In this document: piece after piece, positions 1 to 37,110 of the stretch | Layout of the letters: each line of letters begins with the position of its first letter | How positions within the stretch are numbered: the first letter of the stretch is position 1 | The notes under the pieces: generated by a model | Told to the model about the DNA's origin: nothing | Database searches by the model: none | The model's input: the letters and a program-made list of their open reading frames with translations, nothing else | Virus record (IMG/VR): IMGVR_UViG_3300009537_000071 | Coordinates: 1 to 37,110 of that record | Source of the DNA: a virus | DNA: 37,110 nucleotides | Direction: 5' to 3' (one strand) | Position numbers and translations under genes: made by a program

Positions 1-191
1 CCCTTTTGACCCGCACGGCCCGAACGTGGGGAGGACCCGCGACACTGGTGGATGATTCTTGTTTGTTGTCGTCACGTGTTTGCATAGTGAAATGAATTTC
101 GGGCCTTAACTATTCACAACAGGGGCGCGGGGAATCATGGGCACGAAAAAAAGATAGAACACGGGCGCGCGCATCAGTGGTTGCCTTGCTT
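1..191. other. Non-coding left edge
   Basis: I see no convincing gene here. The stretch lies downstream of the leftward HTH-like gene that ends at 192. It carries no hairpin with a T-run that I would call a terminator, so leftward early transcription may continue past the window edge. Confidence 0.4.
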
Positions 192-620
192 CTATTCTGG
201 TTTTCGGATCACGCCATACTTGACCAGCGTTTCCAGTTCCTTGTCCTGCGCTATCACGCGCTGCTCCAGATCACGGATGCGCTTGTCCTTGGCGTCCTCG
301 ATCGGCACGGCACGGTAGCCACGCCGCAGGTTCTGCCAGCGCAGCACGATCTCGTTGCCACATAGGGTCTGCAGTTCGTCGAGCTTATCGATCGGGAAAT
401 GTGCGTTGCCCTGCCTAATCCGCGTCCAGTGTCCGGGGTCGATCTTGAGCGTCAGATAGATTTCCTTGTCCTCCAGCCCGGATGCGGTGATGCACAGGTT
501 CACGGCTGCGGTCATGCACGGCTGTCGCGCCACCAGGTCGTCCGGTATATCGGCGAACACAGCGTGCTCACCCATGGGGAAACTGAGCTGACCCGCGGTG
601 CTCAATTCTTTTGATTTCAT
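192..620 (-). CDS. Phage regulator-like protein with predicted HTH region
   Basis: A 142-residue protein. The start at 620 (MKSKELS) is preferred over 686 because the longer version reads through an inverted repeat at 638-654 and adds a low-complexity leader. The middle part (roughly residues 40-90, with IDPGHWTRIRQGNAHFP) resembles the helical DNA-binding segment seen in small phage regulators encoded near cI/cro. The C-terminal 40 residues are charged and coiled-coil-like (DKRIRDLEQRVIAQDKELE). It is read in the same direction as the cro-like gene and is probably co-transcribed with it in the leftward early operon. The function is inferred from context; no catalytic motif is visible. Confidence 0.6.
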   Translation of the reverse strand: MKSKELSTAGQLSFPMGEHAVFADIPDDLVARQPCMTAAVNLCITASGLEDKEIYLTLKIDPGHWTRIRQGNAHFPIDKLDELQTLCGNEIVLRWQNLRRGYRAVPIEDAKDKRIRDLEQRVIAQDKELETLVKYGVIRKPE

Positions 621-637
621 TTGACGGTCCCGCCTAT

Positions 638-654
638 GGCCAAAAAAATTGGCC
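638..654. repeat. Perfect 6-bp inverted repeat around A5
   Basis: GGCCAA at 638-643 and TTGGCC at 649-654 flank five adenines. It lies 18 bases upstream of the ATG at 620. It could be a protein-binding dyad or an RNA hairpin in the leader of the gene. It does not match the AAG-N5-CTT operators of the switch region. Confidence 0.4.
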
Positions 655-723
655 GCACCTATCGTTTCGGATAAGCGCGGCCACAACCCACACCAGGAGT
701 AATGCTTGACGACAACAACAAAA

Positions 724-798
724 TGGAAGCGGGGGCCGGACTCGAACCGACGACCTGCGGATTATGAGTCCGCCGTTCTGCCGCTGAACTACCCCGCA
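724..798 (-). tRNA. tRNA with CAU anticodon (Met or lysidine-Ile2 type)
   Basis: Read on the minus strand this folds as a tRNA: D-arm GTTC/GAAC, anticodon stem GCGGA/TCCGC around the loop CTCATAA (anticodon CAU), T-arm GTCGG-TTCGAGT-CCGGC, and an encoded CCA. Six acceptor pairs form (GCGGGG/CCCCGC). The first position would be T1 opposite T72, which does not pair. The anticodon stem lacks the three G-C pairs typical of initiator tRNA, so elongator Met or Ile2 (CAU read as AUA after lysidine modification) is more likely. It sits in the switch region between the HTH-like gene and the cro-like gene and looks phage-carried. Confidence 0.85.
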
Positions 799-819
799 AC
801 AACGAATAAAAAGCGCGAC

Positions 820-1029
820 TCATGCGGCAACCCCGTCGCTCCTCTGGCCGTAAATATCAGGACGCAGATCATGACGGGAGATACCGGTTATGCGCTCAAC
901 ATCCAAAACACGATTAACCGGCACCTGTTGCCACTGCGCTATTGCCGATCGACTGATGTTGAGATGGCGCGCCAATTCAGCGGCGCCGCCTGAAGCAGTG
1001 ATCACTTTTTCTAAAACAGAGTTATCCAT
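820..1029 (-). CDS. Cro-like HTH repressor
   Basis: A 69-residue protein made almost entirely of one helix-turn-helix domain: AAELARHLNISRSAIAQW is the HTH core, followed by the typical VNRVLDVERITGISRHDLRP helix and turn of Cro/YdaS-type phage proteins. It diverges from the repressor gene at 1111, and the 81 bases between them carry three copies of a dyad operator. No Shine-Dalgarno is visible. The candidate -10 (1036-1041) ends 6 bases before the ATG, so the mRNA may be leaderless. The expected role is lytic-side repression of the lysogenic promoter, by analogy with lambdoid switches. Confidence 0.85.
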   Translation of the reverse strand: MDNSVLEKVITASGGAAELARHLNISRSAIAQWQQVPVNRVLDVERITGISRHDLRPDIYGQRSDGVAA

Positions 1030-1035
1030 GGGCGA

Positions 1036-1065
1036 AGGTTAAGCCTGACTTAATCTTATTGTCAA
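1036..1065 (-). promoter_or_regulatory. Leftward early promoter (cro side)
   Basis: On the minus strand, TTGACA occupies 1065-1060. It is followed after 18 bases by TAACCT (1041-1036) and then, 6 bases later, by the ATG of the cro-like gene. The -35 overlaps operator 2 and the spacer/-10 overlaps operator 1. The same geometry is found at the rightward promoter at 1790-1819, which supports both calls. The -10 is a weak match on its own. Confidence 0.6.
1039..1053. promoter_or_regulatory. Operator 1 of the switch (TTAAG-N5-CTTAA)
   Basis: TTAAGCCTGACTTAA is a perfect 5-bp dyad around a 5-base centre. It is the best of five related sites and overlaps the -10 region of the leftward promoter. The presumed ligands are the repressor (1111-1506) and the Cro-like protein. 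Confidence 0.75.
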
Positions 1066-1076
1066 GCTGTACTTAT
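1062..1076. promoter_or_regulatory. Operator 2 of the switch
   Basis: TCAAGCTGTACTTAT keeps the AAG-N5-CTT core. Its centre is 23 bases from operator 1 and 4 bases upstream of the leftward -35. Confidence 0.7.
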
Positions 1077-1079
1077 CGC

Positions 1080-1085
1080 TACAAT
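1080..1085 (+). promoter_or_regulatory. Candidate -10 of the repressor promoter
   Basis: TACAAT at 1080-1085 with a possible weak -35 TTATTG at 1056-1061 (18-base spacing) would drive the repressor gene from within the operator array. A start near 1092 would leave a leader of about 20 bases with no Shine-Dalgarno. The call rests on position and a partial consensus only. Confidence 0.4.
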
Positions 1086-1086
1086 G

Positions 1087-1101
1087 TAAAGCACGCCTTA
1101 C
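1087..1101. promoter_or_regulatory. Operator 3 of the switch
   Basis: TAAAGCACGCCTTAC keeps the AAG-N5-CTT core. It is centred 25 bases from operator 2 and lies just downstream of the candidate repressor -10, a position suited to autoregulation. Confidence 0.65.
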
Positions 1102-1110
1102 AGTAACGTC

Positions 1111-1506
1111 ATGAAAGACATTTTTGCCGAGCGTTTCAAAGCAGAGCGGGTGCGTTTTGGGCTTACCCAGGACGACATTGCAGAGGTGTGCAAAAATCGC
1201 GATGGCGATCCTCCAAGCCGGGCAGCCATTGCGCAATGGGAAAAGGCCGGCGGCACAAAACCGAGCTTCGAGAATCTCGTGGCGGCCACACGACGCATGG
1301 GCACGTCGATTGATTATCTCGTTGGCTTAACCGACAAGCTCACACCAGAGCAAAAAAACCGGGTCTACATCGCAGCAGATGAAACAGGGGCATATAATCC
1401 CCTTTCCGACGAAGCCATACGCTTCGCCCAGCGCTGGCAGCGTTTGCCACCACCCATGAAAAAGGCCATTAAAGATTTGCTCGGAACGCTTCAATTGAAA
1501 AACTAA
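1111..1506 (+). CDS. CI-like lysogeny repressor (XRE HTH)
   Basis: A 131-residue protein with an XRE-type HTH domain in residues 1-75 (FGLTQDDIAEVCKNR, SRAAIAQWEKAGGTKPSFENL, then the SIDYLVGLTD end typical of these domains) and a short helical C-terminal region. There is no LexA-type peptidase domain, so RecA-stimulated self-cleavage is not expected, and induction must use another route. It diverges from the cro-like gene across three operators. The same operator type reappears over the promoter of the DGR operon. ATG 1111 has no clear Shine-Dalgarno. Confidence 0.85.
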   Translation: MKDIFAERFKAERVRFGLTQDDIAEVCKNRDGDPPSRAAIAQWEKAGGTKPSFENLVAATRRMGTSIDYLVGLTDKLTPEQKNRVYIAADETGAYNPLSDEAIRFAQRWQRLPPPMKKAIKDLLGTLQLKN

Positions 1507-1518
1507 CCGGAGGAATTC

Positions 1519-1725
1519 ATGGCTTCCAAGCAGCTCATGCAGTTCTGCAAAAGATGCGATAAATCGACAAGCCATATAGGCCCGGGAACATCTCACTTAC
1601 TGCATCTCGTTTTGTCGATCATCACATTCGGGATCTGGCTTCCAGTCTGGCTGCTGACTGATATATTCAACAGCAGCGAGCTCGCCTGTAGTCAATGCGG
1701 GAAAAAACGCGGTTTCTTCGGGTAA
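1519..1725 (+). CDS. Small zinc-ribbon membrane protein
   Basis: A 68-residue protein with a strong GGAGG 12 bases after the repressor stop, so it is co-transcribed with the repressor. A CKRC pair near the N-terminus and a CSQC pair near the C-terminus could bind one zinc ion. Between them lies a hydrophobic stretch (LLHLVLSIITFGIWLPVWLL) long enough for a membrane pass or hairpin. Because it would be expressed from the prophage together with the repressor, a lysogen-specific role such as exclusion or conversion is possible. That role is inferred from position alone. I do not recognise a named family. Confidence 0.7.
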   Translation: MASKQLMQFCKRCDKSTSHIGPGTSHLLHLVLSIITFGIWLPVWLLTDIFNSSELACSQCGKKRGFFG

Positions 1726-1741
1726 TTCAGCCTAATCCATA

Positions 1742-1766
1742 GGCCCCGCCAGTCGGGGCCTTTTTT
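1742..1766 (+). terminator. Intrinsic terminator after the repressor operon
   Basis: Stem GGCCCCG (1742-1748) and CGGGGCC (1754-1760) with loop CCAGT, followed by six T. It closes the repressor and zinc/membrane protein transcript and separates it from the DGR operon promoter 24 bases further on. Confidence 0.9.
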
Positions 1767-1778
1767 ACGTCATACCTG

Positions 1779-1793
1779 TTAAGTCTGGCTTGA
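1779..1793. promoter_or_regulatory. Operator 4, over the DGR operon -35
   Basis: TTAAGTCTGGCTTGA matches the NNAAG-N5-CTTNN consensus of the three sites in the repressor/cro intergenic region. Its centre is 4 bases upstream of TTGACA and it shares bases with that hexamer, as operator 2 does at the leftward promoter. Confidence 0.7.
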
Positions 1794-1819
1794 CAGAGTG
1801 GTTAAGCTCTGCTTATCAT
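1790..1819 (+). promoter_or_regulatory. Rightward early promoter driving the DGR operon
   Basis: TTGACA at 1790-1795 is a perfect -35. TATCAT at 1814-1819 (18-base spacing; TTATCA at 17) is the -10. An ATG at 1826 follows 6 bases later, as at the cro-like promoter. Two operators cover the promoter. It lies downstream of the repressor terminator and upstream of about 8 kb of co-directional genes ending with the integrase. Confidence 0.75.
1802..1816. promoter_or_regulatory. Operator 5, over the DGR operon -10
   Basis: TTAAGCTCTGCTTAT, with a complete AAG-N5-CTT core, is centred 23 bases from operator 4, the same spacing as operators 1 and 2. It covers the spacer and the start of the -10. Confidence 0.7.
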
Positions 1820-1861
1820 GTAGTCATGTGCTCAACCAACAAACCCACAACCGGAGGCATC

Positions 1862-2335
1862 ATGCGAACAAACACCGAATCATCTGCACAAACAGCACAT
1901 GCCCAAGCCATGCCAGCAAAGCCGCCGATCATGGAATGGCCGCTCGGCGAACTGCCGCGCATCGGTGCCGAATGGCCAGGCCAGGGCGGACGATTCGCCG
2001 GGATCGTGCGCGGGCAAGATGGCGCGCCGGATTACCTGCTGATTCTCGGCCCAGAGTACGACGGTGAGTTGCCATGGCAGCAGGCGATGGACTGGGCCGT
2101 TGCTCTTGAGATCGACGGCCACAAGGACTTCTCGCTGCCAACACGTGCCGAGCAGGCTGTGTTGTTCGGCAACATGCGCAACCAGTTCCAGCGAGACGGG
2201 TACTGGTCCTGTGAGCAGCACGCCGAGAGCGCCGGCTATGCCTGGATGCAGGGCTTCAACTACGGCAGCCAGATCAACCACCTCAAGGGCAATGAGTGGC
2301 GCGCACGTGCTGTCCGCAGATTAATTATTCAGTAA
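1862..2335 (+). CDS. DGR target protein 1 (CLec/DUF1566-like variable protein)
   Basis: A 157-residue protein from ATG 1862, which has GGAGG at 1853-1857. An in-frame ATG at 1826 sits at the expected transcription start and could make a leaderless longer form. The core (PRIGAEWPGQGGRFAGIVRG, GHKDFSLPTRAEQAVLFG, GYWSCEQHAES) follows the C-type-lectin-fold DUF1566 pattern of many DGR variable proteins. The last 35 residues are encoded by VR1 (2215-2321), and the surface-type variable positions coincide with template AAC or GAC codons. There is no signal peptide. It is a paralogue of target 3 (5156-5653). The ligand and location in the cell or virion are unknown. It is the first gene after the operator-covered promoter. 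Confidence 0.88.
   Translation: MRTNTESSAQTAHAQAMPAKPPIMEWPLGELPRIGAEWPGQGGRFAGIVRGQDGAPDYLLILGPEYDGELPWQQAMDWAVALEIDGHKDFSLPTRAEQAVLFGNMRNQFQRDGYWSCEQHAESAGYAWMQGFNYGSQINHLKGNEWRARAVRRLIIQ
2215..2321 (+). repeat. Variable repeat VR1
   Basis: Aligns without gaps to TR 6217-6323 (107 bases). It differs at 10 positions by hand count, every one an A in the TR (to G, T or C). Examples are AAC to AGC, AAC to GGC, AAC to TAC, AAC to ATC, CAC to CTC and GAC to GGC. The 5' end and the 3' segment from AATGAGTGG to GCAGAT are identical to the TR. It encodes the C-terminus of target 1. Confidence 0.95.
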
Positions 2336-2348
2336 TTTAATAATTTAA
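2335..2348 (+). repeat. 14-bp direct repeat after VR1 (copy 1)
   Basis: ATTTAATAATTTAA follows VR1 and occurs again at 5648-5661 after VR3. It suggests that targets 1 and 3 duplicated with their downstream flank. It may also be the AT-rich sequence that follows DGR target sites. Confidence 0.6.
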
Positions 2349-2357
2349 GGAGGGAAA

Positions 2358-2780
2358 ATGACCGCCACCGTCGTCGATCTCAACACGCACCGCCGCTACA
2401 AACGCGACTTGGACGGCGTCAAGGATTCTGTCGGCCAGGTCATCATGGATAACTACCGGCACCACCAGCTGGCCGATATCGCCTCCGGCATTCATGCCGC
2501 CTGCCGCGTCATCGACGCCGGCGGATCGTTCATGGATGCCATGGATGCCGCGGATAAAACCATCCAGATCGCCGCGCTCGGGGTAATGCCTGCGCAACGC
2601 ACCGCCCGCCTCTTGCGGCTGGCCGAAGGCGAACTGCGCACCCGCCTGGCCGGGCAACCGGAACACGACATTGTGTCGGCAGTGGCGCGTGCGCGCCGTG
2701 TGCTGGAAGGCGGCGGCACCTGGTGCGCCGCAGTCTATCTTGCGCTCGGCGGTGAACTCGAAGGACCGGGGGCGGCATGA
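2358..2780 (+). CDS. Hypothetical protein, alanine-rich helical
   Basis: A 140-residue protein with a strong AGGAGG upstream of ATG 2358. It is rich in alanine and helical. The second half has an evenly spaced pattern (LLRLAEGELRTRLAG, IVSAVARARRVLEGGGTW). No recognised domain, signal peptide or membrane segment. Its stop overlaps the next ATG (ATGA), so it is translationally coupled to the CsrA-like gene. Function unknown. Confidence 0.7.
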   Translation: MTATVVDLNTHRRYKRDLDGVKDSVGQVIMDNYRHHQLADIASGIHAACRVIDAGGSFMDAMDAADKTIQIAALGVMPAQRTARLLRLAEGELRTRLAGQPEHDIVSAVARARRVLEGGGTWCAAVYLALGGELEGPGAA

Positions 2781-2956
2781 GGCTGCTGCTCATCGGCACC
2801 ATTGGCGACAGCAAGTTCGTCTCGAATCTCGGTGCCGAGATCGAGATCAAAGTGGTGAACATCAAAAACAACCGCGTGCTGTTCGAGGTGGTCACCAGAA
2901 AACCGGCAGCGCACGCGGCGGATGATCCGATGTTCCTGAAGAGGCAGGCGGATTGA
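2777..2956 (+). CDS. Small CsrA-like protein (candidate RNA-binding regulator)
   Basis: A 59-residue protein starting in an ATGA overlap with the upstream gene. The pattern MRLLLIGTIGDSKFVSNLG then EIEIKVVNIKNNRVLFEV then KPAAHA follows the strand order of CsrA (G-E-x-hydrophobic, I-x-I-x-V, N-x-V-x-F/I-G-V, P-x-x-x-x-V-H-R). The Arg44-type residue of CsrA is not clearly present. If the fold is right, it would bind GGA motifs in mRNA leaders and adjust host or phage translation. This is a resemblance read by eye, and a generic small beta protein is the alternative. It is in frame with tight neighbours on both sides, which supports it being a real gene. Confidence 0.55.
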   Translation: MRLLLIGTIGDSKFVSNLGAEIEIKVVNIKNNRVLFEVVTRKPAAHAADDPMFLKRQAD

Positions 2957-3150
2957 TGATGCGAAATATAAAAACACTGTGGACGCGCTTTCGCGTGTGG
3001 CGCCTGAACCGCTGGGCCGACGAAATGCTGCGCGACTCTGAATTTCACAAACGTGCGGCATCGGAACACCGCATTGCGGCATCGCTGTATTGGAGCAAGG
3101 CCAGCGACGCGCGCTCGCTGGCAAGCCGTCTGCAGGCGGCGGGACTGTAG
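2956..3150 (+). CDS. Small basic hypothetical protein
   Basis: A 64-residue protein starting in a TGATG overlap with the previous stop (an ATG also at 2959). It is strongly basic and helical (RFRVWRLNRWADEMLRDSEF, then AASEHRIAASLYWSKASDAR). No signal peptide. Many early-region phage proteins look like this and bind nucleic acid or host enzymes, but nothing here allows a specific assignment. Confidence 0.6.
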   Translation: MMRNIKTLWTRFRVWRLNRWADEMLRDSEFHKRAASEHRIAASLYWSKASDARSLASRLQAAGL

Positions 3151-3159
3151 GCGCACACC

Positions 3160-3381
3160 GTGACCGAGCGCGCGGCCGTGATGATCGGCAACCACCCGGT
3201 AACCTTCACGCCGCATTACCTGCCAGGCGTCGGCGCGCGTGTGCTGGTACACGACAGCTGCCCGGGGCCGCGCAACCTGTCGCCGGACGATGCGCGTCTG
3301 TTTGCGGCGCATTACAAGATTGCCGCCGACGAGTCCGAATCAATCCAGCGTCGTAATCTGCAACGCCGTCCAGCGGCGTAA
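3160..3381 (+). CDS. Hypothetical protein
   Basis: A 73-residue reading frame starting at GTG 3160; an ATG at 3181 is an alternative start giving MIGNHPVTFTPHYLPG. It follows the previous gene by 9 bases and has no strong ribosome site. It has a short beta-rich N-terminal half and an acidic then basic end. No family is recognised. Its place in a tightly packed co-directional series is the main support. Confidence 0.5.
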   Translation: MTERAAVMIGNHPVTFTPHYLPGVGARVLVHDSCPGPRNLSPDDARLFAAHYKIAADESESIQRRNLQRRPAA

Positions 3382-3412
3382 ATTTAACAAGTAACACAAA
3401 GGAGCATCGCAA

Positions 3413-3811
3413 ATGAAACATCTAACGCAGTTATTGTTCGTCGTGTTGTCCGTTGCTGTTGCCATTCCCGCGTTCGCCTTCGATGTGCGCATCGCCGCCG
3501 GCGGCCTGGCGCGCGACGAGGACCGGCAAGTGGTGCAGCTGGGTGTGGACATGGCCGGGTTTCAGCCCACCTACACCGCCTGGCACGAACAGCGCGCCGC
3601 ATCGCTGCTATACGCCAAGCGCTGGCAGTATTTCGAGCTGGCCGGCGGCCCCGCCTACGTGTCGCCGGAACAGGGTGATGCTGGCATCGCCGCGCACGTG
3701 CGCCTCGGGCCGCGTATTGGACCGTTCTTCGTGGTGTATGAAACGCTGATCCATGATGGCAGGGCCACGAACATCATCATGGGCGGCGTGCAGTTTCACC
3801 TCGGGCGCTGA
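3413..3811 (+). CDS. Secreted/periplasmic protein with signal peptide
   Basis: A 132-residue protein with a clear ribosome site (AAAGGAG) and a Sec signal peptide: MKHLTQLLFVVLSVAVAIPA followed by FAFD, cleavage likely after AFA near residue 22. The mature part alternates aromatic and small residues and ends GGVQFHLGR, a pattern like outer-membrane or periplasmic beta structures. The cell-surface lysis-side protein at 9882-10421 has a similar late pattern (VRIxxG, RWQYFELAGGPAYV). It is an exported protein in an early operon, so a superinfection or envelope-modifying role is possible. Confidence 0.65.
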   Translation: MKHLTQLLFVVLSVAVAIPAFAFDVRIAAGGLARDEDRQVVQLGVDMAGFQPTYTAWHEQRAASLLYAKRWQYFELAGGPAYVSPEQGDAGIAAHVRLGPRIGPFFVVYETLIHDGRATNIIMGGVQFHLGR

Positions 3812-3827
3812 CTTGAGGGATTTAACC

Positions 3828-4037
3828 ATGAGGATCTCGTTCACGATCACCGCGAAAGAAAGCGAAACCGCAAGCGACTGGATAAAAAATCATAAATGCG
3901 CGCAGCGTGGTCATTACCCCGGCCCGATCGGCGGGACAATTTCTTTTTGCTTCACCGAAACAACCATCGGAACAATCGTGGTTGTTAAATGCGGGTGTGG
4001 TCAAGAATTGAATTTAACCGATTTCAGCAACTGGTAA
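3828..4037 (+). CDS. Small Cys-containing hypothetical protein
   Basis: A 69-residue protein from ATG 3828 with GAGGG upstream; a longer frame from 3753 only overlaps the previous gene. It has a beta-rich core (ISFCFTETTIGTIVVVKCGC) with a C-x-C pair and two other cysteines plus histidines (HKCAQRGHY), which could bind zinc. Function unknown. Confidence 0.65.
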   Translation: MRISFTITAKESETASDWIKNHKCAQRGHYPGPIGGTISFCFTETTIGTIVVVKCGCGQELNLTDFSNW

Positions 4038-4047
4038 TTACAGAGCC

Positions 4048-4374
4048 ATGGCCAAACGCGCACCCAAAACACCCACCATCACAATCCTCGACCGCGCCCT
4101 CGCCAAGGCGCAGGAATCCGAGGCACCGTTTTATGAGTCGATGAAACTCATGAAGCAAGCCGCCGACGAACTGCGGCCGGTGCTCGCCGAAGGCAGCCTG
4201 TATTTCAGCGCCATGCGGGCGCTGTACACCATCGCCACGGTGCCGTGCGAATCCGGCGAAGTTCAACCGCGGCATAAGGATTGCCCGGGCGCACTGGCCG
4301 CCAAGGCAATGGAAGAATCGGAGCGCTGCTGGCCGTGCTATGCGCGGCATGTGTTGAAGGGTGGCGCGCCGTGA
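4048..4374 (+). CDS. Hypothetical protein with C-terminal CxxC
   Basis: A 108-residue protein. The N-terminal half is helical (LDRALAKAQESEAPFYESMK). The C-terminal half has four cysteines, VPCESG, HKDCPG and RCWPCYARH, that could form a small zinc site. Its stop overlaps the next start (GTGA). No family is recognised. Confidence 0.65.
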   Translation: MAKRAPKTPTITILDRALAKAQESEAPFYESMKLMKQAADELRPVLAEGSLYFSAMRALYTIATVPCESGEVQPRHKDCPGALAAKAMEESERCWPCYARHVLKGGAP

Positions 4375-4577
4375 GCCGCCAACTCGAAACCAAGGGTTAC
4401 TGCTACATCGCCTGCGAGATACGCCGCACCACCGACAAGGCCGTGCTAATCCATGACGGCGCGATCGAGGCGTGGATCCCGCGCAGCCAGATCGAGGACC
4501 CGGAAGAATTTGAAACCGGCGCACACGTTGAAATGTTGATGCCGGAATGGTTGGCGAAGGATAAGGGTCTCATCTGA
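4371..4577 (+). CDS. Small hypothetical protein
   Basis: A 68-residue protein from GTG 4371, overlapping the preceding stop as GTGA. The sequence IRRTTDKAVLIHDGAIEAWI followed by PRSQI is a beta-rich motif common in small phage and plasmid proteins. It sits immediately upstream of target 2. Function unknown. Confidence 0.65.
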   Translation: MSRQLETKGYCYIACEIRRTTDKAVLIHDGAIEAWIPRSQIEDPEEFETGAHVEMLMPEWLAKDKGLI

Positions 4578-4610
4578 GCACGCATTATCCATATCAAAAT
4601 AGGAGCGAAT

Positions 4611-5120
4611 ATGAAAAAACTGCAAATTGTTTCCGCCACACCAGGTGCCGCCTTTGGTGGCGGCTTCTACGCCGGCCGCTTCTTCATCGGCGACCAGCCC
4701 CATGCGCTGATCGTTGCGCCGAAGGCTAAGGGGCAGATCGACGCGATAGCGTGGAACAAATCGTTGAAGATCGTCGCCGGTGCCACGAGCTATTGCGACG
4801 GCCTTGCCAATACAAAAGCGATGGCAAAGGCCGGCAGCACGCTGGCCAAGAAAATAATGAAGCTGCGGATCGGCGGCTTCGATGATTGGCACCTGCCGAG
4901 CCGCCTGCAGCTGTTGATGGCCTACCACGAGCTCGCGGCAGCAAAGAATTTTGCGCGCGGCGCAGAAGAGGCGTTCGATTTTGCATGGTACTGGTCGAGT
5001 ACGCAGCACGCCGAGGGCGCCGACTATGCCTGGATGCAGCTCTTCAGCTACGGCTACCAGGGCGGCGGCCACAAGGCCAATGAGTGGCGCGCACGTGCTG
5101 TCCGCACGATCAAACTTTAA
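4611..5120 (+). CDS. DGR target protein 2 (DUF1566-like variable protein)
   Basis: A 169-residue protein with AGGAG upstream of ATG 4611. The core FDDWHLPSRLQLLMAYHEL followed by FAWYWSSTQHAE is the canonical DUF1566 pattern (WRLP...L, YWSST), a C-type-lectin-type fold used by DGR proteins. The last 35 residues are encoded by VR2 (5001-5106), after which a private tail (TIKL) replaces the RL tail of targets 1 and 3. The N-terminal half differs from targets 1 and 3, so this is a separate scaffold carrying the same variable end. It has no signal peptide. The ligand is unknown. Confidence 0.88.
   Translation: MKKLQIVSATPGAAFGGGFYAGRFFIGDQPHALIVAPKAKGQIDAIAWNKSLKIVAGATSYCDGLANTKAMAKAGSTLAKKIMKLRIGGFDDWHLPSRLQLLMAYHELAAAKNFARGAEEAFDFAWYWSSTQHAEGADYAWMQLFSYGYQGGGHKANEWRARAVRTIKL
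5001..5106 (+). repeat. Variable repeat VR2
   Basis: Aligns without gaps to TR 6215-6320 (106 bases) and differs at 14 positions, all A in the TR. It is the most diverged repeat: three consecutive AAC codons have become GGC, and AAC has also become CTC, TAC and AGC. Identity with the TR stops at GCA, two to three bases earlier than in VR1 and VR3. Confidence 0.95.
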
Positions 5121-5155
5121 CCATTTATCCATTCATCAATTTAGGAGCCAATACG

Positions 5156-5653
5156 ATGCAACTCACCAGAAACGGAGTGACCATCCAGGTCGAAGAATCC
5201 ACGGTTATGGCACTGGTCATGCAGAGCGTGATGGAGAATCGGCACCCTGTACTGCATGAAGGCATCATCACCACACCGCCGCGCATCGGCGCAGTGTGGC
5301 CAGGGCAAGGCGGCACCTATGCCGGCATCATGCGCGGCCGTGATGGCGGGCAGGATTATTATCTGATCGTCGGCGATTCCACTGAGGAAACAACCTGGGA
5401 AAAGGCGAAGGCCGCCGCCGCTTCGATGAAGGCAGACGGGCACAAGGATTTTACCTTGCCATTCCGCGCCGAGCAGGCGCTGCAATTTGCCAACGTGCCG
5501 GAGTTGTTCAAGAAGGAAGGGTATTGGTCCTGTGAGCAGCACGCCGAGTACGCCGACTATGCCTGGGTGCAGGGCTTCGACTACGGCATCCAGGACTTCT
5601 ACCACAAGGGCAATGAGTGGCGCGCACGTGCTGTCCGCAGATTAGCCATTTAA
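5156..5653 (+). CDS. DGR target protein 3 (paralogue of target 1)
   Basis: A 165-residue protein with TTAGGAG upstream of ATG 5156; the longer frame from 5084 overlaps VR2 and is rejected. Residues 41 to the end match target 1 closely (PRIGAVWPGQGGTYAGIMRG, GHKDFTLPFRAEQALQF, GYWSCEQHAE). The first 40 residues differ. The C-terminal 35 residues are encoded by VR3 (5536-5642). It has the same CLec/DUF1566-like fold as target 1 and lies directly upstream of avd, TR and RT, the usual position of a DGR target. Confidence 0.9.
   Translation: MQLTRNGVTIQVEESTVMALVMQSVMENRHPVLHEGIITTPPRIGAVWPGQGGTYAGIMRGRDGGQDYYLIVGDSTEETTWEKAKAAAASMKADGHKDFTLPFRAEQALQFANVPELFKKEGYWSCEQHAEYADYAWVQGFDYGIQDFYHKGNEWRARAVRRLAI
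5536..5642 (+). repeat. Variable repeat VR3
   Basis: Aligns without gaps to TR 6217-6323 and differs at 12 positions, all A in the TR, including ATG to GTG in the WMQ codons and AAC to TTC. The 3' constant part through GCAGAT is identical to the TR and VR1. Confidence 0.95.
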
Positions 5654-5661
5654 TAATTTAA
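5648..5661 (+). repeat. 14-bp direct repeat after VR3 (copy 2)
   Basis: ATTTAATAATTTAA, identical to 2335-2348 after VR1. See the entry for the first copy. Confidence 0.6.
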
Positions 5662-5680
5662 CAATTTCGATTTTATCAGC

Positions 5681-6037
5681 ATGGCCCTTCATACATCACT
5701 GCCAATCTACAAGGTCGCCTACGACCTGCTGAGTGTGGCCACAGACTACGTGCAGAACATGCCGCGTCCGTTCAAGGCTGCAATCGGCGGGCGCGTTCGC
5801 GATCTGTGCGTGGATCTGGTGTTGTTGATCTTCAAGGCCAACTGCGCGCGGGACAAGGGGCCGCATCTCGATACCCTGCTCGAACGGCTGGAGGAACTGA
5901 ACCTGCTGCTCCGGCTCTGCCGGGACAAACGCTTCATTTCAACCGGCCAGTACGCCAAGGCCATTGAACTCACAGCCAGCGTCGGCAAGCAAGCCAACGG
6001 ATGGAGAAAACACAATGCATCGTCGCCTGTTGCCTGA
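5681..6037 (+). CDS. avd: DGR accessory variability determinant (Avd)
   Basis: A 118-residue all-helical protein of the bAvd/S23-like four-helix-bundle type: helix 1 YKVAYDLLSVATDYVQNMP, helix 2 RDLCVDLVLLIFKANCAR, helix 3 LLERLEELNLLLRLCRDKRF, helix 4 YAKAIELTASVGKQANGW. It is close to the usual length (about 120-130). Avd forms a pentameric, positively charged barrel that binds the reverse transcriptase and the TR RNA and is needed for mutagenic cDNA synthesis. It lies between target 3 and the TR, as in Bordetella phage BPP-1. The upstream ribosome site is weak. Confidence 0.92.
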   Translation: MALHTSLPIYKVAYDLLSVATDYVQNMPRPFKAAIGGRVRDLCVDLVLLIFKANCARDKGPHLDTLLERLEELNLLLRLCRDKRFISTGQYAKAIELTASVGKQANGWRKHNASSPVA

Positions 6038-6214
6038 CCGTCAAGGCGGTCCTGCCCGTGCGATTCTTGATCTGGTCGCGCCGCTGGCTCACAAGGCCAC
6101 CGCCATGCACACCACGGAGATCGCCGGCCACCAATCCGTGCCGGGCCGCTCCGGTGCAGTTTCCCCGCTGATCGGCGCGAGCCTTCGGCAGGGCGACATC
6201 GATAGCGCGAACCA

Positions 6215-6323
6215 ACGCAGCACGCCGAGAACGCCGACTATGCCTGGATGCAGAACTTCAACAACGGCAACCAGAACAACAACCACAAGGACAATGAGTG
6301 GCGCGCACGTGCTGTCCGCAGAT
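6215..6323 (+). repeat. DGR template repeat (TR)
   Basis: This is the only copy rich in AAC codons: eight AAC and two GAC codons between 6230 and 6295 in the frame used by the targets. All three VRs align to it without gaps, and the 36 differences fall only at its adenines. Its 5' border is ACGCAGCACG and its 3' constant segment runs from AATGAGTGG to GCAGAT (GCA for VR2). It is unusual in overlapping the start of the RT frame (ATG 6294). The same 3' segment therefore encodes WRARAVR in the targets and GAHVLSAD in the RT frame. Confidence 0.96.
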
Positions 6324-7448
6324 GAAACCGATGCAAAGACCGGCCATGCTGATTTTTCTTTCGAGGAACTGGTAATCGCCTACTTCGACTGCCGCCGCAC
6401 CAAGCGCAACAAACCATCCGCGCTCGCCTTCGAGCAGGATCTGGAGCACAACCTGATGCGGCTTTACGAAGCGCTGCAGGATGGCTCTTATCGGCCAGGT
6501 CCGTCCATCTGCTTTGTCATCACCCGCCCCAAGCCGCGCGAGGTGTGGGCCGCGGACTTCAGCGACCGCATTGTGCACCACCTGCTCTACAACCGCATCG
6601 CGCCACGGTTCTATGCCGCGTTCATCGCCGACTCCTGTGCCTGCATACCCGGCCGTGGCACACTCTACGCCGCCCAGCGTCTCGATGCCAAGGTGCGCAG
6701 CATCACACAGAACTGGTCGCGTCCGGCATGGTATCTGAAACTCGACCTCGCCAATTTCTTCGTCAGCATCGACAAGCGCATTCTGCGTGATCGACTGGCA
6801 GCACGTGTCACCGAGCCCTGGTGGTTGTGGCTCACCGAAACCATCTTGTTCCACGATCCACGCCCGGATGCATTGCTACACAGTCCGCCGGAACGCATGG
6901 CGCTCATCCCGCCGCACAAGAGCCTATTCAACCAGCCGGCGCATCGCGGCCTTCCGATTGGCAACCTGTCATCACAGTTCTTCGCCAACGTCTATCTCGA
7001 CGCGCTCGACCAATATGCCAAGCACCGGGTGCAGGCAAGGCACTACATCCGCTACGTCGACGACTTCGTACTACTGCACGAATCACCGCAGTGGCTCAAC
7101 GCTGCACACGATGACATCGAAGCGTTCTTAGCCGAGACATTGGCCGTCCGGCTGAACCCGACCAAAACCATCCTGCAGCCCATCGATCGCGGCATCGATT
7201 TCGTCGGTCAGGTCATAAAACCATGGCGCCGAACCCTGCGCCGGCGCACGTTGAACGATGCGCTGCACCGGGTTTCCAACATGGAGCCAGATCGGCTGTT
7301 CGAGTCATCCAACAGTTATTTCGGCCTATTGCGCCAAGCCACGCACAGCCATGCTGACAGGGCGCGGCTTACCAATGTACTGCTCCGGCGCGGGCAGTCT
7401 GTGAATCACTCGCTTACGAAAACATACCGACGGAGACCAAGCCCATGA
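6294..7448 (+). CDS. DGR reverse transcriptase
   Basis: A 384-residue group-II-like reverse transcriptase. Motif A is YLKLDLANFF (Asp151), the DGR-type motif 4 is LPIGNLSSQFFAN (residues 220-232), and the catalytic box is RYVDD (Tyr254-Asp257) followed by LNPTKT and IDFVGQVI. The SQ of IGNLSSQ replaces the QG of other RTs and is linked to low fidelity at template A. The start is uncertain: the frame is open back to 5964. ATG 6294 lies inside the TR with a poorly spaced AAGGA, while ATG 6015 has GGAG and overlaps the avd end but would add 93 residues read through the TR. The conserved domain begins near FSFEELVIAYFDCRR, so both forms keep it. Confidence 0.95.
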   Translation: MSGAHVLSADETDAKTGHADFSFEELVIAYFDCRRTKRNKPSALAFEQDLEHNLMRLYEALQDGSYRPGPSICFVITRPKPREVWAADFSDRIVHHLLYNRIAPRFYAAFIADSCACIPGRGTLYAAQRLDAKVRSITQNWSRPAWYLKLDLANFFVSIDKRILRDRLAARVTEPWWLWLTETILFHDPRPDALLHSPPERMALIPPHKSLFNQPAHRGLPIGNLSSQFFANVYLDALDQYAKHRVQARHYIRYVDDFVLLHESPQWLNAAHDDIEAFLAETLAVRLNPTKTILQPIDRGIDFVGQVIKPWRRTLRRRTLNDALHRVSNMEPDRLFESSNSYFGLLRQATHSHADRARLTNVLLRRGQSVNHSLTKTYRRRPSP

Positions 7449-7735
7449 GCGAATTTTCCAGCACTCAAATACACGGTCGCACATTAGCGCAGCACGGCGA
7501 TTCGGTAATCGAACAAATCTTCGCCGAGCTGCGCAAGGCCGAAGCTAAACACCCTGGCTGGCCGAATGATCCGATCCATGCTGTCGGTATCCTGGTGGAG
7601 GAAGCCGGCGAAGCCATGCAGGCGGCGATCGATCATGTCTACGCTGGCGGTGACCTTGAGAACCTGCGCACCGAACTCGCTCAAACCGGGGCCATGGCTA
7701 TTCGTGCACTGCTGCATCTTTCGGGGGATCAATGA
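7445..7735 (+). CDS. MazG-like nucleotide pyrophosphohydrolase
   Basis: A 96-residue all-alpha protein whose ATG overlaps the RT stop (ATGA). The EEAGEAMQAAIDH helix and the later ELAQTGAMAIRALLH helix follow the EExxE...ExxD/Q pattern of MazG/dUTPase-like all-alpha NTP-PPases. These hydrolyse (d)NTPs to monophosphates with Mg2+. The usual second-helix ExxD is here ELAQ, so activity could be altered. Tight coupling to the RT raises the possibility of a link to the dNTP pool, but MazG-like genes are also common in early phage operons on their own. Confidence 0.75.
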   Translation: MSEFSSTQIHGRTLAQHGDSVIEQIFAELRKAEAKHPGWPNDPIHAVGILVEEAGEAMQAAIDHVYAGGDLENLRTELAQTGAMAIRALLHLSGDQ

Positions 7736-8022
7736 CTGAATTCGAGAAACAAGCCGTCGTGGTGGCGCTCAAGAAGATGTTCCAGGGCAACCACTTCGAC
7801 ATCTGCGCCGTGGATAATTGTCTGAAAATAACCGGAGCAATCGCGCCGACGTCCGACTATAACGCATTGCGCGCACTGCACTGCGTGAGTTGGTCCGACA
7901 TGCCGGCAGGGTTCCGCGATCAGGTGTTCGTCAAGACGCTCGAACTTTTCACACACAGCGGGTTTCCGATCGAACAAATCATGCTGCCAGCCGCCGCCGG
8001 AACATTGAGGGCACTGCAGTGA
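7732..8022 (+). CDS. Hypothetical protein
   Basis: A 96-residue protein starting in an ATGA overlap with the MazG-like gene. Mixed alpha/beta composition with CVSWSDMPAGFRDQVFVKTL in the middle; no signal or membrane segment. Its stop overlaps the next GTG. The family is not recognised. It is probably a coupled small early protein. Confidence 0.65.
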   Translation: MTEFEKQAVVVALKKMFQGNHFDICAVDNCLKITGAIAPTSDYNALRALHCVSWSDMPAGFRDQVFVKTLELFTHSGFPIEQIMLPAAAGTLRALQ

Positions 8023-8204
8023 CTGAGATTACCAAACAGCAACGCGCCGAACTGCGCGCCACCTATGGCGCACCAGAGCACCAGCTGATCGCGCTGGGGG
8101 CGCGTTTGTTGCATGCGCGCATGAGGAAACACATCACCGGTAGTGTCAAGCCGTTCGCCATCGCCTGCATTCGTCTGCAGACGTTCTTTAGGATTGGTCC
8201 ATGA
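8019..8204 (+). CDS. Small basic hypothetical protein
   Basis: A 61-residue protein from GTG 8019 (GTGA overlap upstream, ATGA overlap with the next gene). It is basic and helical (ALGARLLHARMRKHITGSVK). No recognised domain. Confidence 0.55.
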   Translation: MTEITKQQRAELRATYGAPEHQLIALGARLLHARMRKHITGSVKPFAIACIRLQTFFRIGP

Positions 8205-8467
8205 TCCCCTGCAAATACTGCCAAAAACCATTCGAGCCGGTCATTGATGATCAGCGCTTCTGTTGCCCAAAGCACAAGGCCGTCTGGCACCGGGAGAATG
8301 TGCCGCATGGAGTAATAACCAACGTTCGTCCTCTCAAGCGCGGCGGATACTCAATATCGCTGAAATACGAAGAACTGCCAAGAGGCACCTTATTAGGTGG
8401 CTCTGGTTGGGTTGAAACTGCCGCTAGTACGGGTACAGATGGCCAGAGACAGAATGAGAACACTTGA
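8201..8467 (+). CDS. Small zinc-finger protein
   Basis: An 88-residue protein starting MIPCKYCQKPFEP, with RFCCPKHKAVWHREN following. The C-x2-C and C-C-x2-H set reads as a treble-clef/zinc-ribbon finger similar to those in HNH-type and phage transcription-associated proteins. The C-terminal half is low-complexity and lacks any nuclease motif. It lies upstream of the excisionase candidate. It could bind DNA, but no role is certain. Confidence 0.65.
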   Translation: MIPCKYCQKPFEPVIDDQRFCCPKHKAVWHRENVPHGVITNVRPLKRGGYSISLKYEELPRGTLLGGSGWVETAASTGTDGQRQNENT

Positions 8468-8783
8468 CCTAGCCGACGCTGCCAAGCTACTGAAAATGCA
8501 CCCTCAAACGGCTCTGAGGCTGGCGCGTGCTGGCTTGATTCCGGCCGCCAAGCCGGGGAAATGCTGGGTCTTTATAGACGATGATTTGATTGATTGGCTC
8601 AGGTCGCATTATGCTTCCCCACGGCATGTGTCGCAGGGGCGGGAGAAACCTCTATGGCACTTTACAAAAGGAAAGACTCTGCCGTCTGGTGGGTCAGATT
8701 CACGGCCCCCAGCGGACGAGAAGTACGCCGCAGCTCTGGCACTACCGACAAAAGGCAAGCCAAGGAATACGAAGACAGCCTGA
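8454..8783 (+). CDS. Excisionase-type HTH protein
   Basis: A 109-residue protein from ATG 8454 (an in-frame ATG also at 8439). Residues 1-50 (LADAAKLLKMHPQTALRLAR, AGLIPAAKPGKCWVFIDDDL, IDWL) match the HTH_17 excisionase/MerR-like winged-helix pattern. It overlaps the integrase by 130 bases in a different frame. The last 40 residues lie in that overlap and look unstructured. The place directly before int suggests a recombination directionality factor. Confidence 0.75.
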   Translation: MRTLDLADAAKLLKMHPQTALRLARAGLIPAAKPGKCWVFIDDDLIDWLRSHYASPRHVSQGREKPLWHFTKGKTLPSGGSDSRPPADEKYAAALALPTKGKPRNTKTA

Positions 8784-9685
8784 AGTCGAAGTTGTGGCGA
8801 GTGGAGAACCTTGGAGAGAAGCCAAGGCGGCTATGGCAGGAAGCGGTTTTGCGGTTCGTCGAGGAACAAGAAGGCCAGCCTTCCTTACCAGTACAGAAAA
8901 TGCACCTCCGGTCACTGGATCAATGGCTGCGAGGTAGGTTTCTGGATGAGATCGGGAGGGACGTTCTGGACAACGTAGCCAAGGCAAGGAAGGCCGAAGG
9001 AGTATCATCGGCAACGGTGAACAGAATGCTTGAAGTGGTAAGGGCTGTATTGCGGCGGGCAGTCAGGGAATGGGAGTGGATTGACAAGGCGCCGGCTGTG
9101 CGGATGCTGAAGGTCAGCAAAAAACGCATTCGCTGGCTGACGCACGATGAGGCAGAAAGGCTATTGTCTGCCCTTCCGTCTCATCTTGAAGCCATGGCAA
9201 GGTTCACACTGGCAGCAGGTCCGAGGGAAAGAAATGTTGCGGGTCTTGAATGGTCACAGCTCGACCTGACAAGGAAGGTGGCATGGATTCACCCGGACCA
9301 GTCCAAGACGAAGAAAGCCTATGCTGTACCACTGAATGCCGATGCTGTAGCGGTAATCAGGAAACAGATCGGCAAGCACCCAACGCACGTATTCACCTAT
9401 CGCGGTGAGCCCGTGAAGCGGTGCAACAATCATGGATGGCGGACGGCGATCAAGAAGGCTGGCATTAAAGACTTCCGCTGGCACGACTTGAGACACACCT
9501 GGGCAAGCTGGCATGTCCAATCAGGAACGCCATTACAGGTTTTGCAGGAGCTCGGTGGATGGGCGACTTACAAGATGGTTCTGGTTTATGCCCACCTATC
9601 TGCCGGTCATCTTGCCGAGCATTGCGAAAATCTCGTCACGTTTTCCGGCACAGTGAATAAGTCGAGCGGTTCTGAAGTAGCGTAA
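8654..9685 (+). CDS. int: Tyrosine recombinase, phage integrase
   Basis: A 343-residue integrase from ATG 8654 with GGGAG upstream. It has an N-terminal Arm-type region (MALYKRKDSAVWWVRF), a SAM-like core-binding domain (residues about 60-155) and a catalytic domain. Catalytic residues: Arg191 (AAGPRERN, where TGLR is usual), His277 and Arg280 (HDLRHTWASW), Trp in LGGWA, and Tyr312 (VYAHLS). A tRNA-Lys 3' fragment lies 13 bases after the stop, giving the likely attP core. It is the last gene of the rightward early operon. Confidence 0.95.
   Translation: MALYKRKDSAVWWVRFTAPSGREVRRSSGTTDKRQAKEYEDSLKSKLWRVENLGEKPRRLWQEAVLRFVEEQEGQPSLPVQKMHLRSLDQWLRGRFLDEIGRDVLDNVAKARKAEGVSSATVNRMLEVVRAVLRRAVREWEWIDKAPAVRMLKVSKKRIRWLTHDEAERLLSALPSHLEAMARFTLAAGPRERNVAGLEWSQLDLTRKVAWIHPDQSKTKKAYAVPLNADAVAVIRKQIGKHPTHVFTYRGEPVKRCNNHGWRTAIKKAGIKDFRWHDLRHTWASWHVQSGTPLQVLQELGGWATYKMVLVYAHLSAGHLAEHCENLVTFSGTVNKSSGSEVA
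9637..9653 (+). repeat. 17-bp direct repeat flanking attP (copy 1)
   Basis: CACGTTTTCCGGCACAG inside the last codons of the integrase. An identical copy is at 9852-9868 on the other side of the att core. It is a candidate integrase arm-type site. Confidence 0.55.
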
Positions 9686-9697
9686 GTAGTTGAATAA

Positions 9698-9742
9698 TGG
9701 TGGGCCGTGACAGATTCGAACTGTCGACCAACTGGTTAAAAG
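9698..9742 (-). other. attP: attP core: tRNA-Lys 3' half
   Basis: On the minus strand this reads as the 3' 45 bases of a tRNA-Lys(UUU), from the anticodon loop CTTTTAA through ACCAG, the T-arm GACAGTTCGAATCTGTC and the CCA end. The bases before the loop cannot form the anticodon stem, so it is a fragment, not a gene. Placed next to int with phage genes on both sides, it is best explained as attP identical to the host tRNA-Lys 3' end, which restores the tRNA on integration. The crossover probably lies in or near the anticodon loop. Confidence 0.85.
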
Positions 9743-9851
9743 CGCGTCAGTCTCAGTATAGGCACCTATAAATCATGCACTTGTGACACATGCCGCCTGT
9801 CATCCTGAGTCTCAAAAAGCGCATAAACGTGGTAACGCAATCTCCGTGCCG

Positions 9852-9868
9852 CACGTTTTCCGGCACAG
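9852..9868 (+). repeat. 17-bp direct repeat flanking attP (copy 2)
   Basis: Exact copy of 9637-9653, 110 bases beyond the att core. It sits in a short inverted repeat (GTGCCG 9846-9851 and CGGCAC 9861-9866) just past the 3' end of the leftward late operon. There is no T-run, so I do not call it a terminator. Confidence 0.55.
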
Positions 9869-9881
9869 GTATATATATAGA

Positions 9882-10421
9882 CTACCAGCGCCCCTCGAGG
9901 AACGCCCCGCCATACCAGCCGCCGGCGTTGTCCACGTCACCCAGCAGGCCGGCGTGTAGTGCCTTCACTTGCAGCAGGTCGATGCGGCCATAAACGCGGG
10001 TGACGAAGCCTTGCGCGCCATCCTTGAAGCCATAGGCGGCGCCGAGGGCCATGCGGCGGTTGAACGCAAGCCAGGGCAGCGGGTCTTGCCGCAGGTACAT
10101 ATCCACGTTTCCGATGCGGTCGTCATAGACGGCGGTCATGGTGTGCGGGTAATCGGACGGTGGCACGGGCGAGCTGGCGACGACGTGCTTGCTGGAATCC
10201 TTGGTGACACTGGCAGGCAAGCCCAGTTTCTTTTCTACCTTGTCGCGGTACACCAGCACCGGCTTGCAATCGAGGCGCTTGGTTTCTTCCTTCGCCAGTT
10301 CCTTCGACGGCGGCGCGAGCACTGACGGCAGCGAAGGCTTGTACTTCATCCACAGGAAACCACCGGCAACGATCAGACCACCAAGCACCAAGGCAATGGC
10401 ATGGCTGGTAATTTTGTTCAT
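9882..10421 (-). CDS. Membrane-anchored protein at the end of the late operon
   Basis: A 179-residue protein with an N-terminal membrane segment (HAIALVLGGLIVAGGFLWMK), a proline-rich linker, and a C-terminal beta-rich region with aromatic residues (YPHTMTAVYDDRIGNVDMYL, GWYGGAFLEGRW). Anchored with the bulk outside the cytoplasm, it could belong to the lysis cassette or be an envelope protein. It overlaps the preceding gene by ATGA. No spanin lipobox is present. Confidence 0.65.
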   Translation of the reverse strand: MNKITSHAIALVLGGLIVAGGFLWMKYKPSLPSVLAPPSKELAKEETKRLDCKPVLVYRDKVEKKLGLPASVTKDSSKHVVASSPVPPSDYPHTMTAVYDDRIGNVDMYLRQDPLPWLAFNRRMALGAAYGFKDGAQGFVTRVYGRIDLLQVKALHAGLLGDVDNAGGWYGGAFLEGRW

Positions 10422-10642
10422 TTCTTCGGCACCGGAATCGGCACCAGGTTTCCGCCGATTCGCTTGAATGCCTTGACGTCGCCCTTGTTGTCGATCTGAG
10501 TGGTTATGTGGAAGGTGTCGCCGCTGGCGCGGATAGCGTCAGCAATCAGGCTCATGCCTTGAACAAAGGCGATACCTGCCACCAGTGCAACCGCCACCGC
10601 AGTCGGGTTGAATTTCGTTACCCAGTGAAATACCTGTCCCAT
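10418..10642 (-). CDS. Small single-pass membrane protein
   Basis: A 74-residue protein with one hydrophobic segment (PTAVAVALVAGIAFVQGMSL) and a soluble C-terminal tail ending PIPVPKK. It lies within a run of four membrane-associated genes after the endolysin. It could be a holin-like or antiholin-like accessory protein; there is no specific evidence. Confidence 0.6.
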   Translation of the reverse strand: MGQVFHWVTKFNPTAVAVALVAGIAFVQGMSLIADAIRASGDTFHITTQIDNKGDVKAFKRIGGNLVPIPVPKK

Positions 10643-10643
10643 G

Positions 10644-11075
10644 TTACCTCCCCTTGAATAGATAAATTGAGCCTTCGTCCTTCACGTTGGCCGGCGTCAC
10701 ATCATTGGTTTTGACGACTGGCCCCGGATCGGGCAGAGGTTCCGGTTTGCGATCAGGCCAGCATGCTGTCTTAAAACTTTTCCACCTCGGCCAGCGCCAA
10801 GTGAAAAGCCCGACGAACGCCGGTACCACGTAGGCGTCGACGGCAGGGATGCCGAAGCAGATGGTGCCGACGGTTCCGACAATCACCGCGCCGGTGTTGT
10901 CGCTGTCCTTGTTGAGAAGCAGCAGATACTTGTTGTTGATGTTGGTCGTTGTGCCACCACAATCGTGGTGGCAGTCGTCGTGGCCGCCGCTGGCGAGGCT
11001 GTGAGTGGCGAACAGGGTGAGCGCGAAGGCCATGACAAAAAGCCACAGCGGGGCAAAACCTGATTTGCTGGTCAT
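10644..11075 (-). CDS. Exported Cys/His-rich membrane protein
   Basis: A 143-residue protein with a signal-like start (PLWLFVMAFALTLFATHSLA), then GGHDDCHHDCGG which could bind metal or form a disulfide, a further hydrophobic region (AVIVGTVGTICFGIPAVDAY and following) and a soluble tail. It is part of the lysis-side cluster. Function unknown. Confidence 0.6.
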   Translation of the reverse strand: MTSKSGFAPLWLFVMAFALTLFATHSLASGGHDDCHHDCGGTTTNINNKYLLLLNKDSDNTGAVIVGTVGTICFGIPAVDAYVVPAFVGLFTWRWPRWKSFKTACWPDRKPEPLPDPGPVVKTNDVTPANVKDEGSIYLFKGR

Positions 11076-11078
11076 CGT

Positions 11079-11498
11079 TTATTCCTCCTTGTCTGATTTG
11101 CGGCGCGGGAAGCCGCCGGGCGGGCCTTGCTCGCGCAGGCGGCGTTCGACGTTCACGATGTTGGCCATGTCGGGGGCGATTTTCCTGAGCAGGGCGAACG
11201 CCAGCTTGAAAGTGAGCGCAGCCGCCGGCCCGGCCATTACCGCCGGAATCCACCAGCTGAACCCGTGCGGCCAAATAAAGGGCGCGGACACGAAGCCGAC
11301 GAAGGCGCTGGCCAGATACACATGACCGTGGGTGCTGCCACGGTATGGGCTCAGGCGCCAGGCGATTTTGATGGTGTGGGTGGCGGCCAGCGTGACGCCG
11401 ATCAGCAGAATGAAGGCGCGCCACTCGGCGGGCGTGAACAGGGCGACGAACCAGGTCACCAGCGGAACGATGTACTGCTGCAGCAGGGTTTCGATCAT
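11079..11498 (-). CDS. Candidate holin (three membrane segments)
   Basis: A 139-residue protein with GGAGG before the ATG at 11498. It has hydrophobic segments near residues 10-45 (VTWFVALF, AFILLIGVTLAA), 60-90 (VYLASAFVGFVSAPFIW, WWIPAVMAGPAAALTF) and a strongly charged C-terminus (RRKSDKEE), the general form of a class I holin. It follows the amidase closely in the late operon. The assignment is by topology and position only. Confidence 0.6.
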   Translation of the reverse strand: MIETLLQQYIVPLVTWFVALFTPAEWRAFILLIGVTLAATHTIKIAWRLSPYRGSTHGHVYLASAFVGFVSAPFIWPHGFSWWIPAVMAGPAAALTFKLAFALLRKIAPDMANIVNVERRLREQGPPGGFPRRKSDKEE

Positions 11499-11530
11499 GT
11501 TGTCCTCCTCATTGGCACTTTGAGTTGCCG

Positions 11531-11743
11531 TTACTTAATCTCCGGGGTATCCACCGCTCGGACCCTTATAGCCACGTCGGCGGTCAGGGTGGGCCAGAGC
11601 ATGACATCGGCGCGCAGGGTGTCGCCGTCGATGGCGACCGGCGCCAGCACTGAATATGGCCCATAAGAGGCCGCCGGCAACGACAAGGGCAACGCCAAAA
11701 AACAGAGCACCAGCATGACCAACACCGTTCGCGTAAATTTCAT
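11531..11743 (-). CDS. Truncated secreted SNase-like fragment
   Basis: A 70-residue protein with a signal peptide (TVLVMLVLCFLALPLSLPA) followed by IDGDTL ... AIRVRAVDTPEIK and a stop. These are the first active-site strands of staphylococcal-nuclease-type enzymes (IDGDT with the metal Asp, then R-x-R-x-x-D-T-P-E-x-K), but the family runs another 80 or so residues that are absent. The other frames downstream do not continue the domain. It may be a remnant or a short protein with a new role; as written it should lack nuclease activity. It overlaps the amidase stop (ATGA). Confidence 0.65.
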   Translation of the reverse strand: MKFTRTVLVMLVLCFLALPLSLPAASYGPYSVLAPVAIDGDTLRADVMLWPTLTADVAIRVRAVDTPEIK

Positions 11744-12288
11744 TCCCCGTTCTCCTGTCCGATAATGGATTGCGCGCTGAACACCAGCGCGTCCGCCAGC
11801 GCCGCACAGGCCGGGTGCCGGCGCTCCTGAATCGTTGACCAGTTGTAGATGAACTCCGGCTCGACAATAATGGCCGGCCGCGCGGTCTGCGCCAGCAGCG
11901 CATCGGGGCCTTTGCTCTTGTCCATCTGATACCAGCCTTGCTTCGCGCCGCGCGATGGCGGAAAAATGCCGGCCAGCGCCTGCTGTACTATTTCCGCCGA
12001 GGCATGGCCGAGCAGTGAGCCCGGGCAATACAGGGTTTCGCTGCCGTGCTGGCGCTTGCTCTCGTCGCTGTTGAAATGGATCTCGCAAATCAGGCTGATA
12101 TTTTTCTGCGCGTTGATCCAGGCTATTTTTTCCGGCAGCCGGCCGGTGGGCACCATGTTCACCGGCGAGCGCCCGCGGATCAGGTTGGCGACTTCGGATG
12201 CCCACAGAATAGCCTCGTCGTATTCGTTGTGTCCGTTGTAGCTGGCGCCCTTGGCGAGCGGGTGATGGCCGGCGGAGATCAGGATCAT
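11740..12288 (-). CDS. Endolysin: N-acetylmuramoyl-L-alanine amidase
   Basis: A 182-residue amidase_3-fold enzyme starting MILISAGHHPLAKGASYNG; the start at 12288 removes a leader that overlaps the previous gene. Likely zinc and catalytic residues are His in SAGHH, Glu in HNEYDEA, His in CEIHFNS and Glu in IIVEPEFIYN. It cleaves the bond between MurNAc and L-Ala of peptidoglycan at lysis. It has no signal peptide, so it needs a holin; the candidate is two genes downstream. Confidence 0.85.
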   Translation of the reverse strand: MILISAGHHPLAKGASYNGHNEYDEAILWASEVANLIRGRSPVNMVPTGRLPEKIAWINAQKNISLICEIHFNSDESKRQHGSETLYCPGSLLGHASAEIVQQALAGIFPPSRGAKQGWYQMDKSKGPDALLAQTARPAIIVEPEFIYNWSTIQERRHPACAALADALVFSAQSIIGQENGE

Positions 12289-12298
12289 GGCGGCGCCC

Positions 12299-12619
12299 TC
12301 AAGCGGTCCGCACTTTGCAGGTGAGCGGAATTTCCCAGTGCCCGTCGAGCGTTCCATATACGGCATCCACGTGTGCCGTATATGCCGCGTCCGGCGTCAG
12401 CACCAGGTCCTTGTCGATCACCTTGCGGAACTTGCCGCTCGAGGCGGCGACATAGTCGAGCGCCAACGGGAATGTGATCCCCGCGACGGTGTTGCCGTCG
12501 GAATCCTTGATGGCGGTGAGGGTGACGCTGGCCGTGGCGTCGGCATAACCGGCGGCGGTGCTGTCTTTGAGTCCATCGACTTCGATCAGGTTGTCGTTCA
12601 GGTAGTACAGGATGCGCAT
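12299..12619 (-). CDS. Hypothetical virion-associated protein
   Basis: A 106-residue protein (MRILYYLNDNLIEVDGLKDS) rich in Ala, Thr and Asp with repeated beta-type segments. Located between the large LamG/repeat protein and the amidase. It resembles small tail or baseplate accessory proteins of siphophages in composition. No family is recognised. Confidence 0.6.
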   Translation of the reverse strand: MRILYYLNDNLIEVDGLKDSTAAGYADATASVTLTAIKDSDGNTVAGITFPLALDYVAASSGKFRKVIDKDLVLTPDAAYTAHVDAVYGTLDGHWEIPLTCKVRTA

Positions 12620-12629
12620 CGGTTCGTCC

Positions 12630-13937
12630 TCATGGGTTTATTTTTGCGCGGCCGGCCAGCGCCGCTTCGATGTTGAGCGTGGCCGCAACGGCGGCGGACA
12701 GGGAGGCGCGGCCGGCGAGTGCCGGCACGATGTTGAGCGTGGCCAGCAGCCGGGCATTGACCGGCGACGCTCCGGTCACCAACGCCAGCGCGATATCGAT
12801 CTCGGACACCTGGCCGATCGCGCGCGCCTTGTCGTGGCTGATCGCGATCGCGCTGTCGGACTCGATCACCTGATTGACCGCCATCAACCGAACCCGCGAA
12901 GCGCCGATCGCCATGTCGGACTCGACGGCCTGGCCGATCGCGGCGTTCTTGGCGCTTGCGATCTCAAACGCGACCGAAGTTTCGGTTGGTTGCCCGATCA
13001 CTATGGTTTTCGATCCAGACGTGGTAACCGGCTGCGCGGTATCGGCTTCCGTTGTCTGACTGACCGCCACACGCTTGGCGTGCGTGACGGCCTGCGCGGT
13101 ATCCGCCTCGACCGGCTGACCGATGGACAACGCCTTATGCGCCGTGACGGACTGCGCGGTGTCGGCCTCGATCGCCTGGCCTGCAGATTCAACCTTGCCG
13201 TGTGTGAGCGGCTGCGCGGTGTCGATTTCCGTTGCCTGGCCGATTTCAACAGCGCCGCCCCCACCCGCCGCCACCTGCACTCCATGCCATTTCGGGGTAA
13301 ACAGCGTGACGGGCGGACCGTTGTCGCGAGTCGCCCCGGTGACGGTTCCGGATAATCGGCTCGGGCCGTAGTCCGGCTCCGGGCTTTGCAGCCCGTCAAA
13401 CGGGGCGTGAAAGATAATCGACCCTGGCCGTATCCTGCGCGGATCAACGCCGCGCACCATCGCGGCAATCTCATCCACGGTTAATGCGGCTGACCACAAC
13501 GTGGGCAACGCTATCCGTCCATTGATTAACTCTGAATCGCTGCCGTTCTGTCCGAAGATGAGAGGTGCTGAATTTCCGCCGGGAAGGTTACCGGTAATGG
13601 CCCCGGTGGCCGTTTCCGTCCCGTCCTTGTACAAACGCAGTGTCGAGCCGTCATAGGTCGAAACACAAAGGTGCCAGACATCGGCGGTGAGAGCCCCGTA
13701 GCTTCTGTTCTTAAAAGAAGATGTCGTCCACAGGTTCGATCCATAATCATTTGAAGCTGTGCCTTTTAACTGTAGCGGGGTGAAGTGTCCGTCCTTCCGG
13801 AAGTAATCCTCATCGTTGGAGCGCTTTGCGGTCTTGTAAACCCATACCGCTGCCGAAACTGCGGGAAGGTCGTCAAGGATGCTCGTACTTCCGAACGATA
13901 TGCTGTTGTTCCCGGTGTTCGGAAAGTACCTGGACAT
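12630..13937 (-). CDS. LamG-domain protein with eight 20-residue repeats (fibre-like)
   Basis: A 435-residue protein. Residues 1-170 form a LamG/concanavalin-like jellyroll (WHLCVSTYDGSTLRLYKDGT, then LPTLWSAALTVDEIAAM), a carbohydrate-binding fold. Residues about 229-388 are eight tandem units near 20 residues with consensus IGQ-x-x-E-x-DTA-Q-x-V-T-x-x-K. Then come two copies of ATLNI(V/E)-x-ALAGRA. There is no signal peptide. It is probably a virion appendage or receptor-binding accessory rather than an enzyme. The repeats would form an elongated stalk; this is inferred from periodicity. Confidence 0.75.
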   Translation of the reverse strand: MSRYFPNTGNNSISFGSTSILDDLPAVSAAVWVYKTAKRSNDEDYFRKDGHFTPLQLKGTASNDYGSNLWTTSSFKNRSYGALTADVWHLCVSTYDGSTLRLYKDGTETATGAITGNLPGGNSAPLIFGQNGSDSELINGRIALPTLWSAALTVDEIAAMVRGVDPRRIRPGSIIFHAPFDGLQSPEPDYGPSRLSGTVTGATRDNGPPVTLFTPKWHGVQVAAGGGGAVEIGQATEIDTAQPLTHGKVESAGQAIEADTAQSVTAHKALSIGQPVEADTAQAVTHAKRVAVSQTTEADTAQPVTTSGSKTIVIGQPTETSVAFEIASAKNAAIGQAVESDMAIGASRVRLMAVNQVIESDSAIAISHDKARAIGQVSEIDIALALVTGASPVNARLLATLNIVPALAGRASLSAAVAATLNIEAALAGRAKINP

Positions 13938-13938
13938 C

Positions 13939-14217
13939 TTAAATCATTCCTGTTTCTTTCATTGCCCACAGCATCAGGACCATTGCCTTCTGCTGCGCGG
14001 TGCTGGCTCCCTTGAAGGGTTGCGGAATTGCCGCGATCAGGTTCTGCTTGACCGTTTTTACCGGGTCAAAAGCGGCGGGCAACAAGTCCATCGCATCGTC
14101 GATGGCACCAACCGCCGCCAGCAGGTCGTCGTGATTCAGGTCGGCGGTGGCCAGGCTGTACATCTCCCGTGCAAGCCTGCGGGCTACGTCGGCCTTCTGT
14201 TCTGCTGTCTGTGCCAT
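13939..14217 (-). CDS. Small helical hypothetical protein
   Basis: A 92-residue alpha-helical protein (EQKADVARRLAREMYSLATA, MLWAMKETGMI). It starts 3 bases after the upstream gene and lies 1 base before the LamG/repeat gene. It could be a chaperone for a neighbouring fibre, but nothing specific is visible. Confidence 0.6.
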   Translation of the reverse strand: MAQTAEQKADVARRLAREMYSLATADLNHDDLLAAVGAIDDAMDLLPAAFDPVKTVKQNLIAAIPQPFKGASTAQQKAMVLMLWAMKETGMI

Positions 14218-14220
14218 GTG

Positions 14221-14706
14221 CTACTCCCAGATGATTGATGCGATCCATGTGCTCACGGCAGCGAGCGTCCACGAGGCCGTTTCAAATACCAGGTCCATGA
14301 CCACGATTTCGCCGGCCACCAGCGTGTCGGCGTCGAGCGTGACCTTGATTTCCTTGTACTGATCGTTATCGCCCGTTGACCAGGCGACGGTCTGGACACC
14401 TTCCGCCACCGGCGTGGCGCTCGACGGATTTTCCTCGACCGCCACACTCACCCACTTCGGATTGACCTTGGCGTTACCGCTGGTGGCGTTCGCCAGCGCC
14501 AACAGGCGCAGCTTGCCGGTGCCGGTCGGCAACGTCGGCGGCATCTGGAAGCGCAGGCGCCAGGTGCTGTCCGCGCCCACTGATGCCTCCACACCCATGC
14601 CTTCGTCGTGCTTGCTGTTCGCACCGGCGCCTTCGTGGAAGTTCGGGAATACTCTGCCAGCCGTTGCCGGGTAGGCACTGTTTGGAAATATAGGTCCGCC
14701 TGGCAT
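14221..14706 (-). CDS. Beta-rich hypothetical structural protein
   Basis: A 161-residue protein (TWRLRFQMPPTLPTGTGKLR, VKVTLDADT-type strands) with sandwich-like strand spacing and no signal peptide. It sits among fibre and tail accessory genes and is probably virion-associated. No family is recognised. Confidence 0.6.
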   Translation of the reverse strand: MPGGPIFPNSAYPATAGRVFPNFHEGAGANSKHDEGMGVEASVGADSTWRLRFQMPPTLPTGTGKLRLLALANATSGNAKVNPKWVSVAVEENPSSATPVAEGVQTVAWSTGDNDQYKEIKVTLDADTLVAGEIVVMDLVFETASWTLAAVSTWIASIIWE

Positions 14707-14723
14707 ATTGTTCTCCTGATAAA

Positions 14724-14933
14724 TTATCCAGCATGTTTTCTGGTTGAAATCACGGCTAGCGCGATGCCGTTGCCGTTGTCCTTCCAGCCGCCGCGCGTGC
14801 GCAGTCCGAACCGTTGCAGCACGTAGGATCGGTTGCCCTGATGTACGCGCCGCACCGTCAGGGTGAACATCCCGCCGGATACGACGAGCAGCCTGTTCTT
14901 TTTGTAGTAGTGACCCACGAGCTTCGCGGGCAT
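14724..14933 (-). CDS. Small basic hypothetical protein
   Basis: A 69-residue beta-rich, basic protein (KNRLLVVSGGMFTLTVRRVH, QRFGLRTRGGWKDNGNG). It begins 2 bases after the upstream gene's stop. Function unknown. Confidence 0.55.
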   Translation of the reverse strand: MPAKLVGHYYKKNRLLVVSGGMFTLTVRRVHQGNRSYVLQRFGLRTRGGWKDNGNGIALAVISTRKHAG

Positions 14934-14935
14934 GG

Positions 14936-15184
14936 CTAGCTGCTCACCGCTTCCAGCGCGCCCATCGTGGCCTGCGGCGTGGCGCGGCAGTTGCCGGCCA
15001 GGTCGCGCGCGGCGAGCCGTGTTTCATCACAGTTGCCGGGAGTGGTGCCGGGTGACGTGGGCGCATTCGCGGTTTTCGAGCCGCAGGCGACAATGCCGAT
15101 CCCGATCACCAGTAGGGCGGTGGATAACAACGTGACGGCCCACAACCAGCGCCAATCGCGGCGGACCTGCTGGCGCGGCGCCAC
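14936..15184 (-). CDS. Small membrane-anchored protein
   Basis: An 82-residue protein from GTG 15184, 6 bases after the upstream stop. It has one strong hydrophobic segment (WLWAVTLLSTALLVIGIGIV) followed by ACGSK, which could be read as a lipobox. The remainder is Thr/Ala-rich and contains CDET and NCRAT cysteines that could form a disulfide. It is located between structural genes; the role is unknown. Confidence 0.55.
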   Translation of the reverse strand: MAPRQQVRRDWRWLWAVTLLSTALLVIGIGIVACGSKTANAPTSPGTTPGNCDETRLAARDLAGNCRATPQATMGALEAVSS

Positions 15185-15190
15185 GCGCGG

Positions 15191-15664
15191 TTATGCCGCC
15201 CGGTAGAATCCGGCGGCAGCGATTTGCACGGTGATATCGGAACCGTCCGGCGTCACCACGAAATCGTGCTGGGTCATCGGCACGATGTTGGCATCGGTGC
15301 CGCCGGTGGTGTCGGAGTCGTAGCACACCAGCAGATCGTTCCAGCCATCCCCGGCGGCGACCGCCGTCCAGGTCTGGTCGGGGATGTCGAGGTCCACGCG
15401 GTCGTTGGTGTCGTCCGGCGCGAAGGCCACGATGTCGGCGTCGGTGAGCACCTTGCGCGCATAGCCGCTGTTGGCGACCTCGTTGGTGGTGCCGGACACC
15501 ACGTCGGCCAGCGTGTCCTTGTCCTTGAGCGCGGCGTCGGACTCGATGCCGGCGGTGGCCAGCACAACGAGGACCAGCGCCGAGTTGGCCGGGTCGTTGT
15601 TGTCGACACGGTTGTAGAGCTCGGCCACACGGCCGAGGGCGATGTTGAGTATCTGGTCGGCCAT
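15191..15664 (-). CDS. Hypothetical phage structural protein
   Basis: A 157-residue acidic protein (ADQILNIALGRVAELYNRVD, then DRVDLDIPDQTWTAVAAGDG) with a helical N-terminus and beta-rich C-terminus. Its ATG overlaps the upstream stop (TAATG). Proteins of this form are common in the tail/fibre blocks of siphophages. No enzymatic motif. Confidence 0.65.
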   Translation of the reverse strand: MADQILNIALGRVAELYNRVDNNDPANSALVLVVLATAGIESDAALKDKDTLADVVSGTTNEVANSGYARKVLTDADIVAFAPDDTNDRVDLDIPDQTWTAVAAGDGWNDLLVCYDSDTTGGTDANIVPMTQHDFVVTPDGSDITVQIAAAGFYRAA

Positions 15665-16182
15665 TAGTTGCCCCCCGTGGCGTGCGCGCGTTTACCGGAT
15701 CCCGCCGCCTTGCGCAGCGGGAATTGTGGCGGCTTCGCCGGGTTTTTCATGCGCAGCCGATCGTGCTGCGCATCGTCCAGCACGCACTCGTAATGGTTGA
15801 GCTTCACATATCCGGCCGGGTTGGCCGGATCCGGGCTGGTGGCGTCGGGATGCTCGGCGGCGATATGGATGCGCGCCAGCGCGCCCTTTTCGTCGTCCGG
15901 CAGTTTTACGCCACAGTGCAGACAGTAGCGGCCAGGCTCGCGCAGCACCTTGTAGCGCAGATCCTCGGGGGCGACGTGCAGGGTGATCGTGTCGTCCTTG
16001 ATCGTGAGCCATTTGTTTTGCAGCGCGTCGGCCACAAAATCAGGGGAGAAATTCTGGCCCGGCGTGACGCCGGTATCCGCCACGGATACAAAATCGAGCG
16101 GCGGCGGGTTGCTGCAGTTGCCCTTGGCGTCGACCTGCTTTTCCCAGTTTTCGGGGGTCTTGTAAAATCGCTTTAAGCGCAT
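15664..16182 (-). CDS. Hypothetical protein with CxxC
   Basis: A 172-residue protein; ATG 16182 has AAGGAAC upstream, and the longer frame to 16428 crosses the lipoprotein start region. It contains RYCLHCGVKLPDDEKG and later HIAAEHPD, which could bind zinc, and a Pro/Lys-rich C-terminus. It is the first leftward gene after the rightward lipoprotein insertion, and a copy of the 43-base element lies 51 bases upstream. Confidence 0.65.
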   Translation of the reverse strand: MRLKRFYKTPENWEKQVDAKGNCSNPPPLDFVSVADTGVTPGQNFSPDFVADALQNKWLTIKDDTITLHVAPEDLRYKVLREPGRYCLHCGVKLPDDEKGALARIHIAAEHPDATSPDPANPAGYVKLNHYECVLDDAQHDRLRMKNPAKPPQFPLRKAAGSGKRAHATGGN

Positions 16183-16233
16183 GTTGTTCCTTCGCCTCGC
16201 CGGCCTGAGTGGGTGCGGTGGTTGTGCCCGTTG

Positions 16234-16276
16234 AGGATGGCGAGAACCGGACGACAAAACTAGAAAAAAAACGTCG
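16234..16276. repeat. 43-base repeated element (copy A)
   Basis: AGGATGGCG, six variable bases, then a 28-base exact block running from GGACGACAAAACTAG through eight A to CGTCG. The same arrangement occurs at 33171-33213. Copy A sits between the divergent lipoprotein (16325 +) and the leftward gene starting at 16182. It contains GACG/CGTC dyad ends around the A-rich tract. It may be a regulator-binding or promoter element. No intrinsic terminator stem is present. Confidence 0.75.
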
Positions 16277-16324
16277 TGCGGACTGGCGTGGTATGCTGAA
16301 AATCGACCACGGGAGGGCAAGCAG

Positions 16325-16729
16325 ATGATCAGGATTATTTCGGCGATGGCGGTGTTCACGCTGGCCGGCTGCGCCACACCGGCCGGGCAGCTGACGGATG
16401 CGGATTTTTCGTGGGAGCAGGAGACCATCGGCGCCGACCCGGCCGAGATTCACGGACGGCTATTGGCCGGGTTCCGGTCCTGCGACGTGGGGGTTGCGGA
16501 GTGTGTTGTGACCGACCGCGCGCAGCGCGTGGTGTGCGATGTTTATGCCGCCGGCGGCATCGGCATCCGCAAGTCGAACATCGTCATCGGACGGATCCGC
16601 GTGGAGGCGCTCAATGCCGACACCAGCCGCGTGCGCGCCGGCCTGCAGCCGGTGTTCCGGCGTTCGTGGGACAAACGCATCCCGAGCTGGCTGGGGTTTG
16701 CGGGCGGCAACACAGCCTGCATCGATTGA
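16325..16729 (+). CDS. Lipoprotein gene inserted against the late operon (moron-like)
   Basis: A 134-residue lipoprotein: MIRIISAMAVFTLAGCATPA has a lipobox LAGC with Cys16. The mature part is beta-rich with two further cysteines (RSCDVGVAEC) and ends NTACID. It is read rightward within a leftward late block, has its own GGGAGGG ribosome site and stops 4 bases before the convergent stop of the tail fibre gene. This is the pattern of a phage moron expressed from the prophage, often superinfection exclusion or surface modification. That role is inferred. Confidence 0.8.
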   Translation: MIRIISAMAVFTLAGCATPAGQLTDADFSWEQETIGADPAEIHGRLLAGFRSCDVGVAECVVTDRAQRVVCDVYAAGGIGIRKSNIVIGRIRVEALNADTSRVRAGLQPVFRRSWDKRIPSWLGFAGGNTACID

Positions 16730-16733
16730 ACTA

Positions 16734-17669
16734 TTAGCCGCCCTTCAATACCATGGCGTGCAACTGGCCGAAGTTAGTGGCCACGCTGCCATCTATCGTA
16801 ACACCGTAAAGTTTCAGCACCAGCGTACCGCTGCCGGTGACTTTAATGATGCCGCTCACGTTTCCCCATTCATTAATTGGCCACGGTGCATATAGAGAGG
16901 CGGCGGTATCTGCGATGATTATGGTGGCTGTTCCTGAGTCCTTGGCACACCTAATACTGCCGGGTGTTACTGCGCCGGCTGTTAAGGCTATCCCCGTGAC
17001 CATAATGCGATCGCCGGCCACCACGCTGCCGAGGTCCACGGTGGTGACCGTGTCCGGCATGGCGACTGAACCGGTGTTTCTGTTGGCCACATCGGCACGC
17101 AGCAGGAATCCAAGCGCAGGCCCATCCAGCGATCCATTCGGCACGCTGTTCAAAACGGCCAAGGCACCGAGGCCGAGCGTGGTCCGGGCGGCGGCGGCGG
17201 TGGCATCATCCAGTAATGTGCGGATATAAGTGCTTATTTTTGGCGACAACGGCGCGCGCTCGTCGGTGAGCATGGCGTTGGTGATGCTGGCGCTGGAAGT
17301 CTGCAACAACACCTGCGCCACCGCCTGAAAGCCGTCGGTTATCGCCGGCGCGGTGGGGCTGGCCGCTTCGGCGCCGGCAATCACGCTCACGGCGCCGCTG
17401 TCCACGTTCAAGACAATACGGTCGATGCGCGGGTTGGTGGTAGGCGCGGTGATGGTGGCCGTGTCCTGCGCCGCCACATGCAGCACATTACTGCCGATCG
17501 AGAGTCTCCCGGCGTCCACGCGCACCGTCATGTCCGGCGTGGCCTGTTCGTGCGCGGCGAAAGCGGCGCCTATTTCTGCCAGCACTGCAATCGCGGCGTC
17601 GATGTTGGCCGGGTACTGCGTGCCGCTCTGGCTGGGGTAGTCCGGCTGGGCAAATTGTTTAACGGTCAT
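16734..17669 (-). CDS. Tail fibre or tail-tip accessory protein
   Basis: A 311-residue protein from ATG 17669, 2 bases before the upstream stop. The N-terminal half is of the type found downstream of J-like proteins (IDAAIAVLAEIGAAFAAHEQ, DTATITAPTTNPRIDRIVLN, VDSGAVSVIAG). The middle has the RTTLGLGALAVLNSV motif common in phage fibre repeats. The C-terminal domain is beta-rich. It probably forms a virion fibre that contacts the host surface. No catalytic motif is visible. Confidence 0.75.
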   Translation of the reverse strand: MTVKQFAQPDYPSQSGTQYPANIDAAIAVLAEIGAAFAAHEQATPDMTVRVDAGRLSIGSNVLHVAAQDTATITAPTTNPRIDRIVLNVDSGAVSVIAGAEAASPTAPAITDGFQAVAQVLLQTSSASITNAMLTDERAPLSPKISTYIRTLLDDATAAAARTTLGLGALAVLNSVPNGSLDGPALGFLLRADVANRNTGSVAMPDTVTTVDLGSVVAGDRIMVTGIALTAGAVTPGSIRCAKDSGTATIIIADTAASLYAPWPINEWGNVSGIIKVTGSGTLVLKLYGVTIDGSVATNFGQLHAMVLKGG

Positions 17670-17670
17670 A

Positions 17671-20600
17671 TCAGACTCCTCGGGCTTTCCAGTTGAAGGT
17701 TTCGCCTGTGGCCACGGCCCCGGCCAGGGTGTAGAGAAACGCACGGAAGCCGGTGGTGGTTTCCAGGTCGTGCGCCGGAATCAGGGCGCTGCCGCCGGCG
17801 GCGTCCACTTCGATGTACGGCACGTTGTGGAACGGCAGCGGGAACACGATGGTGGTGCCGCCCGCGCCCATGACGCCGGTGCCGGATTGCTCGAACTCGA
17901 TCTGGTCCACCACCGGGGTGAAGGTTTGCAGAAACCCGACCTGGCCGGCGGTGTTGTTCATCACCAGCCGGTGCTTGAAGTGGCGGGCATTGCGCTGGCC
18001 GATGGACCACGGCTCGAAGCCGTCGTAGCCATTGGCCGCCATGCGGTAGTCCAGCTCGGTGTGAAAATCCAGCGCGCCGCTCTGGCCGCGCCCGAGCGCG
18101 GCAGCACTATCCGACCACACCCGCGCGTCGTCGTCGAAGCCGATATCGATCTCCGGCGCCTCGTACACCGATACCGCGTGCGGAAAGGGCACGAACTGCT
18201 CGAACAGTTCGGCCTTGCTGTGGGCGCTGGCGAGCTTGGTGCTGTCGGGGATCAGGACGCCGGTGTGGTGTTTGACAAAACCGCGCGATCGCACACCTTT
18301 AATCCAGGCAGGTCCGGTGCCAACCGATACCGCATCGTTGCCATTGCCGCTCAAATCAGTGATTGTCGCGCCTACCCCTGCATTAAAAGCATACTGAGCA
18401 ACCAGGCCAGCGCGGATGTCGTAGAACTTGGAACGCTGTAAAACCTCTGCGGCTGTCAGCGCGCGATTATAGATGCGCACTTCGCTTGCTTTTGCCCCCG
18501 CTCCAGACCCAATGGCAACATCGTAAGCTGTGTCCAGTACAATGCCGGAGCGCACAGCGCTTGCCACCTCAACACCATTCATGTAAACCCGAATAGTGGT
18601 GCCGTCATAGGTTCCTGCCATGTGGCAGTACAGGCCGACCTTCAGTGTTCCGGCAGGTGATGGGCTGCCGTATTGACCGCCACCATCACCCACACCAAAC
18701 ATTAATTGTCCGCTAGCAGTGGCGAGCAACAGCCACCCATTGTTAACCCAGTTGTTGTTAACGTAATTGTTCCAGTTGTGCAGTTCATCAATCGTGCCGC
18801 GCCACTCAACGGTGACCTCCGTGCTGCTAAGTCCGACGACCGGTGATGTCGCTGCGAGATACCCTGCACCGCCGGCGTCAAATTGCAGCGCGTAGGAATC
18901 CCAACTCGGCGCCTGCGGCGCCGACACGATGATGTCCTGAAAATTCGTCACCGTGATGTCGTCATACGCAGCATTCACCGACTGATTACCGGAGCTGTCC
19001 TGCGCCTTGATGCCGACGCGCCAGCTGCCGGGCGGCAGCTTGGTGGTGGTGAAGCTGGTGCCGGCCTCGGCCACGGTGAGCGGCTGCATGGCATCGAACA
19101 CCGCGCCGGGATTGCCGTAGCGCAGGTCGTAGATCACCACGTCCACGTCCGGCACCTCGTCCCAGTCAGCGGTGATGGTGTTGCCGTTTTGCGCGACGTT
19201 GAGGCTGGCCACGTCGGCCGGCGGCAGGTCCTTGCCGAGAATGGTGTAAGTCGTGATGGCGATGCCGGAAGCGCCGACCCGGCCGAAGTAATTGAACACC
19301 GACACCTCGATCTGCACGCGCCCGGATACCGGCCCCTGAAAATCGAACGCGCGCCGGTCGGTGGTGCCAAGGTCCTCGAACGGACCGAACCCGGAACGCA
19401 GCGAGTCCTCGTAAGCGGCGCGGATGCGCGCCCCGCCGCTGGTGCCAGTGACATCCCACGCCAGCGCGATGCGCGTGGCGAACCCGGAGCCGATACGGAT
19501 CAGCGTGTCGCTGATGGTCAGGTTGGCGATGCCCGGCGTCGCGCCGGCGCTGGCCGGCGGGGCAACGTAGGTATAGCTGTTGTTTTCGGCGGTGTAATAA
19601 TCCGGGTCCTCGTCGGTGGCGGCGATGCGCACGGCGTGCGCGCTGATCGGCTTGATGCTGGTGATTTTTACCTTTTTGCCGGGCGTCGGCTGCGGCGCGA
19701 AGAACCACAGATAATCAAGCGGCGGATGGTTGGCGTCGGCATCCGGCGCGCTCGGCAGCGGCGTGGCCAGGGTGATGGCGGACGCCTCGCCGGCCTGATA
19801 GTCCACGTCGTAGATGTCATAGCTGCCATCCGGAAAGCGCACGCCGAGATAGTGGCTGGCGGCGGGCGTAAACGGCACGGCGCGGTCGAGCACCAGCGCC
19901 GTGGTGCTGCCGGAAACCAGCCGCCCAGAATAGCCCCACTGCGTCAGGTCGTGCGACAACGTGACCACGTCGCCGTGACTCGCCACCTGCCCCTCCATGT
20001 CCGTTTCCCACGACACCACGCGCCGCCGATAGGCTTGTGCGGCGGCCAGCAGGTTGGCGGCCTTGGCGGCCATGGCCAGGTTGGTGCAGCCGAACAGCGA
20101 AACCGCCGCCTCGCGCGCCGGGGTGGTTACGCCCGGCACCGTGGCGCGCAGCGTGTCCGGCATCCAGCCGATGTCCGGGTTGATGAATTGCAGCACAATC
20201 TCATCCGCCAGGCGGCCGGTGATGTACTGCACGGCGAAGCTGTTGCGGCGGATGTTGCTCATGCCGAACACCGCCACGGACGGCTGCGCGGCGGCATCCC
20301 ATATTACGCCGAGCTTGCCGCTCGCCCACGTGGGCCGGGCGCGCCCGCAACGCGCGATGGCCATCAGCGTGTCGTTGCAGCTTTGCTGGGTGTCGATGAT
20401 GCCGTTGAAGGTCAGACTGTTGGCGTCGCAATACGCGCCCCACAGCTTGAGCGCATCGAGGTCGAGGCGTGCATCCGGCAACTGCGCACCGAACAGCGCT
20501 CGGCCGGCGGCGTCGGCCTTGCCGATGGCGAACCAGCGAAACCACCACGCCGGGTTGCCGGTGGCCTGCAGCGACCAGGCGCTGCCAGTCCACGCCTCGC

Positions 20601-22026
20601 AGCGCGCGGCGGCTACGGCATTGAACGCATCCACCTGCCCTTGCAGCTGACCGCTGGCGCGAATGCGCAGCGCCACGCGCTTCTGGCCGGTGTAGTCGGC
20701 GCCGTCCGGCTGGTAGCTGCGCAACTGCGTCCAGACCAGCTGGCTGATGTTGTAGGTATCGTTGCCGTTCGGCGTCAAGCGCCGCACGCGCACCTCGTAC
20801 TGGCCCACCGGCACGCTGCGCGAATAGGTCCGGCGCAGCGGCTTGCGCGTGGTGTTCCAGATCGGAAAACCGGACGCAGTGACGAAATAATAAAAGATCG
20901 AATGCCAGAACACGCTGCCGTCGATAAAGTTCTCCGACAACGGCAGCGACGGCCAGGACGGTTCGGTTTCGCCCGAGGTGCCGTCGGCATGGGTGTCGTA
21001 TTTGCGGTTGTTGTACACCGTCGGCACCACATAGCTGCCGGCCGGGTAGAAGGTTTCCGCCTGCCAGGCCGGCAGCGTGTATGGATCGGCGAACGGCAGC
21101 CAGGTGCCGGACCCGGCCTCGCGGTACTCGATCTCGATCCATGCCTCGTTGCCGCCGACCACGCCGTCGTACACGCCGAACAGCAGCCCGGAGATTTCCA
21201 CGCTCAGGCGCGTGCTGCCGGCGCTGCCGGTGCGCTGTATCCAGCCGGTGTCGAAATCCAGCGTGCCGCCGGCAAGGCTGTCGACGTTGCCCGGGAACAG
21301 CGTCAAGGCGCCATCCGTTCCGCTTTCCTCGATGTCCGCGCCGTCGAAGCTGGTGATCGGCGTATCGCCGATCTGATAATTCGCCAGGGTGATGTCGGAC
21401 AGGCCGAAGTTGAACACCTGATACAGATACTGGTCCTCGCCGACGAACTCGGTGTACACGCGCGCGCCGTAGTCCGGATAGATTTTATGTGTGCCCAGCA
21501 CCAGCGGCAGCGGCTCATACAGGCGCGCGCGGTTGCCGGCACCAGTCAGCGAATAGGTCGGGCTGTCCTCGTTGTCGCTCACGCCGGGAATGCGCGGCGT
21601 CGGCGGCGGCAGCAGGTGGTTGATGAGCAGCACGCCGCCGATGGTGAACAGCGCCTGCGCGGCGCTGGCACCGATACCGATATCCAGCCCGCCGATATAG
21701 GCGCCGAACTCGGGCGCGAAAATCAGCACCGCGATGGTGAGGATGGTGGCGGCCACGTTGCTGTTGCCGGTGTCGCCGCCCTGCACCGTGGCGCGCGCGG
21801 TAATCAGATCGCCGGCGCGCGGACACAGCGTGTCGAGCTCGGCGCGCGCCAGCGGGCGGTCGTTGAGCGATACCGCCAGCGGCCGGGCGAGATCCACGCC
21901 GGCGCGGCGCAGGTAGCCGGCCAGGGTTTCGCCGGCGGCGAACGGCTCGCACACCAGACGCCGGTCGGCGGCCGCCAGCAGCGGGTGCGGCGAATACACC
22001 AGGCGTGGCGCGGGCGTCAGGTCCAT
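17671..22026 (-). CDS. Tip attachment protein J-like (host specificity)
   Basis: A 1451-residue central tail tip protein. The start at 22026 is chosen because the frame to 22347 runs through the NlpC/P60 gene. It has an N-terminal J-type region with a hydrophobic patch (TILTIAVLIFAPEFGAYIGG, ALFTIGGVLLINHLL), the typical J core, an FN3-type domain about residues 940-1022 (ITADWDEVPDVDVVIYDLRY), a LamG-type jellyroll about 1040-1235 (HMAGTYDGTTIRVYMNGVEV), and a C-terminal receptor-side domain. It binds the bacterial receptor and triggers DNA release. It follows the M/L/K-type genes as in lambda. Confidence 0.88.
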   Translation of the reverse strand: MDLTPAPRLVYSPHPLLAAADRRLVCEPFAAGETLAGYLRRAGVDLARPLAVSLNDRPLARAELDTLCPRAGDLITARATVQGGDTGNSNVAATILTIAVLIFAPEFGAYIGGLDIGIGASAAQALFTIGGVLLINHLLPPPTPRIPGVSDNEDSPTYSLTGAGNRARLYEPLPLVLGTHKIYPDYGARVYTEFVGEDQYLYQVFNFGLSDITLANYQIGDTPITSFDGADIEESGTDGALTLFPGNVDSLAGGTLDFDTGWIQRTGSAGSTRLSVEISGLLFGVYDGVVGGNEAWIEIEYREAGSGTWLPFADPYTLPAWQAETFYPAGSYVVPTVYNNRKYDTHADGTSGETEPSWPSLPLSENFIDGSVFWHSIFYYFVTASGFPIWNTTRKPLRRTYSRSVPVGQYEVRVRRLTPNGNDTYNISQLVWTQLRSYQPDGADYTGQKRVALRIRASGQLQGQVDAFNAVAAARCEAWTGSAWSLQATGNPAWWFRWFAIGKADAAGRALFGAQLPDARLDLDALKLWGAYCDANSLTFNGIIDTQQSCNDTLMAIARCGRARPTWASGKLGVIWDAAAQPSVAVFGMSNIRRNSFAVQYITGRLADEIVLQFINPDIGWMPDTLRATVPGVTTPAREAAVSLFGCTNLAMAAKAANLLAAAQAYRRRVVSWETDMEGQVASHGDVVTLSHDLTQWGYSGRLVSGSTTALVLDRAVPFTPAASHYLGVRFPDGSYDIYDVDYQAGEASAITLATPLPSAPDADANHPPLDYLWFFAPQPTPGKKVKITSIKPISAHAVRIAATDEDPDYYTAENNSYTYVAPPASAGATPGIANLTISDTLIRIGSGFATRIALAWDVTGTSGGARIRAAYEDSLRSGFGPFEDLGTTDRRAFDFQGPVSGRVQIEVSVFNYFGRVGASGIAITTYTILGKDLPPADVASLNVAQNGNTITADWDEVPDVDVVIYDLRYGNPGAVFDAMQPLTVAEAGTSFTTTKLPPGSWRVGIKAQDSSGNQSVNAAYDDITVTNFQDIIVSAPQAPSWDSYALQFDAGGAGYLAATSPVVGLSSTEVTVEWRGTIDELHNWNNYVNNNWVNNGWLLLATASGQLMFGVGDGGGQYGSPSPAGTLKVGLYCHMAGTYDGTTIRVYMNGVEVASAVRSGIVLDTAYDVAIGSGAGAKASEVRIYNRALTAAEVLQRSKFYDIRAGLVAQYAFNAGVGATITDLSGNGNDAVSVGTGPAWIKGVRSRGFVKHHTGVLIPDSTKLASAHSKAELFEQFVPFPHAVSVYEAPEIDIGFDDDARVWSDSAAALGRGQSGALDFHTELDYRMAANGYDGFEPWSIGQRNARHFKHRLVMNNTAGQVGFLQTFTPVVDQIEFEQSGTGVMGAGGTTIVFPLPFHNVPYIEVDAAGGSALIPAHDLETTTGFRAFLYTLAGAVATGETFNWKARGV

Positions 22027-22394
22027 CGGTAAAACCCTTCGATGGCGAGCCCGAAGCGGCCGAGGTCGGCGAGACGGTGCAGGCAGGTTTGCCCGGCGTT
22101 GCGCACCGCGTGCAGCACATACGGCACGCCGCCGATGTCGCAATACACGCCGATGTGTTGAAGCCGGCCGCGCGCCACCATCAGCACCGCGTCGCCATCG
22201 CACGGCTGCGCCACCGGCTCGGCGTAATCGGCCTTGAGCGAGTCGATCTGCTCGGTCATCCCGCGCAGGCCGGCGGCGCGCTCGGCGGGCAACGACAGGG
22301 CGCGGTTGAATACCTGCCGCTGCACACGCTCGGCCAGCGCGGCGCAATCCGCCTCGCGGTACGGCAGGCCGACATAGGGTTCCGACCAGTGCAT
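22017..22394 (-). CDS. NlpC/P60-type tail assembly protein K-like
   Basis: A 125-residue protein starting in a TGATG overlap with the L-like gene. MHWSEPYVGLPYREADCAAL places the catalytic Cys of an NlpC/P60 cysteine peptidase early. QHIGVYCDIGG supplies the active His, and the region near YVLHAV the third position. In tail tips these act on peptidoglycan during entry or on tail maturation. It overlaps the J-like start by 10 bases. Confidence 0.75.
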   Translation of the reverse strand: MHWSEPYVGLPYREADCAALAERVQRQVFNRALSLPAERAAGLRGMTEQIDSLKADYAEPVAQPCDGDAVLMVARGRLQHIGVYCDIGGVPYVLHAVRNAGQTCLHRLADLGRFGLAIEGFYRWT

Positions 22395-22870
22395 CAGTAC
22401 AGCCCCGGGGCCACGTCCGGCCGGTAGGTGAGCGCCACCGCCGGGCGGTTGAGGAGATCCTCGAACGTCAACGTGCCACGCACGCGCAGCATGTCGATGC
22501 CGATGTTGTTGAGGTCGAGCGTCACCTCCCACTCGACCGCGTCGGGCGCGGAACGCAGCACCTGAATCATGCGCACCTGCGCGCCCTGCCCGCCGCCGGA
22601 GGCCTCCAGCCAGCCGACCATTTCCTTGCCGACGTTGTCGACCGACAGTTGCGCGCGCGGCATGCCCTCCTCCGGCTCGTCCGGCAGGGTGGCCTCGAAC
22701 GCCAGCGCCGTGAACACGTCGCCGTTGTGGGTCAGGTCCTGATTGTCGTTCACCACCCGGATCGGTGATGGCAGGTCCGGGTGGGTGATCTCCAAAAGCA
22801 GCAGCGGCGCTTCGCCTGCGCCGGTGCTGTTGATCACGCCCTGATAGGCGGCGGAATAGGTTTTAGGCAT
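22394..22870 (-). CDS. DUF1833 tail protein (L-like)
   Basis: A 158-residue protein of the DUF1833 type: LLLLEITHPDLPSPIRVVND, then FTALAFEATLPDEPEEGMPR and VSTD-like LSVDNVGKEM. It is located between the M-like gene and the NlpC/P60 gene, the position of lambda L, a tail tip protein with a beta-sandwich fold. No cysteine cluster is visible here, unlike the Fe-S form of lambda L. Confidence 0.75.
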   Translation of the reverse strand: MPKTYSAAYQGVINSTGAGEAPLLLLEITHPDLPSPIRVVNDNQDLTHNGDVFTALAFEATLPDEPEEGMPRAQLSVDNVGKEMVGWLEASGGGQGAQVRMIQVLRSAPDAVEWEVTLDLNNIGIDMLRVRGTLTFEDLLNRPAVALTYRPDVAPGLY

Positions 22871-23222
22871 CCCAGGTCTCGATGCTGAATTTGAGCACCC
22901 ACACGTCCAGCGTCCTGTTCGGTTCCTCCTCGTCGATCACGCCGCCGACGATGCGCGCCTGTTTCACGCTGTCGTCGATCGGGTCGGGCCAGTCGAACCA
23001 GGCCGCGCCGCGCGCGATGTCGTTGTTGAACCAGGCAATGAATGCCTGATAATCGGCCAGCGACCCGAAGGCGTAGCGCACCTCGCGCGCGACCATCACA
23101 CGCGAGCGCAGCATGGCCTGCTTGGGCGGGCCGGATTCCATGTCGGTGCGCAACACCGCCGGCTCGCGCCGGACCCGATACGGGCTGTGCAGCAGCTTGG
23201 CGGTGGTCGGGAAGGTGGCCAT
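22863..23222 (-). CDS. Minor tail protein M-like
   Basis: A 119-residue protein overlapping the L-like gene start by 8 bases. PYRVRREPAVLRTDMESG then QAFIAWFNNDIARGAAWFDW and VWVLKFSIETWDA have the beta-rich, aromatic pattern of small distal-tail proteins. It lies between the tape measure and L-like genes as M does in lambda. The family match is by context and general pattern. Confidence 0.65.
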   Translation of the reverse strand: MATFPTTAKLLHSPYRVRREPAVLRTDMESGPPKQAMLRSRVMVAREVRYAFGSLADYQAFIAWFNNDIARGAAWFDWPDPIDDSVKQARIVGGVIDEEEPNRTLDVWVLKFSIETWDA

Positions 23223-23228
23223 ATTGCG

Positions 23229-25409
23229 TTATTGCCTCAGCGAACGGCGCAGGGTGTTGATGATTTTTCCGCCGCGCTGCGCGTCCTCGGTGATGATCTT
23301 GACCACCATGCCCTCGGTGTCGAAGCGCACGTCCGCCGATTGCGCGCTGATCGGCGTGCCGCGATTCTCGATCTGCACCGATACCGGCTGGCCGCGGTTC
23401 GCGAATTGGTCGGGCGTCATCACCACCTCGCCGCGTTTCAGAATGGCCGGCACCTCGTCACTGGACAGGCCGGCGATGCCGCCGCTGTGCAGGCGCGGCG
23501 CGCCGACAAACGCCAGCGGCGACACCGCACGCTGCGGCGCAGAGTCGCCGACCGTGCCACCGCCATGGAACAGGCTGCCGAACAGGCCGCCGAGCTCGCC
23601 GGTGGTGGTGTAACTGGCGCCGAACAGCAGGTTCAGGAGCTGCGAGGCAGCCAGCTCGGCGGCCATGCGCTTGAGCAGGTTGCTGAACTCCTCGCCGAGA
23701 TTGTCGAACTCGCCGTTCAGCACGTTGAAAAATCCGTTGGCGAACGCGGTCTGCATGTCGCGCGCCGCCTGAATGGTGAACTGCGTGATCTCGTCGGTTT
23801 TGGTTTCGGCGGTCTTGCTCAGGTTGTCGAAACTTTCCTGAAACACGAACTGCGCCTCCAGCCATTCATCCAGCGACAGCTTGCCGCGCGCGTAGGCTTC
23901 GCGCAGCCGTTCCATGGTCGCCTCCAGCTCGCGGTACGGATTCAGCTGGTTGCGCAGCGCCTCGGCGCCGCGGTCGAGTTCGTCGTTGTATTGCTTTTCG
24001 GCGGCGGCGGCATCCTGCTGCGCGCGCTGCTCGGCGGTCAGGGCATCGAGTCGCTGGCCGGCCTGCAGCAGCGCCTGCTGTTCGTTTTCGGACAGGTCTT
24101 TGTATCGGCCGTTCTCGACCTCATACAAGACCTTCTGGTACTCGGTTTCCTGACCGAGCAGCGCGATGCGCCGTTCCAGGTCGGCGTTGGCCTTGAGGAA
24201 ATCCTCGTTCGGCCCCGCCGCCTCGAATCCGGCACCGCGTGGCGCCTCGGCGCCAGGCTCGGCCGCGGCCGGTCCGGCCAGCAGCGCATTGAACTCGGCC
24301 AGCAGCTGGCGGCGTTCTTCGGTGAGGTCGGCGATACGCGCGTTGATGCGCTCATCGGATGCGAAAAACTCCTGACCGCTGAGCAGGCCGCCGCGCAGGG
24401 CACGCGGTTTTTCCAGCTGATAACGCAGCGCGCGCAGTTGTTTGTCGGTTTTTTCAACGGCGGCATCCAGCTTGCCGAGTGCGTCGGTCGGTCCCTGCAC
24501 CATGAAATTGACCGCCGACACGAACAACGCGGCTTGCGCGGCGGCCGTGGCCACCAGGGAGATGAACTCGTTAAACGCCGCCTGCGTGCCGGGATCCTGC
24601 AACTGCTGGGTGAGTGCCTGCACGGCGTTCTTGGCCTCGACCAGGCCGGACTTGCCCTCGAGCAGATCACCAAAGGCGTTCTTGAGCCCCTCGAGCGCGC
24701 CGCCGAAGGTATCGCGCGCGGCGCGCGCCGCGCCGCCGATGCTGCTCTGGAGTTGGTCGAGGATGACGCGCTGTGCGCCGGCGATGTCGCCGGCCTTGAC
24801 CATCTTGCGGATGGCCTCCTCCTGGCTGTCGCTGAAGCTGATGGTCGCGGTGCGCAGGTCGGTGATGCCGCGCACCGGGTCCTGCAGCGCCTTGCCGACC
24901 AGCACCGCCGAACCCTTGAGGTCGCGACCGAGGCGCGTGGACAGATCGGCCACCAGTTCGGTGGTTTCACGGAATACCGGCCCCTGAATGTTCTGGAAGC
25001 CGAGCAACAGCGCCTGCACGCCCTGAATGGCCTCGTCGCCGAAGGTGGTGACGTTTTGCAGTTCGCCGGCCATGGCCGCCAGTTCCGGCGCGGTGTAGCC
25101 GGCCGCGCCGCCGGTGGAGCGCACCGCGTTCTCCAGCTGGACAAAGGCGCCCTCGGCCTCGATGGTGTTGCGGATGATGGCGCGCAGCGCCAGGCCGACA
25201 CCGAGACCGGCAAGGACACCGCGCAACGAAATGGAGCTGCCGAGCAGTTTCTTGACGCTGCCGTCGGCGCGGTCCAGATCCTTGGACAGTTGTTTGCCGC
25301 CGCGATCCTTGCCGAGCTTGCCGACCTCGCCGCGCAGGGCGTTGATGCCCTTGACGGCGCGCTCCACGTCGGCGCTGATTTTTATGGAAAGGTCGGTTTC
25401 CTGCGCCAT
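23229..25409 (-). CDS. Tail tape measure protein
   Basis: A 726-residue protein. The N-terminus MAQETDLSIKISADVERAVK and KGINALRGEV are typical of tape measure proteins; then hydrophobic helices (LRGVLAGLGVGLALRAIIRN), long coiled-coil stretches rich in Ala, Glu and Gln, and a C-terminus with an FHGGGTVG-type motif. It spans the tail lumen and sets tail length. At about 1.5 angstrom per residue it predicts a tail near 110 nm. It lies directly after the G/GT gene. Confidence 0.9.
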   Translation of the reverse strand: MAQETDLSIKISADVERAVKGINALRGEVGKLGKDRGGKQLSKDLDRADGSVKKLLGSSISLRGVLAGLGVGLALRAIIRNTIEAEGAFVQLENAVRSTGGAAGYTAPELAAMAGELQNVTTFGDEAIQGVQALLLGFQNIQGPVFRETTELVADLSTRLGRDLKGSAVLVGKALQDPVRGITDLRTATISFSDSQEEAIRKMVKAGDIAGAQRVILDQLQSSIGGAARAARDTFGGALEGLKNAFGDLLEGKSGLVEAKNAVQALTQQLQDPGTQAAFNEFISLVATAAAQAALFVSAVNFMVQGPTDALGKLDAAVEKTDKQLRALRYQLEKPRALRGGLLSGQEFFASDERINARIADLTEERRQLLAEFNALLAGPAAAEPGAEAPRGAGFEAAGPNEDFLKANADLERRIALLGQETEYQKVLYEVENGRYKDLSENEQQALLQAGQRLDALTAEQRAQQDAAAAEKQYNDELDRGAEALRNQLNPYRELEATMERLREAYARGKLSLDEWLEAQFVFQESFDNLSKTAETKTDEITQFTIQAARDMQTAFANGFFNVLNGEFDNLGEEFSNLLKRMAAELAASQLLNLLFGASYTTTGELGGLFGSLFHGGGTVGDSAPQRAVSPLAFVGAPRLHSGGIAGLSSDEVPAILKRGEVVMTPDQFANRGQPVSVQIENRGTPISAQSADVRFDTEGMVVKIITEDAQRGGKIINTLRRSLRQ

Positions 25410-25423
25410 GTCTTTTTATGCCT

Positions 25424-26040
25424 TTACTCGGACCGCAGTTTGCGCAACAACTCGGGTATTTTCTTGGACCCGAACCCGATCGCCACCGCCTCGATCATGT
25501 CGGCGCGCGCCATGCGGTGCTGGCGATCGGTCAGCTCCCAGAAACGCCTGATCTGCCGCCAGGTGAAACGCTCGGCGAGGCTGTGCTGGTCGCGGGCGAA
25601 GCCGGCCGCGACGAGCGCGCCGATGATTTCGGCGAGGCCGACGACCCTCTCGCCAGTCCGGCGGCGACCGCTGCGCCGAACAGCAGCCGCCTGGTAAAAA
25701 AACCGCTGTTGGCCCCCCAGAACGCCATCTGCAGGGCCATGGCGTGCCGATCCGGCAGCGCCGCCACCCACTTCAGTTCGCGATCGCAACTTTTCGCCAC
25801 CATCAGCAGCCAGACTTCACGGTGTTCGCCGATCAGCGCATCCAGCGCCTCGGGCACCACCGCGCCGGGCGCGGAATCGATCAGCGTACGCAGCCCGACC
25901 AGGAATGGACGGGCCAGCGCCGCCATCTCCAGACCCTCGCGGTAGCGGAACTCGCGCACCACCAGTTTCTCGCCGTCGAGGTCGATCTGCTGATCCGGAT
26001 ACAGGATTTCCAGATCGTCGGTTTTCTCCGCGTTGCTCAT
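25424..26040 (-). CDS. Tail assembly chaperone, -1 frameshift product (GT-like)
   Basis: A composite gene. The G-like part runs from ATG 26040 (MSNAEKTDDLEILYPDQQID) to the seven-T run at 25702-25696. A -1 slip on T-TTT-TTT there joins GFF to YQAAAVRR and on through LAERFTWRQIRRFWELTDRQ to the stop at 25424. This is the conserved programmed frameshift of long-tailed phages: the GT form binds the tape measure and the G form binds tube subunits. The zero-frame continuation to 25531 is low-complexity and looks like a shadow. Confidence 0.85.
25531..26040 (-). CDS. Tail assembly chaperone, zero-frame product (G-like)
   Basis: The same start as the GT product (ATG 26040). Without frameshifting, translation continues in frame 0 to 25531, giving 169 residues. 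The first 115 residues contain the G-type domain (YREGLEMAALARPFLVGLRT). The last 54 are Ser/Pro/Ala-rich and overlap the T part of GT in another frame. An unusually long zero-frame tail could be tolerated or real; the GT frame looks more protein-like in this overlap. Confidence 0.65.
   Translation of the reverse strand: MSNAEKTDDLEILYPDQQIDLDGEKLVVREFRYREGLEMAALARPFLVGLRTLIDSAPGAVVPEALDALIGEHREVWLLMVAKSCDRELKWVAALPDRHAMALQMAFWGANSGFFTRRLLFGAAVAAGLARGSSASPKSSARSSRPASPATSTASPSVSPGGRSGVSGS
25696..25702 (-). promoter_or_regulatory. Programmed -1 ribosomal frameshift site
   Basis: A seven-T run on the minus strand, read in zero frame as GGT TTT TTT ACC. It is a T-TTT-TTT slippery heptamer. Re-pairing one base back gives GGT TTT TTT TAC CAG, which enters the T-like frame exactly where its homologous sequence begins. 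Confidence 0.8.
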
Positions 26041-26056
26041 ACGCTACCCCGTGGAT

Positions 26057-26800
26057 TTAGATGTGCACGAAACGCCCGAACTGGCCAAGGTAGGTGTCGG
26101 ACACCTTCTTGTCGTCGTACAGCACCGATCCGCTGAGGTTAAGCGCGCCGAGGTCGTCGCCGATCAGCGCCAACTCCGCCAGCGGGTCGAGCAACACGCG
26201 ATACAGCTCGACCAGTACCGGGGCATCGCCGTCGGCGGTGTTGATGCCCTCGAAGCGCAGCCAGCGCTCGGCCGGGGCGGTGTCGAACATGGCGATGTTG
26301 TCGTGCGCGCCGTAGGTGTAGTCCACCGTGAACGGCTGGGTATAGGAAGCGAGGCCGAGAATCTTGATGGTGCCGTGGTTGGCCGAGCTGATCTCGTAGT
26401 CGGTGCCGAGCACCAGCGTGGCCGGTGTGCCGGCGCTGTCCTTGACCACGACCGCCGACACCTCCGGATACTTGAGGCGCGCATAGTCGCCGACCGCCAG
26501 GGTCGGCAACGCTTCGCCGGTGACGCTGCTGCCGGCGGTGGTCACCGGCGTGCTGTACAGCGCCAGGCCGAGGTTGTTTTTCTCGAAGTCGTCCAGCACC
26601 GCATCAAGGGTCGCCTTTTTCTCGGTGGTCAGGCGCAGGTCGGTAAGGCGCTGGCCGCTGGTGGACTCCTTGTGCTCGATGGTGGAAGTGGCCATCTGCG
26701 GCTTGAAGTCGGACACGTTGCCGACGTAGCGGAACGCGCCGGCCGAGCCATCGGCGGCACGCGGCGCGATAAACAGTTTGCCCTGCCCGGAAAAGTACAT
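26057..26800 (-). CDS. Major tail tube protein
   Basis: A 247-residue protein with the beta-sandwich/loop pattern of siphophage tube proteins: MYFSGQGKLFIAPRAADGSA, FRYVGNVSDFKPQMATSTIE, HKESTSGQR, and C-terminal KVSDTYLGQFGRFVHI. Located before the G/GT chaperone and tape measure genes as expected. It polymerises as hexameric rings to form the tail tube. Confidence 0.85.
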   Translation of the reverse strand: MYFSGQGKLFIAPRAADGSAGAFRYVGNVSDFKPQMATSTIEHKESTSGQRLTDLRLTTEKKATLDAVLDDFEKNNLGLALYSTPVTTAGSSVTGEALPTLAVGDYARLKYPEVSAVVVKDSAGTPATLVLGTDYEISSANHGTIKILGLASYTQPFTVDYTYGAHDNIAMFDTAPAERWLRFEGINTADGDAPVLVELYRVLLDPLAELALIGDDLGALNLSGSVLYDDKKVSDTYLGQFGRFVHI

Positions 26801-26803
26801 GGT

Positions 26804-26977
26804 TCATTCCTCCTGTTGATGTGATTTGCGTTTCGGTTCGTTCGACTTCACGCTCGCGGCCCTGGCCACGCCCCGCTCGATCAGCCAGTTCGCGGTGTCC
26901 GGTTCCGGATTCAGTTGCGCGCCGACCGGATACTTGTGGCCGGCGTGTTCGTGTTCTTTCAGCAGTACGATTTTCAT
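26804..26977 (-). CDS. Small conserved phage protein
   Basis: A 57-residue protein, MKIVLLKEHEHAGHKYPVGA then QLNPEPDTANWLIERGVA, with a basic tail. The pattern (hydrophobic strand, H-x-G-x-x-Y-P-x-G, acidic turn, A-x-W-L-I-E-x-G-V-A) recurs in small proteins beside phage tail tube genes. An AGGAGG near its stop serves the tube gene that follows. Function unknown. Confidence 0.65.
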   Translation of the reverse strand: MKIVLLKEHEHAGHKYPVGAQLNPEPDTANWLIERGVARAASVKSNEPKRKSHQQEE

Positions 26978-26979
26978 GC

Positions 26980-27414
26980 TCAGCCCCCGGTTCCGGAAAA
27001 GATGCGGCGCACGCTAAAGCGCAGCGGAAACTCCGCCTGCCCGGCCTCGACCAGCGGATCCTCTCGGCCCACATAGCGCATCGGCCGATAGCCGGCCGGA
27101 GCCCAGCCGGCCAGCGCCGCGACGATCTTGCCGAGCAGCGCGCCCATGGCCTGATAATCGCCGGCCAGGGTGTCGGTATCCGGCACCAGCGCGGCAACCG
27201 CCACCACCAGCCAGGTTTCCTCTTCGGTCTGCGCGATGCCATTGCCGGCACTGGATACCACCGACGCACTGCCCGGCTGCAAAAAAATGCCATCCAGCAG
27301 GCCGGCGATATCCAGCGCGCCGGCGATGGTCGCGGCCGAAGCGATGGTTTTCACGTCGGTGATCTGCGCCTTGAGGCGCGCGATGATCAGCGGTTCGGCG
27401 TCCAGCAGGTTCAT
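26980..27414 (-). CDS. Tail terminator-like protein
   Basis: A 144-residue alpha/beta protein (MNLLDAEPLIIARLKAQITD, TEEETWLVVAVAALVPDTDT, then GYRPMRYVGREDPLVEAGQA, EFPLRFSVRRIF). The strand-helix order and its place between the neck proteins and the tube gene fit lambda U / Mu gp37-type tail terminators, which cap the tail tube. It overlaps the previous gene by ATGA. Confidence 0.7.
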   Translation of the reverse strand: MNLLDAEPLIIARLKAQITDVKTIASAATIAGALDIAGLLDGIFLQPGSASVVSSAGNGIAQTEEETWLVVAVAALVPDTDTLAGDYQAMGALLGKIVAALAGWAPAGYRPMRYVGREDPLVEAGQAEFPLRFSVRRIFSGTGG

Positions 27415-27587
27415 CTGCGTTTGCCTTTGGGCGACTGGTCGTCAATGCGCGCGTGCGCGTGGTCCACGTCGCGGCGCAGGTATTTAAGCTCCACCCGGAT
27501 GGCGGTGAAGGCCGCCACGCCGGTGATGACGCCGCCGACCAGGCCGGACATGACAGAGGTGAGTAGTTGCGTGAATACCTGTTCCAT
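27411..27587 (-). CDS. Small membrane-anchored protein
   Basis: A 58-residue protein, MEQVFTQLLTSVMSGLVGGV followed by ITGVAAFTAIRVELKYLRRD, then a charged C-terminus ending SPKGKRR. One membrane pass then a helical cytoplasmic tail resembles XhlA-like or phage small-membrane proteins. It is sandwiched between the DksA/TraR-type gene and the tail terminator-like gene, and its stop overlaps the latter start (ATGA). Confidence 0.6.
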   Translation of the reverse strand: MEQVFTQLLTSVMSGLVGGVITGVAAFTAIRVELKYLRRDVDHAHARIDDQSPKGKRR

Positions 27588-27599
27588 GTTCCGATTCCG

Positions 27600-27857
27600 T
27601 CAGTGGCCGCACTGCGGCCGGGTGGTGAGGCGCATTTTCAGCAGCCGTTCATGGGTGCCCTGACACTCCGTGCAGCGCACCGCCTGCGGCACGGCGGTGA
27701 GGCGGTGGCGATCGAGGCGCTCGAGGCAAACAACGCAAACGCGCTTGCCGGCAGCGTCGCACTGCGGCGTTTCAGCCGGGGTGTGCGCATGGCGATACAG
27801 CGAATCGGCGCGCTCGCGTTCCTCGATCTGCTGCGAACGGTCGGCGAAGTCCATCAC
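27600..27857 (-). CDS. DksA/TraR-type C4 zinc-finger protein
   Basis: An 85-residue protein (DFADRSQQIEERERADSLYR then RVCVVCLERLDRHRLTAVPQ and AVRCTECQG). The C-x2-C ... C-x2-C set with the acidic/helical N-terminus matches phage TraR-like members of the DksA family, which act in the secondary channel of RNA polymerase. It overlaps the Z-like gene by ATGA. In phages it may tune host transcription during the late stage. Confidence 0.78.
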   Translation of the reverse strand: MMDFADRSQQIEERERADSLYRHAHTPAETPQCDAAGKRVCVVCLERLDRHRLTAVPQAVRCTECQGTHERLLKMRLTTRPQCGH

Positions 27858-28387
27858 TTTTTGCCCCGCTGGCGCTCAAAGTTCATTTCCTGCTGGAATA
27901 CCTTCTCGACCTGATCGGCCACACCGGCCTCGACCGGCGACAATGCGGCGCGCGCGGCGCTGAGCTTGACCACCTGCTCCTCGATCGGCAGACGCGAGCG
28001 GCCGGCGCGCTTGAAAATACCGACGTGGCCGGTCGGGGTAGTGGCCACGAACGCGCCATCAAACTTGTGCCGGCCGACTTTTGCACCGAGGCGCGACTGG
28101 CGCGGCTTGCCGAGGTAGCTGGCCTTGACCGGCACGGTGCCGAACCATGCCCGGCCGGTGAGGTCCTGCCGCGAGGCGCGCACCACGGCGGCGCGCCGGC
28201 GTTTGCGCAGGGCCGAGTACGGAATGTCGTGCGTGCGGGCGATGGCGCGCAATCCCTGGCTGCGCACGCTGTTCAATACCTTGTTGATGGTGCGCACCAG
28301 CGCGCGTTGTGCCATGGCCGGCTGGGCGTTAAGCGCCGCCGCAATGGCAGCCTGCTGTTTCGGGTCAACCGTGATCGAAACGCTCAT
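27854..28387 (-). CDS. Minor tail protein Z-like
   Basis: A 177-residue basic protein (MAQRALVRTINKVLNSVRSQ, GLRAIARTHDIPYSALRKRR) with VKASYLGKPRQSRLGAKVGR and TGHVGIFKRAGRSRLPIEEQ. The last is the characteristic ending of the phage GPZ family (FxR.g.sRLPI...). These are tail completion/connector proteins. Position after the neck gene agrees. Confidence 0.82.
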   Translation of the reverse strand: MSVSITVDPKQQAAIAAALNAQPAMAQRALVRTINKVLNSVRSQGLRAIARTHDIPYSALRKRRRAAVVRASRQDLTGRAWFGTVPVKASYLGKPRQSRLGAKVGRHKFDGAFVATTPTGHVGIFKRAGRSRLPIEEQVVKLSAARAALSPVEAGVADQVEKVFQQEMNFERQRGKK

Positions 28388-28692
28388 GATGCGTATTTCC
28401 GCAAGGTGACCAGCGTCATGCCGTCATCGGACGGCTCGGCATTCACCACCGTGTAGACATTGCCGGCGCGCAATACTTCGGCACCGTTTTTGGCGCCGGT
28501 GGCGATCCATGCATCCGTGCCCAGAAGAATTTGCGGGCTCGGCCGGTTGACCGGCACCCCGCCGACCGCGGTGCCGACATACGGCTCCAGAAACGCGGCG
28601 GTGAGCGGGAAATCGGCCCCGTTCACCGCCGCGATTACCGGCTCGCCGTAGGCGGCGAGAATGCCGGACAACATGCCGGAATAGCCGATCAC
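28384..28692 (-). CDS. Head-tail joining (neck) protein
   Basis: A 102-residue beta-rich protein (GEPVIAAVNGADFPLTAAFL, VGTAVGGVPVNRPSPQILLG and GAEVLRAGNVYTVVNAEPSD, GMTLVTLRKY). The pattern of a small beta-barrel with an R-x-Y-T-V-x-x-x-x-PDD-type ending is that of gpFII-like head-tail attachment proteins. It overlaps the Z-like gene by ATGA. Confidence 0.72.
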   Translation of the reverse strand: MIGYSGMLSGILAAYGEPVIAAVNGADFPLTAAFLEPYVGTAVGGVPVNRPSPQILLGTDAWIATGAKNGAEVLRAGNVYTVVNAEPSDDGMTLVTLRKYAS

Positions 28693-29055
28693 TTAGGTCA
28701 CGGAGCCGAGACGGTTGGCCAGCTGCACCTTCATGGTAACGACGCCGGCACCGGCGGCCTCGGCCGCGATCGCCGCGTTGCTCACGTCGCCGCTCGCCGG
28801 GGTGGCGGCGTTGTCGTCGAACGCGGCGGCGGTCACGTCCCAGATCACCATTTCGCCGTGCGCGATCACCGCTGCCGATACCTTGGGCACGGTGAACACG
28901 CCGGTGAACTTCACCTCGCCGGTGGCGGTGCTGGCGATATCGACCGTGGCGACGGCGAGCTGCTGGCCGACCACGACCACCTGACCGGCGACCACGGCCG
29001 AGCCGGTGCCGTTGGTCCAGTTGCGGACTTCCCCGGGCTGTACATAGTTGTTCAT
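28693..29055 (-). CDS. DUF2190 capsid decoration (cement) protein
   Basis: A 120-residue beta-rich protein: MNNYVQPGEVRNWTNGTGSA, VVAGQVVVVGQQLAVATVDI, GEVKFTGVFTVPKVSAAVIA. The DUF2190 fold and its place just after the major capsid gene fit a capsid-stabilising protein. A terminator hairpin lies between it and the capsid gene. Confidence 0.85.
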   Translation of the reverse strand: MNNYVQPGEVRNWTNGTGSAVVAGQVVVVGQQLAVATVDIASTATGEVKFTGVFTVPKVSAAVIAHGEMVIWDVTAAAFDDNAATPASGDVSNAAIAAEAAGAGVVTMKVQLANRLGSVT

Positions 29056-29100
29056 GTTTGCGTCCTCTTGGGTTCAGTTGATTCGGTTGTTTCCCAAAAA

Positions 29101-29125
29101 CCCGGGCCGCTTAGGCCGGCCCGGG
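29101..29125 (-). terminator. Intrinsic terminator after the capsid gene
   Basis: CCCGGGCCG at 29101-29109 pairs with CGGCCCGGG at 29117-29125 around a 7-base loop. On the minus strand the stem is followed by five T and GGGAA. It sits 12 bases beyond the capsid stop and before the DUF2190 gene, so it may attenuate downstream transcription or protect the capsid mRNA end. Confidence 0.8.
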
Positions 29126-29137
29126 GATCAGGTTCGT

Positions 29138-30544
29138 TTACGCGCCCGCGTTGGTGACGGCACCACGGAAATCGAGGCCGGCGATGGCGAAGTCAAGGCG
29201 CACCTTGAGTTCCGCGCCATCCACGCCCCAGCCGTCCTTGGTTTCCAGATACGGCTCCTGCATGCCGTCGAGGAACGCGACCTCGATCACCGGCGCGTCG
29301 GCCGGATCGGCAAACAGATAGCGGCGCGTGCCGGTCAGGCGCGAGGTATCCACCACGTCGCGGAACAGGCCGCGCACGGTGTTCGGCTTCTGCAGCTTGT
29401 TGGCGGTGTCCGGGTCGTACTGCGCGTCGTTGATGCTGCGCGCCGTGCCGCCGAGGCCGATCGGCAGCAACAGCACCGCCGGGCGCAGGTCGAGGATTTC
29501 AACCCCGCCGACGCCGGTCTGGCTGGCCATCGCCACCCGGTCGGCGTCGATCGCCGCCATGGCGATGGCCGCGCCGGTGGTGATGTTGCCGTGGTCGGCA
29601 TGGAACAGCGTCTTGCTGTCGCTCACCAGCACCGGACCGAGGCCGGAATTGAGGGCCAGCAACGCGTACACATCGGTTTCGATGGTGCGCTTGGCGGAAC
29701 GCCCGGCCGACGTGGCCAAACCCATCAGGGCGCCGAGGTCGTCGTTGATCACGGCCTGACGGCTGACGCCGATCAGGTTGCCCTTGGTGGCGGCGGTGAT
29801 GGTGGCCTTTTCGCCGTCCGGCACGGTTTTCTGCTTGAACTCGCCGTGCTCGGTGAGCGCATCGAGGTTGCCGATCAGGCCGGTGCGATAGCGATTGTGG
29901 GCGCGGAAGTCGCTGACCGAGCCGATCGCACAGAAGCGCGACCAGGTGTCGGGCGCGGTGAGGTAGGCTTGCAGCAGCGTTTTGTGCATGGCATTTTCCA
30001 GCAACACCGGGAAATCGCTGGTGGTCTGGAACGCCTGCGCCACGATCTCGCGCTTGTCCATGCCGGCGGTGTTCTTGCCGGCGCGCTGCAGCGATGCCTT
30101 GGCCAGGTCGAGCAGCGACATGGAGCGGTACGGATTGCCGTTCATGTCGATCTTGAGCGCGGCGGCGTTGTTGCCGGTCAGGCGGTTGACGCCGGCACGC
30201 GCCAGGATGGAATCCACGGCGGCGGCGCGGAACTTGTCGGCCGCATCCAGCCCGGCCTCGATGCCGCCGGCGGCAATCATGCCGACCGGCTCGGCGCCCT
30301 CGCCGAGCTTGGTGAGCAGTTTGTCGCTGGCCTGCTTGGCGGTCAGCGCGGTGTCGGCCAGGCACGCCTGAAACAGTTCGGCCACGCCCTCGCGCGCCAT
30401 GAACGGCTTGAACGAGGCGGTGATCTCCACGTTGCGGGCCTGAATGCGCGCCGCTGCACGCGCCTCGGCGGCGGTTTCGATTTGCGTGACGTTGGTCGGT
30501 TCCGGATTCGGGCTGGCCGCCGGGTCTTTGATTTTGTCGGGCAT
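29138..30544 (-). CDS. Internal in-frame start: scaffold/major capsid product
   Basis: ATG 30544 (Met232 of the fusion; MPDKIKDPAASPNPEP) is preceded by GAGGAGAACACC, a better ribosome site than most in the window. Translation from here gives 468 residues containing the linker and capsid domain without the protease. Lambda C/Nu3 uses such a nested start for scaffold. Here the capsid itself is in frame, so most subunits could be made from the internal start. The inference rests on the ribosome site. Confidence 0.7.
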   Translation of the reverse strand: MPDKIKDPAASPNPEPTNVTQIETAAEARAAARIQARNVEITASFKPFMAREGVAELFQACLADTALTAKQASDKLLTKLGEGAEPVGMIAAGGIEAGLDAADKFRAAAVDSILARAGVNRLTGNNAAALKIDMNGNPYRSMSLLDLAKASLQRAGKNTAGMDKREIVAQAFQTTSDFPVLLENAMHKTLLQAYLTAPDTWSRFCAIGSVSDFRAHNRYRTGLIGNLDALTEHGEFKQKTVPDGEKATITAATKGNLIGVSRQAVINDDLGALMGLATSAGRSAKRTIETDVYALLALNSGLGPVLVSDSKTLFHADHGNITTGAAIAMAAIDADRVAMASQTGVGGVEILDLRPAVLLLPIGLGGTARSINDAQYDPDTANKLQKPNTVRGLFRDVVDTSRLTGTRRYLFADPADAPVIEVAFLDGMQEPYLETKDGWGVDGAELKVRLDFAIAGLDFRGAVTNAGA

Positions 30545-31237
30545 GGTGTTCTCCTCGTTTGGAGTGAATTGAGCGGCAACGGCCGCATAACGTGCGGCGG
30601 CTGCCGCAGGAACCTTGAAGCGGGCGAAGGCCGCCTGCAGGTAGCGGGCGGATTCATCGTCCTGTGCGGCCGTGGTAACTTCGTCCACAAAGCCGCCATC
30701 CTTGGCCTCGGACGCCGAGTAAAAATGATTGGCGCCATCGGACATGAGCTCATACATGGCCTCGACGCTCTCGCCGGTTTTGGCGGCGTAGCTGGTGGCC
30801 ATGGCCTCGGCGTATTTGTCCAGCACGTCGGCGTATTCGCGCATGTCCTTGCTGTTGCCGACCGACGCGCCCCACGGCGCGTGGATCATGAATATCGCGT
30901 TCTCGGCCATGCGCACGGTGTCGCCGGCCATGGCGATGAGCGAGGCGATGGACATCGCCACGCCGTCGATCTCCACGTCCTTTTGCAGCGGGTGGCGCTT
31001 GATGGCGTTGTAGATGGCCACGCCGTCGGACACCGAGCCGCCGTAGCTGTTAATGCGCACCGTCAGGTTCTTATCCTTGATGGCTTGCAGGTCCTTGACG
31101 AACTGCTGCGCGGTGACGGAATCGCCGAACCAGGAATCGCCGATGTCGCCGTAGATCAGAACCTCGGCGCTGTCCTCGCCCTGGGCGCGGATGGTGTACC
31201 AGGGCGTGGTGGCGGTCGGCTTTTTCGGTTGTGGCAT
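29138..31237 (-). CDS. ClpP-like prohead protease fused to major capsid protein
   Basis: A 699-residue fusion. Residues 1-225 form an S14/ClpP-like protease: VRINSYGGSV, then VAMSIASLIAMAGD with nucleophile Ser96, and MIHAPWG with His119. An acidic Ala/Gln-rich linker (about 225-300, scaffold-like) follows. Residues about 400-699 form a Mu gpT-like/HK97-fold capsid domain (FCAIGSVSDFRAHNRYRTGL, LLPIGLGGTARSINDAQYDP). A strong internal start at 30544 may give the capsid part alone. It lies directly after the portal gene. Confidence 0.88.
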   Translation of the reverse strand: MPQPKKPTATTPWYTIRAQGEDSAEVLIYGDIGDSWFGDSVTAQQFVKDLQAIKDKNLTVRINSYGGSVSDGVAIYNAIKRHPLQKDVEIDGVAMSIASLIAMAGDTVRMAENAIFMIHAPWGASVGNSKDMREYADVLDKYAEAMATSYAAKTGESVEAMYELMSDGANHFYSASEAKDGGFVDEVTTAAQDDESARYLQAAFARFKVPAAAAARYAAVAAQFTPNEENTMPDKIKDPAASPNPEPTNVTQIETAAEARAAARIQARNVEITASFKPFMAREGVAELFQACLADTALTAKQASDKLLTKLGEGAEPVGMIAAGGIEAGLDAADKFRAAAVDSILARAGVNRLTGNNAAALKIDMNGNPYRSMSLLDLAKASLQRAGKNTAGMDKREIVAQAFQTTSDFPVLLENAMHKTLLQAYLTAPDTWSRFCAIGSVSDFRAHNRYRTGLIGNLDALTEHGEFKQKTVPDGEKATITAATKGNLIGVSRQAVINDDLGALMGLATSAGRSAKRTIETDVYALLALNSGLGPVLVSDSKTLFHADHGNITTGAAIAMAAIDADRVAMASQTGVGGVEILDLRPAVLLLPIGLGGTARSINDAQYDPDTANKLQKPNTVRGLFRDVVDTSRLTGTRRYLFADPADAPVIEVAFLDGMQEPYLETKDGWGVDGAELKVRLDFAIAGLDFRGAVTNAGA

Positions 31238-31249
31238 GGCGTTCTCCTG

Positions 31250-32773
31250 TTAGTCGCGCGCGGCGGCGATGATGGCGGCCGTGCGCGCGGTGTTGTGGGC
31301 CGAGCCCGGGGCGTTGTTGAGTTCCACCGGGTCCACTTTGCTTTCCGGCAGCTTGGTGTTGCGCAGCTTCTGCCAGTTGGCTTCCTGCTCCAGCACGTCG
31401 CGCGGGTTGAGGCCGCGGCGGCGGATGATCTCCGGTCCGCTGGCATAGCCGGCGGCTTCCAGCTCCTGCCATGCCAGCGCTTCTTTCAGCGGATCGATCC
31501 ACGGCATTTGCGGCGGCACCAGGATGGCGTCGTCGAGCGTGCGCGGATCGAGGTCGGCCGGCAGCTTGAGCAGGCTGGCACCGATCGCGGCCTGCAGAAA
31601 ATCCGTGTACACCGGCATCACCGCACGGCCGCCGAACTCGGCGGACAGCACGCCATACGCGCCCCAGCTTTCCACCAGCTCCTGGCGCTGCGCGCTGTAG
31701 GTGCCGTCGTAGTTGCGCGACAGGCTGGAATAGCTGATCTCCAGCCCGCCGGAGGCGGCGCGCAGCTGGCCGCTGCGGAACGGTTCGAGGCTGGTACTGG
31801 GGCGGGTGGTGTTGATGGTGCCGATGTCCTCGCCGGGGCGCAGGTCGTCGAACACCATGCCGGGGCGGAACTTCATGTCGCGCGGTATTCTCTCGCCGGT
31901 GGTTTCGTCGAATGCGTCGCTGGCGCTGTAGCTGTCCGGCACGCCCTTCTTGATGTACGCCGCCATGCTGGCCGCCACCTTGGCGGCGATGCGCTCGCTT
32001 TCCTCGTAGTCCTTGATGTCGTCGAGGCGCGTGAGCACCGACGCGAAAATGGAAACCCCGCGCGCCTGCAGCATGCGGTCGGCCAGCTTCACGTGCAGCA
32101 TGCGCTCGGCCGGAATGCGCTTGAGATCGGCAATGGTGATGAGCGGCGACATCTTGCTGGGGTCGGTCTTGTGCAGCCAGAACGCGGTCGGGCGGCCCCA
32201 GCCGTTGCGCTCCACGCCCTGCACGATGCTGCGGCGCTGGTCGTAGTAACCGAGCGGCACCGAATCGGACTCGAACATTTCCAGCGAGTACGGCACGTCG
32301 GTGCCGTGGTTGAGGCCGGTGACCTTGCCGAGCAGCCGCTGCGCGAAGGTGTCTCCGTCGCGGATCCACGCGCGGCACAGCATGCGCTGCATCGACGGCC
32401 AGTCGTGCTGCCAGGTGACCTCCGGGCGCTTCGACCAGTCGCGGTACAGGATGAGAATCTCGCGCGCCAGGGCTTCGTGGATCTCGCCGGTGAGGGTGCG
32501 CGGTTGCGGCTCCAGGCCGATGCCGTGCGGGCCGACGATGTTCTGCACCAGGCGGCTGATGGCGCCGCGCGCGATGTCGTGATTGCGTTCCAGATAGCGC
32601 GCGTGCGCGCGCAACTTGGCGGCGTTGAATGCCGTGACCTGATCGCCGGTGCCGTCCTTGGTGCGGTTGCGGCGCAAGCGCGAGGTTTTGGTAGCGTCGT
32701 AGTAGGCGAGCAGGCCGCGCTGGCGCGCGCGGTGCGCCGCGCCGGTCGGGTCGAGGCGATCCAGCAGGCCCAT
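31250..32773 (-). CDS. Portal protein (lambda gpB family)
   Basis: A 507-residue protein from ATG 32773 (TGATG overlap with the previous gene). MGLLDRLDPTGAAHRARQRG, HARYLERNHDIARGAISRLV, QNIVGPHGIGL and the DKTDPSKMSPL-like segment fit the lambda-type portal family. It forms the dodecameric ring at the head vertex through which DNA is packaged and ejected. Length is normal for the family. Confidence 0.92.
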   Translation of the reverse strand: MGLLDRLDPTGAAHRARQRGLLAYYDATKTSRLRRNRTKDGTGDQVTAFNAAKLRAHARYLERNHDIARGAISRLVQNIVGPHGIGLEPQPRTLTGEIHEALAREILILYRDWSKRPEVTWQHDWPSMQRMLCRAWIRDGDTFAQRLLGKVTGLNHGTDVPYSLEMFESDSVPLGYYDQRRSIVQGVERNGWGRPTAFWLHKTDPSKMSPLITIADLKRIPAERMLHVKLADRMLQARGVSIFASVLTRLDDIKDYEESERIAAKVAASMAAYIKKGVPDSYSASDAFDETTGERIPRDMKFRPGMVFDDLRPGEDIGTINTTRPSTSLEPFRSGQLRAASGGLEISYSSLSRNYDGTYSAQRQELVESWGAYGVLSAEFGGRAVMPVYTDFLQAAIGASLLKLPADLDPRTLDDAILVPPQMPWIDPLKEALAWQELEAAGYASGPEIIRRRGLNPRDVLEQEANWQKLRNTKLPESKVDPVELNNAPGSAHNTARTAAIIAAARD

Positions 32774-32961
32774 CAGCGCCGCACCGCCAGCCAGAACAGC
32801 ACGGCGCCGACCACCATCCACGCGGCCGGCGGGTAAACCTGCCAGATGCCGTAGAACATGCCGGACAGGCCGGAAAGCATGAACAGGTCGCGCACGTCGA
32901 ACGCGTCGCGCAGCAGGCGCAGCGCCCGTTCCGTGCCCTGCTTGAGAGTCTGGATGTTCAT
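32773..32961 (-). CDS. Small membrane protein between gpW and portal
   Basis: A 62-residue protein with an amphipathic start (MNIQTLKQGTERALRLLRDA) and one or two membrane segments (FMLSGLSGMFYGIWQVYPPA, WMVVGAVLFWLAVRR). It overlaps the gpW stop (ATGA) and the portal start (TGATG). The position is conserved in some phages, but the role is not known. Confidence 0.65.
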   Translation of the reverse strand: MNIQTLKQGTERALRLLRDAFDVRDLFMLSGLSGMFYGIWQVYPPAAWMVVGAVLFWLAVRR

Positions 32962-33164
32962 TCCGACGTGAAGTTCGCGAGCTGGTGGCGCGCGCCGGGC
33001 GCGGTGCCGGCGGCGATGGCCATCTGTCCCTTGGCGTAGCTCAGCGCCTTGGCGAGTTCATCCACACTGCGGTAGGTGACCTCGCGGTCGGCCAGCTTGA
33101 CCTTGAGCTCGCCGCGCGTCAGCGCGGCCTCCAGAGCGTCGATATTGGTTTGGGATATCGCCAT
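32958..33164 (-). CDS. gpW-like head-tail joining protein
   Basis: A 68-residue protein, MAISQTNIDALEAALTRGEL, then KVKLADREVTYRSVDELAKA, matching gpW (two helices and a beta hairpin with a TYRS turn). The gpW ring joins head and tail after packaging. ATG 33164 is preferred to 33194, which would add residues read from the repeated 43-base element. No Shine-Dalgarno is visible ahead of 33164. Confidence 0.88.
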   Translation of the reverse strand: MAISQTNIDALEAALTRGELKVKLADREVTYRSVDELAKALSYAKGQMAIAAGTAPGARHQLANFTSE

Positions 33165-33170
33165 GCTGGA

Positions 33171-33213
33171 AGGATGGCGGGGGCGGGACGACAAAACTAG
33201 AAAAAAAACGTCG
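33171..33213. repeat. 43-base repeated element (copy B)
   Basis: The same arrangement as 16234-16276: AGGATGGCG, six bases, then 28 identical bases through CGTCG. It fills the gap between the Mor-like gene stop (33216) and the gpW start (33164). It directly precedes the leftward head gene block. See the finding for possible meaning. Confidence 0.75.
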
Positions 33214-33215
33214 GC

Positions 33216-33545
33216 TTACAGGTTCCAGTCGTCGTTGCCGAATCCGCCGTTGCCGTTTTTCATTTTCCGCGCGATGCGGGTCACGGTATCCGGGTGCAAC
33301 TTATGTTTCGCCGCCACCGTGCGCGGATCGCTGGTGGCGCGCAGCTCGGAGGCGATGCGCGCGTCGCGCGGCACCTTGTCCGGCTTCGGCCAGTAGTGCG
33401 CCCGCCCGCCGAACCGGCCCTGCAGCTCGCCGCAGATTTTTTCCGCCTCGCTCAGTGCCGTTACGTCGTCCACCGCCGGGCGCGTCAACAACTCATAGAA
33501 CCGGTCGAGGACGGCATCGAGCAGTTCGCGGTCGCGGTCGGCCAT
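33216..33545 (-). CDS. Mor/C-family transcription activator-like protein
   Basis: A 109-residue protein from ATG 33545. After an acidic helix it has ICGELQGRFGGRAHYWPKPD, the GG-x-x-x-Y-x-P-K turn of Mu Mor, then a helix-turn-helix (RTVAAKHKLHPDTVTRIARK). Mor/C proteins bind dyads upstream of middle and late promoters and recruit RNA polymerase. The C-terminus NGGFGNDDWNL resembles the end of TerL (GGGFGSDGWNL). It lies directly upstream of a copy of the 43-base element. A small terminase role is an alternative, since none is seen elsewhere. Confidence 0.75.
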   Translation of the reverse strand: MADRDRELLDAVLDRFYELLTRPAVDDVTALSEAEKICGELQGRFGGRAHYWPKPDKVPRDARIASELRATSDPRTVAAKHKLHPDTVTRIARKMKNGNGGFGNDDWNL

Positions 33546-33571
33546 CGGGGTTATGTTCCGCTCATTCCTGG

Positions 33572-33892
33572 TTAAGAACCAACCGCCGCGCCGTCCGGAT
33601 CCCACGTGAATTCGGCAACCGGAAAATGTGCATGACAACCACAGCAGAATGTTCCACTGTAGAACTTCGGGTCGCGCGCGTAGGTTTCGGCCAGCGCCAG
33701 GCCCATGGTGGTGACTACCCCGCATTTTTTGTGCAGATAGCTTCTGCGGACTGGCCGGATGAATCCGCGTGCGCGCTCCTCGGGGCACAGGACAACATAG
33801 CCCTTCTGCATGCCGGTGGCTGTGTCGATCTCGCGGTGATCTGGCTTGACGGCTGATCCGTCCGTCATGCAGATATCTGGTTCGTCGCTCAT
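33572..33892 (-). CDS. Conserved hypothetical late protein
   Basis: A 106-residue protein (DHREIDTATGMQKGYVVLCP, RPVRRSYLHKKCGVVTTMGL, ALAETYARDPKFYSGTFCCG, CHAHFPV). The spaced CG ... CCGCHAHF motif could bind zinc. Similar proteins recur in tailed phages near the terminase genes. Function unknown. It starts within the previous gene's stop (ATGA). Confidence 0.7.
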   Translation of the reverse strand: MSDEPDICMTDGSAVKPDHREIDTATGMQKGYVVLCPEERARGFIRPVRRSYLHKKCGVVTTMGLALAETYARDPKFYSGTFCCGCHAHFPVAEFTWDPDGAAVGS

Positions 33893-34149
33893 GCTGTTCC
33901 CCTCCGTGTTTTGTCATAGGCGATGAGGCGTTCCGCCTCCGCCCGCGTTACGAGCTTGAATTCGATGCTGTCGATGTGCCCATGCGTAAGAAGGATGCGT
34001 TCTTCTCCAGCGAGTTTTTCCATATCGCGAACCGTGATGGTTACGCCGGCTGGCGCGAGCTTGCTGATAACCAGCATCAAGTATTTCTGCCAGTGACCTT
34101 CGGACTGCTGCATGATCGTGCTATCGGGGTTTAGAACCTTTGTGTTCAT
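33889..34149 (-). CDS. Hypothetical protein
   Basis: An 86-residue protein from ATG 34149 with TGAGGAAAT upstream; the longer frame to 34266 overlaps TerL. It has a helical N-terminus (MQQSEGHWQKYLMLVISKLA) then ITVRDMEKLAGEERILLTHG and HIDSIEFKLVTRAEAERLIA, a beta/alpha pattern. Function unknown. Confidence 0.6.
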   Translation of the reverse strand: MNTKVLNPDSTIMQQSEGHWQKYLMLVISKLAPAGVTITVRDMEKLAGEERILLTHGHIDSIEFKLVTRAEAERLIAYDKTRRGTA

Positions 34150-34171
34150 TTCGATTTCCTCAGTATTTTCT

Positions 34172-36175
34172 TCACAGATTCCATCCATCACTTCCGAAAC
34201 CGCCGCCGCCATCACCGCCGCGCGGCGTTGGCTTAGGCGGCGCGGCCACCGCTGGTGCCGGGGCACTATCGGCCACCGGCACGGCGTCGGCCGGTTCCAG
34301 CATGCGTTCCAGCTGATCCCAGTCGCGCTTAGCCATGGCGTACACGCGCACGTCCGGGTGGTAGGCGGCGGCGGTGCCGTACACCCAGGTATCCATGGCC
34401 TCGTTGCGGCGCGCGCGCAGCTTGACCCACTTGTTGCGCTCGGGGTCGAACACCTCGGCGGTGAGTTGCCGGTAGAAATCCTCCGGCAGCACGTTGGAGA
34501 AACGCACCAGGTGCGCGCTGGGTTCGTGGTTGGCGTCGCTCTTCAAGCGATCGGTGAGTAACTGCTTGGCGGTGTCGGTGCCGATCATCCACAGCAGGAT
34601 GCCGCCCTTGATGACGCGGCCCCGCCAGTTCACGTCCTGCGGCTGCGGGCGGCCGGCGAGAATCGGCTTGCTCGGTGTGTTCGATCCCTTGATGGCCATG
34701 ACGCGGCGCGGGCGCATGGCCTGCGGCAGTTCTTTGACGCGGCGCACGTAGTTGTACACGTCTTGCGTGTTGTGGCCGCCGGTGTCGATGGCGGTGGCGT
34801 CGATGCGCAGCTCGCGGCCGAAGGTGTTGACCAGCGGCTTGATGAGGTATGCGGTGAGCTTGTCCCACACCTCGTCGCGCGCCGGGTCGCCGGGCAGCAC
34901 CAGGTGATCGACCGTCCACGTGACCTTGCCGCGTCCGTGGCCGAGCAGTTGCAGTTCGAGGCGGTCGCCCTGCACGTCCACGCCGCAGGTGAGCTTGAGG
35001 CAACCGAGCGGGATCTCGCGCAGGTTGTACGGCTCGGCGCGCTCGGCCAGCACTTTGTGGTCAATCTTATTGCTTTGATCCTCCCACGGTTCGCCGAGGT
35101 CGAGGTTGATGAAGGTCTTGAGCTTGGTGATATCGCCTTGCGCTTTGAGGAATTTTTCCACCATCTCCGACCAACGCAGGCCGAGGCCGAGCGGCGCGTA
35201 CAGGCCGTTGATGTGGTAGCTGCGCGCGAGGCGGTGCGGATAGCGCGGTATCCACTTGCCGTTTTCCAGCATCCAGGTCTTGTGGTGTTCCTCGATCTCA
35301 CTGCCGCAATGGCCGCACACGTACACCACGTTTTTCGGTTGCTTGGTGGCCAGGTCGATGGTCCAATTCAGCCGGCCGTTCCACGGTTCCTCCGGGGTGG
35401 CGCTCCACTGCAACACTATCAGCTCGTTGCAATGCGGGCAGGGCACGTGATAGCGGCGTTGGTCGCCCTCTTCGTACAGCCCCTCGATGCGGCACGCGCC
35501 CTTGATCGTTGGCGTGGAAATGTTGAATTCCTTGCGACGCGTGAAGTTCTGCTGGCGTTTGCGGATCAGCTCCAGCGGGTCGCCTTCCTTGCCGACCTCC
35601 CATGGGAAGCGCGAAACTTCGTCGTTGATGACGTACTTGATGGGCATCGAGGCGAGCGATGCCGGCGAGTTGGCGCCGCCGAGGATGAGCATGCCGCCCG
35701 GATAATCCTTGATGCTTTCCGAGTTTGAGCGAGAACGGCGGCGGCGCACGTTGAAGATTTTGGCCAACACCGGCGTTATTTCCAGCATCGGGTCGAGGCG
35801 CTGCTTGACCCATCGCTCGCGCACATCCAGCGTCGGCACAACCACCAGCATCGAGGCCGGCGCGTGGTCCATAACATACCCGGCCCAGTTGAGCGCGATC
35901 TCGGTGCCGAAAATTTGCCCGGCCTTCATCAGCGACACGCTACGCACCGGCGAGGTGACCGACAGGCAATCCATGATCTCGCGCGCGGGCGGCACACGCG
36001 ACGTGCGCCACGGCCCCGGCATGCCAGAGGACTTGCTGGTGAGCATGCGGTTATCGTCCGACCACTGGCTGACGGTGAGGCTCTTGCGCGGGCGGCAGTT
36101 GCGCGCGACGGCGGCGAGAAACGCGGCGCGGCCGGAGTTGGTGGCGGATGTCGGCAGGGGAAGGACGGCGCTCAC
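34172..36175 (-). CDS. Terminase large subunit (GpA family)
   Basis: A 667-residue protein from GTG 36175, overlapping the methyltransferase stop (GTGA). The GpA family is recognisable: ATPase region with SLMKAGQIFGTE (about residue 85), VVVPTLDVRERWVKQRLDPM and Walker B-like YVINDEVSRFPWEV (about 180). A CPHC ... CGHC zinc ribbon lies about 246-292. The nuclease has GVDVQGDRLE (398) and DATAIDTGGHNTQDV (460). It cuts concatemeric DNA and translocates it into the head. The C-terminus, Gly-rich then FGSDGWNL, is shared with the Mor-like protein. Confidence 0.92.
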   Translation of the reverse strand: MSAVLPLPTSATNSGRAAFLAAVARNCRPRKSLTVSQWSDDNRMLTSKSSGMPGPWRTSRVPPAREIMDCLSVTSPVRSVSLMKAGQIFGTEIALNWAGYVMDHAPASMLVVVPTLDVRERWVKQRLDPMLEITPVLAKIFNVRRRRSRSNSESIKDYPGGMLILGGANSPASLASMPIKYVINDEVSRFPWEVGKEGDPLELIRKRQQNFTRRKEFNISTPTIKGACRIEGLYEEGDQRRYHVPCPHCNELIVLQWSATPEEPWNGRLNWTIDLATKQPKNVVYVCGHCGSEIEEHHKTWMLENGKWIPRYPHRLARSYHINGLYAPLGLGLRWSEMVEKFLKAQGDITKLKTFINLDLGEPWEDQSNKIDHKVLAERAEPYNLREIPLGCLKLTCGVDVQGDRLELQLLGHGRGKVTWTVDHLVLPGDPARDEVWDKLTAYLIKPLVNTFGRELRIDATAIDTGGHNTQDVYNYVRRVKELPQAMRPRRVMAIKGSNTPSKPILAGRPQPQDVNWRGRVIKGGILLWMIGTDTAKQLLTDRLKSDANHEPSAHLVRFSNVLPEDFYRQLTAEVFDPERNKWVKLRARRNEAMDTWVYGTAAAYHPDVRVYAMAKRDWDQLERMLEPADAVPVADSAPAPAVAAPPKPTPRGGDGGGGFGSDGWNL

Positions 36176-37110
36176 AACTCCATCCCCATTTGCCTGGTTC
36201 GATCCTTGGCGAGATCGATGTAGTCTGGGTTGATCTCTAATCCAATCCATTGACGGCCAAGCGCCTGCGCCACCTGGCCGGTAGTGCCGCTTCCGAAAAA
36301 CGGGTCGAGCACGATGTCACCAGGACGTGAGCCGGCGAGGATGCAGGGTTCGATCAATGCCGGCGGGAAGGTGGCGAAGTGCGCGCCCTTGTACGAGCGC
36401 GTGGCTACTGTCCACACGCTGCGCTTGTTGCGGGTTTCGCCGTTTCCGACGCTGCGCTTCTGCCCGATGTTCGTGGCACTGCTGGCCATCGAAAGCGGGT
36501 CAACCAGCGTCTTGTGCTTGCCGCCGATGCGCGGCAACTGCTCCTTCATCTTGCGGATGTCCGACTCGCCGCTCTCGCAAGGCTCCTGCATCGCCTCAGC
36601 ATCCCAGTAGTACCGCTCGCTCTTGGCCAGCAGAAACAGGTACTCGTGCGCCTTGGTGCAGCGATCGGTGACGCTCTCCGGCATCGGGTTCGGCTTGTGC
36701 CAGATGATGTCCTGACGGAGAAACCAACCATCCGCCTGCAGCGCAAGCGCGATGCGTGCCGGCATCATTACCATGTCTTTCGGTTTCAGCCGGCCCGGAG
36801 GCCTCCGGGTCGCTTCGCGCAGGCCGACCGTATTTCGGCTGGCCGTGAAACGGCGGTCGGCGCGTTGACCGTTTTTGCCTTGCCATCCGGCACCACCGGC
36901 GCTGGCGTAGCTGTCGCCGTAATTGATCCAGCAGGTGCCGTCATCGGCCAGCACATCACGCGCCAGCCGAAACACCTCGACCATGTGGCACACATGGCAC
37001 TCTCCGCAGAGTTCGCCGGTTGCCCAACCGAGGCAATCGTGCAATTTCTCAAGGCCAAGCTGGCCGGTGTGGCCGTAATCGCGCAACGCCCAGTACGGCG
37101 GGCTGGTGAC
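36172..37110 (-). CDS. DNA methyltransferase, beta-class (start beyond window)
   Basis: 312 residues visible; the frame is open to the window end. TSPPYWALRDY at the edge is the N4-C/N6-A catalytic motif IV (SPPYW). DPFFGSGTTGQVAQALGRQW near the C-terminus is motif I (SAM binding). The order IV then I with a long middle is that of class beta enzymes. The middle part (WHKPNPMPESVTDR) also fits. It methylates DNA, perhaps for anti-restriction or packaging marking. It overlaps TerL by GTGA. Confidence 0.9.
   Translation of the reverse strand, partial: VTSPPYWALRDYGHTGQLGLEKLHDCLGWATGELCGECHVCHMVEVFRLARDVLADDGTCWINYGDSYASAGGAGWQGKNGQRADRRFTASRNTVGLREATRRPPGRLKPKDMVMMPARIALALQADGWFLRQDIIWHKPNPMPESVTDRCTKAHEYLFLLAKSERYYWDAEAMQEPCESGESDIRKMKEQLPRIGGKHKTLVDPLSMASSATNIGQKRSVGNGETRNKRSVWTVATRSYKGAHFATFPPALIEPCILAGSRPGDIVLDPFFGSGTTGQVAQALGRQWIGLEINPDYIDLAKDRTRQMGMEL

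Follow-up and report, generated by a model that had tools for sequence, protein, structure and literature searches.

The stretch of DNA analysed here, hereafter the window, is the complete 37,110-base IMG/VR record IMGVR_UViG_3300009537_000071. No terminal repeat was found in its 37,110 bases, so the window may be only part of a phage genome. Its first 10 kb carry, in order, a CII-like gene, a tRNA-Met gene and a YdaS/P22-Cro-like gene (all on the minus strand), three dyads, a CI-like gene on the plus strand, a gene for 68 amino acids and a terminator. Two further dyads on a promoter come next, followed on the plus strand by DGR target 1, several small genes, DGR targets 2 and 3, bAvd, the template repeat (TR), the reverse transcriptase (RT), more small genes, an excisionase-like gene and an integrase gene. 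The genes for terminase, portal, tape measure, tail and endolysin occupy the opposite strand from about 11 kb to the window end.

The CII-like regulator (192..620, minus strand; phrog_101 CII-like activator, E 4.8e-6) is the second gene of a leftward early unit that also contains the tRNA-Met (CAT; 724-798, minus strand), which thus sits between the cro-like and CII-like genes, with the integrase gene far away. The Cro-like gene (820..1029, minus strand) belongs to the YdaS/P22 Cro family (YdaS_toxin, E 1.7e-16; P22_Cro, E 6e-10). The CI-like repressor of 131 residues (1111..1506, plus strand) matches HTH_3 (E 1.9e-6) and a PHROG transcriptional regulator/repressor family, and has a relative, 59% identical, in another viral contig (L001). 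Its ATG at 1111 has no clear ribosome-binding site ahead of it. The 68-residue gene (1519..1725, plus strand) occupies the position of lambda rex and probably shares a transcript with cI; its similarity to DUF4234 and to a LITAF-like zinc ribbon is weak, both matches being sub-threshold in Pfam. An intrinsic terminator at 1741..1761 on the plus strand, found by terminator scan and backed by the group statistic given below, separates the cI transcript from the DGR operon.

Five dyads, strand-neutral and recovered by pattern scan, alignment and matrix, are distributed over two promoter regions. At the switch between cro and cI, TTAAGCCTGACTTAA (1039..1053) covers the spacer and -10 of the cro promoter, TCAAGCTGTACTTAT (1062..1076) lies at the cro -35 and TAAAGCACGCCTTAC (1087..1101) stands immediately upstream of cI. 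Beyond cI, the OL-like operator 1, TTAAGTCTGGCTTGA (1779..1793), overlaps the -35, and operator 2, TTAAGCTCTGCTTAT (1802..1816), overlaps the spacer and -10 of a PL-like promoter on the plus strand (1790..1819), which reads TTGACA (1790-1795), 18 bases, TATCAT (1814-1819) and matches consensus at 11 of 12 positions. An earlier sequence-only reading had placed five such dyads here, two of them over a TTGACA/TATCAT promoter ahead of target 1, and this description stands: AAG-N5-CTT occurs at 1041, 1064, 1089, 1781 and 1804, that is, in 15-mers starting at 1039, 1062, 1087, 1779 and 1802. The whole-window scan that it had called for returns these five sites and one extra copy at 24673. Since the bare six-base core is not enriched over the 37 kb (6 seen versus 4.06 expected), the signal is carried by the clustering and spacing of the sites. 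Indeed, the window holds two dyad pairs spaced by 23 bases, compared with none in 300 whole-window shuffles, and when bases 1701-1860 were shuffled 20,000 times two sites arose in 21 shuffles and a 23-spaced pair in none. A matrix built from the three switch sites only ranks the 17-mers starting at 1801 and 1778 second and third among 37,094 positions, and the copy at 24673 is absent from the 12 matches listed for it.

The same reading had likened the geometry of the DGR promoter to that of the cro promoter. In an ungapped alignment of the cro side with the DGR side, operators, -35 and ATG do fall into one register; the likeness does not extend to promoter strength, as the poor cro -10 (TAACCT) falls far short of the TATCAT on the DGR side. 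Target 1 has two in-frame starts, an ATG at 1826, at the expected transcript start, and an ATG at 1862 behind GGAGG. With the cro ATG (1029) in a register like that of ATG 1826, both messages might be leaderless. The third operator is preceded by a TACAAT hexamer (1079-1084), which hints at a cI promoter that either CI or Cro might occlude, and so at autoregulation. The only other plus-strand match of the promoter scan in positions 1-8000 lies at 621-649 (9/12); between 1820 and 8000 the window scan found no sigma-70-like site on the plus strand and no terminator-like site. Promoters unlike sigma-70 may be present inside the DGR operon.

The operon behind this promoter runs on the plus strand throughout. 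Target 1 (1862..2335, or from the alternative start at 1826) is Lcl_C-like, matching PHROG 4245 (E 4.1e-13) and Lcl_C (E 2.5e-7, below Pfam's own cut-off); target 2 (4611..5120) is an Lcl_C protein by Pfam, and target 3 (5156..5653) an Lcl_C-like one whose match is below Pfam's own cut-off. Their VR cores, at 2227..2318 (VR1), 5015..5106 (VR2) and 5548..5639 (VR3), all on the plus strand, differ from the TR core (6229..6320, plus strand, defined by TR/VR comparison) at 10, 14 and 12 positions, respectively, every one of them an adenine in the TR; non-adenine differences number zero over 92 bases in the three VRs. The accessory protein bAvd is encoded at 5681..6037 (E 6.2e-15) and the RT in an ORF at 5964..7448 (RVT_1, E 2.4e-16, residues 197-415) whose true start probably lies after the TR. 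With a DGR-type RT, an Avd and VRs that depart from the TR at adenines only, this is a bAvd-type DGR. No further VR was found outside 2227-5639 in the 37 kb window, which therefore lacks a DGR in a tail or late module of the BPP-1 kind. The operon includes an excisionase-like HTH_17 protein (8439..8783) and ends with a tyrosine integrase (8654..9685), both identified by Pfam and PHROG matches. Target 1 starts directly at the promoter and the RT follows 4.5 kb further on; in four other loci, too, a target ORF starts less than 100 bases from operator 2.

In lambda, three operators separate the divergent cro and cI genes, further operators lie on a promoter past cI, cII follows cro, and the operon read from that second promoter finishes with xis and int. 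The gene order in the window is the mirror image of this: cII, cro, OR, cI, the rex position, OL/PL and then the operon, with xis and int last. It shares with lambda-type immunity regions the divergent cro and CI-like genes with like operators, the operators on a second promoter past cI and the xis and int genes at the operon end. Lambda carries three operators at each of its two sites, whereas the window has three at the switch and two at the second site, which makes the latter PL-like and places it outside lambda's own OL type. Two other differences are that the 131-residue repressor gave no S24 match and that the second operon is loaded with a DGR. Given this lambda-like layout, the DGR is cargo of a PL-like operon. 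The Pfam search of the repressor returned no S24 peptidase, only matches of the HTH type (HTH_3 and a sub-threshold Pou), so the usual induction by SOS cleavage is not to be assumed for this phage.

Which protein would occupy the sites at the DGR promoter can be approached through the presumed recognition helices, whose position was taken from the family rather than from a structure. In the window, HTH-profile alignment gives SRAAIAQWE for CI and SRSAIAQWQ for Cro. Since these are alike, either protein could occupy the sites, and binding of both proteins to both regions would fit the helices. Among related loci, the three with TAAACA operators have helices of the (Q/P)QTV.NWE type (QQTVNNWE, QQTVNNWE and PQTVKNWE), and three with AAG operators (L009, L032 and L044) have a QAV-type helix in common. 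The correspondence between helix and operator is not universal, as L058, whose operator is TACAAG, carries another kind of helix.

The region was first compared with that of L001, the contig with the related CI. L001 has the three plus two dyads of the window at identical spacings (23, 25 and 23), the same kind of terminator and a downstream homologue of target 1 (58.6%). Over the 44 promoter bases compared between the window and L001, the half-sites agree while most spacer bases differ. No RT was found in the 20 kb of L001 searched, and its target-1 homologue behind like operators (11299-11772) could be an orphan target, the remnant of a lost DGR or a target whose RT lies on unsequenced DNA.

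Recurrence of the arrangement was assessed in RT relatives, 80 loci being kept of 341 from viral contigs and, separately, 80 of 112 from bacterial genomes. At least 4 kb upstream of the RT was available in 52 viral and 72 genome-derived loci, and a plus-strand CI-like gene lay upstream in 43 and 50 of them. For each usable locus, the 3.2 kb behind its own cI were searched for a dyad pair resembling one from its cI/cro region in half-site and gap (score threshold 42); as a control, the switch of one locus was paired with the downstream region of another. To the 43 viral loci were added the window and L001, which entered through its cI and whose "RT" coordinate was set to the target homologue. 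The own-locus pair recurs in 24 of these 45 (0.64 expected) and, with the threshold unchanged, in 19 of the 50 genome-derived loci (0.63 expected). Pooled, 43 of 95 cI-containing loci (93 DGR relatives, the window and L001) have such a pair compared with about 1.3 expected from mismatched loci, these expectations coming from loci paired with each other, among which a few near copies are present (L032/L033, L008/L047 and L022/L184, one of these pairs spanning both sets). Reversed downstream sequence yields 1 of 95, and the region beyond the RT in the same locus 0 of 77. The L044 repressor served as a seed of the HTH profile, chosen after its dyads had been noticed, and this locus is thus not independent. 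No shared pair reaches the threshold in the remaining 52 of 95 loci, either because these are arranged differently or because the method missed their pairs. An unsupervised dyad scan with looser settings (half-sites of 5 bases, whole loci) had no power, with 33-34 in shuffled sequence and 36 in the window; it ranked the own switch dyads first in neither L001 nor L044 and was replaced by the comparison of switch and downstream region.

One positive, L028 (score 42), is a GC-rich match inside the coding sequence of an HTH gene; it was dropped from the 42 retained cases and is still counted among the 43 of 95. The 42 fall into 38 CI clusters at 60% identity and have many different operator sequences, so that operators covary within loci. 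In 39 of the 42 (the exceptions are L080, L206 and L241) the highest-scoring promoter over the pair outscores 95% or more of the local control windows. The register, too, is common to 39 of them, the -35 starting 11-15 bases past the start of operator 1 and the -10 ending 15-20 bases past the start of operator 2 (exceptions L044, L045 and L241). In 26 of 41 cases (L001 left out) the 220 bp ahead of the pair contain a terminator, which is true of 13 of 948 control windows. From the pair to the RT, conserved ORFs number 284 on the plus strand versus 29 on the minus strand, several of the latter overlying the start of the RT region. Between OL and RT in the 41 loci, internal promoters are not enriched (2 versus 4.6 by shuffle), and internal intrinsic terminators are in excess (15 versus 6.5), which may reflect read-through, antitermination or a second layer of control. 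In two further viral contigs from the pattern scan, L145 and L158, the promoter with its double operator is present twice, the copies facing opposite ways as in a cro/PL pair.

Six named phages belong to the RT clade (Magia, QDWS, Cruim01, Haboob, LPPA56 and phPA-G), the cI of LPPA56 being assumed from gene order. Their 15 VRs all lie on the RT strand, in the operon upstream of the RT; no VR was found elsewhere in these phages, and none in tail genes, in the 40-49 kb searched per phage (not every base). Only two of the six, Burkholderia phage Magia and Shewanella phage QDWS, have a clear operator pair, in both cases on a near-consensus promoter; like the window, they carry the DGR in a rightward operon behind cI with an integrase at the end. 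They differ from it in the sequence of their operators, and Magia also in having leftward ORFs across or beside the promoter, namely three short ones annotated at 3908-4762 (L258) around the rightward promoter at 4374-4413, which are probably over-annotation. Magia further has an intrinsic terminator annotated just before its second target. The scores of phPA-G (41) and LPPA56 (39) were weak and not accepted as shared pairs, and no shared pair was found behind the cI of Cruim01, Haboob or BPP-1. BPP-1 (NC_005357) resembles the window as a temperate phage with cI/cro, int and an Avd-type DGR comprising TR, VR, Avd and RT, but its DGR adjoins the tail gene mtd in a leftward structural unit rather than following cI, and there are no matching operators behind its cI. 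Its record (L263) annotates a "variable region 2" in bbp36 (33229-33558), within the rightward operon behind cI, though the DGR is in the tail unit. The more distant DGR phages BPP-1, VP58.5, phiARM81mr and FP_Lagaffe all have the DGR among structural genes.

Taken at the level of the locus, 1779-1816 is very probably the OL/PL equivalent of a lambda-type immunity region, in which operators serving the CI of this phage, and probably its Cro as well, lie over an early DGR-xis-int operon that would be silent in the lysogen and on at infection and induction, in a wiring that recurs in other phages. Binding, silencing, timing and any role of Cro are here predicted from the arrangement of the DNA. 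In the lysogen, CI on the two operators would shut the DGR promoter as it shuts the cro promoter, the terminator at 1741-1761 would keep the cI transcript out of the DGR operon, and targets, template RNA and reverse transcriptase would stay silent. When CI is absent, upon a new infection, or lost, upon induction, the promoter should fire, and targets, mutagenic machinery and xis/int would be made together until Cro occupies these operators. The sequence-only reading had proposed that the repressor silences the DGR and thereby ties variation to the lytic decision. Its first half, operator control of the DGR operon by the prophage repressor, is well supported in silico by the recurrence of the pair (43 of 95 versus 1 of 95 with reversed sequence), the 38 clusters and the terminator in 26 of 41 cases. 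The tie to the lytic decision is too narrow: the operon also carries xis and int, and by the logic of a PL-like promoter it should be expressed in a burst whenever a cell is newly infected, not only upon induction. Many temperate phages with a DGR repeat the wiring on operators of unrelated sequence, which gives it the look of a maintained design, an "early DGR".

It is possible, if somewhat doubtful in our view, that the locus is simply lambda's usual OL/PL, in which the DGR happens to ride along, any gene in that slot coming under CI control without selection on DGR timing. The architecture is lambda's own, L001 couples like operators and a target homologue with no RT match in its 20 kb, and the opposed pairs of L145 and L158 come from contigs found by operator pattern alone, DGR content forming no part of that scan. 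Against this reading, all VRs found in the window and the six named phages lie within this operon, whereas the four more distant DGR phages use structural modules. This confinement of the VRs to a PL-like operon points to a stable association, short of proof of selection on timing. Less probable still, and in our estimation improbable, is expression of the DGR in lysogens through read-through or a promoter of its own within the operon, in which case the operators at 1779-1816 would matter only for xis/int and other early genes. The hankyphage DGR is active in uninduced cultures (PMC12135933), internal terminators are over-represented, and one target stands directly at the promoter but the RT only 4.5 kb on; against such expression, 1820-8000 of the window has no plus-strand sigma-70-like site, internal promoters are not enriched in the 41 loci and an intrinsic terminator separates cI from the DGR promoter. 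That the dyads at 1779 and 1802 are a product of chance or a copied stretch devoid of regulatory meaning, as the unenriched six-base core might suggest, is hardly conceivable given the 0 of 20,000 shuffles with a 23-spaced pair, the contrast between matched and mismatched loci and the half-sites that window and L001 share amid diverged spacers.

Control of the DGR operon by the phage's own repressor, the reading we prefer, has its nearest counterpart in the hankyphage, where silencing of the CI-like repressor RepC raises most phage genes and the resulting virions show DGR mutagenesis (PMC12135933). Since DGR activity was also seen there in uninduced cultures, silence in the lysogen may be leaky. 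The hankyphage differs in being a transposable, Mu-like phage with a tail-fibre target, and the available text of that paper describes no operator at its DGR (PMC12135933). Likewise, the text available of the Magia paper mentions the DGR, with no operon or operators. DGR timing has been termed a lesser studied aspect (PMC11792537), and the coupling of phage DGRs to the lytic phase has been imagined as speculation, their natural regulation being called a frontier (PMC12875486); the main text of a global DGR survey uses none of the words repressor, lysogen, prophage or promoter (PMC8144416). Searches of open-licence PMC text turned up neither a description of repressor operators at a DGR promoter nor a PL-type class of DGRs, the hankyphage paper being the closest, and a subscription or preprint report could exist. 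What is new is the combination of a known switch with a known retroelement, and it is widespread.

With a repressor operator directly on a DGR promoter, the timing of DGR activity becomes a matter of gel shifts and of comparing transcripts in phages that can be cultured, QDWS among them. PL-type DGRs also become separable from tail-type ones, and the targets of the former are predicted to be early proteins, which would change the presumed purpose of phage DGR variation. Of 336 target-like ORFs, 332 lack any strongly hydrophobic stretch and 4 contain one, so that display of the targets on the lysogen surface by ordinary secretion seems unlikely, and a role in the virion would be compatible. A more speculative scenario, which we hold to be possible but rather unlikely, is that early DGRs, silenced by CI in the lysogen, hypermutate small, non-secreted C-type-lectin-like proteins instead of tail fibres at each infection or induction, the variants acting inside the cell on factors of the host or of rival phages. 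If true, the early DGR would be a source of anti-host or anti-defence binders, not of host-range variants.

Follow-up and report, generated by a model that had tools for sequence, protein, structure and literature searches.

The general explanation of phage diversity-generating retroelements (DGRs) is that they switch host range by acting on tail proteins. The Bordetella phage BPP-1 element (mtd-avd-TR-brt) combines an accessory variability determinant (Avd), a template repeat (TR), adenine-specific change, a variable repeat (VR) at the 3´ end of its target gene and a C-type-lectin-fold target, all of which recur at the locus described here, and its bRT-type reverse transcriptase (RT; 8UB7) is homologous to the RT of this locus. 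The single target of BPP-1 belongs to the tail operon and is encoded on the late-gene strand, whereas the three targets here lie in a predicted early operon. The structured RNA of BPP-1 (RF03022 Phage_DGR) sits 3´ of the TR, whereas here an RT-15 RNA lies 5´ of a TR that overlaps the RT open reading frame (ORF). The VHML-type DGRs of Vibrio phage VP58.5 and Pseudoalteromonas phage ACA1 have the order Avd-TR-RT with the TR beside the RT ORF, as observed here, but their only target is large and encoded in the tail module. VP58.5 has an RT-14-like RNA 3´ of the TR, with a weak match under the cut-off. Several targets per system also occur in the cellular DGRs of Thiohalocapsa PB-PSB1 (multicellular bacteria), where the targets have been proposed to be conflict-system sensors, not adhesins (PMC10907252). 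Those are bacterial clade 5 DGRs tied to defence modules, whereas the targets here are phage-borne single domains.

The nearest named relatives are Burkholderia phage Magia and phages QDWS, phPA-G, Haboob and Cruim01, with RTs 61-69% identical to that of the locus. Their DGRs have the same gene order and 2-3 Lcl_C targets, and RT-15 precedes the TR in all four members of this group that were scanned. The publication on Magia names two DGR targets, genes 47 and 57 (PMC7883833); a third VR was found in gene 46. An annotated terminator lies directly before one Magia target. The other modules of these phages are unlike those of the window (the whole 37,110-nucleotide stretch analysed); Magia, for example, is a myophage. 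The cassette falls into a large family carried by temperate phages of beta- and gammaproteobacteria, and a plasmid search for related RTs returned distant ones only (<60% identity). The DGR as such is a known type, set apart by its early position and by the layout of its RNA. We consider the locus to be a bona fide DGR of a lambda-like temperate phage, which is probably expressed early and whose targets most likely act in the host cell. The cassette is composed of the following features.

1862..2335, + strand: target gene 1, a stand-alone Lcl_C protein of 157 aa, the first gene 3´ of the pL-like promoter
2215..2318, + strand: VR1, 10 substitutions relative to the TR, each at a TR adenine
4611..5120, + strand: target gene 2, a stand-alone Lcl_C protein of 169 aa (PF07603, 46.6 bits)
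5003..5106, + strand: VR2, 14 substitutions relative to the TR, each at a TR adenine
5156..5653, + strand: target gene 3, an Lcl_C protein of 165 aa whose N-terminus adds a short hairpin and a helix
5536..5639, + strand: VR3, 12 substitutions relative to the TR, each at a TR adenine
5681..6037, + strand: avd, accessory variability determinant (PF22296, 6e-15; phrog_3206, 8e-34)
6021..6217, + strand: RT-15 structured RNA (RF03018; 168 bits, cut-off 82), 3´ end at the 5´ boundary of the TR
6217..6323, + strand: TR, with the stretch 6217-6320 common to all three VRs
6294..7448, + strand: RT ORF (phrog_1423, 4e-119; BPP-1 bRT 8UB7, 4e-37; motifs IGNLSSQ and YVDD)

The first-pass annotation had described a complete DGR with one TR, three targets, Avd and an IGNLSSQ/YVDD RT, and recomputation bore this out, with the profile and homology matches listed above for Avd and the RT. 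Its hand count of 10, 14 and 12 differences was reproduced by a gap-free alignment of TR 6217-6320 to the three VRs, and the farthest VR, which it had put at about 4 kb from the TR, lies at 4002 nt. All 36 substitutions hit TR adenines (A>G 21, A>T 12, A>C 3), and no non-A difference separates the TR from any VR. Given 33 adenines in 104 TR positions, the probability of an A-only pattern by chance is 3.5e-6 for VR1, 1.0e-8 for VR2 and 2.1e-7 for VR3, each VR being taken separately. Identity of the TR with VR1 and VR3 extends to 6323. A DNA hairpin 3´ of the VRs, as in BPP-1, was found neither in the window (z = 0.61, 0.65 and -0.02) nor across 344 family VRs (mean z -0.79). The likeliest RT start, an ATG at 6294, lies inside the TR, so that the TR and the RT ORF overlap; this overlap, the RNA at 6021-6217 and the regulatory region at 1741-1819 were missing from the earlier inventory. 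In the family RT alignment, which includes the window, IGNLSSQ is present in 164 of 166 sequences and YVDD in 165 of 166; the catalytic residues, whose inactivation the annotation had named as evidence against the element, are intact and almost invariant. The Avd protein scores under the cut-off of a further model, NF033474. The view that multi-target DGRs are less common must be qualified: 28.6% of the DGRs in one survey have several VRs (PMC6642488), and within this family more than one target is usual, with 2-3 targets at 140 of 169 loci.

All three targets belong to the Lcl_C (C-type-lectin-fold) class, two of them scoring slightly under the Pfam cut-off, and in each the VR lies in the C-terminal codons; targets 1 and 3 are paralogues. 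AlphaFold2 models of target 2 (pLDDT 95.7) and target 3 (pLDDT 93.1) both have the C-terminal domain of Legionella Lcl (8Q4E) as the top PDB match, which is the nearest solved fold. Lcl is a secreted collagen-like adhesin, whereas here the domain stands alone and has no signal peptide. As single C-type-lectin-fold domains without a signal peptide or tail domain, the targets are most likely intracellular binders rather than tail receptors. Export by a signal peptide or as lipoproteins was considered and ruled out on the basis of a hydropathy proxy instead of a trained predictor: a lipobox was sought in 275 family targets and found in none, and an N-terminal hydrophobic stretch is present in 8 of the 275.

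The cassette is flanked by the following regulatory and early features.

1039-1053, 1062-1076 and 1087-1101: three predicted palindromic operators, OR-like, between cro and cI, with spacings of 23 and 25 nt
1111..1506, + strand: cI-type repressor (HTH_3; PF01381; phrog_8/phrog_4)
1741..1761, + strand: terminator-like hairpin that ends the cI operon (8-pair stem, 7 G-C, then TTTTTT)
1779..1819, + strand: pL-like promoter (TTGACA at 1790, 18 nt, TATCAT to 1819)
1779-1793 and 1802-1816: two predicted operators that overlap the pL-like promoter
8660..9685, + strand: tyrosine integrase (PF00589, 9.5e-31), which closes the early operon region

Judged from this anatomy, the cassette appears to be part of a lambda pL-like early operon with predicted operators. 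A search with the pattern TTAAGN5CTTAA (≤2 mismatches) gave five matches in the 37-kb window, all located between cro and cI or before target 1. From 1862 to 8090, the + strand showed no terminator; an internal promoter within the 2.3-5.7 kb stretch could shift the timing of the targets. The two-cluster operator layout was detected in 11 of 134 family loci and in none of 402 shuffled controls by a strict test that misses the window, Magia and Cruim01; the cI region is absent from many loci. Magia and Cruim01 have the same two-cluster layout. The cassette lies on the strand opposite to the terminase, portal and tail genes of the window. Across the family, the RT is opposite to the terminase in 33 of 34 contigs and on the same strand in one, an arrangement that BPP-1, VP58.5 and ACA1 do not have; the integrase is on the other strand in 8 of 36 contigs.

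Pseudomonas phage D3 provides a DGR-less counterpart. Its orf68 encodes a stand-alone Lcl_C homologue and stands first behind the pL operators, as target 1 does here; the annotated operators of D3 recur before orf68, and no A-biased repeat was found adjoining it. Another DGR-less Lcl_C homologue is located in the terminal-repeat region of PA5oct; nothing on it was found in the PA5oct paper. Because pL-like operators precede target 1 and D3 has the same layout, the targets are probably CI-controlled early proteins without signal peptides rather than tail fibres, and where their genes lie in the genome speaks against the customary tail-fibre interpretation.

That reading would make this a conventional tropism-switching DGR, in which the Lcl_C proteins are non-covalently attached receptor-binding parts of the tail encoded by unusually placed genes. 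We regard it as rather unlikely, although it has precedent: most targets in phage DGR clades 1, 4 and 6 are tail proteins (PMC8144416), the DGR lies within the tail module in BPP-1, VP58.5 and ACA1, and in other phages long tail fibres can carry Lcl_C at the C-terminus, so that an early product could still reach the virion. It fits poorly with a cassette that runs against the late operon in 33 of 34 contigs, with targets that stand alone and have no attachment domain, with more than one target per phage, with the predicted CI operators before target 1, and with DGR-less homologues that come first in the D3 pL operon or lie in the PA5oct terminal repeat.

Lysogenic conversion, in which targets made by the prophage alter the lysogen (superinfection exclusion and sensing would be examples), also appears unlikely. 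A position between cI and the integrase on the cI strand is the customary site of such genes, but the terminator at 1741-1761 after cI and the operators over the promoter of target 1 predict repression in the lysogen, and secretion signals are absent from the targets by the hydropathy proxy.

The RNA layout is the second distinguishing feature. RT-15 passes the curated cut-off of the RF03018 covariance model (168.4 bits vs 82), has compensatory changes in 33 of 48 pairs among 38 relatives, and ends at the TR in 24 of 24 scanned relatives that carry the same RT. No Rfam match was found 3´ of the TR, and a conserved RNA was sought within the RT coding region 3´ of the TR and not found; conservation drops past the TR end, and synonymous constraint in the RT is back near baseline by about codon 25. 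RT-15 probably plays the part of the 3´ spacer RNA of BPP-1 in RT-Avd recruitment and cDNA-end placement, which suggests that the RNA architecture of BPP-1 is not universal among DGRs and provides a concrete candidate function for this Rfam family. The RT-n RNAs reportedly originate from the work of Weinberg et al. in 2017. The literature searched, which did not include the presumed source publication, yielded no mention of RT-15 or RF03018.

Over the 344 family VRs, the change rate is 0.465 at TR adenines and 0.009 at other bases, as calculated from the untrimmed substitution count. Near-identical relatives were compared for changes at A sites, a check that the first-pass annotation had proposed, and VR changes fell on TR-adenine positions in 25 of 25 cases between phPA-G and Haboob, 14 of 14 in L017/L018, 18 of 18 in L024/L025, and 15 of 15 in the remote target of Cruim01 and Aurca01. 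VR turnover, almost entirely at TR adenines, is therefore seen in near-identical relatives, phage isolates included, which argues for a genuine DGR. A decayed element with fossil VRs is improbable. Some near-identical relatives from different samples, such as L043-L046, do have identical VRs; nevertheless, the RT motifs and ORFs are intact, other family pairs share an identical TR and have different VRs, and the lack of any non-A difference between TR and VRs indicates a last retrohoming that is recent on the time scale of point mutation. Chance repeats or plain gene duplication with no DGR can be dismissed almost outright, because, even though targets 1 and 3 are paralogous, 36 of 36 differences at template adenines rule out chance repeats, and Avd, the RT and RT-15 are present.

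In the early-expression reading that we prefer, the pL-like promoter at 1790-1819 would fire when CI repression is lifted by infection or induction, and a single early message would extend from target 1 through the intervening genes to targets 2 and 3 and on through avd, RT-15 and the TR to the RT, as the anatomy suggests. RT-15, located 5´ of the TR, would recruit RT-Avd and set the cDNA end; RT-Avd would copy the single TR, introducing errors at its adenines, and these copies would replace the 3´ ends of the three genes by mutagenic retrohoming, which the comparison of relatives supports. Fresh variants would enter replicating genomes and be tested early in the following infection, when the targets would most likely bind an intracellular partner, for example a host protein or a defence protein, instead of serving as tail receptors.

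Extended to the family, the proposal is more tentative: a widespread group of temperate phages may use a DGR with a structured RNA 5´ of the TR to diversify CI/Cro-controlled, immediate-early intracellular proteins, which would form a small hypervariable binder repertoire that could be directed, for instance, at host defence or at takeover targets. The family includes phage isolates, and expression timing, virion content and binding partners are thus open to direct test. The early placement would point to another use of DGRs than the diversification of tail proteins; if a large DGR family does diversify early non-virion proteins, targeted hypermutation also serves phages inside the host cell.

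The window carries a complete diversity-generating retroelement (DGR), which belongs to a widespread multi-target family with turnover of the variable repeats (VRs) at adenine sites.

Features of the DGR cassette in the window
1741-1761, terminator-like hairpin downstream of cI
1790-1819, promoter TTGACA-18-TATCAT, between the hairpin and target 1
1862-2335, plus strand, target 1 (Lcl_C match)
4611-5120, plus strand, target 2 (Lcl_C match)
5156-5653, plus strand, target 3 (Lcl_C match)
5681-6037, plus strand, Avd (family match)
6021-6217, plus strand, RT-15 RNA (Rfam RF03018, 168 bits)
6294-7448, plus strand, reverse transcriptase (RT; family match)

In an ungapped alignment of the template repeat (TR, 6217-6320) with VR1 (2215-2318), VR2 (5003-5106) and VR3 (5536-5639), the three VRs differ from the TR at 10, 14 and 12 positions, and all 36 differences fall on template adenines (21 A>G, 12 A>T and 3 A>C). 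The chance probability of this placement is 1e-8 to 4e-6 for each VR taken separately. The counts are exactly those of the first-pass annotation, which had also described Avd and RT as completing the set; both proteins match their own families, and the RT matches the BPP-1 bRT (PDB 8UB7) at 4e-37. Two of the three target Lcl_C matches score slightly under the Pfam cut-off. The probable ATG of the RT falls inside the TR.

The phage is a lambda-like siphovirus (IMG/VR record of 37,110 bases). The minus strand encodes a GpA-type terminase, portal, protease-capsid fusion, tape measure and central tail fibre J, together with cro and a CII-like gene, and the plus strand carries cI, the DGR and integrase. 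The cro-like and CII-like genes have a tRNA-Met (CAT) gene (724-798, minus strand) between them.

A protein search recovered at least 80 viral contigs and at least 80 bacterial genome loci with RTs 60-84% identical. The named hosts are mostly beta- and gammaproteobacteria among the matches listed, and the named phages above 60% RT identity are Magia, QDWS, SC_8_H2H8_2017, Cruim01, phPA-G, Haboob and LPPA56. Among 169 loci, a set that includes three DGR-less phages, 103 have two VRs, 37 three, 2 four, 19 one and 8 none. One target usually lies ~650-750 nt and another ~1.1-1.4 kb upstream of the TR, with additional targets as far as 9.5 kb away. Across 344 family VRs, 4331 of 9307 template adenines are changed, compared with 148 of 16,557 other bases. 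By these VR numbers, target spacing and adenine-biased changes, the window is a typical three-target member. Magia gene 46 (L082, 12516-12608) holds a third VR, and the published announcement does not name this gene as a target. Hujiaoplasma phage zrk29-1 (OP650936.1) and Shewanella phage vB_Sb_QDWS (OK094664.1), both 47,902 in length with equal RT identity to the query, could be a single phage recorded with two different hosts. At the Janthinobacterium sp. UMAB-56 locus (L165, 6573-7722), one VR aligns at two offsets 3 nt apart, as if one codon had been gained or lost.

The first-pass annotation had pointed to related genomes as a place to find A-site VR changes, and such changes are present there. 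In pairs of relatives that share one TR and differ very little in RT DNA, orthologous VRs differ at TR adenines: phPA-G and Haboob (13/13 and 12/12), contigs L017 and L018 (14/14), and L024 and L025 (18/18). L015 and L017, which have one TR mismatch, give 20/20 and 17/19. Unchanged VRs also occur in some near-identical contigs from different samples. Cruim01 has a DGR, whereas Avd, TR and RT are missing from its relative Aurca01, which nevertheless retains three target genes, a contrast that apparently reflects machinery lost or gained with the targets retained. In Aurca01 (11986-13805), a RecB-like gene occupies the place of the Cruim01 Avd, RT-15, TR and RT. In the remote target, which lies 9.1 kb away from the TR, all 15 VR differences between these phages are at TR adenines, with 2.7% difference outside the VR; remote targets are thus real targets. 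The middle target gives 11/12, and the proximal target 21/23, but outside the VR the proximal genes diverge by 24%.

Scans of 24 other family loci detected RT-15 in every one, and the Rfam scan detected none in the DGR-less Aurca01. Except where VR alignments are truncated, the 3´ end of RT-15 lies no more than a few nucleotides from the 5´ boundary of the TR. From 38 family sequences, RNAalifold predicted 48 pairs, 33 of them with compensatory changes. In family loci conservation drops past the TR, and by about RT codon 25 synonymous constraint is close to its baseline. These sequence features strongly suggest that the 5´ structured RNA is part of the template transcript. BPP-1 has its structured RNA (RF03022) 3´ of the TR, and this RNA is described as recruiting bRT-Avd and priming cDNA synthesis (PMC12875486); VP58.5 has a weak RT-14 match, under the cut-off, directly 3´ of its TR (6924-7043), so that the predicted RNA layout of the window's family differs from both. 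The RT-14 match suggests that more than one DGR template RNA may be found among the RT-n families.

The window has five copies of the palindrome TTAAGN5CTTAA (up to 2 mismatches): three lie in the cro-cI interval and two over the 1790-1819 promoter, with 2.4 matches expected anywhere by chance. Lambda OR and OL/pL have this two-cluster arrangement. Searched for de novo, it was recovered upstream of the targets at 11 of 134 loci versus 0 of 402 shuffled controls, and Magia and Cruim01 showed it in a related scan. In L165 the first target starts ~50 nt past the second cluster. D3 has three annotated OR operators, and their motif appears twice more around a TTGACA shortly before orf68, which encodes an Lcl_C homologue and has no adjoining DGR. 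Among 34 contigs in which a terminase was matched, 33 have it on the strand opposite the RT, and in 28 of 36 contigs integrase and RT share a strand. Unlike this family, BPP-1, VP58.5 and ACA1 carry the DGR on the late strand, within the tail module; in BPP-1, an annotated 'variable region 2' (33229-33558) lies in bbp36, in the early operon of cI and integrase, apart from the TR and VR of the tail operon. The predicted operators strongly suggest early transcription of the cassette under CI control.

AlphaFold2 models of two targets are confident (pLDDT 95.7 and 93.1), both have the Legionella Lcl C-terminal domain (8Q4E) as best solved match, and neither shows an added tail domain. Family targets are mostly ~120-220 residues; among 275, none has a lipobox and few have an N-terminal hydrophobic stretch. 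Lcl_C homologues with no DGR beside them take early positions elsewhere: behind cI in D3, phi_D3 and FBPa42, and inside the PA5oct terminal-repeat region (L172, 5001-5213), PA5oct being a jumbo phage. Related jumbo Pseudomonas phages have stand-alone homologues too. Since the long tail fibres of other phages carry Lcl_C-type domains, the targets might instead be tail-fibre-type virion proteins, which we consider unlikely. We infer rather that the targets have an intracellular binding partner. The phage would thus probably combine a complete DGR, early transcription under CI control, a 5´ structured template RNA and diversified proteins for intracellular binding.

Follow-up and report, generated by a model that had tools for sequence, protein, structure and literature searches.

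Bacteriophage Mu is a transposable myophage that carries C in its middle operon. Published accounts describe binding of C to dyads in four Mu late promoters (PMC4287176) and replacement of the -35 contact by Mor at the promoter Pm (PMC4390567). The window examined here, the whole 37,110-nucleotide stretch of a viral record (IMGVR_UViG_3300009537_000071), contains a 43-base element in two copies 17 kb apart, which is very probably a Mor/C-type late promoter with a docking site for its activator, one copy standing at the structural genes and the other at a block that contains the endolysin gene. As described for Mu Plys, PI, PP and Pmom under C, one activator would serve several late promoters with an upstream dyad and a non-consensus -10 (PMC4287176, PMC4461284); as at Pm under Mor, a dyad takes the place of the -35 element and a -10 hexamer is present (PMC4390567). 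The Pm dyad, however, is given in that account as 16 bp long with 5-bp arms and a centre at -43.5 (PMC4390567), whereas here the arms reach up to 10 bp around a 7-nt spacer and the centre, assuming a start 7 nt after the -10, would lie near -37, ~6 bp nearer the start. Unlike in Mu, the Mor-like gene is found in a lambda-like phage that carries an integrase, between the genes for the terminase large subunit (TerL) and gpW; and unlike at the Mu late promoters, the arms vary among phages and gpW is apparently leaderless. A literature search, mostly without subscription papers, found no description of the present arrangement.

Results

Direct comparison of copy A (16234-16276) with copy B (33171-33213) revealed a real repeat, far beyond chance: 9 bases are identical, the 6-base spacer that follows differs at 4 positions, and a further 28 bases, among them an A8 tract, are identical again. 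Beyond both copies the flanking sequence diverges immediately. The coordinates, the 28 identical bases, the A8 tract and the equal 6-base spacer given in an earlier note on this DNA were all borne out. At up to 3 mismatches, copies A and B were the only matches in the 37,110-base record (0 in 100 shuffles). There were no exact matches to an 18-base core in viral contigs, and the exact 28 bases are, as far as seen, private to the present phage.

The earlier note offered recombination during lipoprotein insertion as the alternative to a functional site, and one open reading frame bears on this:

16325-16729, plus strand: lipoprotein-like ORF adjoining copy A (N-terminus judged by eye; no family match)

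This ORF is a probable moron, and the two copies might then be a functionless scar of its insertion, left by recent duplication or gene conversion, as the 28 identical bases across 17 kb and the position of the ORF would allow. The four differences, however, all lie within the 6-base spacer and leave both flanking elements intact, an outcome with a chance of ~1e-4 (15/123,410; hand calculation for a random spread over 43 positions). Moreover, only one copy lies beside the lipoprotein gene, on one side of it, and relatives have paired sites of other sequences at comparable late positions. We therefore find the recombination account unsupported and a scar highly unlikely.

As the earlier note stated, both copies precede leftward blocks, and that headed by gpW follows copy B:

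33188-33214, minus strand: putative activator-site dyad of copy B in 10-7-10 register, CCGACGTTTT TTTTCTA GTTTTGTCGT
33171-33176, minus strand: -10-like hexamer CATCCT of copy B, 11 nt past the dyad, the same position as in relatives
33164-33164, minus strand: predicted transcription start at the A of the gpW ATG, placed from the -10 position (6 nt)
32958-33164, minus strand: gpW-type head-tail adaptor gene, the structural operon's first gene (phrog_2545, E 9.4e-18)
33216-33545, minus strand: putative gene for a Mor-like late activator of 109 aa, between TerL and gpW (phrog_532, E 4e-6)
34172-36250, minus strand: terminase large subunit (Pfam GpA, phrog_15)
31250-32821, minus strand: portal protein (Pfam Phage_portal_2)
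29138-31237, minus strand: head maturation protease/capsid (phrog_133)

Read along the minus strand, copy B has a dyad that overlaps the -35 position, then 11 nt, CATCCT, 6 nt and the gpW ATG. Because the -10-like hexamer stands just 6 nt before this ATG, the gpW transcript is likely leaderless, judging from the sequence. The outer arms of the dyad are symmetric (CGAC/GTCG), and overall symmetry is weak (4/10 pairs). A free scan for symmetric 27-mers gave dozens of chance matches in the window, and symmetry alone is thus not evidence.

The Mor-like gene adjoins copy B, as the earlier note had it, but lies 2 bp upstream rather than 3 bases away, the last base of its stop codon being 33216. The actual gene is probably the 109-aa frame listed above and not the full 233-aa ORF. 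Its product scored 17.8 bits against Pfam Mor (PF08765), under the curated cut-off of 24.9; 17 of 20 aligned family members match PF08765 at E<=0.01, and L065 scored 50.8 bits. The family profile (A2) retrieved Mu Mor (1rr7) at 2.6e-8 and Mu C (9l0x) at 0.0028, and the predicted structure (pLDDT 86) had Mu C and Mor at ranks 1-4 in a Foldseek search of the PDB, at E 0.17-0.53 and TM ~0.35. The sequence comparisons point to a distant Mor-like protein. The ORF itself had no close relative in viral contigs and only two weak matches in isolate phages; useful relatives were gathered via a portal protein search.

Of the 139 loci examined among these relatives (viral contigs and proteobacterial prophages), window included, 84 had a Mor-like gene upstream of gpW, at most 1400 nt away. 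In 24/64 non-redundant upstream regions, a 10-7-10 dyad with arms at least 7/10 symmetric ended 22-28 nt ahead of the gpW start ATG, against a mean of 2.0 and a maximum of 6 in 300 dinucleotide shuffles, 0-5 in ten other registers and 2/64 inside gpW; the fixed-register dyad fell below 7/10 in 40/64. Among 45 phage sites curated by eye, the dyad-to-ATG distance was 23-27 nt in 31, of which 25 had an nA...T hexamer at +11. SD-like 4-mers preceded gpW at 2/31 of these short-distance sites versus 6/14 with a longer leader (Fisher p 0.007). An arm-shuffling test was set aside as evidence; it is partly circular because its sites were selected for symmetry. The layout of Mor/C-dependent promoters, a dyad at -35 with a -10 hexamer downstream, is found in the relatives, and the window fits their register, with weak symmetry. 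Conservation in relatives thus takes the form of a kept architecture around a private sequence.

Among isolated phages, Stenotrophomonas phage S1 encodes, between TerL and gpW, a Mor-like protein of 106 aa, which carries the annotation 'putative peptidase a' and matches phrog_836 at E 1.2e-4 but not Pfam Mor; the phage also has a long-armed dyad in the gp5-gpW gap; it differs in that only one dyad copy was found and the -10 spacing is not obvious.

Dyad arm sequences vary from phage to phage. Of the 45 curated phages, 21 have their own second copy with matching arms (up to 5 mismatches) elsewhere, compared with 0 in 10 shuffle rounds, 0 neighbouring 27-mers and 0/1374 foreign sites. In most phages examined, the second copies sit before the head maturation protease. 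Arm similarity correlated with Mor similarity given portal (partial Mantel r=0.48; 0/5000 permutations equally high), a result that kinship may inflate, and the arms thus appear to follow the Mor protein over and above portal kinship.

That co-variation bears on whether the dyads could be operators of another DNA-binding protein, such as a repressor, with the Mor-like gene a coincidental neighbour. A protein centred near -37 could equally block polymerase, and fragments L054 and L074 gave no Mor match despite clear dyads. Among regions without Mor within 1.4 kb, 11/25 had a dyad scoring 8/10 or better at any point within 100 nt (shuffle mean 2.6), and the presence of an adjacent Mor gene did not cleanly separate regions with a site from those without; nine of these 25 regions are from viral records, six of which have a Mor match elsewhere. 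Against another protein stand the tracking of Mor by the arms and the lack of a recognisable -35 in these promoters, as expected of activator dependence. The lambda-like Pseudomonas phages F10 and MD8 share the order terminase, gpW, portal and protease, but have no Mor-like gene, and in these isolates TerL and gpW overlap with no gap. Another binding protein is accordingly very unlikely. It is extremely unlikely that the element acts at the RNA level between Mor and gpW, whether as terminator, processing site or structured leader: strong hairpins would form in relatives such as L003 and L010 (L003 fold z -4.8), but the fold of the copy in the window is weak (z -0.95) and has no U-tract past the stem, and RNA folding requires neither the conserved spacer nor the conserved interval from the dyad to the -10 hexamer and the ATG.

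The Mor/C-type promoter reading extends to copy A, which lies ahead of the endolysin-containing block:

16251-16277, minus strand: putative activator-site dyad of copy A, ACGACGTTTT TTTTCTA GTTTTGTCGT
16234-16239, minus strand: -10-like hexamer CATCCT of copy A, 11 nt past the dyad
15664-16182, minus strand: first gene past copy A; product of 172 aa without a family match
11740-12366, minus strand: endolysin, within the block that would be under copy A (phrog_435, E 1.6e-16)

This dyad is identical to that of copy B at 26/27 positions and has 5-bp outer arms, ACGAC/GTCGT; a consensus promoter scan found nothing at the site. The first gene would have a 45-nt leader, with a Shine-Dalgarno AAGGA ahead of its ATG, and no relatives of it were found. 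The second gene (157 aa) has many, and 79/80 of their loci (6-kb flanks) were without a Mor match. Twenty of the 80 loci were checked for dyads over the upstream 1.3 kb, or as much of it as the locus contained: a single weak dyad had the right centre, and none of the 20 had the window's CTAGTTTTG core. The module of the 157-aa gene is therefore not itself tied to the Mor-like system. The second site of the window heads an endolysin-containing block, unlike the protease position in most relatives, and no third site was found before the head maturation protease of the present phage, the window holding no further match.

Discussion

The register relative to the gpW start, the -10-like hexamer, the dyad symmetry, the second copies and the co-variation with Mor all support the late promoter or activator site that the earlier note proposed. 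Each copy would be a late promoter without a -35 box, in which a Mor-like protein, probably a dimer, binds the dyad that stands in for this element and recruits the host's RNA polymerase to the -10 hexamer, which lies 11 nt further downstream. Transcripts from copy B would begin on the gpW ATG or a few bases from it, so that the gpW-portal-capsid operon is read from a leaderless mRNA. Those from copy A would begin near 16227, ~45 nt ahead of a gene that has its own ribosome-binding site, and would serve the block that includes the endolysin. With one activator for both copies, both blocks would switch on together once it appears. Binding, activation, start sites and leaderless translation are what we infer from sequence.

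A broader proposal, about as likely as not, is that widespread lambda-like temperate phages of proteobacteria use Mor/C-type late control with private lock-and-key operators, whose arms change with the activator and which are copied to add modules, together with a leaderless structural operon. Each lineage would alter its palindrome arms along with its activator, such that co-resident prophages do not cross-activate, and operators copied to new places would bring modules, such as the capsid protease or, here, the lysis block, into the regulon.

The arrangement would carry the Mu Mor/C scheme, in varied form, into lambda-like phages. If this is true, Mor/C control reaches beyond Mu-like phages, and there would be a simple sequence rule for late promoters, hence late regulons, in many uncharacterised environmental proteobacterial prophages. 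For work on the DNA-recognition code of the Mor/C family, the matched but private arms may serve as a natural data set. Two predictions can be tested directly: that gpW starts leaderless and that 5'-hairpin leaders precede the capsid protease.

Results

The window, 37,110 bases of viral sequence, belongs to a lambda-like temperate phage, with its genes arranged as follows:

Minus strand: DNA methylase, terminase large subunit (TerL), Mor-like protein, gpW, portal, head maturation protease/capsid
Minus strand: tail genes, tail fibre J, a small block, endolysin
Plus strand, left part of the window: integrase and a reverse-transcriptase element

A tRNA-Met gene at the left end (724-798) possibly marks the integration site side, and a diversity-generating retroelement occupies 1790-7735:

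6021-6217: RT-15 RNA (Rfam)
5964-7448: reverse transcriptase ORF
~6215-6320: template-like repeat
2180, 4968 and 5501: three variable copies, in three paralogous targets (phrog_4245)

When the template is compared with the variable copies, mismatches fall most often on A of the template (16/35, 21/40 and 19/39). The ORF at 12630-13937, with repeats at 60-base spacing (12646-13238), resembles a repetitive virion-protein gene. A 157-aa protein (15191-15664; phrog_26662) has 68-87% identity across the 80 viral loci retained out of 150 matched, in which a nearby Mor gene is usually absent; its gene is a very conserved and widely exchanged late gene. A strong hairpin with a T run behind it, resembling an intrinsic terminator, lies within the late operon, between the capsid/protease and decoration genes (29100-29126, minus strand).

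The earlier note had placed two copies of a 43-base element at 16234-16276 (copy A) and 33171-33213 (copy B), and both positions proved exact. In each copy two conserved blocks, one of 9 and one of 28 bases, flank a 6-base spacer, which contains all four differences. The further copies that the note had thought worth seeking in the rest of the genome did not appear: none occurs in the window at up to 3 mismatches, and none in shuffles either. Copy B fills 43 of the roughly 50 bases from the Mor-like stop codon to the gpW ATG and reads, on the minus strand, as a dyad (outer arms CGAC/GTCG, centre TTTTCTA), 11 nt, CATCCT, 6 nt and the ATG. The window's arms are short, copy B has a dyad symmetry of only 4/10 in register, and no Shine-Dalgarno sequence precedes the gpW ATG. 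Because a start 7 nt after CATCCT falls on the A of that ATG, the gpW mRNA from copy B would be leaderless, given such a start. Copy A has the same dyad with 5-bp outer arms and CATCCT likewise 11 nt on, followed by a leader of ~45 nt in which AAGGA precedes the ATG at 16182.

Relatives were collected as 80 viral loci via the portal protein and 58 bacterial-genome loci via portal alignment, many of the latter from Variovorax, Acidovorax, Comamonas, Duganella, Rhizobacter, Cupriavidus, Delftia and Marinobacter. A Mor-like gene ends at most 1400 nt upstream of gpW in 84 of 139 loci, window included. L003 is the nearest relative (93% portal identity), and its Mor-like/gpW gap likewise contains an inverted repeat, a perfect one of 10 bp with letters unlike those of the window; the position of the putative site is thus conserved between the two, its sequence not. 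In the isolates F10 and MD8 the annotation shows no Mor-like gene between TerL and gpW, and TerL overlaps gpW. Stenotrophomonas phage S1 gp5 (5357-5677), annotated 'putative peptidase a', resembles a Mor-like activator (phrog_836, E 1.2e-4), and a long-armed dyad follows it, ahead of gpW. In several relatives (L065, L069, L079 and their kin), the 3' end of the Mor-like gene runs into the operator, such that the protein's own putative binding site encodes its C-terminus.

Of 64 non-redundant upstream regions, 24 contain a 10-7-10 dyad in which 7 or more pairs are symmetric and whose end lies 22-28 nt ahead of the gpW ATG, compared with a mean of 2.0 and a maximum of 6 in 300 dinucleotide shuffles; ten other registers gave 0-5, and the inside of gpW 2/64. 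The dyad has a tendency to nnCCCTA at its centre and is preceded by a stretch rich in A. Forty-five sites were curated by eye, leaving out loci that were redundant or without a clear dyad. In 31 of these the dyad ends 23-27 nt ahead of the gpW ATG, and in 25 of the 31 the second base of the hexamer at +11 is A and the sixth T. Only 2 of the 31 have an SD-like 4-mer, as against 6 of the 14 with a more distant ATG; these figures make up the comparative case for a leaderless start. Dyads are also present in some loci that lack an adjacent Mor gene (11/25 with at least 8/10 symmetry), which counts against a link to the activator. Of the nine viral records among those 25, six have a Mor match elsewhere, but L054 and L074, whose dyads are clear, have none within their fragments.

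Each of the 45 phages was searched with its own site, and 21 contained a further copy at up to 5 mismatches; shuffled sites gave none in any of ten rounds, neighbouring 27-mers none either, and foreign sites 0/1374. Many records are fragments, so that the other 24 phages are not evidence of absence. In most phages examined (L159 is an exception) the second copy precedes the head maturation protease, identified visually by the IYGDIG at its start, which L003 and the window share, whereas the window's own second copy stands before another block, which includes endolysin. Many of these phages have a stem-loop between the second site and the protease ATG, where it would lie at the extreme 5' end of the mRNA; an obvious Shine-Dalgarno sequence is absent. 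Of the five that were folded (L125, L129, L131, L143, L152), three are strong against shuffles (z below -4), and the others have z of -3.4 and -1.9.

Arm distance among the 45 phages follows Mor-like protein distance (correlation 0.59) more closely than portal distance (0.40). Controlling for portal distance leaves a correlation of 0.48 with Mor-like protein distance, which 0 of 5000 permutations reach, although simple permutation across related sequences may overstate it. In the PDB, the profile of the Mor-like family finds Mu Mor and Mu C, the two that Foldseek also ranks on top, though weakly. By profile, the window protein is a distant Mor-like member; by itself it falls under the Pfam cut-off, and it is therefore named Mor-like.

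Discussion

In phage Mu, four late promoters contain dyads to which C binds, and at Pm the -35 contact is replaced by Mor (PMC4287176, PMC4390567, PMC4461284). The putative mechanism here would follow that scheme, with the Mor-like protein at the dyad in place of a -35 contact. Unlike in Mu, the genome is lambda-like and integrase-bearing, the activator gene sits between TerL and gpW, the arms are private to each phage, and the gpW start would be leaderless; the operator is reused before the capsid protease or, in the window, before another late block. Against this reading stand the dyads in loci that lack an adjacent Mor gene, the window's short arms with the low symmetry of copy B, and a dyad centre that would lie ~6 bp nearer to the start than at Mu Pm. 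Given the differences from Mu in genome, gene place, arms, start and operator reuse, these phages probably use a variant of the Mor/C scheme.
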